Shown piece by piece: positions 1 to 64,000 of a DNA stretch of 64,000 nt; position 1 is the first letter of the stretch; the number at the start of each line of letters is the position of its first letter. The stretch lies in assembly GCF_005885675.1 (NCBI RefSeq), contig NZ_VANR01000003.1, positions 372,001-436,000 on the forward strand, in the 5' to 3' direction. The stretch comes from Polaribacter aestuariivivens. Lineage in GTDB: Bacteria; Bacteroidota; Bacteroidia; Flavobacteriales; Flavobacteriaceae. Below the pieces are notes generated by a model that had not been told where the DNA came from, searched no databases, and saw only the letters and a list, made by a program, of their open reading frames with translations. The translations under genes were made by a program, and so were the position numbers.

Positions 1-941
1 GCACTATCTGCAGATTCTAAATTTCCTTGAAAAATATGAAATGCAATTAAACCAGGTAAAACAACGATAATAGGTCCTAGTATTTTAATAAAAGATGCTA
101 ATAATAATCCTTTTTGACCTTCTTTTAAATCTTTTGCGGCCAAAGCTCTTTGGATAATTTGTTGGTTTGTACCCCAATAAAATAACTGCACCAACATCAT
201 TCCAGTAAATATAGTATAAAAAGGTACAGGGTCTGTTGGACCACCCATAGATTTAAATTTTTCAGGATTTTCTGTAGTTAAAATAGATAAACCATCTAAT
301 AAATTTCCATCACCAATCATTAATAATCCAAAAATTGGAATTAAAATACCTCCAATTAATAAACCAATAGCGTTTATAGAATCTGAAACAGCAACAGCTT
401 TTAAACCACCAAAAACAGCATAAATGGAACCTATGATTCCAATACCCCAAACACAAATCCATATAGATTCTGTGTGAGTAACTCCTAACAGCTCAGGAAC
501 ATCAAACATACCACTGATTGCTAAAGAACCAGAATATAAAATTACAGGTAACAACACAACAACATACCCTGTTAAAAATAAAACAGATGTTAACGTTTTT
601 GTGGTTACATCAAATCTTTCCGCTAAAAATCCAGGAACGGTTGTTAAACCTCCTTTTAAGTATTTTGGTAATAAAAACATTGCTGTAACTACCATTGCCA
701 CAGCTGCTAAAGTTTCCCAAACCATTACAGATAAACCGCTCTGATATGAAGAACCGTTTAAACCAACAATTTGTTCTGTAGATAAATTAGTTAATAATAA
801 GGATCCAGCAATGACTCCTGCAGTTAAACTTCTTCCTCCTAAAAAGTATCCATCAGAAGATGATTCCTCGGTATTTCTTGTCTTAAAATAAGAGATAATT
901 GCTACTAATGCTGTAAATCCTATAAATGTTAAAAATTGCAT
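1..941 (-). CDS. Sodium:solute symporter (SSS family), partial
   Basis: This gene starts at an ATG at 941 and runs leftwards off the window, so only the first 313 residues are visible. The protein is a string of hydrophobic helices, including the segments GGRSLTAGVIAGSLLLTNLS and LSTEQIVGLNG near the N-terminus, which are typical of the sodium/solute symporter family (SglT/PutP fold). A later stretch, FYWGTNQQIIQRALAAKDL, is also a family hallmark. It lies downstream of the rhamnose catabolic operon, beyond a terminator at 1018-1043. By inference it imports a sugar such as L-rhamnose with sodium, but family members also carry other solutes. The missing C-terminal part prevents a firmer assignment. 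Confidence 0.85.
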   Translation of the reverse strand, partial: MQFLTFIGFTALVAIISYFKTRNTEESSSDGYFLGGRSLTAGVIAGSLLLTNLSTEQIVGLNGSSYQSGLSVMVWETLAAVAMVVTAMFLLPKYLKGGLTTVPGFLAERFDVTTKTLTSVLFLTGYVVVLLPVILYSGSLAISGMFDVPELLGVTHTESIWICVWGIGIIGSIYAVFGGLKAVAVSDSINAIGLLIGGILIPIFGLLMIGDGNLLDGLSILTTENPEKFKSMGGPTDPVPFYTIFTGMMLVQLFYWGTNQQIIQRALAAKDLKEGQKGLLLASFIKILGPIIVVLPGLIAFHIFQGNLESADS

Positions 942-1017
942 GGTTAATTGTTTTTGTTTAATAAAGCGCCTAAATATACACTAGAATTATTAGAAGATGC
1001 AATTTTTAATAAAAAAA

Positions 1018-1043
1018 AGTCCTTTAAAAAATTTAAAGGACTC
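1018..1043 (-). terminator. Rho-independent terminator of the rhamnose operon
   Basis: An inverted repeat, AGTCCTTTAAA with ATTTAAAGGACT, is followed on the minus strand by eight T residues. It lies 145 bases after the stop of the NCS1-like permease gene and about 77 bases before the symporter start. This suggests the symporter is at least partly a separate transcript. Confidence 0.8.
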
Positions 1044-1187
1044 TTGTACTTAAAATGTAAATCGTGCACAAAACTCTCAAAAGAGGAGAGCTTTATATCG
1101 AGTGAGTTGTTAATTAATTCCTAATATGACAGACTTTGTAGTCATAAGATATATCTTAATACTTTCTAAAATAAATTAAGTAAAGTC

Positions 1188-2597
1188 TTATTTTTTCTGA
1201 AATTTCTTACTGAAAAGTAGAAATAAGAAACCACATAATAACCAAGCAGGTAGAGTTACAAATGACAAGAAAACATCAAATTGTACAGAAATAAAATAAA
1301 ATAATCCAAAACTAATAGCCCAAGCAAAAAGGACTGCATTATTTATTTTTATTCCTGCTATTTCTGCGTAATTTTTTTGAATTCCAAATTTCTTTGCAAA
1401 GAAATGCTCAAACACGATAATAGCACCAAAAGGAGCTAAAATAAAACCATAAAGAGCAACAAAACCTAGTAATTTCATAGCGAAAGCAGGGAATAAGCCA
1501 GCAATGGTAGCAACAGAACCTGCCAAAACAGTAACTTTTGCAGTAGATAGTTTTGGTAAAATAGCTTGAAATGCTAATCCTGCTCTATAAATGGTAGGAT
1601 TTGCAGTAGTCCAACCTGCTAAAACCACAGCAATAATTCCGAAAACACCAATAGCATTGTAAGCCATTGGTCCAGGAGCAACAGGTGGTGCATTTCCATC
1701 ATTTAAAAAAGACAATGCTTCTGGAGATTTTAAATAAACAGCATACAAAAGTGCAGCAGCTATCCAAGCCATGTAATGACCAACATACATTCCAGCTGCA
1801 GTTGCCCAACCTGCTTTTGCTTCTTTTGCGAAACGAAATACAGATAAGTCTGACATACCAATATGCATAGCACCATTCGCAAACCAAGACCAAATGACAA
1901 CATGCCAAAAAGTAAATTTTGTTTGTCCAGGAAAAGGTTCTCCACCTTCACCCCAAATTGCCCAAAATTTTGAAAAACTATCTACGCCTAATTGATTTAA
2001 AGCCACAATTCCACAAGCAATAAAAGCTAAAACTATAAATGGAGACATCCAGTTTGCGGCTTTGGTTACAGTATCATATCCTCTTGCAGCGATAATAGAA
2101 ATTACGGCTCCAATGGCCATTACAATAATAATCCATGTCATTCCATTTGGTAGTGTATCGTCTAATTTTGGCATTGGCATATCAAAAGGAATACCTACAG
2201 CTGTAGCAGAAACTGTTATCATAGAACCTGCTAAAAAACAAAATAAAATCCCGTTAGCTAAATTATAACCAGTAACTAATTTTTTACCACAAATTTTTTC
2301 TAATTGAAAATATAAAGTCAATCTATTTTTAACCGCAATTTCTGCTGTTAAAAAACGCCAACTTAAAACTGCCAATAAGTTTCCAAATAATAACCCAACT
2401 ATTAAATCGAAAGCACTAACGCCAGCTGTTAGAAAAAGTGGACCAATCATAAATTCTGTACCAGCAGCGTGTTCTCCTGCATACATTCCAATGAAACTTT
2501 TCCAGCCTTTCAATTTGGATTTTGGAACAGGTTCTCTTTCAAATTCACCACCAGCGATTTCTTCTATATGCTCTGATTCTATGCTTACTTGACTCAT
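1188..2597 (-). CDS. NCS1-like (purine/cytosine permease-type) transporter
   Basis: This is a 469-residue integral membrane protein with roughly 12 hydrophobic segments after a charged N-terminal stretch of about 30 residues. The segment GMYAGEHAAGTEFMIGPLF and the overall layout resemble the NCS1 (cytosine/purine permease) family. The gene begins at an ATG 20 bases after the lactate dehydrogenase-like gene, so it is the last member of the rhamnose operon before the terminator near 1030. Family members usually carry nucleobases or related compounds. The operon suggests a solute tied to rhamnose use, for example rhamnose itself or lactate, but this is inference only. Confidence 0.75.
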   Translation of the reverse strand: MSQVSIESEHIEEIAGGEFEREPVPKSKLKGWKSFIGMYAGEHAAGTEFMIGPLFLTAGVSAFDLIVGLLFGNLLAVLSWRFLTAEIAVKNRLTLYFQLEKICGKKLVTGYNLANGILFCFLAGSMITVSATAVGIPFDMPMPKLDDTLPNGMTWIIIVMAIGAVISIIAARGYDTVTKAANWMSPFIVLAFIACGIVALNQLGVDSFSKFWAIWGEGGEPFPGQTKFTFWHVVIWSWFANGAMHIGMSDLSVFRFAKEAKAGWATAAGMYVGHYMAWIAAALLYAVYLKSPEALSFLNDGNAPPVAPGPMAYNAIGVFGIIAVVLAGWTTANPTIYRAGLAFQAILPKLSTAKVTVLAGSVATIAGLFPAFAMKLLGFVALYGFILAPFGAIIVFEHFFAKKFGIQKNYAEIAGIKINNAVLFAWAISFGLFYFISVQFDVFLSFVTLPAWLLCGFLFLLFSKKFQKK

Positions 2598-2617
2598 AAA
2601 GGTTGATTTTTGATTAG

Positions 2618-3763
2618 TTATATTAAGTGATTTGGAAAATCTTCTACGCGCTCACAGCAAATTTGTTCCATTACTTGTTGTAGTTCTGTTTTAATTAAAG
2701 ATATTGTATGGTCTCCTCCTTTATTTCCCAAAGCAGCTACACCATACATAAAAGAACGTCCCATAAATGTAAATTTTGCTCCAGAAGCTAGAGATCTTGC
2801 AACATCAACACCAGAACGAATTCCACTATCCATCATTACTTCGATTTGATCGCCATATTTTTCTGATATAGAAGCTAATGGTTTTATGGTAGATTCTCCT
2901 GCATCTAATTGTCTTCCTCCGTGATTAGAAACAATAATTCCGTCTAAACCTAAACGTATTGCCTGTTCTGCATCGTAATGAGAAGCTACACCTTTTAGTA
3001 CAATTTTACCTTTCCACATATCACGAATTGGTTTGATTTTTTCTTCATTTAAACGTCCAGAAAAAGTCTGATCCATAAATTTACCCAATTGTTTTAAATC
3101 TAAATTTTTAGGCATATATGGTAACAAGTTTGCAAAATTTGGGATACCATGTTTTAAAGTTTGTAAACTCCAATGAGGTCTTCCAAAAGCTTGTAAAATA
3201 TTACTTACATTCATTTTTGGAGGCATTGCCAACCCATTTCTTATATCTCTTGGTCTAAAACCAAAACTTGGAACATCACATAAAATAACTAAAACAGGAC
3301 ATTCTGCAGCTTCAGCTCTTTTAATAATATCGTCTCTTAAACGATCTTCAGTTGGATGATATAATTGAAACCAAGCTTTACCTTCGGTTAATTCTGAAGC
3401 TCTTTCGATACTTGTTGTAGTAACTGTACTTAAAATAAACGGAATGTTGTGTTTAAATGCAGCTTTTGCTAAAATTTCTGGTGAATTTGGCCACATCAAT
3501 CCTTGTAAACCAACAGGAGCTATCCCAAAAGGGGCATCATATTCAATACCAAATAATTTTGTTTTGGTGGATGAACCTCCATGATTTCTTAAATAATTTG
3601 GCTTTAATTGTACTTCTCTTAATTCTGATGTATTTCTATGTAAATTTACATCTTCATTGCAACCACCATCTAAATATTCAAAAGCAAATTTTGGAATTTT
3701 CTTTTTAGCTTTATTTCTAAGGTCATCTACAGATGGATAACGTGTATCTATTTTTATTGCCAT
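2618..3763 (-). CDS. FMN-dependent alpha-hydroxy-acid dehydrogenase (L-lactate dehydrogenase-like)
   Basis: This 381-residue protein belongs to the FMN-dependent alpha-hydroxy-acid oxidase/dehydrogenase family (LldD, glycolate oxidase). The signature SNHGGRQLD, which carries the catalytic histidine and FMN contacts, is near residue 278. The RDIRNG segment near residue 170 is also family typical. It lies 5 bases after the kinase gene in the rhamnose operon. The aldolase/dehydrogenase fusion in the same operon should yield L-lactate from lactaldehyde, so this enzyme most likely oxidises L-lactate to pyruvate. The substrate is inferred from context; related enzymes use glycolate, mandelate or other 2-hydroxy acids. 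Confidence 0.85.
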   Translation of the reverse strand: MAIKIDTRYPSVDDLRNKAKKKIPKFAFEYLDGGCNEDVNLHRNTSELREVQLKPNYLRNHGGSSTKTKLFGIEYDAPFGIAPVGLQGLMWPNSPEILAKAAFKHNIPFILSTVTTTSIERASELTEGKAWFQLYHPTEDRLRDDIIKRAEAAECPVLVILCDVPSFGFRPRDIRNGLAMPPKMNVSNILQAFGRPHWSLQTLKHGIPNFANLLPYMPKNLDLKQLGKFMDQTFSGRLNEEKIKPIRDMWKGKIVLKGVASHYDAEQAIRLGLDGIIVSNHGGRQLDAGESTIKPLASISEKYGDQIEVMMDSGIRSGVDVARSLASGAKFTFMGRSFMYGVAALGNKGGDHTISLIKTELQQVMEQICCERVEDFPNHLI

Positions 3764-3768
3764 GATTT

Positions 3769-5142
3769 TTATTTGATAATAAAAGGAACGTGTTTTTTTA
3801 ACGCATAATTCTTTTTTAAGAATTTAGAGTTTAGTTTAGAATCAGAAATTGCTATTGCTGCTCCTAAAGCAGAACCTAAAGAAGCTTTTGTTGTTCTCAA
3901 TTTCATACCTCTTAGGTAGTGAGATAATAGTTTTATATACAAATCATTATCGGTAAAACCGCCATCAACATACAAGCGATCTATTTCTTGTGTGTCTGCT
4001 ATTCTTTTAATGCTTAGTACTTGTAATTTAGCTAACTCTATCATTAATTGATGATATGCATGTTCAAAAGTATTATAAGAATAAGATGTTTTTTTAGGCA
4101 TGTTTTTATCAGAAAAAGATTTCCAACGGAAACAATATTGAAATTCTTTTATAATTTCAAAATAAGCATCGTATTCAAATTTTACTGTTTTATGATAATC
4201 TTCATCTACATTAAATTTTTTGGCTAATTCTGCTACTTGTAATTTGTATTCATTTCCTAAAAATAGTCTTGAAGATTTTACTGGTTTTCCATTAATTCGC
4301 ATATAATTTATACAACCTGCTTCTGTCTCTTCATTCGTTAATGGAACATCAGAAAAAGGATTCAATGCAATAGACCAAGTTCCTGTAGACACCAAAACAA
4401 ATGGTTTTTTTACGCTTCTCACATAAGGAAGTAGAGCAGAGGAGCTATCATGAATGCCCACACCAATTTTTACTCTTTTACCATTGTAATTCATGTTTAC
4501 ACTAGTTTCTGTAGAAACAATTGGAGGTAAAATTTTGTGTATTTCTTCTTTATAAACCCAACTATGATAATCTTTTTCTTCATAATTCCATAAAGACGTA
4601 TGACAACCAATACTGGTATATTCACTAAAAGGAATTCCAGTAAAAATAAAACTTAAGTATTGTGGTAAATGCAACGAATATTTTATTTTTTTAAATATTT
4701 CTGGCTTGGTATGTTTAATCCAATACAATTGCATTCCAGAATTTAAAAGTCCAGATTTTGGTGAGCCTGTAGTTCTTGTTAATTCTAATTCTGGACCGTA
4801 TTTTTCGTAGAAATTATCTACTAAATTTGAGTCAATTTCTTTGGTATAATTATAAAGAGGTGTTAAAGGATTTCCATCTTCATCTAAATGCACGAAACTT
4901 GCACCATAAGTGGAAAAATTTATAGCTTTTATGATGTATTTATCATGATGTAATATTCTTTCAAACAGTTCTTTTAACCATGTTTGTAACGCCGCTAAAT
5001 TTTCTGTAGGATAGCCGTCTTCATCTTTTATCTCTTCAAAAGAGGCATATTCTCTGTATACTTCTTTGTATTTTTTATCAAAAAGAAAAAACTTTTTATT
5101 TGTTTTTCCAATATCGAAAACGGCAGTTACTTTTTGTTTCAT
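3769..5142 (-). CDS. FGGY-family carbohydrate kinase (probable rhamnulokinase)
   Basis: This 457-residue sugar kinase has the FGGY/ASKHA fold. The N-terminal phosphate loop reads DIGKTNKK (about residues 10-17), STGTWSIA is near residue 252 and the ATP-binding DGGFTDN near residue 392. It sits 10 bases downstream of the rhamnose isomerase gene and directly upstream of the lactate dehydrogenase-like gene. That position predicts ATP-dependent phosphorylation of L-rhamnulose to rhamnulose-1-phosphate in the cytoplasm. It is not a close copy of enterobacterial RhaB, so the substrate rests on operon context; L-fuculose or xylulose kinases share the fold. Confidence 0.85.
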   Translation of the reverse strand: MKQKVTAVFDIGKTNKKFFLFDKKYKEVYREYASFEEIKDEDGYPTENLAALQTWLKELFERILHHDKYIIKAINFSTYGASFVHLDEDGNPLTPLYNYTKEIDSNLVDNFYEKYGPELELTRTTGSPKSGLLNSGMQLYWIKHTKPEIFKKIKYSLHLPQYLSFIFTGIPFSEYTSIGCHTSLWNYEEKDYHSWVYKEEIHKILPPIVSTETSVNMNYNGKRVKIGVGIHDSSSALLPYVRSVKKPFVLVSTGTWSIALNPFSDVPLTNEETEAGCINYMRINGKPVKSSRLFLGNEYKLQVAELAKKFNVDEDYHKTVKFEYDAYFEIIKEFQYCFRWKSFSDKNMPKKTSYSYNTFEHAYHQLMIELAKLQVLSIKRIADTQEIDRLYVDGGFTDNDLYIKLLSHYLRGMKLRTTKASLGSALGAAIAISDSKLNSKFLKKNYALKKHVPFIIK

Positions 5143-5152
5143 GTTTGCTTTT

Positions 5153-6433
5153 TTACAATCCTGTTGCTACTGTATTTTTTCCTCTTTCCTTAATTAAAGC
5201 CTCTCTTACAGCTAAATTTCTATAGCTTTGTAATGGATTAATTGCACCACCGGTTTTTAATCTAGCAGCTGCTAATAAAGGTCTAACGTCTGTTCTAAAG
5301 GCACCTTGCAAAATTTCTTGACACTTTACAACATCATTTTCTAATTGCGCAGTTCTTAGAGCATCTTGATCTACCAATAATGCTTTAGCATATGCTTCTT
5401 GAATGGCTTCTAAAGACTGTATCAAATCTTCTAAAGGATCTTTTACATTGTGACTTGCATCTATCATCCAAGCTAAATCTGGATTTTGAGGATTATTTTC
5501 CATTCCATACACTAATTCATTAAAAATCAAGAATAAGGCATAAGGCTTAATACTACCCACAGTTAAATCGTCATCACCATACTTGCTGTCGTTAAAATGA
5601 AAACCACCTAGTTTGCCTTTTAATTGTAAAATGGCAACAATTTGCTCGATATTACTATTTGGTAAATGATGTCCTAAATCAACCAAAGTAAATGCTTTAT
5701 CTCCACAACCATTTGCCAACATTAGAGAAACTCCCCAATCTTGAATTACAGTCGAATAAAAATTTGGTTCATAAGGTTTGTATTCGATTAACATTTTCCA
5801 ATCATCTGGCAAACCTTTATAAATTTCCTGTAAGCTATTTTGAGTGTTTTGAAAAGCTGTTTGAAAATTATTTTGCCCTGGAAAACAAGAACCATCTGCC
5901 AACCAAACTGTTAAGCTTTTAGAGCCTAATTGATTTCCAATATTTATAACATCTATATTATGTTGAATAGCTTGGTCTCTAACTGCTTTGCTTGTATTGC
6001 TTAAAGAGCCGTATTTATAACTTTCTTCTGCATTTTTTTGATCTTGAAAAGTGTTAGAGTTTACTGAATCGAATTTGATGTTTAAACTATCTGCTTGTTG
6101 TTTAATAGCTCTATAATCTGAAGGAATATCCCATGGAATATGCAAAGAAACAGCGCCAGCAGTTTGTGTTAACGAGTGAAGAATACCAACATCATCTATT
6201 TTTTGTTCTAAGGTTGATGGTTCTCCATAAAATGAAAAACGTCCAAAACGAGTTCCTCCAGCACCTAAAGCCCAACTTGGAATTGCTACTTGAAATTCTG
6301 ATAATTTAGATATGATAGTATCTACATTATATCCTTGAGAAGTTAGAGAGTTTGCTAAAAAGTTATAGCTGTTATTTTGAGAAGAAAGACTTTTCTTATT
6401 ATCATCTTCTATATGTTGTTTTGTTAATTTCAT
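5153..6433 (-). CDS. rhaI: L-rhamnose isomerase, catabolic TIM-barrel type
   Basis: This 426-residue sugar isomerase belongs to the xylose-isomerase-like TIM-barrel group that includes the Pseudomonas stutzeri type L-rhamnose isomerase. Likely metal ligands are visible in order: glutamate in IEYKP near residue 217, aspartate in LVDLGHH near 251, histidine in GFHFNDSKYGDDD near 276, and aspartate in DASHN near 323. This spacing fits the family. It catalyses L-rhamnose to L-rhamnulose. It follows the aldolase fusion gene after an 80-base gap that contains a terminator-like hairpin and precedes the kinase by 10 bases. The rhamnose mutarotase gene at 38250 would supply the right anomer. Confidence 0.9.
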   Translation of the reverse strand: MKLTKQHIEDDNKKSLSSQNNSYNFLANSLTSQGYNVDTIISKLSEFQVAIPSWALGAGGTRFGRFSFYGEPSTLEQKIDDVGILHSLTQTAGAVSLHIPWDIPSDYRAIKQQADSLNIKFDSVNSNTFQDQKNAEESYKYGSLSNTSKAVRDQAIQHNIDVINIGNQLGSKSLTVWLADGSCFPGQNNFQTAFQNTQNSLQEIYKGLPDDWKMLIEYKPYEPNFYSTVIQDWGVSLMLANGCGDKAFTLVDLGHHLPNSNIEQIVAILQLKGKLGGFHFNDSKYGDDDLTVGSIKPYALFLIFNELVYGMENNPQNPDLAWMIDASHNVKDPLEDLIQSLEAIQEAYAKALLVDQDALRTAQLENDVVKCQEILQGAFRTDVRPLLAAARLKTGGAINPLQSYRNLAVREALIKERGKNTVATGL

Positions 6434-6452
6434 AATTTAGTTTTAAAAATAG

Positions 6453-6492
6453 AAAACTTCCATAAAAAATAAAGGTAATTTATGGAAGTTTT
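6453..6492 (-). terminator. Terminator-like hairpin inside the rhamnose operon
   Basis: Perfect 14-base arms (AAAACTTCCATAAA and its complement) enclose a 12-base loop. The hairpin lies between the stop of the aldolase fusion gene (6514) and the isomerase ATG (6433). On the minus strand it is followed by a T-rich run. It may attenuate transcription or protect the upstream mRNA, giving more of the first enzyme than of the later ones. Confidence 0.6.
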
Positions 6493-6513
6493 GTTAATAA
6501 ACTTTTTCTTTTA

Positions 6514-8619
6514 TTACCTTACAAATGCATTGGCCATTCCACCATCTACATTAATAATATTTCCTGTAGATTTATCTAAAATACCAACTAGAGAAAACAC
6601 TCCATTAGCAATATCGTCTGGCGTAATAATTTCGTTTAATAAGTTTCTTTTGGCGTAAAATGCTGGTAATTCTTCAACAGTAATTCCGTTTGCCTTTGCT
6701 CTACCTTCTGCCCAAGCACCTTCCCAAATTTTGCTTCCTACAATAACTCCATCAGGATTTACTGTATTTACTCTAATTTTATCTTTACCTAATTCTGCAG
6801 CTAACAAACGTACCATGTGTTGTTGTGCTGCTTTTGATGTTCCATAAGCTACGTTGTTTGGTCCTGCAACCAATCCGTTTTTACTAGCAATAGAAATAAA
6901 ATCTCCACCTAAATTTTGCTTGCGCATAATTTCTACAGATTGTTTAGCCAAATCAAATTGACCTTTTACTAAAATATTTTGTAAAATATTCCAATCCTTA
7001 TCTGTTGTATCCTCTAAAGCTTTAGAAATTGCTAAACCTGCACTATGTACAATAATATCTACACCACCAAACTCTAAACAAGCAGCTTTATAAGCAGATG
7101 CAATAGAATCTGTATTGGTTACATCACAAATTGCATAGGTTGCTACATCTCTTTTGTAGGTAGCATTTGCTTCAATTAAACTAGCTTCGTTAATGTCTGT
7201 TAACACAACATTTGCTCCTTCAGCAGCAAGTTTATCTGCAATTGCTTTACCAATTCCACCTCCAGCACCAGTTACAACTGCTATTTTACGTGATAATGGT
7301 AATTCTTTTGGCATACGTTGTAATTTAGCCTCTTCTAATAGCCAATACTCAATATCAAAAGCTTCTTGTCTTGGTAAAGATGTGTAAGCAGAAATTGCCT
7401 CTGCACCTCTCATTACATTAATTGCATTAATATAAAACTCGTTGGCAACTCTTGTTGTTTGTTTGTTTTTAGCAAAACTAAACATACCAACTCCAGGATA
7501 AATTATAATTACTGGATTTGAATCTCTAATTGCTGGACTATTGTCTTTTTTACAAGTATTATAATAATCTACATATTCTTGTCTATAAGCAGCAAAAGCT
7601 GGCTCTAATTCTTTTCTGATAGCTTCTGTATCAGATAAATCTTGATTTTTATCTAATTTTAAAACTAAAGGTTGAATTTTCGTTCTTAAGAAATGATCTG
7701 GACATGAAGTTCCCATTGGCGCTAAACGCTCTAAATCATTACTATTAATATATTCCATTACAACATCTGTATCAGAAAAATGCCCAATCATTCTATTTTC
7801 AGAAGAACATAATCCTCTTAATAATGGCATTAATTGTGCTGCTTTTTCTTTACGTTCTGCTGCTGGTAAGCTTTCTACTTTTTGTCCACCAAAAACCTGA
7901 CCATTTTCTTTGATTTTTTTCTCAATATATTCAGAAGCCATTTCTATAACTTCTAAACTATTCATGTAAGATTCGTAAGAGGTATCTCCCCATGTAAATA
8001 AACCGTGAGAACCTAAAACGATTCCCCTAATTCCTGGATTGTCTGCCAAACATTGCTCTAATTGTAAACCTAAATCGAAACCTGGTTTTTGCCAAGGAAC
8101 CCAACCCATTGTATCTCCCCAAATTTCTTTGGTTACCTTTTCGCTATCTTTTGCTGCGGCAACTGCAATTAATGCATCTGGATGTAAATGATCTATATGC
8201 GCAAATGGCAATAATCCATGTAAAGGTGTATCAATAGAAGGTGCTTTACTGTCTAAATCGTAAATACAATGGTTAAATAAACCAACCATTCTATCTTCAT
8301 CATGCAAACCTTTGTACACTTTTTTTAAGTCACGTAATCTACTTGTGTATAAACCAGCAATACCTGCTCTATCTAAAGTTCCAATATCACCACCAGAACC
8401 TTTTACCCACATTACTTCAACATCTTCATTTGTTAAAGGATCTTTTTCTATGGTTTTACAACTTGTGTTTCCACCACCATAATTAGTAATTCTTAAGTCT
8501 GCACCTAAAATATTAGATCGATATAAAAATAATGCTACTTGATCATCTCCTAAAGCATCTGCTTTTTCTTGATCCCATAAATAATCTACGTACTTAAATG
8601 TTTTTGTGTTAGTTTCCAT
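6514..8619 (-). CDS. rhaEW: Bifunctional rhamnulose-1-phosphate aldolase / L-lactaldehyde dehydrogenase
   Basis: This 701-residue fusion protein has an N-terminal class II aldolase domain and a C-terminal short-chain dehydrogenase domain. The aldolase zinc motif HIDHLHPD is near residue 140. The dehydrogenase domain has the nucleotide-binding TGAGGGIG near residue 443 and the catalytic YGTSK near residue 590. The family is known from Bacillus RhaEW: it cleaves L-rhamnulose-1-phosphate into DHAP and L-lactaldehyde and oxidises the aldehyde to lactate. I chose the ATG at 8619 (METNTKTFKY), because the longer frame to 8667 begins at a non-ATG codon and runs close to the operator at 8672. It is the first gene of the operon, divergent from the GntR regulator. 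Confidence 0.92.
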   Translation of the reverse strand: METNTKTFKYVDYLWDQEKADALGDDQVALFLYRSNILGADLRITNYGGGNTSCKTIEKDPLTNEDVEVMWVKGSGGDIGTLDRAGIAGLYTSRLRDLKKVYKGLHDEDRMVGLFNHCIYDLDSKAPSIDTPLHGLLPFAHIDHLHPDALIAVAAAKDSEKVTKEIWGDTMGWVPWQKPGFDLGLQLEQCLADNPGIRGIVLGSHGLFTWGDTSYESYMNSLEVIEMASEYIEKKIKENGQVFGGQKVESLPAAERKEKAAQLMPLLRGLCSSENRMIGHFSDTDVVMEYINSNDLERLAPMGTSCPDHFLRTKIQPLVLKLDKNQDLSDTEAIRKELEPAFAAYRQEYVDYYNTCKKDNSPAIRDSNPVIIIYPGVGMFSFAKNKQTTRVANEFYINAINVMRGAEAISAYTSLPRQEAFDIEYWLLEEAKLQRMPKELPLSRKIAVVTGAGGGIGKAIADKLAAEGANVVLTDINEASLIEANATYKRDVATYAICDVTNTDSIASAYKAACLEFGGVDIIVHSAGLAISKALEDTTDKDWNILQNILVKGQFDLAKQSVEIMRKQNLGGDFISIASKNGLVAGPNNVAYGTSKAAQQHMVRLLAAELGKDKIRVNTVNPDGVIVGSKIWEGAWAEGRAKANGITVEELPAFYAKRNLLNEIITPDDIANGVFSLVGILDKSTGNIINVDGGMANAFVR

Positions 8620-8671
8620 AAGAATTGTTAAAGTATTATAAAGCGAATTTATTATTAGAACAAACAATTTG

Positions 8672-8692
8672 TATCCTGTACTATGTGGTTGC
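8672..8692 (-). promoter_or_regulatory. Putative regulon operator upstream of rhaEW
   Basis: The plus strand reads TATCCTGTACTATGTGGTTG. This matches the motif found before the PUL transcription units (ATCCTGYnCT plus a weaker GTT-type half-site 10 bases on). It lies 53 bases upstream of the chosen ATG. On the coding strand it is followed by TTTG about 20 bases before TATAATAC, so it sits just upstream of a possible -33 element. Confidence 0.6.
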
Positions 8693-8780
8693 TATTTATT
8701 TTTTAATAAAATAGTAGAATGAAATAAGTTTCTACTTGGTTATTCTTTTAAAATCTATTAATTTGCTTCTAATAATAATT

Positions 8781-8798
8781 ATTCGCTTATTTGCGAAT
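8781..8798. promoter_or_regulatory. Palindromic candidate operator of the GntR regulator
   Basis: ATTCGC, a six-base spacer (TTATTT) and GCGAAT form a perfect 6+6 inverted repeat 21 bases before the regulator's ATG. GntR proteins bind such palindromes, so autoregulation is plausible. A lone GCGAAT half-site occurs at 8643-8648, near the rhaEW promoter. Confidence 0.45.
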
Positions 8799-8819
8799 TA
8801 AATAACTTTTATATCATAT

Positions 8820-9860
8820 ATGTTCAGCTTTATTTCTATTGATGAAAATTCTAGGATTCCAAAATACCAACAAATTGTAAATGAAATTATAGCAAATATT
8901 TCTAATGGTAATTTAACTATAGATCAAAAAATACCTTCTATAAATAAATTTAGCGAAGAATTTTATCTTTCTAGAGATACTGTAGAAAAAGCATATAATA
9001 TTTTAAAAGAACGTAATATTATATCTTCAATAAAAGGGAAAGGATATTATATTACACGAACTAAATTAATATCTAAAGTTAATATTTTATTTTTAATTAA
9101 TAAGTTAAGTTCTTATAAATTAAGAATTTATAATTCTTTTATAGATAATATTGGAGCAAATTCTCATACAGATTTGCACATCTATCATTGTGATGAATCT
9201 TTGTTTTTAAATTTAATTGCCAAAAACAAATCTGCATATGATTATTACGTTATAATGCCACACTTTATAACTGAGCAATTAACCCATATTAGTTACACAG
9301 ATGAAGTTTTAAAATCTTTGAAGAAAATACCAAAAGAAAAACTAGTTATTTTAGATAATCTAAAAGAAGGTATGGAAGGTGGTGCTGTAGAGATTTTTCA
9401 AGATTTTGAAAATGATATATACAACGCCTTAAACGAAGCGTATCCAAAGATTAAAAAATATGAAAATCTAATGCTGTTTTACCCAAGAAAAACAGTTTAC
9501 CCTTATCCTAAGAGAATACTACATGGTTTTAGAAAATTTTGTGTAGAGCATGACATAAAATTTGAAATTCTAGAAGAAGTTTATGAAGATATTATTATTA
9601 AAAAGGGAGATTTATTTGTCACCATTGAAGAGTCTGATTTGGTAAACTTGGTAAAACAAATAAGAGAAGATGAATTTATTTTAGGTGAAGAGGTTGGTGT
9701 AATATCTTATAATGATACGCCATTAAAAGAACTTTTAGGAATAACAGTAATTTCTACTGATTTTAAAGTCATGGGTGAAACTGCAGCAAAAATGATTGTT
9801 GAAAAGAAAAAAGGGCAATTTAAAGTGCCTTTTAACTTTATTGATAGAAAGTCTTTATAA
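8820..9860 (+). CDS. GntR-family transcriptional regulator with LacI-like ligand domain
   Basis: This 346-residue regulator has an N-terminal GntR winged helix-turn-helix (about residues 8-78, with IPKYQQIVNEIIANISNGNL and SRDTVEKAYNILKERNII). A sugar-binding-protein-like domain of the LacI/periplasmic-binding type follows (about 90-346) and ends in a GETAAKMI-type segment. It is divergent from the rhamnose operon with 200 bases between starts, so its likely ligand is rhamnose or a pathway intermediate. Its stop lies one base from the end of the convergent sulfatase gene. Whether it also controls the PUL through the shared CCTG motif cannot be told from the sequence. Confidence 0.88.
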   Translation: MFSFISIDENSRIPKYQQIVNEIIANISNGNLTIDQKIPSINKFSEEFYLSRDTVEKAYNILKERNIISSIKGKGYYITRTKLISKVNILFLINKLSSYKLRIYNSFIDNIGANSHTDLHIYHCDESLFLNLIAKNKSAYDYYVIMPHFITEQLTHISYTDEVLKSLKKIPKEKLVILDNLKEGMEGGAVEIFQDFENDIYNALNEAYPKIKKYENLMLFYPRKTVYPYPKRILHGFRKFCVEHDIKFEILEEVYEDIIIKKGDLFVTIEESDLVNLVKQIREDEFILGEEVGVISYNDTPLKELLGITVISTDFKVMGETAAKMIVEKKKGQFKVPFNFIDRKSL

Positions 9861-9861
9861 T

Positions 9862-11292
9862 TTATCTTTCTGGGAAATAATAATCAAACCATTGTTTTTC
9901 ACTTTCTCTAGTTTTAAAGTTTATTCCTTTAATTTTTAGAGTTTCAGACCATTTTATAAGTTTGTTTTTTAATCTTTCTGCAATTTTGGGATGTTTTTTA
10001 ATGAGATTATTTTGCTCGTGTTCTTTTGTAGTGACATTAAATAAAAATTCTCTTTCACCAAACTTTAAATACTTATAATTGCCTTCTCTTATAGCAGATT
10101 GAGACCAAAATCTCCAAAATAAAGAAGTATGAGGTTCTCCTTTTTTTTCACCTGTTAAAAAAGGAATTAAATCTACACCGTCTAAATTCTCATCTTTAGC
10201 TAAACCAGCAACAGAAATGGCTGTTGCAGCAGCATCTAAAGAAATTACTTGCTTGTCATAAACTTTTCCTTTTGGTAAAACTGCTGGCCAGTTCACAATA
10301 AAAGGCACTCTTATTCCTCCTTCAGAGAGCATTCCTTTTTCGCCAACAAAAGGCGTATTTAAAGAACCATCCCAAGCACCACCTTTAAAAGAAATGGGTT
10401 TGTCTTCTTTGTAAATTTTTAAAGGAGCACCATTGTCACTTATAAAAAATATAAGTGTGTTTTTATCAATTTTTAAATCTTTTAAAGTTTGTTTTATTTC
10501 TCCAACACCATCATCTATTGCAGACAACATCGCTAAAGCATGTTTTCTTCTTTCTGGCATTTTATCTGGAAATCTATCCAAGTATTTTTTAGTAGCTTCT
10601 AATGGAACATGAGGAGCAAAATACGGAAGATAAAAAAAGAAAGGTTTTTCTTTATTTTTTTTGATAAAAGTAACTGCAGCTTGTGTTTGAATTTCTAAAC
10701 GATACCCTTTTTCTTTTACTATTTTGGGCTGTATTTTAGCTCCATTCTCTAATGTATAATTTGCGTTATAGGTATTAATATAACCTTCAAACGCATAATC
10801 GAAACCTCTATTAAAACTAGCATAAGGAAGTTTTAATTTTTGTGGAATACGTATTTTTCTTTTTTCTGTTTGATTGTATTCTGGCAGATGTTTTTTTATC
10901 CATTCTAAAGAACCAGGATTAGGATCTAAATGCCATTTACCAGCCATTCCTGTTGTGTAACCTGCTTTTTGTAATCTTTGTGAAATTAGAATTTCTTCTA
11001 AAGGAAGTGGAATTGTTCCATTTTGATCTAATCCAAATTTTTGTTGATACCTTCCTGTAAGTAAACCTGCTCTAGAAGGAATACATTGTGGTGCAGTAAT
11101 ATAACCAGAAGTCATTCTTACGCCATTTTTAGCCAACAAATCTATATTTGGTGTTTTGATATCTTCTACAGCACCATTTACACCAATATCTGCATAACCA
11201 TGATCATCTGTAAAAATGATAATAATATTTGGTTTTTTTTGAGCAAAAAGACTCGAACATGCAAATAGAAACAGTAGTAGTTTTATCTTCAT
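9862..11292 (-). CDS. Secreted S1-type sulfatase (CIPSR)
   Basis: This is a 476-residue formylglycine-dependent sulfatase. After a signal peptide ending in SLFAQ it has the metal-binding FTDDHGYADIG (residues 27-37), the modification motif CIPSR with the target cysteine at residue 70, GKWHLD, and the metal-binding SDNGAP. I chose the ATG at 11292 rather than a TTG at 11307. The signal peptide begins at MKIKLLLFLF, and the TTG falls inside a terminator stem. It should remove sulfate esters from a polysaccharide in the periplasm or outside the cell. It is the leftmost gene of the PUL and converges on the GntR gene. Position specificity cannot be read from the sequence. Confidence 0.9.
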   Translation of the reverse strand: MKIKLLLFLFACSSLFAQKKPNIIIIFTDDHGYADIGVNGAVEDIKTPNIDLLAKNGVRMTSGYITAPQCIPSRAGLLTGRYQQKFGLDQNGTIPLPLEEILISQRLQKAGYTTGMAGKWHLDPNPGSLEWIKKHLPEYNQTEKRKIRIPQKLKLPYASFNRGFDYAFEGYINTYNANYTLENGAKIQPKIVKEKGYRLEIQTQAAVTFIKKNKEKPFFFYLPYFAPHVPLEATKKYLDRFPDKMPERRKHALAMLSAIDDGVGEIKQTLKDLKIDKNTLIFFISDNGAPLKIYKEDKPISFKGGAWDGSLNTPFVGEKGMLSEGGIRVPFIVNWPAVLPKGKVYDKQVISLDAAATAISVAGLAKDENLDGVDLIPFLTGEKKGEPHTSLFWRFWSQSAIREGNYKYLKFGEREFLFNVTTKEHEQNNLIKKHPKIAERLKNKLIKWSETLKIKGINFKTRESEKQWFDYYFPER

Positions 11293-11305
11293 AATTGTTG
11301 GTATC

Positions 11306-11336
11306 AAAAAAGCCTTGAAATTTTCAAGGCTTTTTT
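11306..11336 (-). terminator. Rho-independent terminator just upstream of a sulfatase start
   Basis: AAAAAAGCCTTGAAA is followed almost directly by its complement, with six T residues at the minus-strand end. It follows the 55-residue gene (stop at 11354) and lies only 14 bases before the sulfatase ATG at 11292. It could act as a leaky terminator or attenuator for the sulfatase. Confidence 0.75.
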
Positions 11337-11353
11337 GATTAGTATCTAGATTT

Positions 11354-11521
11354 TTAAAAACCAGTTCCAGGAGCTTCTGGACTTTGTGCTTGCGCTTTTT
11401 GTGGGTTTAAAATCATATAGGTTCCTAATGCAGTTAAAGCTGCATATTTACCATAATTTCCTATTTTTTTAATTGCTTCTTTACGAGAAATTTCTGGTTT
11501 GTTTGTATTGTTGTTTTTCAT
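11354..11521 (-). CDS. Small 55-residue protein with Tat-like N-terminus
   Basis: A short reading frame with an ATG at 11521 encodes 55 residues. The N-terminus contains NKPEISRKEAIKKIG followed by a weakly hydrophobic stretch (YAALTALGTYMIL) and a tail KAQAQSPEAPGTGF. This layout resembles the Tat-signal-like small proteins (SRR/SRK-x-x-x-K-K plus an AQA cleavage site) common in Flavobacteriia, though only one arginine is present and the second is lysine. It starts 25 bases after the stop of the T9SS protein gene and is followed by a strong terminator, so it is probably the second gene of that transcript. Its function is unknown. Confidence 0.6.
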   Translation of the reverse strand: MKNNNTNKPEISRKEAIKKIGNYGKYAALTALGTYMILNPQKAQAQSPEAPGTGF

Positions 11522-11546
11522 CTTGAATCTATTTTAATTCTCGTTA

Positions 11547-13892
11547 TTATTCTAAAATTATTTTTTTGCTTAAACTTCCTGTTTCAGTTTGAAGTTTTAC
11601 AAGATAAATTCCAGCAGTTAAATCTGGTAAAGAAATATCTTTTGTTCCATTTGCATTAAAAGTGGTATTCACGATTTGCTTGCCTAAAACATTGTACAAT
11701 TGAAAAGTAGTTTTACCTTCCTCTAATCCTGCTATTCTAACTGTAGAATTAAGAGTTTTGTAGATTGAGATAGAGTTTAGTAAAACATTATCTGTACTTA
11801 AAACACTAGAGGCACTTGTATGCATGTAAAATCTTCCTGTTCCATTTTGTTTTGTGTCTAACACAACAGTATGGTTAGATGAAGTATCTAGTAAAGTGTA
11901 AGTTTTTGCAACTCTATCTTCTAAGTATACTTGTATTCCGCTTGGTAAATTTTGTACGTCTGCTTTAAAAGTAATTTCTTTTCCTGCGTCTGCGATAACA
12001 CCAACAGGAACTATCATACTCTCATAATTGGAATCTGGCAATGCTTGTCTCTCAAAACTAATACCTGTATTATCTTCTAATATCTCTGTATAGACACTAA
12101 AGTTTGAAGATATTCCTGTAAACAGTCCAATATCATTACCAGGATCTAAGCCTAATTTATTATTCGAGTTGTAACTAACTTCTGTTTGTCTTGTTTTATT
12201 TCCGTCAAAAATTGATAAGCTAATTTTTGGAGCATTGCTTTTGTAAAACGTTACACCAGTTTGGTGACTTTGTAAAGATTCTGCAAATACAAAATTGCCT
12301 GCAGTAGAGTTTGCTGCGTTTACAAAGAATCCTTGTCCAGGAGCAATATAATCTGTACCAGCCAAAGAGGTATACAAACCGTTTCCTGAGTCTAAAGAAG
12401 AGTCCCAAACATATACAGTTTGAAAAGCACCACTTAAGCTACTAGTGTTATTTGCAACTAACTCAGAAACTCTTATGTAAGAAGGAAAAGGATTTCCAGA
12501 TAAATTCCAATTATTGGCACTTTGATTTATTGTAGTAGTTACATCTGCATCTGGAAAAGAACCTATAAACGCATAAATTTCTTCATCTTTTGCAGATTCA
12601 TAAGAAACTTTTCTTGTTGAAAAACCTTCTCCTGAATTAAATGTTTCAGCAGGAGAACCTGCTTGAAAATATGTCCAATCTCCATCTGCGTCTGTTGTAT
12701 TATCATATAATGAAATAGCTCTATTTGCTGCTGTACCAGTTCCAATATAGTTTATCTCAATCCAATCATTATCGTAAGTTTCTCCAGAAACAGGAGAAGA
12801 TAATAAATGCCATTCAAGAGGTGCTCCAGTTGGATCTGTAGTAATAGTATTATAAGTAAAATTTCCTGAAATTGTTATTGTACTTTTTGCGATTAAACTT
12901 GCTCCATCATAAACAGAAACATTATTTGCTGTAAATGTTCCATTAACAGTTAATGATGCATTTTCTTGAACAATAATATTATTGGCAGATATTGCTCCTG
13001 AAGCTACAGGGTCATTAGCTGTTCCATCATCTATAATAACGTCATTAGACCCAGAAGGTACTCCACTAGGGCTCCAGTTTGATGCTGTATCCCAGTCTGA
13101 TGTTGTACCTAACCAAGTTTTTGTAGTGGCAGTTGTAGATCTTGCAGCCTCAACTCCAAAATCCATAATTGTTTTTATTTGTTCTGCACTTAAAAGTTCT
13201 GAAGTGATTAAAAAATCATCCATATCTCCTAAAATTGCTTGTCCAGTTTGACCTGCTTTTTGCGTTCCAAGGACTAAAGCCTCTTGAGCATTTCTAGGAG
13301 ATGTTGTATATGTTTGCTGAGTGTCTAAAACTCCATTTATATAGTAGCTCCAACTTTTTGCAGTTACATCATGGACAACAGCGACATGATACCAACGCTC
13401 TTTATTAACTCTAGTATTTGAATATATTTCTGAACCTGGAATAGAAGTTACAAATTCATTAGCTAAAGAAGATGAATTACTTCTAAAACGTAATTGAGGT
13501 TGTCCATCATCAGCAGTTCCAGCAGCAGCTCCATTATTCATATCAAATATTGTTGTAATTTGACTAGCTGCTAAATTTTCGCTATTATCAATTCTTACCC
13601 ACAAAGCGATACTTACATCATTAGATGTATTGTACACTGTATTTCCAGAACTTTCGTAAGAAGAATTATTAAAAACCCCATACTGCCCGAATTTACCCTC
13701 AGTTGAGCTATAAGAAATAGGCGTTGTTGCTGAACCTGTAGTTTGTTGTGCGAATGTAAAATTACCTTTTGCATCTACTAAATCACCCTCAAAATCTAGG
13801 TACATTAAAATATTTGCATCATTAATTGTTTGAGCATTTACAAAATGAAAACTAAATGTAAACACCATCAGTAAAAGTATTTTTCTCATCAT
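11547..13892 (-). CDS. T9SS-secreted LamG-domain protein
   Basis: This is a 781-residue secreted protein. A signal peptide ending in NAQ is followed by a LamG/concanavalin-like domain (about 25-245, with ALWVRIDN and ERWYHVAVVHD). Next is a short segment with TKTWLGTTSDWDTASNWSP (about 257-290) of the kind found before beta-rich repeats, then a long beta-rich region. The C-terminal T9SS type A sorting domain covers about the last 80 residues and ends in GIYLVKLQTETGSLSKKIIL. No catalytic motif is recognisable, so it is likely a surface glycan-binding protein of the PUL. Its own operator-like site lies 97 bases upstream, at 13989. Confidence 0.8.
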   Translation of the reverse strand: MMRKILLLMVFTFSFHFVNAQTINDANILMYLDFEGDLVDAKGNFTFAQQTTGSATTPISYSSTEGKFGQYGVFNNSSYESSGNTVYNTSNDVSIALWVRIDNSENLAASQITTIFDMNNGAAAGTADDGQPQLRFRSNSSSLANEFVTSIPGSEIYSNTRVNKERWYHVAVVHDVTAKSWSYYINGVLDTQQTYTTSPRNAQEALVLGTQKAGQTGQAILGDMDDFLITSELLSAEQIKTIMDFGVEAARSTTATTKTWLGTTSDWDTASNWSPSGVPSGSNDVIIDDGTANDPVASGAISANNIIVQENASLTVNGTFTANNVSVYDGASLIAKSTITISGNFTYNTITTDPTGAPLEWHLLSSPVSGETYDNDWIEINYIGTGTAANRAISLYDNTTDADGDWTYFQAGSPAETFNSGEGFSTRKVSYESAKDEEIYAFIGSFPDADVTTTINQSANNWNLSGNPFPSYIRVSELVANNTSSLSGAFQTVYVWDSSLDSGNGLYTSLAGTDYIAPGQGFFVNAANSTAGNFVFAESLQSHQTGVTFYKSNAPKISLSIFDGNKTRQTEVSYNSNNKLGLDPGNDIGLFTGISSNFSVYTEILEDNTGISFERQALPDSNYESMIVPVGVIADAGKEITFKADVQNLPSGIQVYLEDRVAKTYTLLDTSSNHTVVLDTKQNGTGRFYMHTSASSVLSTDNVLLNSISIYKTLNSTVRIAGLEEGKTTFQLYNVLGKQIVNTTFNANGTKDISLPDLTAGIYLVKLQTETGSLSKKIILE

Positions 13893-13988
13893 AATTGTAT
13901 AATAAAATTATTAATTAGTTAATTATCAGAACCTTAATATAATTTAAAAAAGTCTATTTTCAAATATAGAAATATGAGTAGTTCTTAC

Positions 13989-14009
13989 TATCCTGCTCTA
14001 TCTTGTTGG
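13989..14009 (-). promoter_or_regulatory. Putative regulon operator upstream of the LamG protein gene
   Basis: The plus strand reads TATCCTGCTCTATCTTGTTG. It matches the regulon motif with the second half-site CTTGT spaced 10 bases from CCTGC, and lies 97 bases before the minus-strand start at 13892. Confidence 0.6.
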
Positions 14010-14030
14010 TAGATTTTAGAAATATTAAAA

Positions 14031-14050
14031 CCATAAAGAACAGGACAGTT
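14031..14050 (+). promoter_or_regulatory. Putative regulon operator upstream of a plus-strand sulfatase
   Basis: CCATAAAGAACAGGACAGTT is the reverse-oriented regulon motif (AACAGGACA against the consensus ACAGGATA). It lies 48 bases before the ATG at 14098 and 22 bases from the divergent copy at 13989. This is a weaker match than the others. Confidence 0.5.
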
Positions 14051-14097
14051 GTTTTTTATAAATGGCTTATGTTTATCTTCCAAACAAATCAACTAAA

Positions 14098-15759
14098 ATG
14101 AAAAATTTTTGTCTTTTATTATTTTCTATCATCTTTATTTTTTCTTGTAAAAAGCAAGAAGTTAAAAAACCGAATATCATTTTTATTTTGGCAGATGATT
14201 ATGGTATTGTAGATACGCAAGCATATGCTGCTAAATTCTTAAATACTTCAATTGATAGCACTTTTTATGAAACACCAAATATTAACAAATTAATGAATGA
14301 GGGTGTCTCTTTTTCACAAGCGTATGCGAATCAATTGTGTTCGCCAACAAGAGCGAGTATTTTAACGGGGAAATATGCTGCAAGAGTCGGTTTTACTACA
14401 GCAATGCCTCATAGAAATACCTATTACAATCAAAATTTAGAGATACCAGAAGGTTATTATGCTAATGATGTTTTAGAGCATAAAGACAATATTTTAATAG
14501 AACAACCTCATATAAACGGAACTTCTAATTCTGCTGTTCCTACAGGAAAACATGCACAAACTAATTTAGATGAATTGTCTATAGCAGAAGCTCTAAAAGA
14601 TTATGAATCTGCCTTTATTGGTAAATGGCATATTGGTGGTTTTGGCGCAAAGGGTTTTCAACCTAAAGACAATGGATTTAAAACATTAGCTTATTTTGAT
14701 GGTGGAGGTTCTACTTATTTCAACTGGGTAAATGGTTGGAACCAAAAAACAAAAGCGCGTTTTCCTAAAATGCCACAAGAAGAGTGGGAAATAGGTGATG
14801 CTGGAAATGTAACAGGAGAAAAATATTTAACAGACGATTTAACCATTCAAGCTCTAAATTATATCGAAGAAAAGGCAAAAAACAAAAACAAACCTTTCTT
14901 TTTATATTTTTCTCATTTTGCAGTTCATTCTCCTTATCAAGGCAAAAAAGACGAAATTGATTATTTCAATTCAAAAAAAACAAGAGGTTTTAACGGACAA
15001 GACAATGCTATTTATGCTTCTATGATTAAAAGTATGGACAGATCTGTAGGCAAAATTTTAGACAAATTAAAAGAGACTGGAATTGAAGAAAATACTTTAG
15101 TTGTTTTTATGTCTGACAATGGAGGAATTGATGGTGAAATTACTCCAGATGGAAATGGAACTGAAAATTATCCTTTTTTAGGTGGAAAAGCATGTTTAAC
15201 AGAAGGTGGAATTAGAGTGCCACTTGTATTTCGTTGGAAAGGAAAAATTGAAGGTGGAAAATGGGTAGATACTGCTGTAGATTGTTCAGATATTTTTCCT
15301 ACTATTTTAGAAGCTGCTGGTTATGATGCTAAGCAAATTGTTACTGAAAATAATTTGGATGGTGAGAGTGTCATAGGATTACTATCAGATATTAAAAACG
15401 AAAGTAAGACCTATAAAAAAGACGCCCATTATTGGCATTACCCTTTTAATGTTATTTATAAAAGTCCTTACGATGGTCATGCGTTAACACCCCACTCAGC
15501 AATAAGAAAAGGAAATTTTAAATTGATTTTTGATTGGTATGGACGTTTGCATTTGTACGATATAGAAAAAGATCCTTTTGAGAAAAACGATTTATATACT
15601 ACAAACAAAGACCAAGGAGATGCTTTGTTTAAAGATTTGGTTACTTGGTTAGAGGAAAATGTAGACAAACGTTATTGGCCAAAATTAAATCCTGATTATA
15701 ATCCTGAAAAGGAAGTTAGAGATGTTCCTTTTAAAGATTTGATTGGTCAAAATGAATAA
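14098..15759 (+). CDS. S1-type sulfatase lipoprotein (CSPTR)
   Basis: This is a 553-residue sulfatase. A lipoprotein signal with cysteine 17 (IFSCKKQ) is followed by ILADDYG (metal ligands), CSPTRASILTG with the formylglycine cysteine at residue 81, GKWHIGG, and MSDNGG. The ATG at 14098 is preferred over one at 14062: the signal peptide begins at MKNFCLLLF, and the earlier ATG lies only 12 bases from the operator-like site. The gene stands alone on the plus strand, divergent from the LamG protein gene and convergent with the next sulfatase across a shared hairpin. It is likely a cell-attached desulfatase acting on PUL oligosaccharides. Confidence 0.9.
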   Translation: MKNFCLLLFSIIFIFSCKKQEVKKPNIIFILADDYGIVDTQAYAAKFLNTSIDSTFYETPNINKLMNEGVSFSQAYANQLCSPTRASILTGKYAARVGFTTAMPHRNTYYNQNLEIPEGYYANDVLEHKDNILIEQPHINGTSNSAVPTGKHAQTNLDELSIAEALKDYESAFIGKWHIGGFGAKGFQPKDNGFKTLAYFDGGGSTYFNWVNGWNQKTKARFPKMPQEEWEIGDAGNVTGEKYLTDDLTIQALNYIEEKAKNKNKPFFLYFSHFAVHSPYQGKKDEIDYFNSKKTRGFNGQDNAIYASMIKSMDRSVGKILDKLKETGIEENTLVVFMSDNGGIDGEITPDGNGTENYPFLGGKACLTEGGIRVPLVFRWKGKIEGGKWVDTAVDCSDIFPTILEAAGYDAKQIVTENNLDGESVIGLLSDIKNESKTYKKDAHYWHYPFNVIYKSPYDGHALTPHSAIRKGNFKLIFDWYGRLHLYDIEKDPFEKNDLYTTNKDQGDALFKDLVTWLEENVDKRYWPKLNPDYNPEKEVRDVPFKDLIGQNE

Positions 15760-15792
15760 AAAAAAGAGAAGCTAAATGGCTTCCCTTTTTTC
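15760..15792. terminator. Bidirectional terminator between convergent sulfatases
   Basis: AAAAAGAGAAGC, a short loop and GCTTCCCTTTTT form a stem with one A-C mismatch. It is A-rich on one side and T-rich on the other. It lies directly after the plus-strand stop (15759) and before the minus-strand stop (15799), so it can end both transcripts. Confidence 0.65.
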
Positions 15793-15798
15793 TTATAA

Positions 15799-17334
15799 TT
15801 AGTTTATCTCCAATTTCTTTCCTTTTAAACCACCATTTTGTTTGCCAATATTTTCTGGTTTGTATCTGGTTGGGTCAAACTTTGGATTTGGTATGGGTAC
15901 AATTGCTTTGGTATCTTTTAGATGTTTTTCAATTAACTTATCTAATTCAGCTACTTTTTTTGGATATGTTTTTGCTAAATTGTTATGTTCACTAATGTCC
16001 CATTTAAGGTTGTACAATAAATAATCGTGTTTAAAATTGTTTCCCTGGTGGAATAAGCGAATTAATTTCCAATCGTCTGAATGTACAGAAATAGAAGTTG
16101 GTAACCAATCTGGAACTCCTGGTTGATGTGGAAAATAAGTATATATCCCATCTCTTTTTATATCTTTCCCTTTCAAAGTTTCTGTAATATCTATACCATC
16201 TACAGGATGATTTTTTGGCATTTTTAAACCTGCTAAACTTAGTAATGTTGGATAAAAATCTGTTGATTGTATTAGAGCATCATTGGTAGTTCCTGGTGGA
16301 GTAATTCCTGGATAAGAAATAATAGTTGGTACTCTAACGCCGCCCTCAAACATGGTTGCTTTTCCTCCTCTTAAAGGTCTATTACTTGTTGGTGGAGCAA
16401 AATATTTTTCGCCATTTGGCAAAACATCTGTTACGCCATTATACATGTTTCCTCCATTATCACTAGTAAAAACGATTATAGTGTTTTTACTCAAGCCTAA
16501 TCTATCTAATTCGTCTAACAAACGACCAATAGCATCATCCATAGAATGTACCATTGCTGCATAAGTTACAGAATGTTGTTCATCAGACAAATCTACTTTT
16601 GTTCTATAATATTTTTTTAATGTTTCTTTAGCATCAAAAGGAGCATGAACAGAAAATTGCCAATAATTCATAAAAAAAGGCTTGGTTTTATCAATATTGC
16701 GCAACCAAGAAACAGCTTCATCTGCCATTCTATCTTCTATATGTTCTTTTGCATATTTTTCTTTGAAATTTTTATATTTCCAAGGAGCAACAAAGCTTCC
16801 AGCAGGACCTGGACCTGCAAAATGAGGAATATCTACATTAAAACCATGCTGAAGAGGTGAGTATGGGTCTGTACCCAAATGCCATTTGCCAAAATGTGCA
16901 GTTTGATAACCAGCATTTTTAAACTGTTTTCCTAAAGTTGGTAATTTGTTATCTAATCTGGTAACAGATTCTAAAATAACAGACTTATTTGCAGGACCAG
17001 TTCCAGTATTTAAAGAGGCTTTAAGTTTTACTTTTCCTAAATGTGCAGTGGGCGCAGTAATACCTGTTCTTGCAGGTGTTTGTCCTGTTAAAATACTTGC
17101 TCTTGTTGGTGAACAAAGTGGGCTTGCAGCATACGCTCTTGTATAAGTGATGCCTCTTGCTGCTAGTCTTTCTAAATTGGGGGTTTCATACAATTTTGTT
17201 TTTCCATAAAGAGTAACATCGCTCCAACCTAAATCATCAGCTAAAATAAAAACTACATTTGGAGGTGATTCTTTTTGTGCATTTATAGTTAATGTTGTTG
17301 TGCAAAAAAAAAGTATGAATAGTATTTTTTTCAT
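15799..17334 (-). CDS. Secreted S1-type sulfatase (CSPTR)
   Basis: This is a 511-residue sulfatase with a signal peptide ending in INAQ. It carries ILADDLGWSDV (metal ligands), CSPTRASILTG with the target cysteine at residue 74, HFGKWHLG, and TSDNGGN. The layout is that of an arylsulfatase-type S1 enzyme. It is the last gene of the long susC-to-sulfatase transcript, 2 bases after the preceding gene (17337), and ends at a bidirectional hairpin. It is predicted to act in the periplasm on sulfated fragments brought in by the SusC/SusD pair. Confidence 0.9.
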   Translation of the reverse strand: MKKILFILFFCTTTLTINAQKESPPNVVFILADDLGWSDVTLYGKTKLYETPNLERLAARGITYTRAYAASPLCSPTRASILTGQTPARTGITAPTAHLGKVKLKASLNTGTGPANKSVILESVTRLDNKLPTLGKQFKNAGYQTAHFGKWHLGTDPYSPLQHGFNVDIPHFAGPGPAGSFVAPWKYKNFKEKYAKEHIEDRMADEAVSWLRNIDKTKPFFMNYWQFSVHAPFDAKETLKKYYRTKVDLSDEQHSVTYAAMVHSMDDAIGRLLDELDRLGLSKNTIIVFTSDNGGNMYNGVTDVLPNGEKYFAPPTSNRPLRGGKATMFEGGVRVPTIISYPGITPPGTTNDALIQSTDFYPTLLSLAGLKMPKNHPVDGIDITETLKGKDIKRDGIYTYFPHQPGVPDWLPTSISVHSDDWKLIRLFHQGNNFKHDYLLYNLKWDISEHNNLAKTYPKKVAELDKLIEKHLKDTKAIVPIPNPKFDPTRYKPENIGKQNGGLKGKKLEIN

Positions 17335-17336
17335 GT

Positions 17337-18551
17337 TTATTTGTTTACTGCTTTAAATTGCGTTTCCAAAGGAACTCCATAAATAGACTCTAAATCTTTT
17401 ACCGATTTTTTATAAAATTTTGTTTCTGGAGGTAGTACAACAGTTTTCCAGAATTCTGGATGATAATCTACTTCATAATCTCCAATGTCTTTTCTGTCGT
17501 AAATTGGATTTTTTACCTCAAACTTTTTTCTATCTTTTTCTATCTTTAGAACTATAGCTTCATGTCTGTAAGAACTTTGTATGTTTTTATTTTTAATATT
17601 TAATAATTTTTGTTTTTGAGCAGTTATTGGTGTTCTAAATCTCGCTTCTCTGTTGTGATAGCTTAATACCAATTTTCCTTCGTCATTTTTTTTATAAATG
17701 TAAGTAGCTGTTAGTCCCGCAAATTTTGATGCGAATCTAGAAACATCAACTTTATAAATACCATAGGTGTCTAAGCCTATATAAAACTTTATCCAATTTT
17801 GAGATTTATGTGTTTTTTGATTTTTTTTTGTTCCTTGTATTACCAAAACATCTTCTCCATCATAGGAGGTGTCACTAATTCTCTCCCAATCATAATCTTT
17901 CACATAAATGTCTTGTCGTAAAGGATTTACTTGTGCCATAATATGAATGGCATGTACAGGTTGTTTTTTAAAAGCAAATCTGTAGTCTGCAGATTTTCTG
18001 ACTTCAGCCAAACCAACTTCATCAAAACGAATATCAGATGGTCCATAATCGATAACATTTAACAGATGCTCTACCAAAAAGCGCGTTTTGCCATTTTCTA
18101 CAGAAGATCTTCTGTATAATATATCCATTTGATGTTTGTCGCTTAATGTGGTTTTTTTTAGTTTTTTGAGAGCTTTTTTTACAATGTCATCTGTCTTTTC
18201 TAAAACAATAGCATCTAATGTTACTACATTTTCAACTAGTGTAATTTTTTTAGTTTTTGAGTCTATATAATCTTGAATTTTTACACGATAGGTTTTAAAA
18301 CCAATGGTTGAGATTTCTAAAGTATCAGAAAGATTGTCTGCTGACAATTTTAAGTAAAAACCTCCATCATCATTTGTTGCGGTTCCTATTTGTTTAGAAG
18401 GAATACCAACAGCTGCATAGGGTATTGGGTTTTCAGATTCGTCAACAACTACACCTTCTATTTCTATATTTTTCTGCCCAAAAAAATTTGTGCTCGCAAT
18501 AAGAAATAGTATTATTAAGTAGCTTTTTGAAAGAGATATTTTTAAGTTCAA
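17337..18551 (-). CDS. Carboxypeptidase-regulatory-like domain protein, unknown function
   Basis: This is a 404-residue exported protein. After a signal peptide ending in FFGQ, residues about 28-110 form a carboxypeptidase-regulatory-like beta-sandwich (IEGVVVDESENPIPYAAVGI), as in SusC N-termini and DUF5686-type proteins. The rest is beta-rich and unassigned. No ATG precedes the signal peptide, so the start is a TTG at 18551, 20 bases after the upstream sulfatase stop. It lies between two sulfatases in the susCD transcript. It might be an outer-membrane accessory or scaffold, but no function can be stated. Confidence 0.7.
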   Translation of the reverse strand: MNLKISLSKSYLIILFLIASTNFFGQKNIEIEGVVVDESENPIPYAAVGIPSKQIGTATNDDGGFYLKLSADNLSDTLEISTIGFKTYRVKIQDYIDSKTKKITLVENVVTLDAIVLEKTDDIVKKALKKLKKTTLSDKHQMDILYRRSSVENGKTRFLVEHLLNVIDYGPSDIRFDEVGLAEVRKSADYRFAFKKQPVHAIHIMAQVNPLRQDIYVKDYDWERISDTSYDGEDVLVIQGTKKNQKTHKSQNWIKFYIGLDTYGIYKVDVSRFASKFAGLTATYIYKKNDEGKLVLSYHNREARFRTPITAQKQKLLNIKNKNIQSSYRHEAIVLKIEKDRKKFEVKNPIYDRKDIGDYEVDYHPEFWKTVVLPPETKFYKKSVKDLESIYGVPLETQFKAVNK

Positions 18552-18571
18552 AATAATGTTTGTTTTTAATT

Positions 18572-20059
18572 TTATTTTTTCTTTTTTAATAATTCTATTG
18601 GTTGATATGTATAATTATATGTCCATTCACTTTCTGGTTTTACAGCATTAAATTCTTTAGCTCCGTAAAATTCGTCATCATACATTTCCATCCACTCTTT
18701 AGTGTAATTATTTAATTTTTTTTGCACAGATGCATAGCTAGAATTATTAAATAAATTGTTAAGTTGGTTTGGATCTTTTTCTCTATCAAACAACACATTT
18801 GTCAAAGGATTATTTGGTTCTGTTGAGATAGAATAGGTGTATTTTTGAGTTTCTACACCTCGCCAATTATTATTTTTTGCTCTTCCAATTCTGTAATTCC
18901 AAATAGGAACATAGTCGTTTTTACTTACTTTGTTTTCAACGATTTTATTCGATAAATCTTTACCATCAAAATCTATATCTGTTTTTATATCCATATAACT
19001 CAATATTGTTGGTAAAATATCCATTGTTCCTAATAAAGTTTCCGATTTTAAATTTGGTTGAATTTTTTTCGGATATTTTATGATAAATGGAACTTTATTA
19101 GAATAATCGTGAGGATATTGTTTAGGCAATTTTGCGTTATGCGATTCTAACATATCTCCATGATCTGACGTAAAAGCAACCAAAGTATTTTCTTCTGCAT
19201 TCATATTTTTTAATTGTTGCATTAACCTACCTAAAGCAATATCTATACCACTTACTTGAGCCATGTGACCATGATACATTCTTCGTCTGTCTGGAGTATC
19301 TTCTAAGTCCTTTCTTAAGGTGATTTCTTCTCTATTATAAAGTTGCATTAACTCCTCTAAAGTATCATATCTATAATGCATTTTGCCATCTTCTCCTTTA
19401 AATTTTCCCCAATCGTGAGGTGGATGTAAAGAAAGAACTATTGCAAACGGTTTTGTAGTGTCTATATTTTTTAGATACTCTATAGCTTGATTGGTTTGTG
19501 CGTAAGGTTCCCACTCATCAAAAAATTTTTGTTCTCCATTTTCGTTCCAAAAGAAGGCTTTTCCTGGTCTGAAATCTACATGACAATTATTAGTTAACAA
19601 GGTGTCAAAACCATATCTCATGTTTTTTGGAATACCTCTTTTTCTATTTCCCCCAAGCAAATGCCACTTTCCAAAATAACCTGTTTGATATCCTTTCTCT
19701 TTCAAAATTTCTGCCATCAGCTTTTTCTGGTTTGGTAATAATGGAACATCATTCACAAAAGCACCATTTTTTAGTGGATGCATACCACTCATAAGCATTC
19801 CTCTAAAAGGTGTACATACTGGTTGACTAGAAAAGGCATTTTTTAAAAGCACTCCATCTTGAGCTAATTTATCTAAATTTGGAGTTATGATTTCTGTATT
19901 ACCATATGCACCAACCATATCTGCAGAATGTTGATCTGATAATACAATAACCAAATTAGGAAGTTTTTCTTCACCAACTGGTTTTTGGTTGCTTTCATCT
20001 TTTTTTATTTTACAAGAAAAGATGCAAAGAAAAAGTATATATGCTAATAGTTTTTTCAT
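18572..20059 (-). CDS. S1-type sulfatase lipoprotein (CTPFR)
   Basis: This is a 495-residue sulfatase. It has a lipoprotein signal (cysteine 16 in IFSCKIKK), VLSDQHSADMVG with the metal ligands, CTPFRGMLMSG with the target cysteine at residue 82, GKWHLLGG, and TSDHGDM. The DQH and DHGDM variants mark a different S1 branch from the neighbouring DDLG/DNGG enzymes and are common in sulfatases acting on glycan chains. It follows SusD by 73 bases in the susC operon. Its sulfate position is unknown. Confidence 0.9.
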   Translation of the reverse strand: MKKLLAYILFLCIFSCKIKKDESNQKPVGEEKLPNLVIVLSDQHSADMVGAYGNTEIITPNLDKLAQDGVLLKNAFSSQPVCTPFRGMLMSGMHPLKNGAFVNDVPLLPNQKKLMAEILKEKGYQTGYFGKWHLLGGNRKRGIPKNMRYGFDTLLTNNCHVDFRPGKAFFWNENGEQKFFDEWEPYAQTNQAIEYLKNIDTTKPFAIVLSLHPPHDWGKFKGEDGKMHYRYDTLEELMQLYNREEITLRKDLEDTPDRRRMYHGHMAQVSGIDIALGRLMQQLKNMNAEENTLVAFTSDHGDMLESHNAKLPKQYPHDYSNKVPFIIKYPKKIQPNLKSETLLGTMDILPTILSYMDIKTDIDFDGKDLSNKIVENKVSKNDYVPIWNYRIGRAKNNNWRGVETQKYTYSISTEPNNPLTNVLFDREKDPNQLNNLFNNSSYASVQKKLNNYTKEWMEMYDDEFYGAKEFNAVKPESEWTYNYTYQPIELLKKKK

Positions 20060-20132
20060 TTTTAAAAATCTAGTTTAAAAACCAAAATAGCTGTAAAAAA
20101 TATTTACAGCTATTATTAGTTTGATATATAGT

Positions 20133-21665
20133 TTACCAGTCTGGATTTTGTGTTAAATTAGGGTTTTTTGCTAATTCTACAAAAGGTATTGGACTTAATT
20201 TATTTCTATCTGTCCATTGTAAGTTGGGGTTTCTCCATTGTCTTAATCTATGGTTATTAAATTCTTCTTCAGTAATATCCCATCTTCTAGCATCGAATAA
20301 TTCTCCCATTTCACCATACAACTCTCTAATTCTTTCTTCTCTAATAATGGTTCTTAATGCGTTTTGATTTGTAGTTGTAATAGTACTTGCATTAACTCTA
20401 TCTCTAGCAATTTTTAAGTATGGTAATGCTTTTGCAGGTTCATTATTTTCATTGTAAGCTTCTGCTAACATTAAAAAAGCATCTACATATCTATATACTA
20501 TATGATCTTTAGAGTGAATAACGTTTCCAATAGCACCACCATCTTGGTATTTGGTCATAGAAATTCCATTTCTGCCTTCGTACCTAGCACCTCTTGCGTT
20601 AATTGGATTTCTACTATATGTAATTGTTTGATTGTTATTTATTCTGGTATAACTATATGTAAACCCATCTGCTAATCTAGTATCACCAGCTTCATATAAA
20701 TTTAACAAATCTGGATGCCATGCAATTTGGTAACCACTACCATTTCTAGATTGTATACCACCAAACTCACTAAACTGAGGATTTGTCCAAAATGGCAAAA
20801 CAGATCCTAATAAATTTTCATAAATATTACCATGTGCAAAAATTACCTCTTTGTTTCCTTCATTTGCTATGCTAAAAACACTTTTCCAATCTGATAATAA
20901 TTCTACGTTATAAGCACCAGAATTATCTGCCAATGGTTTTAATGCGTTTATAGCTTTTTGGTAATTTGCTGTTATGTTAAGTGGGTAACCTGCAGATGTT
21001 AAATATACTTTACCTAATAAGAATGCTCCACCAGCTTTTGTAACTCTACCAGTACCTGTTTTATTCCAAGAAACTGGCAAGTTTTCACTAGCAAATTCTA
21101 AATCTTCTATTATTACATTGTAAACATCTTGCACGGAACTTCTTGCTTTAAACAACACTTCTGGATCTGCAGATTCTACGGGTTCTGTATACAATGGTAA
21201 GTCTCCAAAAAGTTGTGTAAGTTGAAAGTAAGAATATGCACGCATCCATCTTGCTTCAGCAATATATTGCTTTGCTATTTCAGGATTTTTTTCAAAGAAA
21301 CTAGAAAGTGGTACGTATTTTATAATTGTATTTGCTCTAGAAATAGCGTTGTAACCCACATTCCACAATCTTTCATATCTAAATGGTTGTCTGTCTGCTG
21401 TTTGGTACGCTGCATGCCACGCAAAACTTGGAACTCTACTGGTTGCATATCTACTTGTCATGCTTACTAAAAAGTACATATCCTGCTCCCAAACTACATG
21501 TCTAAAAGCTTCATAAATTCCTAAATTTTGTGCCTGTAGTTGTTCTTCATTATTGTAAAAATTTTCAGCACTATATGTAGAAAAAATTTCTTCTTCTAAC
21601 TCTGCCTCACAAGAGTAAAATCCTGTAATTAATATTCCGAGAATTAATAATTTTTTAAGTTTCAT
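20133..21665 (-). CDS. susD: SusD/RagB-family glycan-binding lipoprotein
   Basis: This is a 510-residue outer-membrane lipoprotein (cysteine 19 in ITGFYSCEAE). It has the N-terminal SusD-like region with NLGIYEAFRHVVWEQDMY, the helical TPR-like core (YIAEARWMRAYSYFQLTQLF) and the C-terminal RYVDAFLMLAEAYNE segment typical of RagB/SusD proteins. It is directly downstream of SusC (17 bases), as in all paired systems. It binds the polysaccharide at the surface and caps the SusC channel. The ligand is inferred from the PUL to be a sulfated, rhamnose-rich glycan. Confidence 0.93.
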   Translation of the reverse strand: MKLKKLLILGILITGFYSCEAELEEEIFSTYSAENFYNNEEQLQAQNLGIYEAFRHVVWEQDMYFLVSMTSRYATSRVPSFAWHAAYQTADRQPFRYERLWNVGYNAISRANTIIKYVPLSSFFEKNPEIAKQYIAEARWMRAYSYFQLTQLFGDLPLYTEPVESADPEVLFKARSSVQDVYNVIIEDLEFASENLPVSWNKTGTGRVTKAGGAFLLGKVYLTSAGYPLNITANYQKAINALKPLADNSGAYNVELLSDWKSVFSIANEGNKEVIFAHGNIYENLLGSVLPFWTNPQFSEFGGIQSRNGSGYQIAWHPDLLNLYEAGDTRLADGFTYSYTRINNNQTITYSRNPINARGARYEGRNGISMTKYQDGGAIGNVIHSKDHIVYRYVDAFLMLAEAYNENNEPAKALPYLKIARDRVNASTITTTNQNALRTIIREERIRELYGEMGELFDARRWDITEEEFNNHRLRQWRNPNLQWTDRNKLSPIPFVELAKNPNLTQNPDW

Positions 21666-21682
21666 AATATTATTTTTTAATT

Positions 21683-24600
21683 CTAAAATGTTAAGTTTAA
21701 TCCTAATGTAAACACTTTTGGTCTTGGAAATGCAGAGTAATCTATACCTCTATTTAAAGCGCCTCCACCATTTGTACTAACCTCAGGATCTGGGCCTGTA
21801 TAATTCGTAATTGTTACCAAGTTGGTACCAGTTAATACTATTGCTACGTTAGAAAATGCTTTTAAATTTTTTAAATTATATCTAACGCTTAAATTTTTTA
21901 GTCTTACATAAGAACCATCTTCTATAAAAACAGAGTTAGGAACATTAACTCCTGTTGGTCCATTGAAACTGGGATATCTAACATCATTATGTTGGTTGTT
22001 AATTGTCCATCTATTATTATAGTAGTCTTGTGTACCATTGGCTCCTTGCCAGCCAGAACCAATAAATGCTTTGTTTAGGTTTAAAATATCATTACCTATA
22101 GAGCCTTGTATAAACATAGAAATGTTAAAATCTCCTATTCTAAATTGGTTATTAAATCCAAAAAACAAATCTGGATTAGGGTTTCCTATTGTTTGTCTAT
22201 CTGCTTGAGTTATTCTTCCATCTCCGTCTATATCTTCAAACTTCCAAGTTCCTGGTGCATTTGCTCCTGGGTTTCCATTACCAACAGGTGCTGTTGTTGC
22301 GAATAATTGCTGCTGAGTTACAGTGCCATCTTCTAAAGTTACTTCTTCGGTTCTTATTCTAAAGTCTCCTGCTGCATAATCTACCAAATCACTTGGTTGT
22401 ATTAAACCTGTTACCTTGTATCCAAAAAACAAACCTAATTCTTCTCCAGGATATGTTCTTGTTCCGTTAATACCAAAGAAATTAGTTGCTAAACCTCTAC
22501 CATCAATAAATTCTAAAGCACCATAATCTACTAATTTTGTTACGTTTCTTGTTAGATTTAATTTTGTTGTCCAAGAAAAATTTTCTTCTTTAAAAACATC
22601 ATAAGCTAAATCTACTTCTATACCTCTATTATTTAATGTTCCATCATTAATTGGCACACTAGCAAAACCATTTTGCCTTGGAATTGGTTGATTGTTTAGT
22701 AGGTTTTCTGTTATTCTTTCATATACATCCACACTAGTTCTTAATCTATTTCTAAAAAAATTAGCATTTAACCCTAAATTTAGAGTAGTACTTGTTTCCC
22801 AAGTTAAATTTTTATTTGCAATTCTTGCTGGAAAAGTACCTGTATATAAATTATTGTCTGTTAAACCTATATTACTAATATTGTAAGTGTCTAATGTAGA
22901 ATACGGTGCAACACCCCTAGAACTACCAACTTGCCCATAAGAAACTCTAAGTTTTAATAACGATATTGCTCTTATATCTCTAATAAACTTTTCTTTATGA
23001 GCGTCCCAAGAAATTGCTGCAGAAGGGAAAAACCCCCAAGGTTCTCCTTGGCTAAATTTTGAATCTCCATCATATCTACCAGTTGTAGTTAATGTGTACT
23101 TGTCGTTAATTGTATAATTAAATCTATACAGCAAAGATTTAAAATAATTATTAGTTCTTATAGAAATAAAGTTTTGAGAAGTACTCGCCAATTGTAATGC
23201 ATCTAAACCTAAATCATCAAACGTAAAATCTGTATATAATTCTCTTTTGGCAAAAGATGTAATATCTGTATAACTTGCTCCTACTGTTGCATTAATTTTA
23301 TGTTTATTAAATCTTTTATTAAAGTTTAAGAAAGATTCTACCGTAAATCTGTTAGATTCTCTTTCCGACAAAAACAAACGGCCACTAGAATTTGCACCCA
23401 CTACAGTTTTTTTGTTATTAAATACCTGGTTCGTATTTAAACCTGCATTATAACCAATTCTATTAGTCCATTTAAAATTATCATTAAATGAATATGTACC
23501 TTCTGTTGAAAATATTAATCTTTTATCTTTTTGCACATTATCTGATTCTGTTGCTTCTACCAAAGGATTTGTAATAATTTCTCCGTCAATACCAATTAAA
23601 TTAAACTCTCCAGTTTCTAAATCAAATAAAGGTACGAAAGGGCTTATTCTCATTGCTGAAAAAACCACTCCAGACAAACCAGTTCTTGCACTTGTTTGTA
23701 CCCTTTGGTTTCTTGAGTAATTTAATTGAATGTTAGAATTTAGTTTAAACTTTTCACCAATTTTCATTTTAGAATTATATCTTAAATTTGCTCTCTGAAA
23801 ATGTGAATTTATAATATTACCCTCTATATCGTTAAAACTTACAGATAGTAATTGAGACATATTTTCGTCTCCACCAGAAATTGTCACATTAGCATTTCTA
23901 TTAATCCCTTTTCTGAAAAGTGCATCCATAAAACGGGTTCCATCTGCTGCATTTTCTGGAAGAGGTCTAAATTCATTACTTCCGTCGAAAAATAATCTAT
24001 TTGTAGCCAATAATTCATCAAAAGTTAATTGTGGGTTTAATAAACCAACAATATCATTTCTAAATTGTGCATATTGGCCTCCAACCATTAAGTTATATGG
24101 CACACCAACATCTGAAATGGAAGTTCTTAAATTGGTAGTAATTTTAACTTTACCAATTTTAGCTTCTTTTGTAGTTATTAAAACGACACCATTTGCAGCT
24201 CTTGCACCATAGATTGCTGTTGCAGACGCATCTTTTAAAATTTCTATGCTTTGTATGTCATCTGGATTTAATGAAGCTAGTGGATTTGTACCTGTAAAAA
24301 AATCGTCTCCAGGTGCTTGTGTATCTAAACCTATTGGAATTCCGTTTAAAACATAAAGAGGCTGAGAATTACCTGTTAAACTATTAATACCTCTAATATT
24401 TACAGAAATGCCTGCACCTGGTTCTCCAGAATCAGAGGTTACTAAAACTCCAGATGCTTGCCCTTGCAAAGTTTCAGTTATGTTTGTGTAAAACTGATCT
24501 TCTAAATCTTTAGCTTTTATAGAACTAATAGCCCCAGTAACGTCTTGTCTTTTCTTTTCTCCATAACCTACAATTACAATTTCATCTAAACTTTGAGATT

Positions 24601-24916
24601 CTTCAACTAATTTTACATTAATTGTTTTTAAATCTCCTATGGCTTTTTCTACGTTTTTATATCCTAAATAAGAAAAAACTAAAATTTTGCTTTGATTGTC
24701 TAGTAATTTTAATTTATAGTTTCCATCAAAATCTGTAGAGGTTCCGTTTGTTGTTCCTTTTTGTAATACAAATGCTCCAAATAAAGGATCTCCCTCAACA
24801 GAAGTAATTTTACCTGTAATTGTTTGTGCTTGCAATCCTATCGAAAAGCAAAAAAAGACAAAAAACAACGTTTTCTTTAAAATATCAATAAGATGATAAT
24901 TGTACGTACGTTTCAT
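21683..24916 (-). CDS. susC: SusC-type TonB-dependent outer-membrane transporter
   Basis: This is a 1077-residue SusC/RagA receptor. After a signal peptide ending in LQAQ there is a carboxypeptidase-regulatory-like domain (about 32-117, ITGKITSVEGDPLFGAFVLQ). The TonB box and plug region follow (about 115-240, DEIVIVGYGEKKRQDVTGAI and DASATAIYGARAANGVVLI), then a beta-barrel ending in FTLGLNLTF. It imports oligosaccharides with TonB energy. It is the first gene of a five-gene transcript (susC, susD, sulfatase, unknown, sulfatase), and an operator-like site lies 61 bases upstream. Confidence 0.95.
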   Translation of the reverse strand: MKRTYNYHLIDILKKTLFFVFFCFSIGLQAQTITGKITSVEGDPLFGAFVLQKGTTNGTSTDFDGNYKLKLLDNQSKILVFSYLGYKNVEKAIGDLKTINVKLVEESQSLDEIVIVGYGEKKRQDVTGAISSIKAKDLEDQFYTNITETLQGQASGVLVTSDSGEPGAGISVNIRGINSLTGNSQPLYVLNGIPIGLDTQAPGDDFFTGTNPLASLNPDDIQSIEILKDASATAIYGARAANGVVLITTKEAKIGKVKITTNLRTSISDVGVPYNLMVGGQYAQFRNDIVGLLNPQLTFDELLATNRLFFDGSNEFRPLPENAADGTRFMDALFRKGINRNANVTISGGDENMSQLLSVSFNDIEGNIINSHFQRANLRYNSKMKIGEKFKLNSNIQLNYSRNQRVQTSARTGLSGVVFSAMRISPFVPLFDLETGEFNLIGIDGEIITNPLVEATESDNVQKDKRLIFSTEGTYSFNDNFKWTNRIGYNAGLNTNQVFNNKKTVVGANSSGRLFLSERESNRFTVESFLNFNKRFNKHKINATVGASYTDITSFAKRELYTDFTFDDLGLDALQLASTSQNFISIRTNNYFKSLLYRFNYTINDKYTLTTTGRYDGDSKFSQGEPWGFFPSAAISWDAHKEKFIRDIRAISLLKLRVSYGQVGSSRGVAPYSTLDTYNISNIGLTDNNLYTGTFPARIANKNLTWETSTTLNLGLNANFFRNRLRTSVDVYERITENLLNNQPIPRQNGFASVPINDGTLNNRGIEVDLAYDVFKEENFSWTTKLNLTRNVTKLVDYGALEFIDGRGLATNFFGINGTRTYPGEELGLFFGYKVTGLIQPSDLVDYAAGDFRIRTEEVTLEDGTVTQQQLFATTAPVGNGNPGANAPGTWKFEDIDGDGRITQADRQTIGNPNPDLFFGFNNQFRIGDFNISMFIQGSIGNDILNLNKAFIGSGWQGANGTQDYYNNRWTINNQHNDVRYPSFNGPTGVNVPNSVFIEDGSYVRLKNLSVRYNLKNLKAFSNVAIVLTGTNLVTITNYTGPDPEVSTNGGGALNRGIDYSAFPRPKVFTLGLNLTF

Positions 24917-24976
24917 AATTAAATTTATGGTTAAGTTAAATGTTACTTCAATGTTAAGTAGATTTTAAGAATAGAG

Positions 24977-24996
24977 CATCCTGCTCTTTCTTGTTG
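24977..24996 (-). promoter_or_regulatory. Putative regulon operator upstream of susC
   Basis: The plus strand reads CATCCTGCTCTTTCTTGTTG. It is nearly the same as the copy at 13989 and has CCTGC and CTTGT spaced by one helical turn. It lies 61 bases before the susC ATG and downstream of the GH78 terminator. Confidence 0.65.
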
Positions 24997-25011
24997 TAGT
25001 ATTTTTTTCAC

Positions 25012-25047
25012 AAAAAAAAGTCAGAAGTTTATATTTTACTTCTGACT
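25012..25047 (-). terminator. Rho-independent terminator of the GH78 gene
   Basis: AGTCAGAAGT, a 9-base loop and ACTTCTGACT are followed on the minus strand by eight T residues. It lies 20 bases after the rhamnosidase stop and separates that gene from susC. Confidence 0.85.
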
Positions 25048-25067
25048 CAATGGAATAAACGATTTTC

Positions 25068-27845
25068 TTATTTTTTTAAGTACGCTTTTATTGTGTACTT
25101 ACCAGAACCAACTTCTAAAATAGTTTCTTCATTATTTTCAGCTACTACTCTATGAGTTCTACTCTTTTTTAAACTTTTATCATTTAATTTTATTTTAGAT
25201 GATTTGTCAGTTGGAATATGAATATGCGCAGTTGTATTTACTGGAATTTCTATAGTCATATAAAAGTACTTTCCTTTAATTTTCCAATTAGAAGTGATTT
25301 CTCCGTTGATGGTTTTTGTGCTTCCGTTGATAAATTCCATTTCATTAGAAACTGCAGGTTTTATAATGATTTTTCTGTAACCAAAAGTTTTTGTGTCTAT
25401 ACCAGCTGCATACTGAAACATCCATTCCGCAACAGAACCAAATGCATAATGACTAAAAGAATTCATAGCTGCATTTAAATCTGAGTTTTTAGAATTATCT
25501 TTCGTAAAACTATTCCAACGTTCCCAAATAGAAGTGCTTCCATTGTCTATAGAATATCCCCAGCTTGGATATGCTGTTTGTTGAAACAACTTGTAAGAAG
25601 TTTCATGAAATCCATACTTAGAAAGTGCCAACATTACATGTTTTGTACCTAAAAAACCTGTTGCGAATTTGTATCCATTATTTTTTATTTTTTCTGCCAA
25701 GCGCGCTGCACCTTTTTCTGCTAAATTTTCTGGATATAAATCAAAATACAGAGCTAAAGCATAGGAAGACATGGAGTCTTCGGTTGTTTTTCCATCAGAT
25801 AAAATATATTTTTTTGTAAATACCTCTTTTATCTTTTTAAAATCTTCAGTATACTTTTTAGCGTCTTCTTTTTTACCAATTGCTGCAGCCATTTCACTCA
25901 TTAAATTTGCATCATAACCATAATATGCAGAGGCAATAAAATCGTGACTTGTAGTTTCATTAACAGCTAACCAATCTCCCCAGTTTTTTCCTGCTCCAGG
26001 TCTTAAATAATTTGTACTTGCCTTTTCTTGAAACTGCATAAAATTTTGCATCCCTTCATACATGTATTCTACAATTCTCGTATCATTATACACTTGCATC
26101 ATGGTATATGGAATTATAATACCTGCATCCATCCAAGCAGGAGAGTATTGTCCTGGACGTGAAAAAGGAAAAGGTGCAAAATTAGGATATGCTCCATACC
26201 AACGTTGTGCATCATCTAAATCAATAGAAAACTTTGTAAAAAATGATGCTACATCTGCATTATAAGTTGCAGAACGAGCAAACACTTGTGCATCTCCAGT
26301 CCAACCTAAACGTTCATCACGTTGAGGACAATCTGTAGGAATATCAACAAAATTTGCTGCTTGTGTGGTTTTAATATTTTTGAATAAAGTATTATTCATT
26401 GGGTTTGATGAAACAAATGTGCTTGCATCTGTTTTTATAGAACTTAATTTTTTACCTGTAATAGTTTCTAATGTCGGTTTTTCTGATAAACCAGTAACTT
26501 CTACGAATTGAAAACCATGGTAAGTAAATTTTGGTTCCCAGGTTTCTAAACCATCGCCATTTAAAATATAAGTATCTGTAGCTCTTGCTTTACGTAGATT
26601 TTCTGTTAACAAGGTTCCGTCATTTTTTAAAATTTCACCAAATCTAAGTGTGATTTTTGTACCTGCTTTTCCTTGCGTTTTTAACTGAGCAATTCCTGCA
26701 ATATTTTTTCCTAAATCAAAAATATAAGTTTCTGGTTTTGGTTCGGTAATTTTAATAGGTTTAATGGTTTCTTGATTTTTTACAGCAGTTGTTGGAGATG
26801 CCATTAGTTTACCATTTGGCAAAGTATAACGTTTTGGTTTGCTCCATTTACTGTCGTCAAAACCAGCTTTGTCCCAATTTTTATGTTCTAAGCGAGCATC
26901 GTAAGTTTCTCCCATAATAATATCTGCTTCTAAAATAGGCCCAACGTTAGATTTCCAAGTATTATCATTCGAAGCAATTACTTCAGAAGTTCCATCTTCA
27001 TATTCAATTTTAATTTGCCCCATAAAGGATGGATTTACACCATAAAATTCCCTCACTTTATCTAATCTCACTAAAAGTGCATAACCTATGTAGCCTGCAT
27101 ACCATCCATCAGCAATAATAGCTCCTACAACATTTTCTCCTTGAGAAAGTTTATCTGTAATGTCAAAAGTTTGATAGTATAAACGTTTGTTGTAATCTGT
27201 CCATCCAGGTAGTAAATAATCATCTCCAACTTTGTTTCCATTTAATCGAAGTTCGTACAAACCCAATGCAGTTGTATAAGCAGTTGCTCTTTTAATTTTC
27301 TTTTTCACATTGAAAGAATGACGTAAATATCTTGCTGGGGGTAAGTATAATTCGTTGTATTTATCTTTTTTGTTGTAACCTGCATTATGACCAATAAACT
27401 GTGCTTGCCAGTCTAAAAAATCTAAGTTTCCCATAGACCAAAAAGCAATTTCGCTAGTTGATGAAACTTCGTTTTCATCCCAAACTTTTACTTGCCAAAA
27501 GTACTTTTTACCAGAAATTAATTTATCACCATTATATTCTATTTGATTGGTGCTGTTTGATGCAATTTTTCCGCTATTCCAAATATCTGGATTTGATAAT
27601 CTATTTTTCGAAGAAGCTACCATTATTTGGTAGCTGGATTGACTTCTGTTAAAACCATCTCCTTTTAAAATCCAGCTAAATCGAGGTTTTGTAACATCTA
27701 TTCCTTGTGGATTTTCTAAATATTCAACTCTTAATTGATGAATTTCTAGTGGTGTTGCTGTATGAACGTTATTTCCAAAAATAGAAATAGTAAAGAAAAC
27801 AAATAGGTATAATAAGTTGCTTTTTTTCTTGAATGATTTATGCAT
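25068..27845 (-). CDS. GH78 alpha-L-rhamnosidase
   Basis: This is a 925-residue exported alpha-L-rhamnosidase with the full GH78 layout: N-terminal beta-sandwich domains, an (alpha/alpha)6 barrel and a C-terminal beta domain. The catalytic-region signature DCPQRDERLGWTGD is near residue 510, and the second conserved region STSIWERWNSF followed by SHYAFGSVAEW is near residue 775. It inverts and releases terminal L-rhamnose. The start is the ATG at 27845; the codon at 27854 is TTG. It is flanked by its own operator (27941) and terminator, so it is a single-gene unit facing susC. The released rhamnose feeds the catabolic operon at 1188-8619. Confidence 0.93.
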   Translation of the reverse strand: MHKSFKKKSNLLYLFVFFTISIFGNNVHTATPLEIHQLRVEYLENPQGIDVTKPRFSWILKGDGFNRSQSSYQIMVASSKNRLSNPDIWNSGKIASNSTNQIEYNGDKLISGKKYFWQVKVWDENEVSSTSEIAFWSMGNLDFLDWQAQFIGHNAGYNKKDKYNELYLPPARYLRHSFNVKKKIKRATAYTTALGLYELRLNGNKVGDDYLLPGWTDYNKRLYYQTFDITDKLSQGENVVGAIIADGWYAGYIGYALLVRLDKVREFYGVNPSFMGQIKIEYEDGTSEVIASNDNTWKSNVGPILEADIIMGETYDARLEHKNWDKAGFDDSKWSKPKRYTLPNGKLMASPTTAVKNQETIKPIKITEPKPETYIFDLGKNIAGIAQLKTQGKAGTKITLRFGEILKNDGTLLTENLRKARATDTYILNGDGLETWEPKFTYHGFQFVEVTGLSEKPTLETITGKKLSSIKTDASTFVSSNPMNNTLFKNIKTTQAANFVDIPTDCPQRDERLGWTGDAQVFARSATYNADVASFFTKFSIDLDDAQRWYGAYPNFAPFPFSRPGQYSPAWMDAGIIIPYTMMQVYNDTRIVEYMYEGMQNFMQFQEKASTNYLRPGAGKNWGDWLAVNETTSHDFIASAYYGYDANLMSEMAAAIGKKEDAKKYTEDFKKIKEVFTKKYILSDGKTTEDSMSSYALALYFDLYPENLAEKGAARLAEKIKNNGYKFATGFLGTKHVMLALSKYGFHETSYKLFQQTAYPSWGYSIDNGSTSIWERWNSFTKDNSKNSDLNAAMNSFSHYAFGSVAEWMFQYAAGIDTKTFGYRKIIIKPAVSNEMEFINGSTKTINGEITSNWKIKGKYFYMTIEIPVNTTAHIHIPTDKSSKIKLNDKSLKKSRTHRVVAENNEETILEVGSGKYTIKAYLKK

Positions 27846-27940
27846 TGATTTCAAAAATTTTAATTGAAGATTATTTGAAGAATTCCTTGGTTTTACTTTA
27901 TTCTTTAGTTAACAATACTAGCTAGTTCTTGTAAAAACCC

Positions 27941-27960
27941 TATCCTGTACTATCCTTTTA
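27941..27960 (-). promoter_or_regulatory. Putative regulon operator upstream of GH78
   Basis: The plus strand reads TATCCTGTACTATCCTTTTA, with CCTGT and CCTTT spaced 10 bases apart. Its first 12 bases are identical to the rhaEW site at 8672. It lies 96 bases before the ATG at 27845. Confidence 0.65.
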
Positions 27961-28074
27961 TACTTCTCTTATAAAAAGAGTAAAATAATTTTTATGAATA
28001 TAAAACTATTTAAAATAAGCTTGTAAATTATTTTAAATAATTAAGCTTATACTTTGCTTCGTAAGTTTTACTAA

Positions 28075-28110
28075 CTAAAAAAGAGTGTTCTAAATTAATA
28101 CAACACTCTT
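28075..28110 (-). terminator. Rho-independent terminator of the triple-repeat protein gene
   Basis: AAGAGTGTT and AACACTCTT enclose a 12-base loop. On the minus strand a run of T residues follows. It lies 25 bases after the stop at 28135. Confidence 0.8.
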
Positions 28111-28134
28111 CTCTATTTTGCTAATTTAGTAGGA

Positions 28135-30309
28135 CTAATTCACTATTACTTTAAAAGTTTTAAAACTTCTGTTGTTTTTAACACTTACTAAATAAATTCC
28201 AGTATTTAATTGATTTGTAGAAATTGATTCAGATTTACCTCCTAAAACTTCTTTAGAGTAAATTAACTTTCCTGTTATATCATTAACGAAAAGTTTAATC
28301 TTATCTGTATTTGAAAATCTCTCTAAATTTACGTTCAAATTTTGTCCTTGAGTTACTGGATTTGGATAGGTAAATGTTGCATCTAACATTTTTTGAGATG
28401 CTACAGATGCAGTATTATCTTCTTTAGTAATTCTTATGAAATCAAAAGAGACAACACCTGCAGAACCATCAGTATTTGCATCAAGTCTAACATCAATAAA
28501 GTTATCGCTAACTGACCAGTTTGAAACACTTGCAGGTAAATCAACAACTATGGTTTCAAAGTCTGTACTGTTTGGTGTCATAGTAAATAGCGCTGTTTTA
28601 GGCGATGCTCCACCTCCTCTAAAAAATATAAGTTGTCCACTATCACTCGCTGTTTCATTTTTTACTTTAATGATTAAAAAATTAGCACCTGCTGCGCTAA
28701 AAGGTTGTGCAGTAGTATTTCTTACATTTGGATCGTTTTCCCCAATAGTAGTTACATCTAAATAACCTGCGCTATTCCATGCAGTAGTACATCTTAAAGG
28801 GTTTTTATTCCAACCTTCATCATCAGTATCAAACTCCCAACTAATTATTGTATTTGGTCCTTGCGTTATGGTTATTTGTTTTGAATCGCTAACGTTAGAA
28901 CCATCTGTACTTGTTGCAGTTACTGTTACTGTACCAGCAGTTTTTGGTACTAAAAGTCCAGAAGAATCAATTGTAGCAACATTTGTGTCGTTCACAGAGT
29001 AATCTACAGATTTAAAAGTAGCGTTTTCTGGAGATATAGTTGTTGTAAATTGAGCTATTTCATTGGTAGTTATTGTACTTGGACCGTCAATAGTTATAGA
29101 AGTTGCTAATATTGTACTTGAAGGATTTTCTAAAAACCGAATATAATCATAAGAAACAACTCCTGTGGCACCTGTTAAATTAGGATCTAATCTTACATCT
29201 GTAATAATTGTTTCGTTTGATAAATTAGTAGTTGCTAAATCAATTACTATGGTTTCAAAACCTGAATTATTTGCAGTCATTGGAACTGGCACATTAACAT
29301 TACCAGCACCTGTAAATAAAAGAATACCTCCTTCTGTATCTGCAGTTCCATTTTTTACACTTAATTCTATAAATTTAAAATTTTTAGCATTGAATTCAAT
29401 TTTGGGATTTCTGTAAAAAAAAGGATCATTATCGCCTGTTGTGGTAGCGTCTAAATATCCTTGACTATTCCAAGCTGTAGAACATCTTGTTTGTGCACGA
29501 TTCCATCCTTCATCATCTGCATCAAATTCCCAATTTAAAATGGTATTTGAGCCTTCTGTAATTGTTACTTGTTTTGAGCCACTAACGTTAGAACCATCTG
29601 TAGCTGTAGCAGTTACTGTTACTGTACCTGTTTTTTTAGGCACTAAAACTCCAGTAGGATTAATTCTGGCAATATTTGTGTCATCTACAGAATATTCTAC
29701 ATCATTAAAAGTGGTATTATTTGGTGAAATTGTTGCTGTGTATGTAGCTATTTCATTTACGGTTATTGAACTTGGTCCATCAACTGCTACAGAAGTTGCA
29801 AGTACAGGATTTGTAGGGGTTTCTACAAATCTTATATAATCAAAAGAGATTGTACCAGCAGCACCACCATTATTAGGATCTATTCTAACATTATCTATCT
29901 GTAAATTGTTTGAAAAATTAGTAACTTTAGATAAATCTATCACTATAGTTTCAAAAGCTGTACTATTTGGAGTCATAGAATATGGTATATTAACATTTGT
30001 GTCATTTGTTCTTAATAATAATATACTTCCTCCTCCGTTTGCAGTTTCATTTTTTATACTTAATTCTAAAAAATTTACATTTGTAGTTGCCAAGGTAACA
30101 TCTGTAGTGTTAAAAAAGAAAGGATCTGCAACTCCTTGTGTGGTAACATCTAAATATCCAGCACTATTCCATGCAGTAGTACATCTTGCTGGATTTTTAT
30201 TCCAGCCTTCATCATCGGAAGTAAACTCCCAACCAACAATAGTTTGTGCATTAAAAGTTTGTAACGCTATGGTTAGTACAAAAAAAGTAAAAAGTAATTT
30301 TTTCATCAT
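28135..30309 (-). CDS. T9SS-secreted protein with three CBM-like repeats and two Big2-like domains
   Basis: This is a 724-residue secreted protein. After a signal peptide ending in FNAQ it has three copies of a domain of about 140 residues starting WEF-x-x-DDEGWN (near residues 26, 256 and 488) and ending in a FDYIRF or FDFIRI strand. Two Big2-type Ig-like domains (ATSVAVDGPSSITVNE and the like) separate them. The C-terminal T9SS sorting domain ends in SFKTFKVIVN. No catalytic residues are recognisable; a multivalent carbohydrate-binding adhesin is the best guess. A related beta-jelly-roll module occurs in the G8 protein at 40196. Confidence 0.8.
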   Translation of the reverse strand: MMKKLLFTFFVLTIALQTFNAQTIVGWEFTSDDEGWNKNPARCTTAWNSAGYLDVTTQGVADPFFFNTTDVTLATTNVNFLELSIKNETANGGGSILLLRTNDTNVNIPYSMTPNSTAFETIVIDLSKVTNFSNNLQIDNVRIDPNNGGAAGTISFDYIRFVETPTNPVLATSVAVDGPSSITVNEIATYTATISPNNTTFNDVEYSVDDTNIARINPTGVLVPKKTGTVTVTATATDGSNVSGSKQVTITEGSNTILNWEFDADDEGWNRAQTRCSTAWNSQGYLDATTTGDNDPFFYRNPKIEFNAKNFKFIELSVKNGTADTEGGILLFTGAGNVNVPVPMTANNSGFETIVIDLATTNLSNETIITDVRLDPNLTGATGVVSYDYIRFLENPSSTILATSITIDGPSTITTNEIAQFTTTISPENATFKSVDYSVNDTNVATIDSSGLLVPKTAGTVTVTATSTDGSNVSDSKQITITQGPNTIISWEFDTDDEGWNKNPLRCTTAWNSAGYLDVTTIGENDPNVRNTTAQPFSAAGANFLIIKVKNETASDSGQLIFFRGGGASPKTALFTMTPNSTDFETIVVDLPASVSNWSVSDNFIDVRLDANTDGSAGVVSFDFIRITKEDNTASVASQKMLDATFTYPNPVTQGQNLNVNLERFSNTDKIKLFVNDITGKLIYSKEVLGGKSESISTNQLNTGIYLVSVKNNRSFKTFKVIVN
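28420..30245 (-). repeat. Three tandem coding repeats of about 690 bases
   Basis: The units share WEF-x-x-DDEGWN, C[ST]TAWNS-x-GYLD and DYIRF/DFIRI motifs and are offset by about 230 residues. The intervening Big2 domains are also duplicated, so the duplicated unit was one module plus one Ig-like domain. Confidence 0.75.
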
Positions 30310-30365
30310 ATTTATTTTTTTATTTATTAAGTGATAACAAGGCTATTGAAAAAGAAATAAAAATC

Positions 30366-30383
30366 TATCCTGCTCTGTCCTTA
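30366..30383 (-). promoter_or_regulatory. Putative regulon operator upstream of the triple-repeat protein gene
   Basis: The plus strand reads TATCCTGCTCTGTCCTTA, with CCTGC and CCTTA spaced by 10 bases. It lies 57 bases before the start at 30309. On the coding strand TAGCCTTG, close to the TAnnTTTG -7 consensus, lies about 30 bases after the site. Confidence 0.65.
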
Positions 30384-30396
30384 TTTTGTGAAATAA

Positions 30397-30945
30397 TTAT
30401 TCGATTGTAAAAGAGAAAATCATATCTACATCTTTATTTTGTCTTTTACCTCCTGGAACTTTGGAGTTTGCTACTAAAGAACCATTTTCAAAAGAATTTG
30501 TATTGTCAGATTTAAAACGTAATAATTTTTTAGAATCTGATTTACTTTTGAAAAAACCAACCGTGTACGTTTTTCCTTCTTCCACTTGAAATCCACCGTT
30601 TTCAATTGTAATATTTACATCTTCAAAATTTGAAATAGGAGTAGCTGGACTTGGTAACGTTATGTTTTGTTTGTGCAAAGGTTTTTGAGCTATTTTTTTA
30701 TCTTCAAAAATTCTTAACTCAACATTTGTAACTTCATTACCACCACCAATTCTAAAAGAAGCCATGGTTAATTTTCCTGTTTTACAAGCTTTAAAAGATT
30801 GACCAATAAATACAGCGTTATCGGTTTTTTTACCCATTGTACCATTAACAGCAGGTTTATTTTCTGTTGCACAGTTTTGTGAGTGAAGATTTTGAAAATT
30901 GAATACAAATGCAATTGCTATAATTAATTTTAATAGATTTTTCAT
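30397..30945 (-). CDS. Exported protein of unknown function (182 aa)
   Basis: I do not recognise this 182-residue protein. It has a signal peptide ending in HSQ, two cysteines near the mature N-terminus (QNCATEN and FKACKTG) that could form a disulfide, and a beta-rich body (LTMASFRIGGGNEVTNVELR, KTYTVGFFKSKSDSKKLLRF) suggesting a small beta-sandwich. It starts 5 bases after the stop of the sulfatase at 30951-32435, so the two are co-transcribed. A periplasmic glycan-binding or sulfatase-helper role is possible from context only. Confidence 0.6.
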   Translation of the reverse strand: MKNLLKLIIAIAFVFNFQNLHSQNCATENKPAVNGTMGKKTDNAVFIGQSFKACKTGKLTMASFRIGGGNEVTNVELRIFEDKKIAQKPLHKQNITLPSPATPISNFEDVNITIENGGFQVEEGKTYTVGFFKSKSDSKKLLRFKSDNTNSFENGSLVANSKVPGGKRQNKDVDMIFSFTIE

Positions 30946-30950
30946 GTTTA

Positions 30951-32435
30951 TTAATTTAATTGTCTTGTTTTAATATTTTTTGGATTATTAGCCACGTCTC
31001 CTGTTTCTTTTCGCCAGTTTTTCAAGGCTTGTCTCAGTTCAATTTTTTTCTCTTTGTACTCTGGGTTGTTTGCTAAGTTTATTAATTGATACGTGTCATT
31101 TTGCATGTCATATAATTCTTCTGCAGGTCTTCCCTTTTCTAAAGTTCGCAATAAATTATATTGCATTGGATGCGTATCTTTTGCTAAAACTGTGGCGTCG
31201 TAACTTTTATTACTCCAACCTTTGTAAGCTCTTAAATCAGCAGGTAATAAATAAGATTTATTAGGCATTAAGTTTTTAATAAAATAAAAACGACCGTCGA
31301 AAACAACACGACTTGGATAGTGCTCTCTTGGGTCTGGTCCATGAGAATTATGTTCTCCAAATATGTATTTTCTGTCCGTGACTTTTTCTTTACTTCCGTT
31401 TAAAACTGGTAATAAAGATTTTCCTTGGATTGTGCTTGGAATTGGTAAATTCAAAAAATCTAAAATGGTAGGCATAATGTCTGTATGAGAGATTAAAGCA
31501 TTAGAAATTTTATCTTTTATAACATTTGGACCTACAACTGCATAAGGCACATGTAAGCCTTCTGAATATGCAGAGGCTTTTGCTCTGTGATAAGGTTGTC
31601 CTTGGTCTGAGGTATAAATAATTAACGTGTTTTCAAACTCGCCTGCTTTTTTTAACGCCTCAATAATTGCACCAGCACAAGCATCAGCTAATTGAACACA
31701 GCCATAATATTTACTTAAATCTTCACGCATCATTGGCGTGTCTGGTAAGTAATCTGGTACCACAATTTCTTCAGGATTTGGCATAAATTCTGGAAATTTT
31801 TTCATGTGAGCATCAAAATTTCTATGTGGAGGAGAAATATTAGCTTGAAAAAAGAATGGTTTATCTCCAGACTTCTCTATAAACTCTGTAATTACTTTTT
31901 TATAAACTGCAGGATTGTTGTGTACAGGATCTCTATCTGAAAATGGAAATTTCCAAGGAGGACTCATGTGAAATTTTTGAGTGATTGCTGTAAAAAAACC
32001 ATTTTCTTGTAAAACTTCTGGTAACGTTTTAATGTATTCGTGAATTCCAACTTTATCAACTCTTGTGGCCTGTCGTCCAAAAGCCTCATCTCCATCACTC
32101 AAGCTTGGTGTAATCGTGTTTCTCCAATGTCCGTTTGTGTGTGGATACATACCTGTGGCTATAGAACTACGACTTGGAGAGCAAGAAGGTACAACTGCAT
32201 ATGCATTTGTAAATCGAATTCCTTCTTTTGAAAACGCATCAAAATTTGGAGTTTCTATTCCTGCCATTCCATCAATTGAAGTATCATAACCTTGATCGTC
32301 CATTAAAATCAAAACAACATTTAAAGGCTTCTGGATTTCTTTTTTTATTGTTGAAGATTCTTTAGAAGATTTACAATTCAGAATTAAAACTGAAAAAAGC
32401 AAAGCACCAAAAAAACGTATTTGTAGAGATTTCAT
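30951..32435 (-). CDS. S1-type sulfatase lipoprotein (CSPSR)
   Basis: This is a 494-residue sulfatase. It has a lipoprotein signal (cysteine 21 in LILNCKSS), LILMDDQGYDTS with metal ligands, CSPSRSSIATG with the target cysteine at residue 85, QKFHMSPPW in place of the usual GKWH region, and TSDQGQP near residue 275. The QGY/SDQGQ variants suggest a heparan N-sulfatase-like S1 branch rather than the arylsulfatase type. It is first in a two-gene transcript with the 182-residue protein, with an operator-like site 57 bases upstream. Sulfate position is unknown. Confidence 0.9.
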   Translation of the reverse strand: MKSLQIRFFGALLFSVLILNCKSSKESSTIKKEIQKPLNVVLILMDDQGYDTSIDGMAGIETPNFDAFSKEGIRFTNAYAVVPSCSPSRSSIATGMYPHTNGHWRNTITPSLSDGDEAFGRQATRVDKVGIHEYIKTLPEVLQENGFFTAITQKFHMSPPWKFPFSDRDPVHNNPAVYKKVITEFIEKSGDKPFFFQANISPPHRNFDAHMKKFPEFMPNPEEIVVPDYLPDTPMMREDLSKYYGCVQLADACAGAIIEALKKAGEFENTLIIYTSDQGQPYHRAKASAYSEGLHVPYAVVGPNVIKDKISNALISHTDIMPTILDFLNLPIPSTIQGKSLLPVLNGSKEKVTDRKYIFGEHNSHGPDPREHYPSRVVFDGRFYFIKNLMPNKSYLLPADLRAYKGWSNKSYDATVLAKDTHPMQYNLLRTLEKGRPAEELYDMQNDTYQLINLANNPEYKEKKIELRQALKNWRKETGDVANNPKNIKTRQLN

Positions 32436-32491
32436 AAGTTGAAAAGTTTATTTTTAATTGAAATTAAAGATACAGTTACAAAATTTATTGG

Positions 32492-32511
32492 GCATCCTGC
32501 TCTTGCACGTA
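32492..32511 (-). promoter_or_regulatory. Putative regulon operator, minus-strand copy of a divergent pair
   Basis: The plus strand reads GCATCCTGCTCTTGCACGTA. It matches the conserved half-site ATCCTGCTCT, with a weak second half-site. It lies 57 bases upstream of the minus-strand sulfatase start at 32435. Confidence 0.6.
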
Positions 32512-32516
32512 ATTTT

Positions 32517-32536
32517 ACAGGTTGGCACAGGATATG
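32517..32536 (+). promoter_or_regulatory. Putative regulon operator, plus-strand copy of a divergent pair
   Basis: ACAGGTTGGCACAGGATATG contains the direct repeat ACAGG-N5-ACAGG. It is 73 bases before the ATG at 32608 and only 5 bases from the oppositely oriented site for the minus-strand gene. Its first 18 bases are identical to the site at 34590. Confidence 0.7.
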
Positions 32537-32607
32537 ATAGTTAATGTTTGTAATCATTTTTGATTGACAATAATTACTTATAAAAAACAAGTAACACAAG
32601 ACTTAAA

Positions 32608-34578
32608 ATGAAACTAAAAATAAAATTGTTTTTCTACTTTATTTTATGCGGTCAAATTGTTTTGGCACAAAATAAAAAACCTAATATAATTCTAATTGTA
32701 GCAGATGATTTAGGGTTTAGTGACGTAAGCTCTTTTGGAGGAGAAATACCAACTCCAAATATTGATAATCTAGCGGAAAACGGAACGCGTTTTACAAAGT
32801 TTTACGTGTCACCAATGTGTGTTACCAGTAGAGTTGCAATTATTGCGGGATTAGAATTTCAAGCTGCTGGCAGAAACAATTTTCCAAAAGGAGAAAGTAT
32901 CGCAAAACTTATGAGAGCAGAAGGTTATACTACTAGTTTAGTTGGGAAAAATCACGGAATGAATAAACTTAAAATAGGAAATAAGAATACCGATTTTGGT
33001 TTTGATCATTTTTATGGATTTACAGGTGGACAAATAAATAGTTTTACAGGAAAAGGGAATGCAAAATGGCAAGATGATGGTAAAATATTTCCTCATACAG
33101 ATTTACCAAAAGACTTTTATGCCACTACAAACTTTACAGATTATGCTATTAAGTATATGGACGAAGCTATTAAGAAAGATCAACCTTTTTTTAGTATGGT
33201 TTCTTACAATGCGCCTCATAGTCCATTAGATGCTCCAGAAAAAAATGTACGTAAGTTTTATGACCCAGAAAATAGGATAAATGTATATAAAAAAGGATGG
33301 AATATACTACGTAAGGAACGTTTTGAACGAATGAAAAAAATGGGAATTATAGATGAAAACACAAAGCTTCCAGAGTTGGGTGTAGAAATTCCAGATTGGG
33401 ATTTGTTGCCAGAAAACTCGAATAGACATTGGGAGATTCAAAAAGACTTTGAGGCATTATCTAGAAGTGCTTATGCAGGAATGGTAGACAATATGGATGA
33501 AAATATTGGTAGAATTACTGCTTTTTTAAAAGACCCAAACAAAGATGGGAACACAGAAGATAGTCAATTACAAAATACACTCATTATTTTTATTTCAGAT
33601 AATGGTGGTTGTTATGCAGGTTTGCACACCAACAGAAAAGCATTGCCTTGGAGTCAGCAAAACAGAGGAGCAGGTTTTACAACAAATTATGGTTGGGCAG
33701 CTTTAAGTAATACACCTTTTTCTTCTTACAAACATGGCAGTAAAGAAGGTGCCATTAGATCTCCAATGATTGTGCATTGGCCAAAAGGTTTGCAATTAGA
33801 GAAAAATTCCATCAACAAAGAAATGATTAGAATTTGGGATTTGTATCCAACTTTTTTAGAATTAGCTGGTGGAAAATACCCAAAAGATAAAAAAGAAATT
33901 CAAGGAAAAAGTATTTTGCCTTTACTTAAAAATAAAAAATTTGAAGAGGAAAAATTTTTCGTTTCAACATTTTATCGTTCTAAAGGAATTATTAAAGGAG
34001 ATTGGAAATTGGTTAGTTTTTATGACAGTCCGTTTGAATTGTATAATCTAAAAAAAGATCCAACCGAAACAGAAAATGTTCGTGTAAAGCATCAAATTAA
34101 ATACAAAGAATTACTAAAAGCTTGGAACCATTATGCAAAAAAACATGAATTTGAAAAAAACAAGCAATGGAACATGCCTACAGGAAATAAAAAAAGAAAT
34201 TTTGGGTATGATAGAGTAAAAAATATGATGGTAAAGGCATCTCCAGAATTTATGGAAGATAATGTTTCTATCAACCAAAAATTAAGTTTCACTTTTAAAG
34301 GTGAAGCAAGTTATGCGAACACAAAAGGCAGAAAAATAAGATTGCAGAAATATGGAAGCCAAGAAATTTTATGGTCTAAAGACTTAGATTTGAATAGTGA
34401 TTTTGAAGGCGAGAAAGAAATTGTTTTTAAAGATTTTCCTACTTTAGAACCTAATACACATTATTACATAACTTGGGATGCTGGTTGGGTGAAAATAAAA
34501 CAAAACGGAAAGTTTAAACCTATTCAACCTGTTAGAGAAAGTGCTTTTGCTTATAGGTTTAGAACAGGATCTAACTAA
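32608..34578 (+). CDS. Secreted S1-type sulfatase with unusual CVTSR motif and C-terminal extension
   Basis: This is a 656-residue protein with the sulfatase fold: a signal peptide ending in VLAQ, LIVADDLGFSDVS with metal ligands, and ISDNGG. The activation motif reads C71-V-T-S-R, with threonine where proline or alanine is usual, followed by VAIIAGLEF instead of the common LTG-x-Y. A histidine near residue 116 (GKNHGMN) replaces the GKWH form. About 120 residues past the sulfatase core form a beta-rich extension ending in HYYITWDAGWVKIKQNG. It has its own operator-like site. Whether formylglycine is formed at this motif is uncertain, so activity is not assured. Confidence 0.82.
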   Translation: MKLKIKLFFYFILCGQIVLAQNKKPNIILIVADDLGFSDVSSFGGEIPTPNIDNLAENGTRFTKFYVSPMCVTSRVAIIAGLEFQAAGRNNFPKGESIAKLMRAEGYTTSLVGKNHGMNKLKIGNKNTDFGFDHFYGFTGGQINSFTGKGNAKWQDDGKIFPHTDLPKDFYATTNFTDYAIKYMDEAIKKDQPFFSMVSYNAPHSPLDAPEKNVRKFYDPENRINVYKKGWNILRKERFERMKKMGIIDENTKLPELGVEIPDWDLLPENSNRHWEIQKDFEALSRSAYAGMVDNMDENIGRITAFLKDPNKDGNTEDSQLQNTLIIFISDNGGCYAGLHTNRKALPWSQQNRGAGFTTNYGWAALSNTPFSSYKHGSKEGAIRSPMIVHWPKGLQLEKNSINKEMIRIWDLYPTFLELAGGKYPKDKKEIQGKSILPLLKNKKFEEEKFFVSTFYRSKGIIKGDWKLVSFYDSPFELYNLKKDPTETENVRVKHQIKYKELLKAWNHYAKKHEFEKNKQWNMPTGNKKRNFGYDRVKNMMVKASPEFMEDNVSINQKLSFTFKGEASYANTKGRKIRLQKYGSQEILWSKDLDLNSDFEGEKEIVFKDFPTLEPNTHYYITWDAGWVKIKQNGKFKPIQPVRESAFAYRFRTGSN

Positions 34579-34589
34579 CAAAAAATTCC

Positions 34590-34609
34590 ACAGGTTGGCA
34601 CAGGATAGG
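34590..34609 (+). promoter_or_regulatory. Putative regulon operator upstream of the GH78-like/GH99-like operon
   Basis: ACAGGTTGGCACAGGATAGG shares 18 consecutive bases with the site at 32517. It lies 11 bases after the preceding stop and about 73 bases before the preferred ATG at 34683. Confidence 0.7.
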
Positions 34610-34682
34610 AAAAAATATCTAAAAAATTAGTTTTACATCTATCCTAAAAATGAATAAAAAAAATATTTCAACTTATAAAAAA

Positions 34683-36440
34683 ATGAAAAAATCATTACCA
34701 ATTTTATTGATTCTATGCTCTATTAAAATGACATTATTTGCGCAATTACCTCCGGTTTTTAGCGCAGAAGATAAAGATAGAGCAACTCATTCAGAAATGG
34801 TGAGAACTTATTTAACTCCAAATAGAATTGTTTGGAAATCAGATGATTCTGGCAAGTTCATTCAAAACGAACAAACACTATTAGAAAAAGGAAATGGACA
34901 AGTTGCCGTAAACGATAAAAACCTGTTTAGACTAATTAGCACAGAAGAGCATAAACCTGGTATTATGCTAGATTATGGAAAGGAAATTCATGGTGGTGTA
35001 AAAATCTCAATGGGAATAAGACCTTCCAAAACGCCATTAAAATTAAGAATTCGTTTTGGGGAATCTGTATCAGAAGCAATGTCTAATATTGGTGGGAAAT
35101 TTAATGCAACAAACGAACACTCATTGCGTGATTTTATAGTTGAAGTTCCTTGGTTAGGTTCTATAGAAGTTGGTGAAACTGGTTTTAGATTTATTAGAAT
35201 TGATGTTGTAGAAGGAGGAGAGAATGCTCCAATAAAATCTGTTGAAGCTGCTTTTGTTTATAGAGATTTAGATTATATAGGTTCTTTTGAAAGCAACAAT
35301 AAAAGATTAAATGATATTTGGATGACTGGTGCATATACTGTTCATTTAAACATGCAAAATTATCTTTGGGATGGTATTAAAAGAGACAGATTAGTTTGGG
35401 TGGGAGATATGCATCCAGAAGTAATGACCATAAATACCGTTTTTGGTAAAAATAGTATTGTACCAAAAAGTTTAGACTTGGCAAGAGATCAACATCCTTT
35501 ACCACAATGGATGAATACTATCAGTTCATATTCTATGTGGTGGTTAATTATCCATAAAAACTGGTACGATTATCATGGAGATTTAGCGTATTTAAAAGAG
35601 CAAGAAACCTACATGATTGCTTTATTAGACCAGTTAAGCACATTTATAGATGATGACAATAAGGAAATTTTAAATGGAGGTCGTTTTTTAGATTGGCCAA
35701 CAAGTACAGATCCAAAGGCAGTTCATGCAGGTTTACAGGCGATGATGATTATGACTTTTGATGCAGGTGCTGAAATGATGGAAACACTTGGTAGAAATGA
35801 TTTAAAAAAGAAATATCAAAAAATAAGCAAACGCTTAAAAAAACACATTCCAGAAGGCAATACTTCTAAGCAAGCAGCATCTTTAATGGTATTGGCAGAT
35901 TTGGCAAAAGCTAAAAAAATTAATACAGAAATTTTAAAGAAAGACGGTGTGCAAAACATGTCTACTTTTTATGGTTATTATATTTTAGAAGCTATGGCTA
36001 AAGCCGATGATTATCAAGGAGCAATAGATGTGATTAGCGAATATTGGGGAGGAATGTTAGATTTAGGAGCTACTACCTTTTGGGAAGATTTTAATATTGC
36101 AGAGGGCAAAATTAGTGGAAGAATTGATGAGCTTTCTGTAGAAGATAAAAGTGACATTCATACGGATTTTGGAGCTTTTTGTTATGTTGGTTTGCGTCAT
36201 AGTTTAGCTCATGGTTGGGCTAGTGGGCCTACTTCTTGGTTAACACAATATGTTTTGGGAGTTAATGTTTCTGATGGTGGAAATACAGTAACTATAAAAC
36301 CACACTTAGGAAATTTAGAGTATGTTAATGGAACTTTCCCTACAAAATTCGGAATTTTAAAAATTAGCCATACTAAAAATGCAAACGGAAAAGTAACTAC
36401 AAAAATTGATGCTCCAAAAGGTTTAGACGTGAAGCAATAA
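34683..36440 (+). CDS. Short GH78-like glycosidase with divergent catalytic motif
   Basis: This is a 585-residue exported protein (signal peptide MKKSLPILLILCSIKMTLFAQ minus the last base of context; an ATG at 34650 is an alternative start). The C-terminal two thirds form an (alpha/alpha)6 barrel like GH78, with a beta-sandwich before it. The region equivalent to the GH78 signature reads DGIKRDRLVWVGD (near residue 232), so the DER of rhamnosidases becomes DR. HGWASGPTSWLTQYVLG lies near the end. It begins a four-gene operon (this gene, GH99-like, mutarotase, sulfatase). It may be an alpha-L-rhamnosidase or a related glycosidase of different specificity. Confidence 0.78.
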   Translation: MKKSLPILLILCSIKMTLFAQLPPVFSAEDKDRATHSEMVRTYLTPNRIVWKSDDSGKFIQNEQTLLEKGNGQVAVNDKNLFRLISTEEHKPGIMLDYGKEIHGGVKISMGIRPSKTPLKLRIRFGESVSEAMSNIGGKFNATNEHSLRDFIVEVPWLGSIEVGETGFRFIRIDVVEGGENAPIKSVEAAFVYRDLDYIGSFESNNKRLNDIWMTGAYTVHLNMQNYLWDGIKRDRLVWVGDMHPEVMTINTVFGKNSIVPKSLDLARDQHPLPQWMNTISSYSMWWLIIHKNWYDYHGDLAYLKEQETYMIALLDQLSTFIDDDNKEILNGGRFLDWPTSTDPKAVHAGLQAMMIMTFDAGAEMMETLGRNDLKKKYQKISKRLKKHIPEGNTSKQAASLMVLADLAKAKKINTEILKKDGVQNMSTFYGYYILEAMAKADDYQGAIDVISEYWGGMLDLGATTFWEDFNIAEGKISGRIDELSVEDKSDIHTDFGAFCYVGLRHSLAHGWASGPTSWLTQYVLGVNVSDGGNTVTIKPHLGNLEYVNGTFPTKFGILKISHTKNANGKVTTKIDAPKGLDVKQ

Positions 36441-36470
36441 TCAATATTAATTCATTTTAAAAACCAAATA

Positions 36471-38249
36471 ATGAAATCCTTGAAAAAACTTGCTTTCTTA
36501 TATTTTATATCGAGTGTTTTTTTTGTGAAAGCTCAAGACAATGTCAAAACTCAGCAGTTACAAAATTATAACACAGATAATTGGGTAGCTACAGATGCTC
36601 TAGGCAGAGAAACAGTAACTTTTGATGTTGCAGGTCCAGTTAAAAAGGATAAAAAAGTAGGTGTTTTTTATTACATATGGCATGGGTATCACAGCAAAAA
36701 AGTTTATGATATTACCAATATCTTAAAAGACCCTAAAGGAAAAAGAAAATGGGGTCCAAAAGGCAAGTTTCATTTTTGGGGAGAACCAGAACAAGGTTAT
36801 TACAATGCAAATGACCCTTGGGTTTTACGAAGAGATTTACAGATGCTTACAAATGCGAAGGTAGATTTTATCTATTTAGACGTTACCAATCATTTCATCT
36901 ATCCAGAAACCGTAAAAGCATTATTTGAAATGGGAAAAAAAATGCGTTCAGAAGGCATTCCTACGCCAGATATTACTTTTACCACCAACTCTAAAAGTGG
37001 ACTTACAGTTACCAAAATCTATAACGAATTTTACAAAAAAGGTTTGTATAAAGACCAATGGTTTTTGTGGGATGGTAAACCAGTAATAATGGCGAATCCA
37101 AAAGATCCAAAACTTACCAAAAAAGCACGCGAGTTTTTTACCATAAAATACAGTTGGGCTTGGACTAAAACAAACGAAAATCCAAATCACTGGCAGTGGG
37201 TAGATACAACGCCTCAAGATTATGGTTGGAGCAAAAGCCCAGATATTCCAGAACAAATTCCAGTTTCTGTTGCAGGACATCCTGTAGAATTAGGACATGG
37301 CTTATATGGCACAAGTAGATCTAATGGAAAACAACCTAAAGTAAACAAATATTACGTTGCACCAATTACTGGAGAGGGAGCTCATTTTCAAGAGCAATGG
37401 GATAGAGCTTTAGAAGTAAATCCAGAAATAGTGATGGTAACACAATGGAATGAATGGCTTGCACAACGTTTTATTTGGGATGATAAATTAAAACATAAAG
37501 GCTATGCAGGAAGGCCTATTAAAATAGGAGACTCTTATTTTGTAGATGCATTCACAGAAGAATTTAACAGAGATATGGCTCCAATGAAAGGAGGTCATAC
37601 AGATAATTATTACTATCAGTTGGTTTCTAATATTAGAAAATTTAAAGGAATGAAACCTCCTGTAAAATATACTCAAAAAAGTACTATTAAAATTGATGGA
37701 AATTTTGAAGATTGGCAAGATGTGCAACCAGAGTTTTATGATCCTACAGGAGATACTATGCATAGAGATTTTAAAGGTTATGATCCTAACACAAATTATA
37801 AAAATAAAACAGGTAGAAATGATATTATTTCTGCAAAAGTAGGTTTGAGCATAAAAGATGTTTTCTTTTATGTAAAAACACAAGAAAAATTAACTAGCTA
37901 TAAGGACGATAAATGGATGTTACTCTTTATTGATACTGATAAAAATAGTAATACAGGTTGGGAAGGTTATGAATATGTGGTGAATTATGAAATAAAATCT
38001 TCAAAAAAATCAACTTTAAAAAAGTGGAATGGAGTAATATGGGAAAATGTTGGAAGTGTAACTTATAGGGTTAAAGGCAATGAGCTAGAATTATCTGTAT
38101 TAAAGGATAATCTCAATTTAAAAGAAAATATAGATTTTTATTTCAAATGGGCAGATAACCCGATTGAATTAAAAGATGTAACAACATTTTTTATGAACGG
38201 AGATACTGCTCCAGACAGACGTTTTAAGTATCATTTTAAAACAAATTAA
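36471..38249 (+). CDS. GH71/GH99-like glycosidase with CBM9-like C-terminal domain
   Basis: This is a 592-residue exported protein with a signal peptide ending in VKAQ. Residues about 60-375 look like a TIM-barrel of the GH71/GH99 type: VGVFYYIWHGYH near residue 63, and VTQWNEWLAQRF near residue 322, where the glutamate in WNEW is the expected acidic residue. Residues about 400-592 begin IDGNFEDWQDV and resemble the CBM9/DOMON-like beta-sandwich. GH99 enzymes cut alpha-mannosidic bonds internally; here the substrate is unknown and could be an internal linkage of a rhamnose-rich glycan. The stop codon directly abuts the mutarotase ATG. Confidence 0.7.
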   Translation: MKSLKKLAFLYFISSVFFVKAQDNVKTQQLQNYNTDNWVATDALGRETVTFDVAGPVKKDKKVGVFYYIWHGYHSKKVYDITNILKDPKGKRKWGPKGKFHFWGEPEQGYYNANDPWVLRRDLQMLTNAKVDFIYLDVTNHFIYPETVKALFEMGKKMRSEGIPTPDITFTTNSKSGLTVTKIYNEFYKKGLYKDQWFLWDGKPVIMANPKDPKLTKKAREFFTIKYSWAWTKTNENPNHWQWVDTTPQDYGWSKSPDIPEQIPVSVAGHPVELGHGLYGTSRSNGKQPKVNKYYVAPITGEGAHFQEQWDRALEVNPEIVMVTQWNEWLAQRFIWDDKLKHKGYAGRPIKIGDSYFVDAFTEEFNRDMAPMKGGHTDNYYYQLVSNIRKFKGMKPPVKYTQKSTIKIDGNFEDWQDVQPEFYDPTGDTMHRDFKGYDPNTNYKNKTGRNDIISAKVGLSIKDVFFYVKTQEKLTSYKDDKWMLLFIDTDKNSNTGWEGYEYVVNYEIKSSKKSTLKKWNGVIWENVGSVTYRVKGNELELSVLKDNLNLKENIDFYFKWADNPIELKDVTTFFMNGDTAPDRRFKYHFKTN

Positions 38250-38564
38250 ATGATGAGGAAGGCATTTAAAATGAAGTTATATTCTAATGAGAAAGAAGAG
38301 TATATAAAAAGGCACAATCCTATTTGGCAAGAATTGCAGGAGGTTTTAACATCTCATGGAGTTTCAAACTATAGTCTTTTTTTGGATGAAGAAACCAATA
38401 TTTTATTTGGTTATGCAGAAATTGAAAACGAACAAAAATGGCACCAAATAGCTGAAACAGAAATTTGTAAAAAATGGTGGAAACATATGTCTGATATTAT
38501 GAAAACAAATCCAGATAACAGCCCAAAATCAATAAACTTAGAAGAGGTTTTTCACATCAACTAG
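38250..38564 (+). CDS. rhaM: L-rhamnose mutarotase
   Basis: This is a 104-residue cytoplasmic protein with the RhaM layout: AFKMKLYSNEKEEYIKRHNPIW with the conserved histidine at residue 22, NYSLFLDEETNILFGYAEIE, and KKWWKHMSDIM. It interconverts the alpha and beta anomers of L-rhamnose, giving the isomerase its substrate. Its ATG follows the TAA of the GH99-like gene without a gap, implying translational coupling. Finding it inside the glycosidase operon is direct evidence that the PUL releases L-rhamnose. Confidence 0.93.
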   Translation: MMRKAFKMKLYSNEKEEYIKRHNPIWQELQEVLTSHGVSNYSLFLDEETNILFGYAEIENEQKWHQIAETEICKKWWKHMSDIMKTNPDNSPKSINLEEVFHIN

Positions 38565-38581
38565 AAAACAACAAAGTAGTA

Positions 38582-40078
38582 ATGAAATCAATAAAATTCA
38601 CAAGTATATTAATAACAATTTTAGTTTTTTATTCATGTAAAAAAGAAATTGTAGAAGTAGAAAAACAAACATCAAAAAGACCAAATATTATCTTTTTAAT
38701 GGACGATCAACATAGGTTTGATGCTCTTGGAATGATTAATAAACAAGTAATTACACCAACATTAGATAGTTTGGCAAAAGAAGGTGTTTTTTACAGTCAA
38801 GCAGTTTGTCAAGCGCCTATGTGCGTACCAAGTAGAAACTCTATGATGTTGGGTTTGTATCCAAATCAAAATGGAGTGTATAGAAATAGTGATGGTATAA
38901 AAGACGAAAACCTACCTGTAAAAACAATGGCAGAATATTTTAAAGAAGCAGGTTATGAGACTGCAGGTTTTGGAAAAACACATTGGGGAAAATATAGAAC
39001 AAATACCAGAGGTTTTGAAACAAGATACACTTCAGAAATTAAAGAAAATGGCAGTATTACTATGCTAGAAATGAATCCTGAAGCAAAGAAAAAATACGAC
39101 GATGAAATCGCAGATATGGGTCCAGGTGAAGAGAATAATTTAGGTTATTTAGGTTTTACAAGTAAATTAGAAGAAGATGAACATAGAGATGGCTGGATTA
39201 CCAAACAAGTTTTAAATTACATCAACAATCGAGAAGACGAAAGGCCTTTGTTTCTATACTTGTCTTATATGAAACCTCACGCAGGCCATAATGTGCCAAA
39301 AGGATATGAAGATTTATATGATGCAGATACTATAAAATATGCAGAACAACCCAATTGGGATAAAGATAAATCTCCACATTCAAAAGGAGTAAACAGAAGA
39401 GATATGTATGTGAATTACTGGAAAAATGCTTCTGAAAAAGAATGGCAATTAATGACAATGCGTTACTATGCAAATGTAACTTGGATAGATGACATGATGG
39501 GAAGAACCTTAGGTGCTTTAAAGAAAAAAGGATTATTAGAAAATACGTTAATCGTGTATACTTCAGATCATGGAGAAATGTTAGGTGAACGATACTATAA
39601 ATTTAACAAATACAACTTGTATGATGCAAGTGTAAGAATTCCAATGATGCTATCTGGAACAGCATTACCTAAAGAAATTAAAAGAAATTCTATAGACAGT
39701 TTATCTGCAGAAAATACAGATTTACTTCCCACTCTTTTAGATTTTGCAAAAATAAAAAAAGATAAAAATTTGTTAGGTGAAAATCTATTCTCAAACAATA
39801 GAAATCAAGCAACCTTTTCAGCACTTCATGAGAAAAAAAATGAAGCTGCTTTTATGTGGAGAACTCCAAACTATAAGTTGATTTTAGTGTTTAATCGTAA
39901 AGAAAATGCAGTTAATTATACTGAAAAAGACATCATCACAGGAGAATTTTTTAACTTAAAAGAAGATCCAAAAGAATGGGAGAACTTATACAATAATCCT
40001 AAAATTATGGAAATACAAAAAAAGTATAAAAAGGCTTTAATTGCATACCTTAACAAGCAAGAAATTTTGGTGAAATAA
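38582..40078 (+). CDS. S1-type sulfatase lipoprotein (CVPSR)
   Basis: This is a 498-residue sulfatase. It has a lipoprotein signal (cysteine 19 in VFYSCKKE), FLMDDQHRFDALG with metal ligands, CVPSRNSMMLG with the target cysteine at residue 81, FGKTHWGKY where other family members have GKWH, and TSDHGEMLGE. The DQHR/SDHGEM pattern matches the S1 branch that includes glycan exo- and endo-sulfatases. It closes the four-gene plus-strand operon, 17 bases after the mutarotase. The position of the sulfate cannot be read from sequence. Confidence 0.9.
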   Translation: MKSIKFTSILITILVFYSCKKEIVEVEKQTSKRPNIIFLMDDQHRFDALGMINKQVITPTLDSLAKEGVFYSQAVCQAPMCVPSRNSMMLGLYPNQNGVYRNSDGIKDENLPVKTMAEYFKEAGYETAGFGKTHWGKYRTNTRGFETRYTSEIKENGSITMLEMNPEAKKKYDDEIADMGPGEENNLGYLGFTSKLEEDEHRDGWITKQVLNYINNREDERPLFLYLSYMKPHAGHNVPKGYEDLYDADTIKYAEQPNWDKDKSPHSKGVNRRDMYVNYWKNASEKEWQLMTMRYYANVTWIDDMMGRTLGALKKKGLLENTLIVYTSDHGEMLGERYYKFNKYNLYDASVRIPMMLSGTALPKEIKRNSIDSLSAENTDLLPTLLDFAKIKKDKNLLGENLFSNNRNQATFSALHEKKNEAAFMWRTPNYKLILVFNRKENAVNYTEKDIITGEFFNLKEDPKEWENLYNNPKIMEIQKKYKKALIAYLNKQEILVK

Positions 40079-40100
40079 ACTCCTTATAAATAGTAGTTTT

Positions 40101-40120
40101 ACAGGTAACAGCAGGATGCT
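40101..40120 (+). promoter_or_regulatory. Putative regulon operator and promoter of the G8 protein gene
   Basis: ACAGGTAACAGCAGGATGCT is a plus-oriented copy of the motif. TTTG at 40123-40126 and TACATTTG at 40149-40156 follow with a 22-base spacer, near the Bacteroidetes TTTG/TAnnTTTG pattern. The ATG is at 40196. Confidence 0.6.
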
Positions 40121-40195
40121 TTTTTGCATTTTTTTTAAGAAGTTTGTTTACATTTGAAACTTTAATTTCATCTGTTAAAAATAGGTTTTGCTACG

Positions 40196-43100
40196 ATGAA
40201 AAATATACAATATCTCTTAATACTTTTTTTAACTGCATCAATAATCACCTCTTTTACTAAGATTGAAAAAAAGGAACCTTTAGTTTCTTTTAAATATACT
40301 TGTACAGCTGAAAAGGCTTCTGTACAAGCTATTGCAACTGGAGATTGGAATAATACAGCTACTTGGAGCAACAATCAAATACCAACAAGTAATGACGATG
40401 TTGTAATTCCTGCAGGAATTCGAGTTTCTCTTTCTGGAACTATGGCAGTAAGAACTATTCGTGTTGATGGGAATTTAGGACCTCTAAATTTAAACACAGA
40501 TTTAAATTTAACGACAAAGGGAATTATGGTACATGATGGTGGGCTATTTCAAATTGGTAGCGAAACAAACCCATACACAGCAAATGGAACTATAACACTT
40601 ACAGGATCAGATCCAGCAGAGGTTTTAATGGGAAATACCCTAATGGGTTCAAAATTAATTGGTGTCATGTCTAATGCACGATTAGAATTACATGGAGTTC
40701 AAAGAAAAACATGGACGCAATTAAATGCAACAGCAGAAAAAGGAGCTACATCCATAACTCTTAAAGAACAAATCAACTGGAAAATTGGAGATCAAATAGT
40801 GATAGCATCTACAGATTTTGACCCACATCAAGCAGAAAAAAGAACCATTACAGCAATAAATAATACAACTATTTCTTTTGATACTCCTTTAGAGTTTATG
40901 CATTTTGGTGTAGAGCAAACCTATACTAATGGTACAAAAACTTTTGTGTTAGATGAAAGAGCAGAGGTGGGTTTATTAACACACAATCTTAAAATTCAGG
41001 GAGACGTTTCTAGTGAAAGTAATGGTTTTGGTGGTCATATTATGTCTATGCCAAATTCTATTTCAAGAGCATCAAATATCGAACTATTTAGAATGGGGCA
41101 AAAATCTCAAATAGGTAAATATCCTTGGCATTGGCATTTGTTAGGCGATGCTGATGGACAATATATAAAAAATGCAGGAATTCATACTTCTTACAATCGT
41201 TTAATAACTGTACATGCTACAAATAATACTATTGTAGAAGGCAATGTTGGCTACGATTTTTTAGGTCATGGTTACTTTTTAGAGGATGGTAACGAAACTG
41301 GCAACTTGTTCAAAAATAATTTAGGTGTTTTATGTAAACGACCTAAAGAAGGCGAAGAAACTAGACCTCATGATTTAGGAATTGGTGCAGATAGAGGTGC
41401 AAGTCCTGAAGCATTTCCAGCAACTTTTTGGATAACAAATCCTAATAACGATTTTATTGGAAACGTTTCTGCAGGTTCAGATGGTTCAGGATTTTGGCAT
41501 TTAATTTTAGATGAAGTTTTAGATGATTCTAACTCAAATTATGTTCCAGGAAATCAACCAATGGGAATTTTTGATGATAATAAAGCGCACTCTAACTTAT
41601 TTAGTTGGGGAATTGATGGTGGAATTGATAAAACCACAGAAGAGATTGTAAACGGACATTATAGGCCGAAAAATGCTGATGGTAGTCAATTTATTCCTGT
41701 AATTAATAGATTTGATGGTTACAAATCAGTAGATAGAAATGTATGGATTAGAGCAAATACCATGAATTTTTATGATTGTGATTTTGGCGACAATGGTCGT
41801 GCAGATTTCTTTTCCTACAATCAAACATTATTCAATTCTTTAATTGTAGGAAAATCAGCAAATATTGGTAATCCAAAATCTGCAAGTGAAATACAAGCAG
41901 GTAGATCCTTACCGTTCCCAAGTTTACCTTTAACGGCTTTTACGAATGCTTTTCGAGGACATAGCATTTATGATGGACCGTCAGGAATCGTAGATACTCA
42001 TTTCGCAGGTTTCGATTCAAATGGCGCTAAATCGTATTGTTTTCAAATCAATGGTGCTTCAAGAAAATCTACCAATCATTTTGCAAGAGGCATCACTTAT
42101 GATGTTTCTGTGGCAGAAGATTCAAAGTTTGATTTTGACCATATATCTTACTTCAGTTATATGTTTTTAAGTGGTTTAATTGATGAAGATGGAAGTGTAA
42201 CAGGTGTTGCAGGAACCAATATTAGACCCATACTTATAGAAAATCCAAACAATAGAAATTTGTACGAAAAAGGGGCTAACACTCAGCAAACAAATGCTAT
42301 TGAAAAACCAGAATTTGGAGCTTGGTTAACTCAAAATAAAACATACAACTATTTTAAAGATATAGACTTTACTAATAAAGATGATGGCGCATTTACACCT
42401 CGTTATTTTATTGCAGAATATCCAGATAAAACATCACATGCTGTTTTTAATGTGCAAACCCAACAACAGTATTTTGATGCACCTGTAATTACAAACGATT
42501 TAGATTACACCTATTATTTACAATACCACAAACTACCAAAATACATGGTTTCTTCTTTAGATGGTTGTAAAACAAATTCAGAAAACGTAATTGTTGCCTA
42601 TCCAAATATGCCTGGAATTAGCTATGCAGGAAATGCAACACGCGTTACAAGTTTTGCTGCTTTAAAATCAAGTTCAAATCAATCTTACTTTATAAAAGAC
42701 AATACTATTTATTTTAAACTAATAAGTACAGATATTCAAAACGATTTTTTTAGAAGACAATTTGGAGAAGATTACAAATACGAAACAGATGCATTCATAT
42801 GTAATTCAGGAAATTGTTTTGATAGTTCTTCTTGGGGAAATATCGTAGGCGATGTTACTCTGATAGATTACAGTGTACGCTCAATGGATTTAGGCTCTGT
42901 AGAAACCAATGACGATTCTAGAGATAGTGCAACGTCAACAGATGGGTTAACCATACCAACATTTAATTATGCAAATACAAGAGTAAATTTTACGGTAGAA
43001 AATAATGGAAATGGTATAGATGGTTACACAGATTATGAGATTAATTTATCATCAAGACAAGTATGGGAATATTTCAACACCCTAAACTTAAATTTTTCTG

Positions 43101-44668
43101 GAGCAGATGTAGAAGTAATTGTACAAAGCGAAAACGGACAAAATTTTAGTGTTGGTAGCTATAATTCTTCAGATTCTAGCAATATTAGAATAGGACAAGA
43201 CACCCAATTTGATAAATTCACCAACGTTAAAAAATTGATTTTACGTTTTTACGAATCTAAAATTGGAGATATCAACACAGCATCTTCAAGCAACATCACA
43301 ATAAATTTTATAAAGTTAGGATCAGATGTGCCAGATAATTACAGTGTTTCATCTACTAAAGTAGAGCAAGATTCAGATGGAGATGGTATTTTAGATTCGG
43401 CTGAAACAAACTCTTGTAGAAACCCAAATTCTGCATCAGACTTTGCTTTAGAATTTAATGGAGATAGTACTATTTTTGATGGGTTTAGCACAAGTTTCAT
43501 CAATAATCCAGAGATAGCAAATGGAGTATTCAAAGGGACTTCCACAAGTAACGATCCAAAAATTATCAACGAAGGTTTCGTTTCATTTAGTGGTTCAGAT
43601 ATAAATACGTTAACTTTTAGGTATAAGGCAAATACACCAAATACAAGAGTGCAACTTTTCTGGCAAACTACAGAAAATAGTAGTTATGCAGCTTCAAGAT
43701 CTGTACAAGCCAATTATACAGGAAATGGAGATTGGCAAGAACTTTCTCTTGATGTATCTTCTAATACAGAATGGCAAAATAAAATTATAAATAGCTTAAG
43801 AATAGACCCGACAAATAATGATAATGTTTCTTTTGAAATCGATTGGATTCGCGCAAATAACGCCATAGATCCTACTCAACAATGCATTCCAGAGATAGAT
43901 ACTGATGGAGATGGACTTTTTGATAAGGAAGAAGAGGATTTATGTAGAGATATTAATTCTTCGTCAGACTTTGCAATAGAATTTAATGGAGATGATATTT
44001 TTGATAATTATACTGCACAGCAAATAGATAATTTAGTGGAAGAAAATGGAGTGCTAAAAGGAACTACTTCTGGTACAGATTCCAAACTAATTAAACTTGA
44101 TTTCTTAGAAATGGCAGGTGCTCCAATCACAGATATTATTGTAAGAATGAAAGCAAATATAGATATTACTAAATTTCAAATTTTTTGGGAAGTTGAAGGT
44201 GGTAGCATTAATGCAGCAAGATCTGTTGTTAAAAATTACACAGGTAATGGAGCATGGCAAGAGCTTTCGTTAGATTTATCTACAAATAACGAATGGATTG
44301 GTAAAAAGATAAAGGGATTAAGAATAGATCCAACAAACAACAATAATGTAAGTTTTGAAATAGACTGGATTAGAGCGCAAAATGCTAAAAACCCAGAAAC
44401 TTCTTGTGCTACTGCATCTGTTGACGAAAATATCTTAGAAGATAACGTTTCAATATATCCAAATCCTTCAAAAATTGGTAATCCAATTAAAGTTATAGGA
44501 ATAGGAAATTTTGATAAAATTTATGTTTATGATTTAAATGGAAAACAAATTTCAATAAGAAGATATAATGATTCTTTTAGATTTGTTAATTCCCAAAAAG
44601 GTATATATCTAATTAAAATCATACTAAGAAACGGTAATTTTTTAACAAAAAAATTAATAATTAATTAA
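40196..44668 (+). CDS. T9SS-secreted G8-domain beta-helix protein (CEMIP-like)
   Basis: This is a 1490-residue secreted protein. After a signal peptide, residues about 45-170 form a G8 domain (TATWSNNQIPTSNDDVVIPAG). A long right-handed beta-helix region follows, with HWHLLGD near residue 313 and a stretch around 325-385 (NRLITVHATNNTIVEGNVGY, FLEDGNETGNLFKNN). This closely resembles the animal hyaluronan depolymerase CEMIP and the PKHD1 family. Two calcium-type DxDGDGxxD plus jelly-roll modules (about 1060-1390) and a T9SS sorting domain complete it. A polysaccharide-cutting enzyme on the cell surface is plausible for this PUL, which lacks a recognised lyase, but no activity is known. Confidence 0.82.
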   Translation: MKNIQYLLILFLTASIITSFTKIEKKEPLVSFKYTCTAEKASVQAIATGDWNNTATWSNNQIPTSNDDVVIPAGIRVSLSGTMAVRTIRVDGNLGPLNLNTDLNLTTKGIMVHDGGLFQIGSETNPYTANGTITLTGSDPAEVLMGNTLMGSKLIGVMSNARLELHGVQRKTWTQLNATAEKGATSITLKEQINWKIGDQIVIASTDFDPHQAEKRTITAINNTTISFDTPLEFMHFGVEQTYTNGTKTFVLDERAEVGLLTHNLKIQGDVSSESNGFGGHIMSMPNSISRASNIELFRMGQKSQIGKYPWHWHLLGDADGQYIKNAGIHTSYNRLITVHATNNTIVEGNVGYDFLGHGYFLEDGNETGNLFKNNLGVLCKRPKEGEETRPHDLGIGADRGASPEAFPATFWITNPNNDFIGNVSAGSDGSGFWHLILDEVLDDSNSNYVPGNQPMGIFDDNKAHSNLFSWGIDGGIDKTTEEIVNGHYRPKNADGSQFIPVINRFDGYKSVDRNVWIRANTMNFYDCDFGDNGRADFFSYNQTLFNSLIVGKSANIGNPKSASEIQAGRSLPFPSLPLTAFTNAFRGHSIYDGPSGIVDTHFAGFDSNGAKSYCFQINGASRKSTNHFARGITYDVSVAEDSKFDFDHISYFSYMFLSGLIDEDGSVTGVAGTNIRPILIENPNNRNLYEKGANTQQTNAIEKPEFGAWLTQNKTYNYFKDIDFTNKDDGAFTPRYFIAEYPDKTSHAVFNVQTQQQYFDAPVITNDLDYTYYLQYHKLPKYMVSSLDGCKTNSENVIVAYPNMPGISYAGNATRVTSFAALKSSSNQSYFIKDNTIYFKLISTDIQNDFFRRQFGEDYKYETDAFICNSGNCFDSSSWGNIVGDVTLIDYSVRSMDLGSVETNDDSRDSATSTDGLTIPTFNYANTRVNFTVENNGNGIDGYTDYEINLSSRQVWEYFNTLNLNFSGADVEVIVQSENGQNFSVGSYNSSDSSNIRIGQDTQFDKFTNVKKLILRFYESKIGDINTASSSNITINFIKLGSDVPDNYSVSSTKVEQDSDGDGILDSAETNSCRNPNSASDFALEFNGDSTIFDGFSTSFINNPEIANGVFKGTSTSNDPKIINEGFVSFSGSDINTLTFRYKANTPNTRVQLFWQTTENSSYAASRSVQANYTGNGDWQELSLDVSSNTEWQNKIINSLRIDPTNNDNVSFEIDWIRANNAIDPTQQCIPEIDTDGDGLFDKEEEDLCRDINSSSDFAIEFNGDDIFDNYTAQQIDNLVEENGVLKGTTSGTDSKLIKLDFLEMAGAPITDIIVRMKANIDITKFQIFWEVEGGSINAARSVVKNYTGNGAWQELSLDLSTNNEWIGKKIKGLRIDPTNNNNVSFEIDWIRAQNAKNPETSCATASVDENILEDNVSIYPNPSKIGNPIKVIGIGNFDKIYVYDLNGKQISIRRYNDSFRFVNSQKGIYLIKIILRNGNFLTKKLIIN
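43372..44397 (+). repeat. Two tandem coding modules in the G8 protein gene
   Basis: Both units begin with a DSDGDG or DTDGDG calcium-type motif, continue with SDFA-x-EFNGD, and end with LRIDPTNN-x-NVSFEIDWIRA. They are offset by about 527 bases (176 residues). The ending resembles the VRIDPN and ISFDYIRF strands of the triple-repeat protein at 28135. Confidence 0.8.
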
Positions 44669-44683
44669 TTGTAACAAATAAAA

Positions 44684-44711
44684 AAACCTCAACTGCAAAA
44701 AGTTGAGGTTT
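44684..44711. terminator. Bidirectional terminator between the G8 protein gene and tRNA-Leu
   Basis: AAACCTCAACT, a 6-base loop and AGTTGAGGTTT form an 11-base stem flanked by A and T runs. It can end the plus-strand G8 gene and the minus-strand tRNA transcript. Confidence 0.85.
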
Positions 44712-44719
44712 CTCTTTAG

Positions 44720-44801
44720 TACTCAAGGTGGGAATCGAACCCACACTCCCGAAAGAACTGGATTTTGAATCCAGCGCGTCTACCAATTCCGCCACTTGAG
44801 C
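44720..44801 (-). tRNA. tRNA-Leu (anticodon CAA)
   Basis: On the minus strand the 5' end is GCTCAAGTGGCGGAATTGG. The anticodon stem CTGGA/TCCAG holds the loop TTCAAAA, so the anticodon is CAA. A short variable arm and the T arm GTGGGTTCGATTCCCAC follow. The acceptor stem closes GCTCAAG with CTTGAGT plus discriminator A. No CCA is encoded, as is usual in this phylum. Confidence 0.95.
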
Positions 44802-44860
44802 AAGTTTAAAATAGAAATGCAAATGTATTAAATTATTTTATTTTAAAGTCTATAAATAAA

Positions 44861-44891
44861 TTTCAAAGTCAATAAATAATTTCTACTTTTG
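44861..44891 (+). promoter_or_regulatory. Bacteroidetes-type promoter of prs
   Basis: TTTC at 44861-44864 and TACTTTTG at 44884-44891 are separated by 19 bases, matching the TTTG-N19-TAnnTTTG pattern with one change. The prs ATG is 36 bases downstream. Confidence 0.6.
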
Positions 44892-44926
44892 TTACCATAC
44901 AACAACACAACAAAAACTACCATTAA

Positions 44927-45868
44927 ATGCCTACAAATCAATTAGCACCAAAATTATTTGCTTGCTCTCAAAGTACTATATTAGCAGAAAAAATTGCAAA
45001 AGAATACAATACTACTTTAGGAAAAGTAAAAACAACTAAGTTTAGCGACGGAGAATTTCAACCAGCTTTTGAAGAATCTGTAAGAGGAAGAAGGGTTTTT
45101 ATTATTGGATCAACTTTTCCAAACGCAGATAATTTAATGGAAATGTTATTAATGTTAGATGCTGCAAAAAGAGCATCTGCAAGACATATTACAGCAGTTA
45201 TGCCTTATTTTGGTTGGGCAAGACAAGATCGTAAAGATCAACCAAGGGTAGCAATTGGAGCAAAATTAGTTGCAAAATTATTAGAATCTGCAGGAGCAAC
45301 AAGAATTATGACAATGGATTTACATGCAGATCAAATTCAAGGGTTTTTTGAAAAACCAGTAGATCATTTATACGCATCAACTATTTTTTTACCATATATA
45401 AAAAGTTTAAAATTAGATAATCTTACCATTGCCTCTCCAGATATGGGTGGTTCAAAAAGAGCTTATGCCTACTCTAAGCACCTACATTCTGATGTTGTAA
45501 TTTGTTATAAACAACGTAAAAAAGCAAACGTAATTTCACATATGGAATTAATTGGAGATGTAGAAGGTAAAAATGTAATTTTGGTAGATGACATGATAGA
45601 TACTGGAGGAACATTAGCACACGCAGCCAATTTAATGATGGAAAGAGGAGCCTTAAGCGTTCGTGCAATTTGTACACATCCAATACTTTCTGGTGGAGCA
45701 TATGAAAAAATAGAAAGCTCTGGATTAACAGAATTAATAGTTTCAGATACAATTCCATTAAAAAAGGAAACTTCTAAAATAAAAGTTGTATCTTGCGCGC
45801 CCTTATTCGCTGATGTTATGCACAAAGTGCAAGATAACACCTCAATAAGTGGACAATTTTTAATGTAA
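44927..45868 (+). CDS. prs: Ribose-phosphate pyrophosphokinase
   Basis: This is a 313-residue cytoplasmic enzyme that makes PRPP from ribose-5-phosphate and ATP for nucleotide, histidine and NAD synthesis. The catalytic histidine region [12 protein letters not shown] is near residue 129, and the PRPP-binding loop [13 protein letters not shown] is near residue 220. Length is normal. It is followed 17 bases later by rplY, a pairing commonly seen in Bacteroidetes and other bacteria, so the two are probably co-transcribed. Confidence 0.97.
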
Positions 45869-45885
45869 ATTTTAATAAAAAAGTA

Positions 45886-46512
45886 ATGAAATCAATTACA
45901 ATTAAAGGATCAAAAAGAGAAAGCGTGGGCAAGGTAGCTACCAAAGCCTTACGTAATGCTGGAATGGTTCCTTGCGTTATATACGGAGGAGATAAGCCAA
46001 TGCATTTTTCAGCACCAGAATTAGCATTTAAAAAGTTGGTATACACTCCAAACGTATATACTGCTACAATTAATGTTGATGGACAAGAAATAGCTGCAAT
46101 ATTGCAAGATATTCAGTTTCACCCAGTAACAGATAGAATTATACACGTAGATTTCTACCAGTTATTTGATGACAAAGAAGTAACAATGAACATTCCTGTA
46201 AAATTAACTGGAACTTCTCCAGGGGTTTTAAATGGAGGTTCTTTACGTTTTACAAACCGTAAATTAAAAGTAAAAGCTTTACCAGCAAATTTACCAGATT
46301 TTATTTCTGCTGATATTTCTAAATTAAAAATCGGTCATAAGTTAGTTATCACATCATTGTTTAATGACGATTATACATTCATGCACCCAGATAACACTGT
46401 TGTTGTACAAGTTAGAACTTCACGTAATGCAAGTGCAGATGATTTAGGTGATGACGAAGAAGAAGAAACTACAGAAGAAGGAGCAGCTGAAGAAACTACT
46501 GCAACTGAATAA
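45886..46512 (+). CDS. rplY: 50S ribosomal protein L25 (long, Ctc type)
   Basis: This is a 208-residue ribosomal protein of the L25/TL5/CTC type that binds 5S rRNA. The N-terminal L25 domain covers about 1-90 ([32 protein letters not shown]). The C-terminal beta domain follows to about 180. The last 25 or so residues are strongly acidic and low in complexity ([15 protein letters not shown]), a typical tail in this group. It follows prs and ends at a strong hairpin terminator. Confidence 0.95.
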
Positions 46513-46538
46513 ATTTAGTTTTTAAAGTAAAATTATTT

Positions 46539-46566
46539 AAAAGCGCTACATTTTGTAGCGCTTTTT
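46539..46566 (+). terminator. Rho-independent terminator of prs-rplY
   Basis: AAAAGCGCTACA, a short TTT loop and TGTAGCGCTTTT form a 12-base stem running into a T tract, 27 bases after the rplY stop. Confidence 0.88.
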
Positions 46567-46651
46567 GTTTATACTTATTTTTTAGCATTATTTAATTTTC
46601 AAGGGTTTCCCTTTTTGTAAATCATTATTTATTTCTTCTTATTTTTGAAGA

Positions 46652-47281
46652 ATGAATGTGATGTCATTTTTTAAAAATCTTTTCAGTATTAAAACTGAAA
46701 CTAAAGAAGAATTAATGAAGAAGTTTTTAATTGTAGGTTTAGGAAACATAGGAGATAAGTACACCAATACGCGTCATAATATTGGTTTTAAAATTTTGGA
46801 TGAAGTCGCTGAAGAACACAATACAACATTTGAAACTGAAAAGTTAGGAGACGTTGCTAGTTTTCGTTTTAAAGGAAGAACATTTATTTTACTTAAGCCA
46901 AGTACATTTATGAATTTAAGTGGAAAAGCCGTAAAATATTGGATGCAACAAGAAAAAATTCCTATTGAAAATATTTTAATAATTACAGATGATGTAAATA
47001 TTGATTTTGGTACCATTCGCGTAAAAGCAAAAGGTTCTGCTGGAGGACATAATGGACTTAAAGACATTCAAGAAAAACTAAATACTCAGCAATATGCTCG
47101 TTTTCGTTTTGGAGTTGGTGGAAACTATTCCAGAGGAAAGCAGGTAGATTATGTTTTAGGAGAGTGGAATAAAGATGAAACCAGCCAATTAATAGAACGT
47201 TTACCAACTTCTGCCAAAGTAATTACCTCTTTTGGTACAGATGGTTTAGCAAATACAATGAATAATTTTAATGGGAAATAA
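46652..47281 (+). CDS. pth: Peptidyl-tRNA hydrolase
   Basis: This is a 209-residue hydrolase that recycles peptidyl-tRNA released from stalled ribosomes. The core begins at FLIVGLGNIGDKYTNTRHNI (residues 25-44) with the catalytic histidine at residue 42 and continues with the aspartate in IITDDVN and the GSAGGHNGLKDI loop. The first 21 residues (MNVMSFFKNLFSIKT and so on) precede the usual family start at an ATG at 46715. A TATTTTTG element ends at 46647, so a start at 46661 or 46715 is also possible. It ends at a hairpin shared with the next, convergent gene. Confidence 0.93.
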   Translation: MNVMSFFKNLFSIKTETKEELMKKFLIVGLGNIGDKYTNTRHNIGFKILDEVAEEHNTTFETEKLGDVASFRFKGRTFILLKPSTFMNLSGKAVKYWMQQEKIPIENILIITDDVNIDFGTIRVKAKGSAGGHNGLKDIQEKLNTQQYARFRFGVGGNYSRGKQVDYVLGEWNKDETSQLIERLPTSAKVITSFGTDGLANTMNNFNGK

Positions 47282-47295
47282 ATCTTTTTAAAACA

Positions 47296-47325
47296 AAAAA
47301 GCTATCCGTAATAGATAGTTTTTTT
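47296..47325. terminator. Bidirectional terminator after pth
   Basis: AAAAAGCTATC and GATAGTTTTTT enclose a 7-base loop, with one G-T wobble pair. It sits between convergent genes and is A-rich on the left and T-rich on the right. Confidence 0.7.
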
Positions 47326-47349
47326 ATAAAATAAAAAACTTATTTCTTT

Positions 47350-47883
47350 TTATTTTTTCTCAAAAATGATAGTGGTTTTAATATCTATATTTATGTTTCC
47401 GTCTGTTTCTTCTGATTCCTGAGTTAAAGTTAATGTATTTTCATTGAATAAATTAACATTATATTCTCCATTTAAAAAATCTCCATTAGAAGAATTGAAT
47501 GTAATTTTTCTGGCACCAGTTTTGCTTATAAAAAAACTTCCAGAATTATCAATAGTTAAAATTTTTGTAGTAACAGTTGCAGAACCATCAACAGGTGTTA
47601 CAGTGGTAACCACTCTGTAAGGACCTTTTACAGTAAAAGTTCCACTTGTATTTAAAATTAAATCTACTTCGAAACTATCACCAATTTTTGTAGAATTAGA
47701 AACGTTGACAGATGTACCTTGAGTAACGACAGTATTCGATAAATCTTGATTAAAACTTTTAACTTTATAAGTTCCAGAAACATTAGTTAAAGAAAAATCT
47801 AAAGCAACTGTTTTTTCACTATCGCCACAACTTGTTATTGTTACAGCTATAAAAAGGGCAAAAAGAATTTTAATTGTTTTCAT
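47350..47883 (-). CDS. Putative lipoprotein of unknown function (177 aa)
   Basis: I do not recognise a family. The protein has a lipoprotein signal with cysteine 19 (AVTITSCGDS) and a beta-rich, threonine- and serine-rich body, in which SGTYKVKSF and NTLTLTQESEET suggest a lipocalin-like small barrel. It is a single-gene unit converging on pth, with 57 bases separating its start from the end of queD. It may be an outer-membrane lipoprotein exclusive to this family of bacteria. Confidence 0.7.
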   Translation of the reverse strand: MKTIKILFALFIAVTITSCGDSEKTVALDFSLTNVSGTYKVKSFNQDLSNTVVTQGTSVNVSNSTKIGDSFEVDLILNTSGTFTVKGPYRVVTTVTPVDGSATVTTKILTIDNSGSFFISKTGARKITFNSSNGDFLNGEYNVNLFNENTLTLTQESEETDGNINIDIKTTIIFEKK

Positions 47884-47940
47884 AATATTTTTTTTAAATA
47901 TAACTTAATAAATTAAATGAATTTTATATTTCTATAAAAA

Positions 47941-48390
47941 TCAATTTTCACTAGCAAACCACTCAGCGAAACTAGTATCTGTTTCTTGTAGTTTTATCGA
48001 ATGTAGTTTTATTTTTTTAGGTAATCTCTTTTTAATTTTTTTTGCAAAATCAATTACCATCATTTCACTTGTTGGTTGATAATCTACCAATAAAACGTCA
48101 TGTCCTCTGTCCATTAACTCTTTTGCCAATTCTACATGAGGTGTATTTTTATTAAAAACAGTTGCATGATCAAAAACATCTACAATTTCTTCATTTACAA
48201 TCTTTTTTAAATCGCCAAAATCAATGACCATTCCAAACTTTACATTGGTATTGTCTGCAATTGGTTTTCCAGAAACAGTTACAGAAAGCTTGTAAGAATG
48301 TCCGTGAACATTTTTACATTTACCATCATAACCGTATAAAGCATGACCTGTTTCAAAATTGAATTGTTTGGTTATTCTAATTGTGCTCAT
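47941..48390 (-). CDS. queD: 6-carboxytetrahydropterin synthase (QueD)
   Basis: This is a 149-residue member of the PTPS/QueD family that makes 6-carboxy-5,6,7,8-tetrahydropterin for queuosine synthesis. The zinc-binding histidines are visible in FETGHALYG (near residue 16) and KNVHGHSYKL (near 28-32), and the catalytic region VFDHATVF lies near residue 75. The ATG overlaps the stop of a 27-residue upstream frame by one base. Confidence 0.93.
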   Translation of the reverse strand: MSTIRITKQFNFETGHALYGYDGKCKNVHGHSYKLSVTVSGKPIADNTNVKFGMVIDFGDLKKIVNEEIVDVFDHATVFNKNTPHVELAKELMDRGHDVLLVDYQPTSEMMVIDFAKKIKKRLPKKIKLHSIKLQETDTSFAEWFASEN

Positions 48391-48473
48391 TAACGTTTGT
48401 TTCTAAATTTGTTGTAAAAATAAACAATTACCAAAGCTACAGCTAATATTAAAAATAAATAATCTCCTCCCAT
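48390..48473 (-). CDS. Possible 27-residue membrane peptide upstream of queD
   Basis: The frame reads MGGDYLFLILAVALVIVYFY followed by NKFRNKR. One hydrophobic segment with a positive C-terminal tail suggests a single-span membrane peptide with the tail inside. Its stop overlaps the queD ATG (TAATG), a coupling arrangement, and its start is 11 bases after the GH3-like stop. It is too short to assign a family, and its reality needs transcript or peptide evidence. Confidence 0.45.
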   Translation of the reverse strand: MGGDYLFLILAVALVIVYFYNKFRNKR

Positions 48474-48483
48474 TTCGTTTCTA

Positions 48484-49983
48484 TTATTGTTCTTCTAAAA
48501 AATGATCTAAAACATCTGCAATTTTTCTGTTATCAGACAATTGTGGAATTTTGTTTTGGCCACCAAATTTATCAATAGATTTCATATACTCATGAAAACC
48601 ACCTTTTTTTACTTTTCTAATTACAAGTGGACGTAGTATTTTACCTTCAATTAAATCAAAATAATAAATATTTTGTGCTTGCATGGAAGCATCTACTTTT
48701 TTAGCAAAATCATCTAAATTTTCAGGTTCATTTTCAAACTCTATAAACCATTCATGATAAGGCAAACCACTTTTAGGATTTACTTGTGGTGCTACTGTAA
48801 ATTCACTAATATTTATGTTGGTACCTTGTATGGAATCATTTAAGGCTTTTTCTACTTCTTTACCAATAACATGTTCACCAAAGGCAGAAATAAAATGCTT
48901 TATACGTCCTGTAACTTTAATTCTGTAAGGTTTTGTTGATGTAAACTCAACAGTATCACCAATATTGTATCCCCAAAGACCAGCTGTTGTATTTAATATG
49001 ATTACGTAATTCACACCAATTTTCACATCTTTTATGGAAATTCTAGTCGGATTTTCATCAAAAAACTCGGTTGCAGGTATAAATTCATAAAAAATTCCAG
49101 AATCTAACTGTAATAACATTCCTTTTTCGGTTTGCGAATCTTGGTAGGCAATAAAACCTTCAGAAGCTGGGTACAATTCTATATAATCTATTTTTTTACC
49201 AATTAAACTTTCGAACTTGTTCTTATAAGGTTCAAAATTTACGCCTCCGTAAATAAAGAAATTAAAATTTGGGAACAGTTCAGAAACTTTTTTTCCTGTT
49301 TTTTCAATTAGTTTTTCAAAATACATTTGTACCCAAGAAGGAATCCCACTAATAACAGTCATGTTTTCGTTTACAGTTTCCTCTACAATTGCGTTTACTT
49401 TTGTGTCCCAATCTTCAATACAGTTAGTTTCCCAACTTGGTAAACGATTTTTTAATAAATACTGTGGAACATAATGTGCCACAATTCCACTTAAACGACC
49501 TAATTTCACACCGTTTTTATCTTCTAAAACTGGACTTCCTTGTAAAAAAATCATTTTTCCATCCACAAAACTGGCATCGTTTTTTTCAACAATATAAAAT
49601 AACAAGGCATTTCTGGCCGCTTTTATATGTGTTGGCATCGATTCTTTGGTAATAGGAATGTATTTTGCGCCAGAAGTTGTACCAGAAGTTTTTGCATAAT
49701 AGAGTGGTTTTCCTTTCCAAAGAACATTTTCTTCGCCAGCAACCATTCTATCTACATATGGCCTTAAACCTTCGTAATCTGTAACTTTTACGTGTTTTTT
49801 AAAATCTTCGTAAGTAGTTATTTTATCAAAATTATGATCTTTTCCAAAAGCTGTTTTTCTTCCTTCAGAAATTAAATTTTTAAAAACTTTTTCTTGTGTT
49901 TCAAACGGTTTTTTAGCCCATTTTTGCACTTTTTTGGTGGCAAATTTGGCAAACGGAATTGCAAAAAAAGATTTGATACTCAT
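48484..49983 (-). CDS. GH3 auxin-responsive-promoter family protein (acyl-adenylate enzyme fold)
   Basis: This is a 499-residue protein of the GH3 family, named after plant acyl-amido synthetases. The ATP-binding YYAKTSGTTSGAKYIPITKE near residue 105 and the YPASEGFIAY region near 275 match the adenylating fold. In Bacteroidetes this family is widespread and its substrate is unknown; conjugating an amino acid to an acyl group is the family prediction. It overlaps the M23 peptidase stop by one base (TAATG), so the two are translated together. Confidence 0.9.
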   Translation of the reverse strand: MSIKSFFAIPFAKFATKKVQKWAKKPFETQEKVFKNLISEGRKTAFGKDHNFDKITTYEDFKKHVKVTDYEGLRPYVDRMVAGEENVLWKGKPLYYAKTSGTTSGAKYIPITKESMPTHIKAARNALLFYIVEKNDASFVDGKMIFLQGSPVLEDKNGVKLGRLSGIVAHYVPQYLLKNRLPSWETNCIEDWDTKVNAIVEETVNENMTVISGIPSWVQMYFEKLIEKTGKKVSELFPNFNFFIYGGVNFEPYKNKFESLIGKKIDYIELYPASEGFIAYQDSQTEKGMLLQLDSGIFYEFIPATEFFDENPTRISIKDVKIGVNYVIILNTTAGLWGYNIGDTVEFTSTKPYRIKVTGRIKHFISAFGEHVIGKEVEKALNDSIQGTNINISEFTVAPQVNPKSGLPYHEWFIEFENEPENLDDFAKKVDASMQAQNIYYFDLIEGKILRPLVIRKVKKGGFHEYMKSIDKFGGQNKIPQLSDNRKIADVLDHFLEEQ

Positions 49984-50849
49984 TATTTAAAATCGATAAA
50001 ATTAGTAGGATTTACAGCATAACCACCACTCCAAAGTTCAAAATGTAAATGTGGTCCTGTGGTTAACTCTCCTGTAGAACCAACAGTAGCAATAACTTCG
50101 CCAGATTTTACAAAATCGCCTTGTTGCCTTAATAAATTTCCATTGTGTTTGTAAACGGAAATATAATCGTTATTATGTTTTAAAATAATTGTGTAACCAG
50201 TTTCTGCACTCCAACCAGAAAAAATAACAGTACCATCTGCAGTTGCTTTTACAGGAGTTCCTGTTTTTGCAATAATATCTACAGCAAAATGTTTAGAATT
50301 AGCGTCAAAATTTTGTGAAATAGAACCATTTAAAGGAGCAAAAAATACAATATTGTTTTTATTTTGTGAGTTGTTTAGAATAGAAAATCGTGTTTCGCGT
50401 TCAATTTTTTCTCGAAATAATGAATCTTCTTTAGATGCGTAAAGCATTTCTTCATTAATTGTATTTTGTGCAATTTCTGTTTGTATAGAATCTACTTCTT
50501 CTGGAGCTATTTCTCCTGTTAAAACGGGTCTTAATGCATTTGTATAATTTTCTAAATCGGCTAATTTATTTTTTAAAGAGTCTGCTTCAAAGGTTAATTT
50601 TACAGCGTCTGCTTTTAATTGTGATGAAGAATATCCAGGAATGTATTCTTTTATTGGTGTAAACGCTATTAAAACGGTTGTTAAGGCAATTAATAAAATT
50701 GAAAAAATACCTCCTAAAACAAATACGTTTAAACGCGATAATTTTAACGAAAAACGTTCTTCAAAAGTGTTTTCATTTAAAACCACTAAACGATATTTAT
50801 CGGTCAGTTTTTGTTTTAATTTACCCTTTTTTTTATCTTTTATTGCCAA
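49983..50849 (-). CDS. M23 family metallopeptidase
   Basis: This is a 288-residue membrane-anchored peptidase. It has a cytoplasmic N-terminus, one transmembrane segment (about 34-58, LNVFVLGGIFSILLIALTTV), a coiled-coil region (about 75-110) and a C-terminal LytM/M23 domain with zinc ligands in KHFAVDI (near 185) and GPHLHFELW (near 265). It should cut or regulate cutting of peptidoglycan cross-links. The start is TTG at 50849: an in-frame stop lies two codons upstream and no ATG precedes the transmembrane segment. Confidence 0.9.
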   Translation of the reverse strand: MAIKDKKKGKLKQKLTDKYRLVVLNENTFEERFSLKLSRLNVFVLGGIFSILLIALTTVLIAFTPIKEYIPGYSSSQLKADAVKLTFEADSLKNKLADLENYTNALRPVLTGEIAPEEVDSIQTEIAQNTINEEMLYASKEDSLFREKIERETRFSILNNSQNKNNIVFFAPLNGSISQNFDANSKHFAVDIIAKTGTPVKATADGTVIFSGWSAETGYTIILKHNNDYISVYKHNGNLLRQQGDFVKSGEVIATVGSTGELTTGPHLHFELWSGGYAVNPTNFIDFK

Positions 50850-50995
50850 TGATTAAACTTTAATGTAGTGTAAAAATAATAATATAAAAATGACTTTCCT
50901 TTTTTTTATATTATTATTAACGATAGAAAATAAAATTTCATATCTAATTCAAAAAGTTCTATAGTTATTTTAAAGTTTTTAAAATGTAAAAAATG

Positions 50996-51580
50996 TTATT
51001 TTTTGTAAAAGTTCATTTCATCTATATAACTCCAAACTTCTTTGGTTAACATAGGTTGTATGTTTTTACCACCTTTAATTCCGTTTCTAATCATTGTTGA
51101 AGAAATTTCTATAATTGGCGCATCAACTTTGTGAATTTTTGGATGATTATCGAACTGAGTTTCTACTGTTCCTTCAGAAATTCTTGGATAAACATATATA
51201 TGATGATGTTCTAGAATGGTCTCATAATTTTTCCATTTATGAAAACTCTTCAAATTATCTGCCCCCATAATTAAACAAAACTCTTTGTTTGGATGTTGTT
51301 CAGAAATATGTGCTAAGGTAAAAACGGTGTAATTAGGTTGTGGTAATTTAAACTCAATGTCAGAAGGCTTAATTTTTGGATAGTTTTCTGTAGCTCTGTA
51401 AACTAGTTCAAAACGATGATGATTTTCTAGCAAAGAGCTTTTCTTTTTAAACGGATTGTGAGGTGTTACCACCATCCAAACTTCATCTAAATCTGAATTT
51501 TCAACCATTTGATTGGCAATAATTAAATGCCCAACATGAATTGGATTGAAAGTGCCAAAATATAAACCAATTTTACTCAT
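50996..51580 (-). CDS. nadD: Nicotinate-nucleotide adenylyltransferase
   Basis: This is a 194-residue enzyme of NAD biosynthesis that joins nicotinate mononucleotide and ATP. The nucleotidyltransferase signature GTFNPIHVGHLIIA is near residue 9, with ISSTMIRNGIKGGKN near the C-terminus. Length is usual. It is read in the same direction as gmk and yicC, a common Flavobacteriia order (yicC, gmk, nadD). Confidence 0.95.
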   Translation of the reverse strand: MSKIGLYFGTFNPIHVGHLIIANQMVENSDLDEVWMVVTPHNPFKKKSSLLENHHRFELVYRATENYPKIKPSDIEFKLPQPNYTVFTLAHISEQHPNKEFCLIMGADNLKSFHKWKNYETILEHHHIYVYPRISEGTVETQFDNHPKIHKVDAPIIEISSTMIRNGIKGGKNIQPMLTKEVWSYIDEMNFYKK

Positions 51581-51600
51581 TTTCTAATAGATATTAGAAA

Positions 51601-51658
51601 AAAGAATAAAGAAAAGAGACTTTTTGCACATCTTTATTCTTGAATCTATTTTCTTGTT
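51601..51658. repeat. Short inverted-repeat element between nadD and gmk
   Basis: AGAATAAAGA (51603-51612) is exactly inverted as TCTTTATTCT (51631-51640), followed by GAATCTATTTTCTTG. The words AGAATAAAGA and TCTATTTTCTTG also occur around the four-helix-bundle gene near 61880 and 62295, so both may belong to one repeat family. Confidence 0.45.
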
Positions 51659-51661
51659 TCT

Positions 51662-52255
51662 TTAATCTTTATTTTCTTTTAATTCTAAAAAATCATTCAC
51701 TAAATCTTCTGCTTCTTTTAAAGCAACATCTAAATCGTAATTTTTAATGATTTTATCAAACTGAGGTGCAGTAGCCAATTCTACAGAAGCTTTTGCAATG
51801 CGCATGTTTATTTTTTCTTCGCTTTCTGTTTTACGTTTTTTTAAGCGAATTTTAAGTTCATCTACACTTGGTGGTTTTACAAAAACCGATAATGTTCTTT
51901 CAGGATATTTCTTTTTAATTCTTAAGCCTCCAACTACATCAATATCAAAAATAACATGTTTTTTTTGAGCCCAAATACGTTCAATTTCACTTTTTAAAGT
52001 TCCGTAAAAATTATCTCTATACACTTCTTCCCATTCTAAGAATTCATCAGCCTTAATTTTATCTTTAAAATCTCTTAGAGAGATAAAATAATAATCTTCG
52101 CCATCTTTTTCGAAACCTCTTGGAGCTCTTGAAGTTGCAGATATAGAAAATTCTAGATTGAATTTTTCCTGCGCTAATAAATGACGAACAATGGTAGTTT
52201 TTCCAGAACCTGATGGTGCAGAAAACACGAATAATTTTCCTTTAAAATCTGACAT
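51662..52255 (-). CDS. gmk: Guanylate kinase
   Basis: This is a 197-residue enzyme that phosphorylates GMP to GDP. The P-loop SAPSGSGKTT is near residue 12, the GMP-binding SATSRAPRGFEKDGEDYYF near 41-58, and the lid with the RKTESEE region follows. Length is normal. It lies between yicC and nadD in one orientation, separated from yicC by a short repeat. Confidence 0.96.
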   Translation of the reverse strand: MSDFKGKLFVFSAPSGSGKTTIVRHLLAQEKFNLEFSISATSRAPRGFEKDGEDYYFISLRDFKDKIKADEFLEWEEVYRDNFYGTLKSEIERIWAQKKHVIFDIDVVGGLRIKKKYPERTLSVFVKPPSVDELKIRLKKRKTESEEKINMRIAKASVELATAPQFDKIIKNYDLDVALKEAEDLVNDFLELKENKD

Positions 52256-52261
52256 AATATT

Positions 52262-52327
52262 GTTTTTGGTTGCTGGTTTTTGGTTGCTGGTTTTAACAAT
52301 TAACTAAAAACCATCAACTAAAAACTA
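52262..52327. repeat. Imperfect palindromic repeat between gmk and yicC
   Basis: GGTTGCTGGTTTTT occurs as a direct repeat and is matched imperfectly on the other arm by AACTAAAAACCATCAACTAAAAAC. Such elements are common between flavobacterial genes. It may fold in RNA but lacks a clean terminator form. Confidence 0.45.
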
Positions 52328-52328
52328 T

Positions 52329-53195
52329 TTAAAGCACATTTAATATCTGTTCTTTAATTTGTTCCAGTTCATTTTTCATTTGAATAACCGCTTTTTGCAT
52401 TGGTGCAAAATTGGCTTTAGAACCTGTTGTGTTTATTTCACGACCCATTTCTTGAACGATAAACCCTAATTTTTTTCCATTAGAATCTTTAGAATCCAAG
52501 GTTTGTAAAAAATAATCTAAGTGATTTGCCAAACGAACTTTTTCTTCATTAATATCTAATTTCTCTAAGTAGTAGATTAATTCTTGCTCAAAACGATTCT
52601 CATCAGTGTCAACTTTTAAATCGTCAATTGCCTTTTTTAAACGCGTTTTTACATTTTCTACTCTATCTCCATCTAACGCTTTAACTTCTTCTAAATAGGT
52701 TTTAATATTTTCAATTCTTTCTTTGAAATCACTTTCTAAAGAAGCAGCTTCGTCAATTCTATATTGCACAATTTCTTTAATGGCAATATCTATATGTTCA
52801 TTAATTGTATTCCACTCATTTTCATCTAATTCTTCACGTTCAGTTTTTAATGCATCTGGCATTTTTACTGCCATTTTTAGTAACTCAACATCATCAGAAG
52901 TTCCAGTTTGTACAACATTTCTAAGTTGTTGCATGTATTGTTTTATAACTCCATTATTTAAAACAGTAGAAGTTTCGTCAGCAGTCATTTCTACGAAAAT
53001 AGAAAAATCTACTTTTCCTCGGACCAAAGCATTTGCTAACTTTTTACGCACGTTTAATTCTTGCTCTTTGTAATAAGATGGAATTCGAACGTTTAAGTCG
53101 AGGTTTTTACTGTTTAAAGATTTAATTTCTATGGTTACTTTTTTGGTAGGCAATTGTAATACTGCTTTTCCATAACCAGTCATAGATTGAATCAT
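52329..53195 (-). CDS. yicC: YicC-family endoribonuclease
   Basis: This is a 288-residue member of the YicC/YloC family, now known as endoribonucleases. The N-terminus MIQSMTGYGKAVLQLPTKKV is the family hallmark, and the C-terminal EMGREINTTGSKAN region is also conserved. I chose the ATG at 53195 because it gives the conserved MIQSMTGYG start; the upstream codon at 53222 is TTG. It precedes gmk, a neighbour in many bacteria. Confidence 0.93.
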   Translation of the reverse strand: MIQSMTGYGKAVLQLPTKKVTIEIKSLNSKNLDLNVRIPSYYKEQELNVRKKLANALVRGKVDFSIFVEMTADETSTVLNNGVIKQYMQQLRNVVQTGTSDDVELLKMAVKMPDALKTEREELDENEWNTINEHIDIAIKEIVQYRIDEAASLESDFKERIENIKTYLEEVKALDGDRVENVKTRLKKAIDDLKVDTDENRFEQELIYYLEKLDINEEKVRLANHLDYFLQTLDSKDSNGKKLGFIVQEMGREINTTGSKANFAPMQKAVIQMKNELEQIKEQILNVL

Positions 53196-53230
53196 AAAAT
53201 CATCATTTTTAATGAGTTGCAAATATAGTT

Positions 53231-54127
53231 TTAATTCTTAGATTTTTTAATCTGTTTTGTTACTAAATAAACACCAAAAAAGATGAGTAAAGTTGCACAG
53301 ATTTTTACTAAATTTAAAGAATCACTACCCACAATTAAAGCATAACTAGTAGCAATTACAGGTTGTAAATAAATAAAAACACTTACAGTTGTTGGTTTTA
53401 ATTTTGATAAACCATACAAGTTAAATAAATAGGTTATACATGTTGTAAATACAATTACAAATCCAATACTCCAATAAATAGAAATGGGTATTTTTTGCCA
53501 AATAACTTCTGTGATTTCGTTATAACCAAAAGGAATCACAAAAAATAATCCGAATAAATACAACCATTTTACAAAAACAATTGGATGGTATTTTTTAATC
53601 AAATCTTTAGCTAAAACCAAATACAAACCATAAGATGCTGCATTTAAAAAAACCAAAAAATTACCTAAGTTACTGTTGTATGCATTTTCTTCAGAAGAGT
53701 TGCCATATGTAATTAATAGTAGTGTACCAATTAAACCTATAAATACTCCTAAAATACGTTGTTTACCAATTGCTTTTCGTATTAGAATACTAGAAAATAT
53801 CAATACCATTATTGGTGATGTAACCATCATTACAGAAGCACTTATTGGCGTTGTTAAACTCAAGCCTTTAAAAAAAGCTAACATATTTAAAGCAATACCA
53901 AAAAAAGAGGCTAATAGTATTTTTTTATAATCTGCTTTTTCAATTTTTTGATTTTTAAAAAATAAACCAAGTAGCCAAAAAATAATGGTTGCGCCAGAAA
54001 CTCTAAGTAAAATAAAAGCAAAAGGTTTTACATGCGTTGGCATAACACCTTTTGCAATAGTAAAAGTGACTCCATAAATAAGTGTAGCTATAAAAACTGC
54101 AATTAAAGCAATAACTCTTTTATTCAT
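53231..54127 (-). CDS. EamA/DMT-family transporter
   Basis: This is a 298-residue membrane protein with about ten transmembrane helices in two EamA repeats (LIYGVTFTIAKGVMPTHVKP near the start, YLFNLYGLSKLKPTTVSVFI in the second half). Family members export metabolites such as amino acids. The ATG at 54127 (MNKRVIALIAVF) is preferred because the longer frame adds a poorly conserved 24-residue leader. The substrate is unknown. It is 35 bases upstream of the yicC start. Confidence 0.88.
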   Translation of the reverse strand: MNKRVIALIAVFIATLIYGVTFTIAKGVMPTHVKPFAFILLRVSGATIIFWLLGLFFKNQKIEKADYKKILLASFFGIALNMLAFFKGLSLTTPISASVMMVTSPIMVLIFSSILIRKAIGKQRILGVFIGLIGTLLLITYGNSSEENAYNSNLGNFLVFLNAASYGLYLVLAKDLIKKYHPIVFVKWLYLFGLFFVIPFGYNEITEVIWQKIPISIYWSIGFVIVFTTCITYLFNLYGLSKLKPTTVSVFIYLQPVIATSYALIVGSDSLNLVKICATLLIFFGVYLVTKQIKKSKN

Positions 54128-54344
54128 TATCATGAATTTGAGTAACAAAGTTGAGGATAATTTTAAAACAGACATAAAAAAACCACAATTAAATATCAAA
54201 GTTTTAAAGTAGTATTTATGTACTTTGAATCTATACAGAAAGAAATGAGTTTTTTAATTTTTTTTAAAAATCAGTAATTATTTGTACTAATTATATTGAG
54301 GTTTATTTCACCAATACCTTAAAATTGCAGTATTCTTTTTTTTG

Positions 54345-54352
54345 TAATTTTG
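54345..54352 (+). promoter_or_regulatory. Probable -7 element of upp
   Basis: TAATTTTG matches the TAnnTTTG -7 consensus and ends 17 bases before the ATG at 54370. This supports the shorter upp start over an ATG-like start at 54325, which would lie upstream of the element. Confidence 0.45.
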
Positions 54353-54369
54353 TTGGAAACTTATACCAA

Positions 54370-55023
54370 ATGGAAATACATCATATTGCAGAAAATGATT
54401 CAATTTTAAACAAATTTATTGCTGAAATAAGAGATGAAAAAATACAAAAAGACTCTTTACGTTTTCGAAGAAATATTGAACGAATTGGTGAAGTTTTAGG
54501 TTATGAGTTAAGCAAAAGTCTAGCATATTCTAATGCATCTGTAAACACGCCTTTAGGAAAAAAAGAAATAAAATTATTTAATAACAACATGGTTTTATGC
54601 TCTATTTTAAGAGCAGGTTTGCCATTACATCAAGGACTTTTAAACTATTTTGATGATGCAGAAAATGCATTTATATCTGCGTATAGACATCATCCAAAAA
54701 ATGATTCGGATTTTGAAATTGTGGTAGAATATTTTGCTTCACCATCCATTAATAATAAAACTTTATTGTTAGTAGATCCAATGTTGGCAACTGGCCAAAG
54801 TTTGGTTGCAGTTTATGAAGCAATAAAAAAACATGGTACTCCAAAAGAAATTCATATTGTTTCAGTAATTGGAGCAAAACAAGGTGTAGATTTTGTGAAT
54901 AATCACTTTCCAGAAAACACAAAATTATGGATTGCTACAATTGATGATCAACTAAATGAAAAAGGATACATAGTTCCAGGTTTAGGAGATGCTGGAGATT
55001 TGGCTTACGGCTCTAAGCTATAA
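54370..55023 (+). CDS. upp: Uracil phosphoribosyltransferase
   Basis: This is a 217-residue pyrimidine salvage enzyme making UMP from uracil and PRPP. The PRPP loop LLLVDPMLATGQSLVAVYEA is near residue 135, and GLGDAGDLAYG is at the C-terminus. The start at 54370 gives MEIHHIAEND, the usual flavobacterial form. The last 19 bases overlap the end of the convergent DUF6427-like gene. Confidence 0.94.
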   Translation: MEIHHIAENDSILNKFIAEIRDEKIQKDSLRFRRNIERIGEVLGYELSKSLAYSNASVNTPLGKKEIKLFNNNMVLCSILRAGLPLHQGLLNYFDDAENAFISAYRHHPKNDSDFEIVVEYFASPSINNKTLLLVDPMLATGQSLVAVYEAIKKHGTPKEIHIVSVIGAKQGVDFVNNHFPENTKLWIATIDDQLNEKGYIVPGLGDAGDLAYGSKL

Positions 55024-55946
55024 AATAGTGGAAATACAATAGTAAAAATTAAAAGTAAATACAAAGCTATATTTTTAATTAAGCTATTGTTTATCATTTC
55101 AAAGCCGTTCGCAATAATTATAGATGCTGGAAAAATTACAAATAAAAATTCAACACCAGTTTTTTCAGGAATAAAAAGTGAGAATCCAACTGCAACAAAA
55201 AAGTTTATTAAAACAAGTATCCAATTTCTTTTAAAAGAGTTGTTTACAGACAATGCTTTAGGTGTTTTTAAAATTAATCCGATTAAGGTTAAGGCTAACA
55301 ATACTGTAATAATCCAATAAAAATTTTTTTCTGAATAAAAATAAATTTCGTTGAACGAATTTAGTAGAAATAAATTCGAAAAACCTTCTGTATTATCCAT
55401 CCAAAGAAAATATGCATAATAACAAATTAAAGGTGCACAAAAACCTATAATTGGAGCAAATAAAGTATGTATTGTAATTTTGTGATGTATAAAAATGGCT
55501 ACATAAATTAATATTGCAAATACAATTGTAAAAGGTTCAATAAAAAACATTATGGCCATCCAAAACCCGCTATCAAAAAGTTTTTGTAATACTGTTTTAT
55601 TTGATTTTAAACTGTATATTTTCCTTAAAAAAAGAACATAAAAAAATAAAAGAAATATTATTTTAAAAACATATATTTTAGTGATAAATAAACTTAAAAA
55701 AAGTGTAAAAATGAAAAAAGCATACGTGTTATCTCTCGTCAAATTATTTTTTGAAATTACAAAATTGTAAAAGAAAAAAATAAGAAGAAAAACCAATAAA
55801 AAACCGACGCTTTTTAAGAAAACATTCAAAGAAAAATCATCAAAAGCAAAAACAAAAATAACATTATATAAAAAAACGCACGAAAACAGTACTAAAAGCA
55901 CAATAAAATTGATTGGTTTAGATTTGCTTAAAAAATTGGCTAGCAT
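55005..55946 (-). CDS. DUF6427-like membrane protein
   Basis: This is a 313-residue protein with about ten hydrophobic helices and few polar loops; its position directly next to upp matches a conserved flavobacterial family of unknown function, which I place as DUF6427 by memory of that neighbourhood. Its stop overlaps the end of upp on the other strand by 19 bases. No catalytic or transport motif can be named. Confidence 0.7.
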   Translation of the reverse strand: MLANFLSKSKPINFIVLLVLFSCVFLYNVIFVFAFDDFSLNVFLKSVGFLLVFLLIFFFYNFVISKNNLTRDNTYAFFIFTLFLSLFITKIYVFKIIFLLFFYVLFLRKIYSLKSNKTVLQKLFDSGFWMAIMFFIEPFTIVFAILIYVAIFIHHKITIHTLFAPIIGFCAPLICYYAYFLWMDNTEGFSNLFLLNSFNEIYFYSEKNFYWIITVLLALTLIGLILKTPKALSVNNSFKRNWILVLINFFVAVGFSLFIPEKTGVEFLFVIFPASIIIANGFEMINNSLIKNIALYLLLIFTIVFPLFYSLEP

Positions 55947-55987
55947 TGTTTCTTTTATTATTTTTGTAGCGTAAAGATAATTAAGTT

Positions 55988-56197
55988 ATGATAGCAAGCA
56001 ATATTTTTAGATGGATTGGTAGTTTATTTACAGACTTTTTGTTTATCCCTTTTGATATGTTAAGAAAAGGAGATTTCAATTGGTGGTCATCAAATATTAT
56101 AAATTGGCTTTTTTTAGTGGTTTTATTAGTTTTATTTGCATACTGGATGAAAGAATCTCGTAAGTTTTTAAAAGAAGGAACAGAAGACAGAGCTTAA
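55988..56197 (+). CDS. Small conserved membrane protein (DUF6341-like)
   Basis: This is a 69-residue protein with an amphipathic N-terminal part (IFRWIGSLFTDFLFIPFDML), a single strong transmembrane segment (WLFLVVLLVLFAYWM) and a charged tail. It lies between the DUF6427-like gene and trmB, an order shared by many flavobacteria, and probably matches DUF6341. It is likely co-transcribed with trmB, whose TTG start is 9 bases after its stop. Function unknown. Confidence 0.7.
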   Translation: MIASNIFRWIGSLFTDFLFIPFDMLRKGDFNWWSSNIINWLFLVVLLVLFAYWMKESRKFLKEGTEDRA

Positions 56198-56206
56198 TTT
56201 AATACA

Positions 56207-56878
56207 TTGGGAAGTAAAAACAAACTAAAACGTTTCAAAGAAAATGAAACGTTCGAAAATGTCATTCAGCCATCTAGAGAAGAAGTTTTAAATAATTTTT
56301 CTCATAAAGGCAAATGGCATTCTTTTTTTGGAAACGAAAATCCAATTATTGTTGAATTGGGTTGTGGAAAAGGCGAATATACAATTGCTTTGGCAAGAAA
56401 AAATCCTGACAAAAATTATATTGGAATAGATATAAAAGGAGCTCGTTTTTGGAGAGGAGCAAAAACTGCCATTGAAGAAAATTTACCAAATGTTGCTTTT
56501 GTAAGAACTCAAATTGAATTGGTAAATCATATTTTTGCAGAAAATGAAGTTGCAGAAATTTGGATTACTTTTCCAGATCCTCAAATAAAATACCAGCGTA
56601 CAAAGCATAGAATGACAAATGCTAACTTTCTGAAAAAATACCATCATATTTTACATCCAGAAGGAATTGTGAATTTAAAAACAGATTCAGAGTTTATGCA
56701 TGGTTATACTTTAGGGTTGTTGCATGGTGAAGGGCATGAAGTTTTGTATGCAAATCACACAGTGTATAAAAATGAAGGTGCCCCTAAAGAAGTAACAGAA
56801 ACCCAAACTTTTTACGAAAACCAATACTTAGCAGTAAACAAACCAATTACCTACATAAAGTTTAGGCTCAAATATTAA
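56207..56878 (+). CDS. trmB: tRNA (guanosine(46)-N7)-methyltransferase
   Basis: This is a 223-residue SAM-dependent enzyme that methylates G46 in tRNA variable loops. The SAM-binding VELGCGKGEYTIALA is near residue 48, and the tRNA-binding TFPDPQIKYQRTKHRM is near residue 121. The start is a TTG at 56207, giving MGSKNKLKRFKENETF, which is the conserved flavobacterial N-terminus; no ATG fits it. Length is normal. Confidence 0.94.
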   Translation: MGSKNKLKRFKENETFENVIQPSREEVLNNFSHKGKWHSFFGNENPIIVELGCGKGEYTIALARKNPDKNYIGIDIKGARFWRGAKTAIEENLPNVAFVRTQIELVNHIFAENEVAEIWITFPDPQIKYQRTKHRMTNANFLKKYHHILHPEGIVNLKTDSEFMHGYTLGLLHGEGHEVLYANHTVYKNEGAPKEVTETQTFYENQYLAVNKPITYIKFRLKY

Positions 56879-56943
56879 TTGGAATTTTTCTCAAAACATC
56901 ATAGAATGGTAATTAATTGTTTTGTAATTAATAACTTCACTTC

Positions 56944-57279
56944 GTGAAAAAATCTGATAGTTTTTTTGATAAAGTGTATCAAGTTGCACGTTTAATTCCT
57001 TATGGAAGAGTAACTAGTTATGGAGCAATTGCAACTTATTTAGGTGCTGCAAAATCTGCAAGAATGGTAGGTTGGGCTATGAATAATTCTTCAAGTCAGC
57101 AAAAAGAAGTTCCAGCACATAGAGTGGTAAATAAAAAAGGATTGTTGACAGGAAAACATCATTTTGATGGCACAAACCTAATGCAGCAATTATTAGAAAG
57201 TGAAGGAATTGTGGTTATTGACAATCAAATTCAAGATTTAGAAACTGTTTTTTGGAATCCTATGGAAGAGTTATCTTAA
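56944..57279 (+). CDS. Alkyltransferase-like (ATL) protein, MGMT family
   Basis: This is a 111-residue protein of the O6-alkylguanine-DNA alkyltransferase family, without the N-terminal domain. The active-site motif reads PAHRV (residues 57-61), with alanine 58 in place of the reactive cysteine of PCHRV. It therefore cannot transfer an alkyl group and should act as an ATL that flags alkylated guanine for repair by the nucleotide excision system. The start is a GTG at 56944. It is a single gene after trmB. Confidence 0.9.
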   Translation: MKKSDSFFDKVYQVARLIPYGRVTSYGAIATYLGAAKSARMVGWAMNNSSSQQKEVPAHRVVNKKGLLTGKHHFDGTNLMQQLLESEGIVVIDNQIQDLETVFWNPMEELS

Positions 57280-57372
57280 CTTTTAGTCAACTAGAAAATA
57301 ACCCAAAAAAAATTTCAAGCTTCATACCATCATTTCCACTTATCAATCCATAAATATTCACAATCCACAAAC

Positions 57373-57403
57373 TTTCTTTTTTAAACTGTTAAGCGTATCT
57401 TTG
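57373..57403 (+). promoter_or_regulatory. Bacteroidetes-type promoter of mrp
   Basis: TTTC at 57373-57376 and TATCTTTG at 57396-57403 are 19 bases apart, as for prs. Transcription would begin near 57410, so the inverted repeat at 57442-57505 would lie in the leader of the mRNA. Confidence 0.6.
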
Positions 57404-57441
57404 TAATCAAGATTAAATCTTAATTAAAACTATAAATGTCT

Positions 57442-57505
57442 TCTCGAGCGCAGTCGAGAGGTTTTATAGAGCTAACAATATTTTAGGTCTCGACTGCGCT
57501 CGACC
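57442..57505. repeat. Inverted GC-rich repeat in the mrp leader
   Basis: TCTCGAGCGCAGTCGAGA (57442-57459) and GGTCTCGACTGCGCTCGACC (57486-57505) are inverted copies with 16 of 17 bases paired. Both are GC-rich against an AT-rich background. This word, with the CTGCGCTCGA core, is a familiar interspersed repeat in Flavobacteriaceae. It ends 15 bases before the mrp ATG. Confidence 0.8.
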
Positions 57506-57520
57506 TGACATTCGAAAAAA

Positions 57521-58666
57521 ATGAGTTTTAACAAACAAGATATACAAAAAGCATTAGAAACTATAACTGCACCTGGAGAAGGAAAAAGTTTAGTGGAAAA
57601 CAACAACTTAAAAAATGTAGTAATTTTTGGTAACGAAGTTATTGTAGAAATAACAATTAGCAATCCAACATTACAAGCCAAAAAGAAAGTTGAATTAGAA
57701 ATTACAAAAGCTATTAAAAGCAATGTTTCTGAAAATATTGATGTAAAAGTAAATGTAACTGTAGAAAAACCAGTTGTAAAAGAAAATTCAAACCCGAACC
57801 AAATTCGCGGTAAGGAAATTCCGAATATTAAAAATATTATCGCAATTGCATCAGGTAAAGGTGGTGTTGGTAAATCTACTATTACAGCAAATAAGGCCAT
57901 TTCATTAGCAAAAATGGGTTTTAGTGTAGGTGTTTTAGATGCAGATGTTTATGGACCATCACAACACATTATGTTTGATGTAGAAAAAGCAAGACCACTT
58001 TCTGTAAAAGTAGATGGACGATCTAAAATGAAACCAATCGAAAATTACGGAGTAAAATTATTGTCTTTAGGGTTTTTTACAGATCCAAATCAGGCAGTAA
58101 TTTGGCGTGGACCAATGGCTTCAAAAGCATTAAATCAGCTAATTTTTGATGGAGATTGGGGCGAATTAGATTTCCTTTTAATCGATTTACCACCAGGAAC
58201 AGGAGATGTACATTTATCAATTGTACAAGCATTACCAGTAAATGGAGCAGTTGTTGTAAGTACTCCACAAAATATTGCGTTGGCAGATGCTAAAAAAGGA
58301 GTTGCCATGTTTCAACAAGAAAACATCAACGTTCCAGTTTTAGGAATCGTAGAAAATATGGCTTATTTTACACCAGAAGAATTGCCAAATAATAAATATT
58401 ATATTTTTGGAAAAGATGGCGCAAAAAATTTAGCAGAAGATATCAATACTCAATTTTTAGGTGAAATTCCACTGGTACAAAGCATTCGTGAATCTGGTGA
58501 TGTTGGGCATCCTGTGGCGCTACAAGAAGGTACGATTTTAGAAGAAGCATTCAATAAAATTACCAAAGAAATGGTTGCTCAACTATTAAAAAGAAACGAA
58601 AATTTACCACCAACAGAAGTTGTTAGAATTACAACAATGAGTGGTTGTAGTTCAGTAAAAAAATAA
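57521..58666 (+). CDS. mrp: Mrp/NBP35-family iron-sulfur carrier ATPase
   Basis: This is a 381-residue ATPase thought to carry and insert iron-sulfur clusters. An N-terminal MIP18/DUF59-like domain covers about 1-95. The deviant Walker A SGKGGVGKSTIT is near residue 112 and the GLKVGVLDAD-type switch region follows as GVLDADVYGPS. The protein ends GCSSVKK, without a full CXXC pair. The NifU-like gene begins 3 bases after the stop. Together they form an iron-sulfur cluster operon. Confidence 0.95.
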   Translation: MSFNKQDIQKALETITAPGEGKSLVENNNLKNVVIFGNEVIVEITISNPTLQAKKKVELEITKAIKSNVSENIDVKVNVTVEKPVVKENSNPNQIRGKEIPNIKNIIAIASGKGGVGKSTITANKAISLAKMGFSVGVLDADVYGPSQHIMFDVEKARPLSVKVDGRSKMKPIENYGVKLLSLGFFTDPNQAVIWRGPMASKALNQLIFDGDWGELDFLLIDLPPGTGDVHLSIVQALPVNGAVVVSTPQNIALADAKKGVAMFQQENINVPVLGIVENMAYFTPEELPNNKYYIFGKDGAKNLAEDINTQFLGEIPLVQSIRESGDVGHPVALQEGTILEEAFNKITKEMVAQLLKRNENLPPTEVVRITTMSGCSSVKK

Positions 58667-58669
58667 ATC

Positions 58670-58906
58670 ATGACAGCACAAGAAACATTAACTAATGTAG
58701 AAAAAGCGTTAGATGAAATTCGTCCATTTTTAATGAGTGATGGAGGAAATATCAAACTGCTTTCAATAGAAGATTCTATAGTAAAAGTACAATTAGAAGG
58801 TGCTTGTACAGGATGTTCTGTAAACCAAATGACGCTAAAAAATGGTGTGGAAGCAACTATAAAAAAATACGCACCGCAAATACAAGAAGTTATCAACGTA
58901 GCTTAA
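58670..58906 (+). CDS. NifU-like (NFU domain) iron-sulfur protein
   Basis: This is a 78-residue single NFU domain. The cluster-binding motif GACTGCSVNQMTLKNGVE (CXXC at residues 46-49) and FLMSDGGNIKLL are intact. It holds a [4Fe-4S] cluster for delivery to target enzymes. It follows mrp by 3 bases, so the two are co-translated. Confidence 0.94.
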   Translation: MTAQETLTNVEKALDEIRPFLMSDGGNIKLLSIEDSIVKVQLEGACTGCSVNQMTLKNGVEATIKKYAPQIQEVINVA

Positions 58907-59071
58907 AGTAATATTTTGGGCGTTTGCTAAAAAGGGTAAGTTTCGCATTATATTTTTTTAAAATAAAAAGCTAAGAACATTCACAGATTTTCTGACATAA
59001 CCTTTAAGGCTCTCACAAAAATGAAACAAATTTCAACAGTTTTTGAGATTTAAATAGAAAAAGTACAAAAA

Positions 59072-60127
59072 GTGATTACAACAGATATATTAATTATTGG
59101 TGCAGGACCAACAGGATTATTTACCGTTTTTGAAGCAGGATTATTAAAACTGCGTTGTCATTTAATAGACGCTTTACCACAAGCTGGTGGCCAATGTTCA
59201 GAGATTTATCCAAAGAAACCTATTTATGATATTCCAGCATATCCAGAAATTTTAGCTGGCGATTTAACAGATAAATTAATGGAACAAATTAAACAATTTG
59301 AACCAGGTTTTACATTAGGCGAACGTGCAGAAACTATTGAAAAGCAAGAAGATGAAACTTTTATAGTAACTACAAATAAAGGCACAAAACATCATGCAAA
59401 AGTAGTTGCAATTGCTGGTGGATTAGGCTCTTTCGAACCAAGAAAACCGCCAATTCCAAATATTGTTAATTTTGAAGATAATGGAGTAGAATACATAATT
59501 CGTGATCCTGAATTTTACAGAAACAAAAAAGTAGTAATTTCTGGAGGAGGAGACTCTGCCTTAGATTGGTCTATATTTCTAACGGATGTTGCATCATCTG
59601 TAACTTTAATTCACAGAAGAAACGAATTTAGAGGTGCTTTAGATTCTGTAGAAAAAGTTCAAGAACTGAAAAATGCAGGTAAAATTAATATGATTACACC
59701 TGCAGAAGTTGTAGGTATTGCAGGCGCAGATAAAGTAGAAGGTGTTTCTGTAGTTCAAAATGGAGGAGAGCCTTTCATCATAGAAACAGATCATTTTATT
59801 CCACTTTTTGGCTTGTCACCAAAACTAGGCCCAATAGCAAATTGGGGATTAGAAATAGAGAAAAACGCCATTAAAGTAAACAATGCTTTAGATTACCAAA
59901 CCAACATTCCAGGAATTTATGCAATTGGAGATGTAAACACGTATCCTGGAAAATTAAAGCTAATTCTTTGTGGTTTCCACGAAGCAACATTAATGTGTCA
60001 AAGTGCTTTTCAACGTATTTTTCCTGATAAAAAGTATGTGATGAAATATACCACAGTTGGTGGAGTAGATGGTTTTGATGGAACAAGAAAAGAAGCTCCA
60101 AAAGCAGTTGTTAAGAAGATAGAATAA
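59072..60127 (+). CDS. Ferredoxin--NADP(+) reductase-like flavoprotein (TrxB type)
   Basis: This is a 351-residue FAD/NAD(P) oxidoreductase of the thioredoxin-reductase-like FNR group (YumC type). FAD-binding IIGAGPTGLFTVFEAGLL is near residue 8, the NAD(P)-binding VVISGGGDSALDW near residue 155, and the second FAD motif GIYAIGDVNTYPGK near residue 280. It lacks the CXXC of thioredoxin reductase. The start is a GTG at 59072 giving MITTDILIIG. It lies 166 bases after the NifU-like gene and may supply electrons to iron-sulfur assembly or other ferredoxin pathways. Confidence 0.9.
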   Translation: MITTDILIIGAGPTGLFTVFEAGLLKLRCHLIDALPQAGGQCSEIYPKKPIYDIPAYPEILAGDLTDKLMEQIKQFEPGFTLGERAETIEKQEDETFIVTTNKGTKHHAKVVAIAGGLGSFEPRKPPIPNIVNFEDNGVEYIIRDPEFYRNKKVVISGGGDSALDWSIFLTDVASSVTLIHRRNEFRGALDSVEKVQELKNAGKINMITPAEVVGIAGADKVEGVSVVQNGGEPFIIETDHFIPLFGLSPKLGPIANWGLEIEKNAIKVNNALDYQTNIPGIYAIGDVNTYPGKLKLILCGFHEATLMCQSAFQRIFPDKKYVMKYTTVGGVDGFDGTRKEAPKAVVKKIE

Positions 60128-60168
60128 TAGTAATCAGATTAATTTTCTTATTTTAGATAAAAATTAGA

Positions 60169-60501
60169 ATGATGTTTGCACACAATCTTATCCCATTTCC
60201 TTTTTTTAGGCAACTAAATGCATATGATTTACTAATGTTCGCTTTAGGTTCAATGGTAATAATCTCAATTCTAAACTTTTACTACAACAGAATTCCTAAA
60301 AGTAATTCTTCAAAAGACGAATTAAAAACTCCAATTTACGATTCAAAAGACATTTTACTGCAATCAAATAGTTTGGATGCAAATTTTATTATTGCAGAAA
60401 AAACGACATCAACATTTGTAAAAGTATTTGTATTTATTTTAATCACTTTAGTTGCATTTACACCTCTGCATCAACTTTTAGGAGTTGAACACTTCTTATA
60501 G
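60169..60501 (+). CDS. Small membrane protein of unknown function (110 aa)
   Basis: I do not recognise this protein. It has two predicted transmembrane segments, near residues 18-39 (LLMFALGSMVIISILNFYYN) and 84-106 (FVKVFVFILITLVAFTPL), separated by a polar loop. It is read in the same direction as the FNR-like gene, 41 bases away, and precedes the hmgA promoter region. Codon use and base composition match the neighbours. Confidence 0.6.
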   Translation: MMFAHNLIPFPFFRQLNAYDLLMFALGSMVIISILNFYYNRIPKSNSSKDELKTPIYDSKDILLQSNSLDANFIIAEKTTSTFVKVFVFILITLVAFTPLHQLLGVEHFL

Positions 60502-60524
60502 CATTTTTTCTCCTATCATTTTTG

Positions 60525-60532
60525 TATCTTTG
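60525..60532 (+). promoter_or_regulatory. Probable -7 element upstream of hmgA
   Basis: TATCTTTG matches the TAnnTTTG -7 consensus, but no clean TTTG lies 19 bases upstream. If used, the hmgA transcript has a leader of about 170 bases containing the repeats at 60617-60702. Confidence 0.4.
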
Positions 60533-60616
60533 AAAAACAAACGAAATCGATTGAAATGTATTCAGATTTATTGTCACATTTAAAATTTCTTATAAAACGC
60601 AATCCAGAATGATTCT

Positions 60617-60702
60617 ATAATGTAACAATTGAGCAATTTAATAATGTATCAATTATCTTCTTTTTGAGCATTGTTACATTTAATTATTAATTCATTATTA
60701 CA
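60617..60702. repeat. Repeated AATGTAACAAT words before hmgA
   Basis: AATGTAACAATTGAGCAATTTAATAATGTATCAATTA and the oppositely oriented ATTGTTACATTTAATTATTAATTCATTATTACATT share inverted 8-10 base words such as AATGTAACAAT. This resembles intergenic repeats seen between flavobacterial genes. Confidence 0.4.
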
Positions 60703-60710
60703 TTAAAATT

Positions 60711-61868
60711 ATGCCTTTTTATCATAAATTAGGAGAAATTCCACCTAAAAGACACACACAGTTTCGTAAAAAAGACGGTAGTTTGTATTACGAACAATTA
60801 TTTGGTACCATTGGTTTTGACGGAATGTCCACCAATTCGTATCATGAATATAGACCAACAATGGTCAAAAAAATTGGCAAACAATATTCGGTTAAACCAA
60901 AAATTGCCAAAGCAAATAACATTCAATCTTACAGATTTCGTGGATTTCAAGTTCCGCCAGAAAACGACTATTTAGAAAGTAGAAAAGTAGTGCTCACGAA
61001 TTCGGATTGTAATATTATTTTAGCAGCACCAAAACAATCTACCAAAGATTATTTTTATAAAAATACAGATGCAGACGAAGTAATTTTCATTCATAAAGGA
61101 TCAGGAAAATTAAGAACGCATTTGGGAAATCTCGATTTTAAATACGGAGATTATTTAGTAATTCCACGAGGAGTTATTTACAAATTAGATTTTGATGATG
61201 AAAATAATAGACTTTTTATCGTAGAATCTTACAGTCCTGTTTACACACCAAAACGTTACAGAAATTGGTTTGGTCAGTTGTTAGAACATTCGCCATTTTG
61301 TGAACGTGATTTAAGACGACCATACGAATTAGAAACAAACAATGAATTGGGAGATTTTTTAATCAAAGTAAAAAAGCAAGGTGAGATTATAGAAATGACG
61401 TATGCATCTCATCCTTTTGATGTGGTTGGTTACGATGGTTATAATTATCCTTATGCCTTTTCCATTCATGATTTTGAGCCAATTACGGGACGAATTCACC
61501 AGCCACCACCAGTACATCAAACTTTTGAAACCAATGCATTCGTAATTTGCAGTTTTGTACCACGTTTGTACGATTATCATCCAAATTCAATTCCTGCACC
61601 TTACAATCATAGTAATATAGATTCAGATGAGGTTTTGTATTATGTAGATGGCGATTTTATGAGCAGAAATGATATTGATCAAGGACATATTTCTTTGCAT
61701 CCTGCAGGAATTCCTCATGGTCCACATCCAGGAACAACAGAAAAAAGTATTGGCAAAACAAAAACCGAAGAATTAGCAGTTATGGTAGATACGTTTAAGC
61801 CTTTACAGGTTACAGAAGAAGCCATGAAAATTGCAGACGAAGATTATTATAAGAGTTGGCTTGAGTAA
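60711..61868 (+). CDS. hmgA: Homogentisate 1,2-dioxygenase
   Basis: This is a 385-residue iron-dependent ring-cleaving enzyme that turns homogentisate into maleylacetoacetate in tyrosine and phenylalanine breakdown. The C-terminal HPAGIPHGPHPGTTEKSIG segment (near residue 328) and the earlier HQTFETNAF region contain the expected histidine and glutamate ligands. It is followed by a four-helix-bundle gene and then hppD, the preceding step in the same pathway. Confidence 0.95.
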   Translation: MPFYHKLGEIPPKRHTQFRKKDGSLYYEQLFGTIGFDGMSTNSYHEYRPTMVKKIGKQYSVKPKIAKANNIQSYRFRGFQVPPENDYLESRKVVLTNSDCNIILAAPKQSTKDYFYKNTDADEVIFIHKGSGKLRTHLGNLDFKYGDYLVIPRGVIYKLDFDDENNRLFIVESYSPVYTPKRYRNWFGQLLEHSPFCERDLRRPYELETNNELGDFLIKVKKQGEIIEMTYASHPFDVVGYDGYNYPYAFSIHDFEPITGRIHQPPPVHQTFETNAFVICSFVPRLYDYHPNSIPAPYNHSNIDSDEVLYYVDGDFMSRNDIDQGHISLHPAGIPHGPHPGTTEKSIGKTKTEELAVMVDTFKPLQVTEEAMKIADEDYYKSWLE

Positions 61869-61870
61869 AG

Positions 61871-62302
61871 GAATAGAGAATAAAGAAGCAAGAAAATAGA
61901 ATGTAACAAAGAATTTGGTGAAGAAAAAAAGACATAACTATAAGAATTTGAAAATTTGGCAAATTGGAATCGAAATTGTAGACGATGTTTATTCTATGAT
62001 TGAAAAGTTTCCTAAAGACGAAAGATTTGGTTTAATTTCTCAAATTAGTAGATGTTCAGTTTCTATTCCAAGTAATATTGCAGAAGGTTCATCAAGAACA
62101 GATAAATCTTTCTCTCATTTTATTGATGTTGCTTTAGGTTCTTCTTTTGAGCTCGAAACACAATTGATAATAGCGTATAATAGAAATTACATTAATAAAG
62201 AACAGTTAACAAAGATTGAATTAAAGATTCAAGAATTTCAAAAAATGACAATGGGTTTTCAAAACAAGCTCTAATAGTCTCTATTCTTGTCTCTATTTTC
62301 TT
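61871..62302. mobile_element. Candidate inserted element carrying the IVP-type gene
   Basis: GAATAGAGA (61871-61879) is inverted as TCTCTATTC (62278-62286), and AAGAAAATAGA (61890-61900) as TCTATTTTCTT (62292-62302). The two pairs flank the four-helix-bundle gene, which interrupts two tyrosine-degradation genes. There is no transposase, so any movement would be passive or historical. Confidence 0.4.
61918..62274 (+). CDS. Four-helix-bundle (23S rRNA IVP-type) protein
   Basis: This is a 118-residue helical protein of the family that includes proteins encoded by intervening sequences of 23S rRNA. The N-terminal NYKNLKIWQIGIEIVDDVY and the central SIPSNIAEGSSRTDKSFSHF segments are the family hallmarks. 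The start is a GTG at 61918; a TTG lies one codon upstream. It stands between hmgA and hppD and is flanked by inverted words, suggesting an inserted element. Members of the family form pentamers; their function is unclear. Confidence 0.88.
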   Translation: MKKKRHNYKNLKIWQIGIEIVDDVYSMIEKFPKDERFGLISQISRCSVSIPSNIAEGSSRTDKSFSHFIDVALGSSFELETQLIIAYNRNYINKEQLTKIELKIQEFQKMTMGFQNKL

Positions 62303-62321
62303 TCTTCTATAAAACATACAA

Positions 62322-63485
62322 ATGAGTAAAAAAGAGATAAAATCAGTAAACTACGGTTTAGAAAAAATATTTGAAGGAGCACAAGATTTCCTTCCATTGT
62401 TAGGAACAGATTATGTAGAATTTTATGTGGGAAATGCAAAACAAGCAGCGCATTTCTACAAAACAGCTTTTGGTTTTCAATCTTACGCATATCGTGGTTT
62501 GGAAACAGGAGCAAAAGACTCTGTAAGTTATGTGTTAAAACAAGATAAAATCAGGTTGGTTTTAACAACACCACTTAATAGTAAATCACCTATAAACGAC
62601 CATATTGTAAAACATGGAGATGGTGTAAAAGTGGTAGCACTTTGGGTAGAAGATGCCAGAAAATCTTATGAAGAAACCACCTCAAGAGGTGCAAAATCGT
62701 ATATGGAACCAACAGTAGAAAAAGATGAATTTGGTGAAGTGGTAAGAGCAGGAATTTACACTTATGGAGAAACTGTACATATGTTCGTAGAGCGTAAAAA
62801 TTACGACGGAGTTTTTCTACCAGGTTTTAAAAAATGGGAATCCGATTACAATCCGCCAACTGCAGGTTTAAAATACATAGATCATATGGTGGGTAATGTA
62901 GGTTGGAATCAAATGAATGTTTGGGTAAAATTCTATGAAGATGTTATGGGGTTTGTCAACTTTTTATCTTTTGATGACAAGCAAATTCATACAGAATATT
63001 CTGCATTAATGAGTAAAGTAATGTCGAATGGAAATGGACGAATTAAATTTCCAATAAACGAACCAGCAGAAGGAAAAAAACGTTCTCAAATTGAAGAATA
63101 TTTAGATTTTTATGAAGGTGCAGGCGTGCAACATATTGCTGTTGCTACAGATGATATTATTAAAACCGTTTCGCAATTACGTTCGAATGGTGTTGAATTT
63201 TTATCCATTCCACCAGAAGAATATTATCATGAAGTTCCAGCAAGATTATCAGCATTTAGTCATGAATTGGGCGAAGATATCGAAATCTTAAAAAGTTTAG
63301 GAATTATGATTGATGCTGACGAGGAAGGTTATTTGTTACAAATTTTTACAAAACCAGTAGAAGACAGACCAACCTTGTTTTTCGAAATTATACAAAGAAT
63401 GGGAGCTCGTGGTTTTGGAGCAGGAAACTTTAAAGCGTTGTTTGAATCTATTGAAAGAGAACAAGCAAAAAGAGGAACGCTTTAA
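62322..63485 (+). CDS. hppD: 4-hydroxyphenylpyruvate dioxygenase
   Basis: This is a 387-residue iron-dependent dioxygenase converting 4-hydroxyphenylpyruvate to homogentisate, the substrate of hmgA upstream. Two VOC domains are visible. Likely iron ligands are the histidines in YIDHMVGNV (near residue 188) and VQHIAVATDD (near 270) and the glutamate in PTLFFEIIQRMGARG near residue 350. The C-terminal GFGAGNFKALFESIEREQ is a family hallmark. It ends at a strong terminator. Confidence 0.96.
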   Translation: MSKKEIKSVNYGLEKIFEGAQDFLPLLGTDYVEFYVGNAKQAAHFYKTAFGFQSYAYRGLETGAKDSVSYVLKQDKIRLVLTTPLNSKSPINDHIVKHGDGVKVVALWVEDARKSYEETTSRGAKSYMEPTVEKDEFGEVVRAGIYTYGETVHMFVERKNYDGVFLPGFKKWESDYNPPTAGLKYIDHMVGNVGWNQMNVWVKFYEDVMGFVNFLSFDDKQIHTEYSALMSKVMSNGNGRIKFPINEPAEGKKRSQIEEYLDFYEGAGVQHIAVATDDIIKTVSQLRSNGVEFLSIPPEEYYHEVPARLSAFSHELGEDIEILKSLGIMIDADEEGYLLQIFTKPVEDRPTLFFEIIQRMGARGFGAGNFKALFESIEREQAKRGTL

Positions 63486-63532
63486 AATAGTTTTCAGTTT
63501 TCAGAAGCAGTTTTTTTAGGATAAATTTTCTC

Positions 63533-63575
63533 AGTCCTCAAAGGTTTTTTAAAACCTTTGAGGACTTTATTTTTT
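63533..63575 (+). terminator. Rho-independent terminator of the hmgA-hppD cluster
   Basis: AGTCCTCAAAGGTTTT and its exact complement AAAACCTTTGAGGACT form a 16-base stem with a short TT loop, followed by T-rich sequence, about 50 bases after the hppD stop. Confidence 0.92.
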
Positions 63576-63586
63576 AAAAACTATTA

Positions 63587-63594
63587 TATCTTTG
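63587..63594 (+). promoter_or_regulatory. Probable -7 element of the tryptophan dioxygenase gene
   Basis: TATCTTTG matches the TAnnTTTG consensus and ends 17 bases before the ATG at 63612. The upstream hairpin tail occupies the expected -33 region. Confidence 0.45.
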
Positions 63595-63611
63595 TTACTC
63601 AATCAACAAAA

Positions 63612-64000
63612 ATGGAAAGAGACGAAATTTTAAAAGCAATAGAAGAAAAATACGATAAATTGGGTGTGCCTGTAGATGCAATGTTAGAAGGCTTATTACA
63701 CAGTACTCCAATTACCTATTGGGATTATATTCAAACAGATGCATTGTTAGGGTTGCAAACTCCAAGAACTACACAGCCAGATGAAATGGTGTTTATTATG
63801 TATCATCAAGTAAACGAATTATTGTTTAAAATGATACTTTGGGAAATTGATCAAGTTGCAAAAACGGTAAAAGTAACAGCCGATAAATTTTCTATGCATT
63901 TAGGTAGAATCAGCAGGTATTTTGATATGCTTTGTAGCTCTTTTAATGTCATGGCAGATGGAATGGAAAAAGACCAATATTTAAAATTCAGAAATACATT
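63612..64000 (+). CDS. kynA: Tryptophan 2,3-dioxygenase, partial
   Basis: The first 129 residues are visible before the window ends. The N-terminal segment LLHSTPITYWDYIQTDALLG, then QTPRTTQPDEMVFIMYHQVN with the histidine expected to bind haem, and LFKMILWEIDQVAK match tryptophan 2,3-dioxygenase, which opens the indole ring to N-formylkynurenine. It continues the aromatic amino-acid degradation theme of hmgA and hppD. The rest of the protein is outside the window. Confidence 0.9.
   Translation, partial: MERDEILKAIEEKYDKLGVPVDAMLEGLLHSTPITYWDYIQTDALLGLQTPRTTQPDEMVFIMYHQVNELLFKMILWEIDQVAKTVKVTADKFSMHLGRISRYFDMLCSSFNVMADGMEKDQYLKFRNT

Follow-up and report, generated by a model that had tools for sequence, protein, structure and literature searches.

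Typical operators of GntR-family regulators are palindromes, and AraR of Bacillus and FucR are repressors. The operators of AraR are palindromic as well, whereas the element described here is a direct repeat of 10-bp period that keeps a constant spacing to the -7 box. AraR of Bacillus subtilis, which defines a GntR subfamily, joins a GntR winged helix with a sugar domain of the LacI/GalR type and acts on sugar and polysaccharide genes (PMC4494728), and the candidate regulator of this study shares these features. However, AraR was described for Firmicutes and for arabinose, xylose and galactose in the available text of that paper, while our candidate comes from Bacteroidota and is associated with rhamnose genes.

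In the available part of PMC3870299, the published rhamnose regulators belong to the AraC, DeoR and LacI families, and the word GntR is absent from that paper. No GntR regulator of rhamnose genes in Bacteroidota was found in the literature searched, which consisted of titles and the openings of abstracts and included few subscription papers. The AraC-family RhaR of Bacteroides, whose motif, like those of hybrid two-component systems (HTCS), consists of direct repeats about 21 bp apart, is also a rhamnose catabolic regulator of Bacteroidota and an activator (PMC3878776, PMC3870299). It differs from our candidate in protein family and in the 21-bp period, and the available text of these papers gives it one target operon and no sulfatase-rich polysaccharide utilization locus (PUL). 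The DeoR-type RhaR proteins, reported from four taxonomic groups, likewise regulate rhamnose genes and have imperfect 10-11-bp direct repeats, but belong to the DeoR family (PMC3870299, available part). Precedent for GntR domains on direct repeats is provided by NanR, FarR, NagQ, GabR and TauR (PMC4494728, PMC5320631, in the parts available), although these belong to the FadR, HutC and MocR subfamilies and bind other repeats. ManR, a GntR monosaccharide regulator of Bacteroides, has a predicted regulon with extracellular enzymes and SusC/SusD, but concerns mannose, and the search for its motif assumed a palindrome, according to the available text (PMC3878776); it is set beside our candidate by description only.

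Ten oriented direct repeats in the window

The original prediction placed ten copies of ATCCTGYnCT in the window, that is, the whole 64,000-nucleotide stretch of Polaribacter aestuariivivens DNA analysed here. This word is the reverse complement of the gene-oriented element, which reads ACARGnnAGnRCAGGATR (also written ACAGKATAGT.RCAGGATR), and the claim that it is a 10-bp direct repeat and not a palindrome was borne out. The word was exact in six of the ten sites, and each of the four plus-strand copies had one mismatch. Taken alone it is weak evidence, because the window contained 31 matches with at most one mismatch where 16.0 were expected, and some exact copies fall within genes (1577, 29801 and 34561). 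The sites were scored with a matrix built from 71 sites of other genomes, from which window sites and the common rhaD form, starting ACGGTA or ACGGCA, were excluded. Since the consensus strings used to pick the matrix sites were inspired by the window sites and by matches of the loose pattern in 147 genomes, the matrix is independent of the window sequences, not of the idea. All ten predicted sites were found and were the ten best of the window (scores 16.6-26.6, the eleventh being 10.2), and all were intergenic; in 20 dinucleotide shuffles of the window, 0-3 positions reached a score of 10 or more. The full element is present in the window far beyond chance.

Site 1 (8672..8689, minus strand, score 22.5, -7 box TAAATTCG at +20) precedes rhaD (6514-8667) and the genes downstream of it, and is conserved 5' of rhaD in congeners and in other genera. 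This rhamnose catabolic operon (1188..8667, minus strand) encodes, by NCBIfam and Pfam, the RhaD aldolase/dehydrogenase, an isomerase, an FGGY kinase, an FMN dehydrogenase and a transporter-like protein; NCBIfam RhaD-type models scored above their cut-off, and the rhamnose isomerase (2.9e-151) was below its curated cut-off. The remaining sites lie at PUL units, and each again has its -7 box at +20; the claim that a shared signal joins these units to the rhamnose operon held up. On the minus strand, site 2 (13989..14006, score 26.6, TATATTTG) precedes a T9SS-sorted protein (11547-13892), and site 4 (24977..24994, score 23.5, TAACATTG) the SusC/SusD/sulfatase genes at 15799-24916, taken as one operon. 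Site 5 (27941..27958, score 24.2, TAGTATTG) precedes a GH78-type rhamnosidase (25068-27854), site 6 (30366..30383, score 22.5, TAGCCTTG) a T9SS/Big_2 protein (28135-30309), and site 7 (32493..32510, score 16.7, TATCTTTA) a sulfatase (30951-32435) followed by 30397-30945. On the plus strand, site 3 (14030..14047, score 18.6, TATGTTTA) precedes a sulfatase (14062-15759), and site 8 (32517..32534, score 16.6, weak box CATTTTTG) another one (32608-34578). Site 9 (34590..34607, score 19.8, TAGTTTTA) stands before a rhamnosidase-like gene (34650-36440), the first of a unit continuing with 36471-38249, rhaM (38250-38564) and a sulfatase (38582-40078). Site 10 (40101..40118, score 19.7) precedes a G8/CEMIP-domain protein (40196-44668), with a weak box GAAGTTTG at +20 and a better one, TACATTTG, at +30.

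All ten sites were oriented with the downstream gene, as predicted, and divergent units have a separate oriented site for each. Eight sites end 43-97 bp from the listed ORF start. In the other two cases, rhaD and the sulfatase at 14062, the mechanically called ORF begins too early; counted to the earliest plausible ATG (about 8619 and about 14098, respectively), the distance is near 50 bp. No site was seen 5' of operon-internal genes within the window, again as claimed. The statement that every PUL unit is marked stands for the ten sites, but not for the sulfatase at 9862-11307, which has an upstream gap of about 240 bp and no site.

The composite of site and -7 box had nine exact matches in the 3.17-Mb genome, eight of them window sites, against one for the control. 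When two mismatches were allowed in the element, 26 matches were found, including nine of the ten window sites, against nine for the reversed pattern. The genome scan called for in the original prediction therefore placed the matches mainly at these promoters, and strong copies of the element are almost confined to this locus. The loose pattern at one mismatch was rejected as a marker, since it matched 85 of 147 genomes and controls matched too; it had 7 and 9 matches in two genomes with no regulator homologue (G077 and G115), which the composite pattern cut to 2 and 1.

The -7 box has the form TAnnTTtG, which is that of the Bacteroidota housekeeping sigma factor, and a box of this type, missed in the original prediction, was found exactly 20 bp after the site, with some letters varying. 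TA was present in eight of the ten window sites (binomial 2e-07). Among 77 non-window sites, the T, A, T and T columns at offset 20 held in 62, 67, 65 and 70, and exact TAnnTTTG occurred 14 times there, no other offset having more than 3. In rhaD promoters from the best 80 of 587 relatives, TAnnTT was at offset 20 in 42 of 49 (next most common offset, 6), and of the sites no more than 250 bp from rhaD, 50 were on the gene strand and 2 on the opposite one. Three of these 50 (L216, L217, L227) were counted after the rhaD start had been corrected manually, on sequence inspection, to a position about 1 kb farther downstream, and the 49 lacks L207, where the site begins 16 bp ahead of the match, beyond the stretch scanned for the box. 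Apart from the repeat and the -7 box themselves, which were excluded, no second conserved element above 0.25 bits was found in the regulon promoters from 39 bp before to 130 bp after the site start. In 39 promoter-like sequences without the motif, TTTG was sought at -33 and no clear signal was seen.

A GntR and LacI-type candidate regulator and its distribution

The original prediction set aside a GntR regulator because GntR sites are usually palindromes, and stated that no regulator of the AraC or hybrid two-component kind it favoured is in the window. Co-occurrence with the motif now makes a candidate of the gene at 8820..9860 (plus strand), which is divergent from rhaD and encodes a GntR winged helix with a LacI-type sugar-binding domain, an AraR-like architecture. 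Its N-terminal part matched Pfam GntR (1.5e-11, residues 15-78), and its C-terminal part matched the LacI/GalR-type Peripla_BP_3 (7.2e-06) at 26.6 bits, barely above the cut-off of 26.5. With the AlphaFold model (mean pLDDT 90.7), the top Foldseek matches were mostly LacI-family regulators (LacI, PurR, CcpA, RbsR and kin), the best being the putative regulator 2qu7 (E 7.4e-13). The DNA-binding domain matched AraR, PDB 4egy, at 1.3e-08. The halves of its putative operator agreed as a direct repeat and not as a GntR-type palindrome (column counts, 84 sites). No site lies 5' of the regulator's own gene within the window, and the genome has a single member of the regulator clade.

Within the genus and in other Bacteroidota alike, the motif follows the clade of this regulator. 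Among 79 rhaD loci (the best 80 of 587 relatives, less L172, which came without upstream sequence; nearly all Bacteroidota, L211 being labelled Thalassovita), the clade regulator was present in the genome for 48 of 50 motif-positive and 4 of 29 motif-negative loci; Fisher's p of 2.9e-14 overstates independence, because the loci share ancestry. The regulator was in the locus in 42 of these 48 and elsewhere in the genome in 6. One motif-negative locus, L229, for which the locus alone was covered, was counted among the 25 without a known regulator. On a GntR tree of the rhaD loci from the same best 80 of 587 relatives, the motif label needed 7 changes against 19.2 in shuffles, none of 500 being as low. 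Proteins shorter than 220 aa were excluded, so that L197 (150 aa, 65% identity) belongs to the clade by identity only; in the seven genomes that carry the regulator outside the locus (the six motif-positive ones and L221), assignment was by identity (46-60%) and recognition helix, not by the tree. For the ten motif-negative loci with a non-clade GntR gene, the best identity elsewhere in the genome was 37-45%, with no closer copy. There were exceptions: in L175 and L204 the motif is present, but the best homologues reach 43% and 40% and their helices end in IVKAY and VVKAY; four others (L195, L199, L228, L221) have the regulator, a poor distal half, and a proximal half and -7 box that are kept. 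Among 147 genomes, at least three strict composite sites were found in 13 of 16 with a homologue of at least 51% identity (our own included), against 0 of 131 others; the remaining three had only one or two composite matches. One genome with rhaD and no regulator homologue at E 1e-20 (G043) had no composite site.

The sites had been assigned to an AraC-type or hybrid two-component regulator, which would be encoded elsewhere. Such a protein would suit a direct repeat, and the genome has 15 AraC-family genes, one of them hybrid-sized (1311 aa); in six congeners a hybrid-sized AraC gene and a second GntR relative lie about 4 kb apart, and L168 and L171 carry one in the rhaD locus. However, the period is 10 bp and not about 21 bp, and the motif is missing from the three rhaD copies found immediately next to an AraC gene (L200, L213 and L137, the last being a second copy in G026). 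The 80 rhaD loci were scanned for AraC genes with a model from the 15 domains of the window's genome; in L167, L168 and L171, which are motif-positive, the AraC-family gene is farther from rhaD. G061 has eight composite sites but no more than two AraC-family genes (L064, L066) that pass the cut-off; their counterparts in the window's genome are 70% and 87% identical. HTH_18 (AraC) had no match in the window, and the AraC genes surveyed, a part of the total, did not bear out linkage to the regulon or co-occurrence with the motif. Together with the tracking of the GntR and LacI-type clade, these results speak against the assignment, which was rejected, and we consider an AraC-type reader very improbable.

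The recognition helix of the candidate's relatives and the site tend to change together. Helices that are mostly [LI][SA]R[DN]T[VI]EKAY go with sites containing CAGGAT, and ISRDT[IV]VRAY (L173, L193, L194) is paired with repeats of AACAGT/CATAAC or CAGAAC, which keep the 20-bp distance to the -7 box. The rule is loose: EKAY-type helices in distant homologues (37-44%; L233, L239, L210, L231) had no site of score 17, and L190 (VRAY) had no site. VLxAF-type paralogues go with a palindrome; the sites of the 40% paralogues were tried as further direct repeats, which was rejected, as AACTAGTA-CC-TACTAGTT is a palindrome. These palindromes, 5' of the paralogues' own genes, are probably autoregulatory. 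Alternatively, another sigma factor or unlinked factor might read the element, with the GntR protein co-occurring as a regulator of the same pathway; the fixed -7-box distance would also fit a sigma factor, and co-occurrence differs from binding. We give this little credence, since the -7 box is of the housekeeping type and the motif letters tend to vary with the recognition helix.

Activation or repression, and the proposed regulon

It is likely, judging from sequence comparison, that the ten sites serve as operators of a single regulon and that the GntR and LacI-type protein of 8820-9860 reads them as a cytoplasmic, L-rhamnose-responsive activator. Two winged-helix domains would occupy the tandem half-sites along the same DNA face, where a -33 element is expected, and the LacI-type domain would take L-rhamnose or an early catabolite, upon which RNA polymerase would be recruited. 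This effector is a guess from the target genes. Because one rhamnose-responsive regulator would read all ten sites, rhamnose catabolism and the whole sulfated-rhamnan PUL would be raised together by a cytoplasmic monosaccharide signal.

Activation is proposed solely from the geometry, as the relatives are repressors and typical GntR operators are palindromic. The same regulator and sites could instead serve repression, the -33 region being blocked until rhamnose releases the protein, as arabinose does with AraR. The AraR-type architecture fits this, the solved AraR structure carries "repressor" in its title, and the AraR subfamily governs sugar genes in Firmicutes (PMC4494728, available part). 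The geometric argument is also weakened because, of the 14 palindromes that precede the genes of the 40% paralogues, 10 are similarly spaced (19-21 bp) from the -7 box. However, these palindromes are more spread (12-21 bp), and dozens of promoters share one orientation and a spacing of exactly 20 bp, which suits polymerase contact. Divergent units also have their separate oriented sites; we regard repression as rather unlikely.

If the ten sites are read by the proposed activator, one short composite pattern would predict the regulon of many marine rhamnan/ulvan degraders, and also in Chryseobacterium, Lewinella, Cyclobacteriaceae and Dyadobacter, and the need of such PULs for an HTCS, SusR or ECF regulator would not be general. 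More tentatively, at slightly under an even chance, the sites may represent a wide promoter class of Bacteroidota, in which a GntR and LacI chimera, as a sugar-dependent activator, sits head to tail on two half-sites that replace the -33 element, while paralogues read other repeats at the same spacing. As paralogues with other helices would then read other repeats at that spacing, a protein-DNA code would be readable from sequence, and a PUL would be switched by a cytoplasmic monosaccharide sensor, not by a membrane or periplasmic oligosaccharide sensor.

The repeat element and its fixed -7 box

The region at 1188-44668, in a window that corresponds to C7: 372001-436000 of the 3.17-Mb host genome, comprises a rhamnose catabolic operon, a GntR-type regulator gene and a PUL. 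This PUL encodes seven sulfatases, two rhamnosidase-type hydrolases, SusC/SusD, rhaM and a G8/CEMIP protein, and its substrate is likely a sulfated rhamnan. The ten promoter sites of the original prediction were all found in the window, and the 10-base direct repeat proposed there was borne out. Read in gene orientation, the element is 18 bp long with a 10-bp period (ACAGKATAGT.RCAGGATR), and some copies in congeners are near-perfect repeats. Across 752 kb of retrieved sequence, RCAGGAT cores preceded by a good half-site (at most 3 mismatches) were counted 64 times in intergenic versus 4 times in genic sequence; the counts were 13 versus 6 with 4 mismatches and 25 versus 132 with at least 5. 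A weight matrix was built from 71 sites with a good upstream half, none of them from the window, and the top of the window by this matrix was exactly the ten sites.

Alignment of the sites revealed a further block, TAnnTT.G, which begins exactly 20 bp past the repeat. The T, A, T and T of this -7 box were kept in 62, 67, 65 and 70 of 77 sites outside the window, respectively. Within the window, TA was present at offset 20 in eight of the ten sites, and the TTTG part was kept in the other two. TAnnTT occurred at offset 20 in 42 of the 49 rhaD promoters that carry the motif, almost all of them from other genera; the next commonest offset was found in 6. A genome scan of the kind suggested in the original prediction gave nine matches to the composite pattern in the window's genome, eight of them at the ten sites. 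Because the -7 box lies at a fixed 20 bp, the repeat occupies what we take, from general promoter geometry, to be the -33 element position, always in one direction.

No site lies in the gap of some 240 bp before the sulfatase gene at 9862-11307, the one PUL gene that may fall outside the regulon, unless it is reached by readthrough from 11547-13892. A nearby PUL-like stretch (6833-18878 of C7: 352001-372000) gave matches to a sulfatase, to a T9SS protein and, split in two, to SusC-like sequences; it contained no regulon site at up to 4 mismatches.

Co-occurrence with a GntR-type regulator

The site is kept in the rhaD-GntR intergenic region of congeners. The best 80 of 587 rhaD loci, nearly all from Bacteroidota, were surveyed, and 50 of the 79 with upstream sequence had a site scoring at least 17, a score reached by 8 of 1471 random 350-bp windows from those loci. 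A GntR gene of the same clade as the window's regulator was present inside the fetched locus for 42 of the 50 motif-positive loci and elsewhere in the genome for 6 more (46-60% identity, helix LSRDTVEKAY); the exceptions were L175 and L204, whose genomes had only 43% and 40% homologues. Four of the 29 motif-negative loci (L195, L199, L228 and L221) had a clade member, and these retained the proximal half and the -7 box. For the remaining 25, six genomes had no homologue at E 1e-15 and eighteen had homologues of at most 45% identity only, with the GntR gene in the locus for ten and elsewhere for eight; L229 lay outside this search. In a tree of 65 GntR proteins, all 42 motif rows fell in one part of 49 rows, which included 3 motif-negative and 4 reference rows, and the other part held 10 motif-negative rows and six 40% paralogues.

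Among 147 genomes, 16, the window's own included, had a homologue of at least 51% identity. Strict composite sites numbered 3-11 in 13 of these and 1-2 in the other three, and none of the 131 genomes without such a homologue had more than two.

AraC-type proteins and the recognition helix

An AraC-type reader, as originally proposed, was not supported by these data. Genome G061 (99% complete) has eight composite sites, yet its HTH_18 genes above the cut-off number just two, and both have homologues in the window's genome (70% and 87%). The rhaD genes found to have an AraC gene as immediate neighbour (L200, L213, L137) lack a site. Loci L167, L168 and L171 combine a site, a GntR gene and an AraC-family gene at greater distance. 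AraC-type motifs in the available passages of PMC3878776 and PMC3870299 have periods of about 21 bp. The second rhaD copy of genome G026 (L137; C4: 192245-194344), 89% identical and without the motif, adjoins an AraC-family gene (C4: 191565-191798), an arrangement that resembles an exchange of regulators for one enzyme. In six congeners (G040, G046, G048, G076, G084 and G085), roughly 4 kb separate a second GntR relative (51-57%) from the DNA-binding domain of an AraC gene of hybrid two-component size, and the two proteins might cooperate in another PUL.

The recognition helix of most clade members is [LI][SA]R[DN]T[VI]EKAY. Relatives with ISRDT[IV]VRAY (L173, L193, L194) have repeats such as ACCTAACAGT.TCATAACAC and ACTGAACAGT.ACAGAACAG with unchanged spacing, and the genes for the 40% paralogues (helix LSRDTVLxAF and similar) are preceded by a palindrome. 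Such covariation would be expected were this helix the reader of this DNA. The correspondence is not strict: motif-negative loci L210, L231, L233 and L239 also have distant homologues with EKAY-type helices, L190 has VRAY without a site, and L175 combines CAGGAT with IVKAY.

In L081 (G076), three tandem 10-bp units lie before a second GntR gene, on that gene's strand. GntR regulators are duplicated in tandem in G076 (C1: 340934-343485) and G040 (C1: 320177-322728), in stretches L081, L125 and L126, the G040 site being covered in part; in G076 the units precede the upstream copy and suggest autoregulation there, not in the window. A palindrome of the AACTAGTA-CC-TACTAGTT type is conserved in front of the GntR genes with 40% identity (L107-L120), 12-21 bp from a -7 box, and these genes encode a second, widespread GntR+LacI-type regulator.

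Architecture and probable mode of action

The predicted structure of the regulator (pLDDT 90.7, pTM 0.72) showed a winged-helix domain and a second domain, with the confidence minimum at 82-84 marking a linker. In fold, the second domain matched LacI, PurR, CcpA and RbsR, all within the 50 best PDB hits, and a PDB sequence search returned GntR domains, including that of AraR. If that linker is flexible, a symmetric dimer could set its two winged helices in tandem.

Direct repeats are known as GntR targets in other subfamilies, according to parts of PMC4494728 and PMC5320631, and ManR is described in PMC3878776, in the part available, as a GntR regulator whose predicted regulon includes SusC/D. 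Neither a GntR-type rhamnose regulator in Bacteroidota nor this composite promoter was found in literature searched mostly by titles and the first lines of abstracts, and both were absent from passages of PMC12125979, PMC5698469 and PMC5507952.

Repression by the regulator would agree with the habit of the family, and 10 of the 14 paralogue palindromes are similarly spaced from a -7 box. Activation is favoured because the spacing is fixed, the orientation is single and divergent units have separate sites. If the site is correctly assigned to this protein, the regulator is therefore probably an activator.
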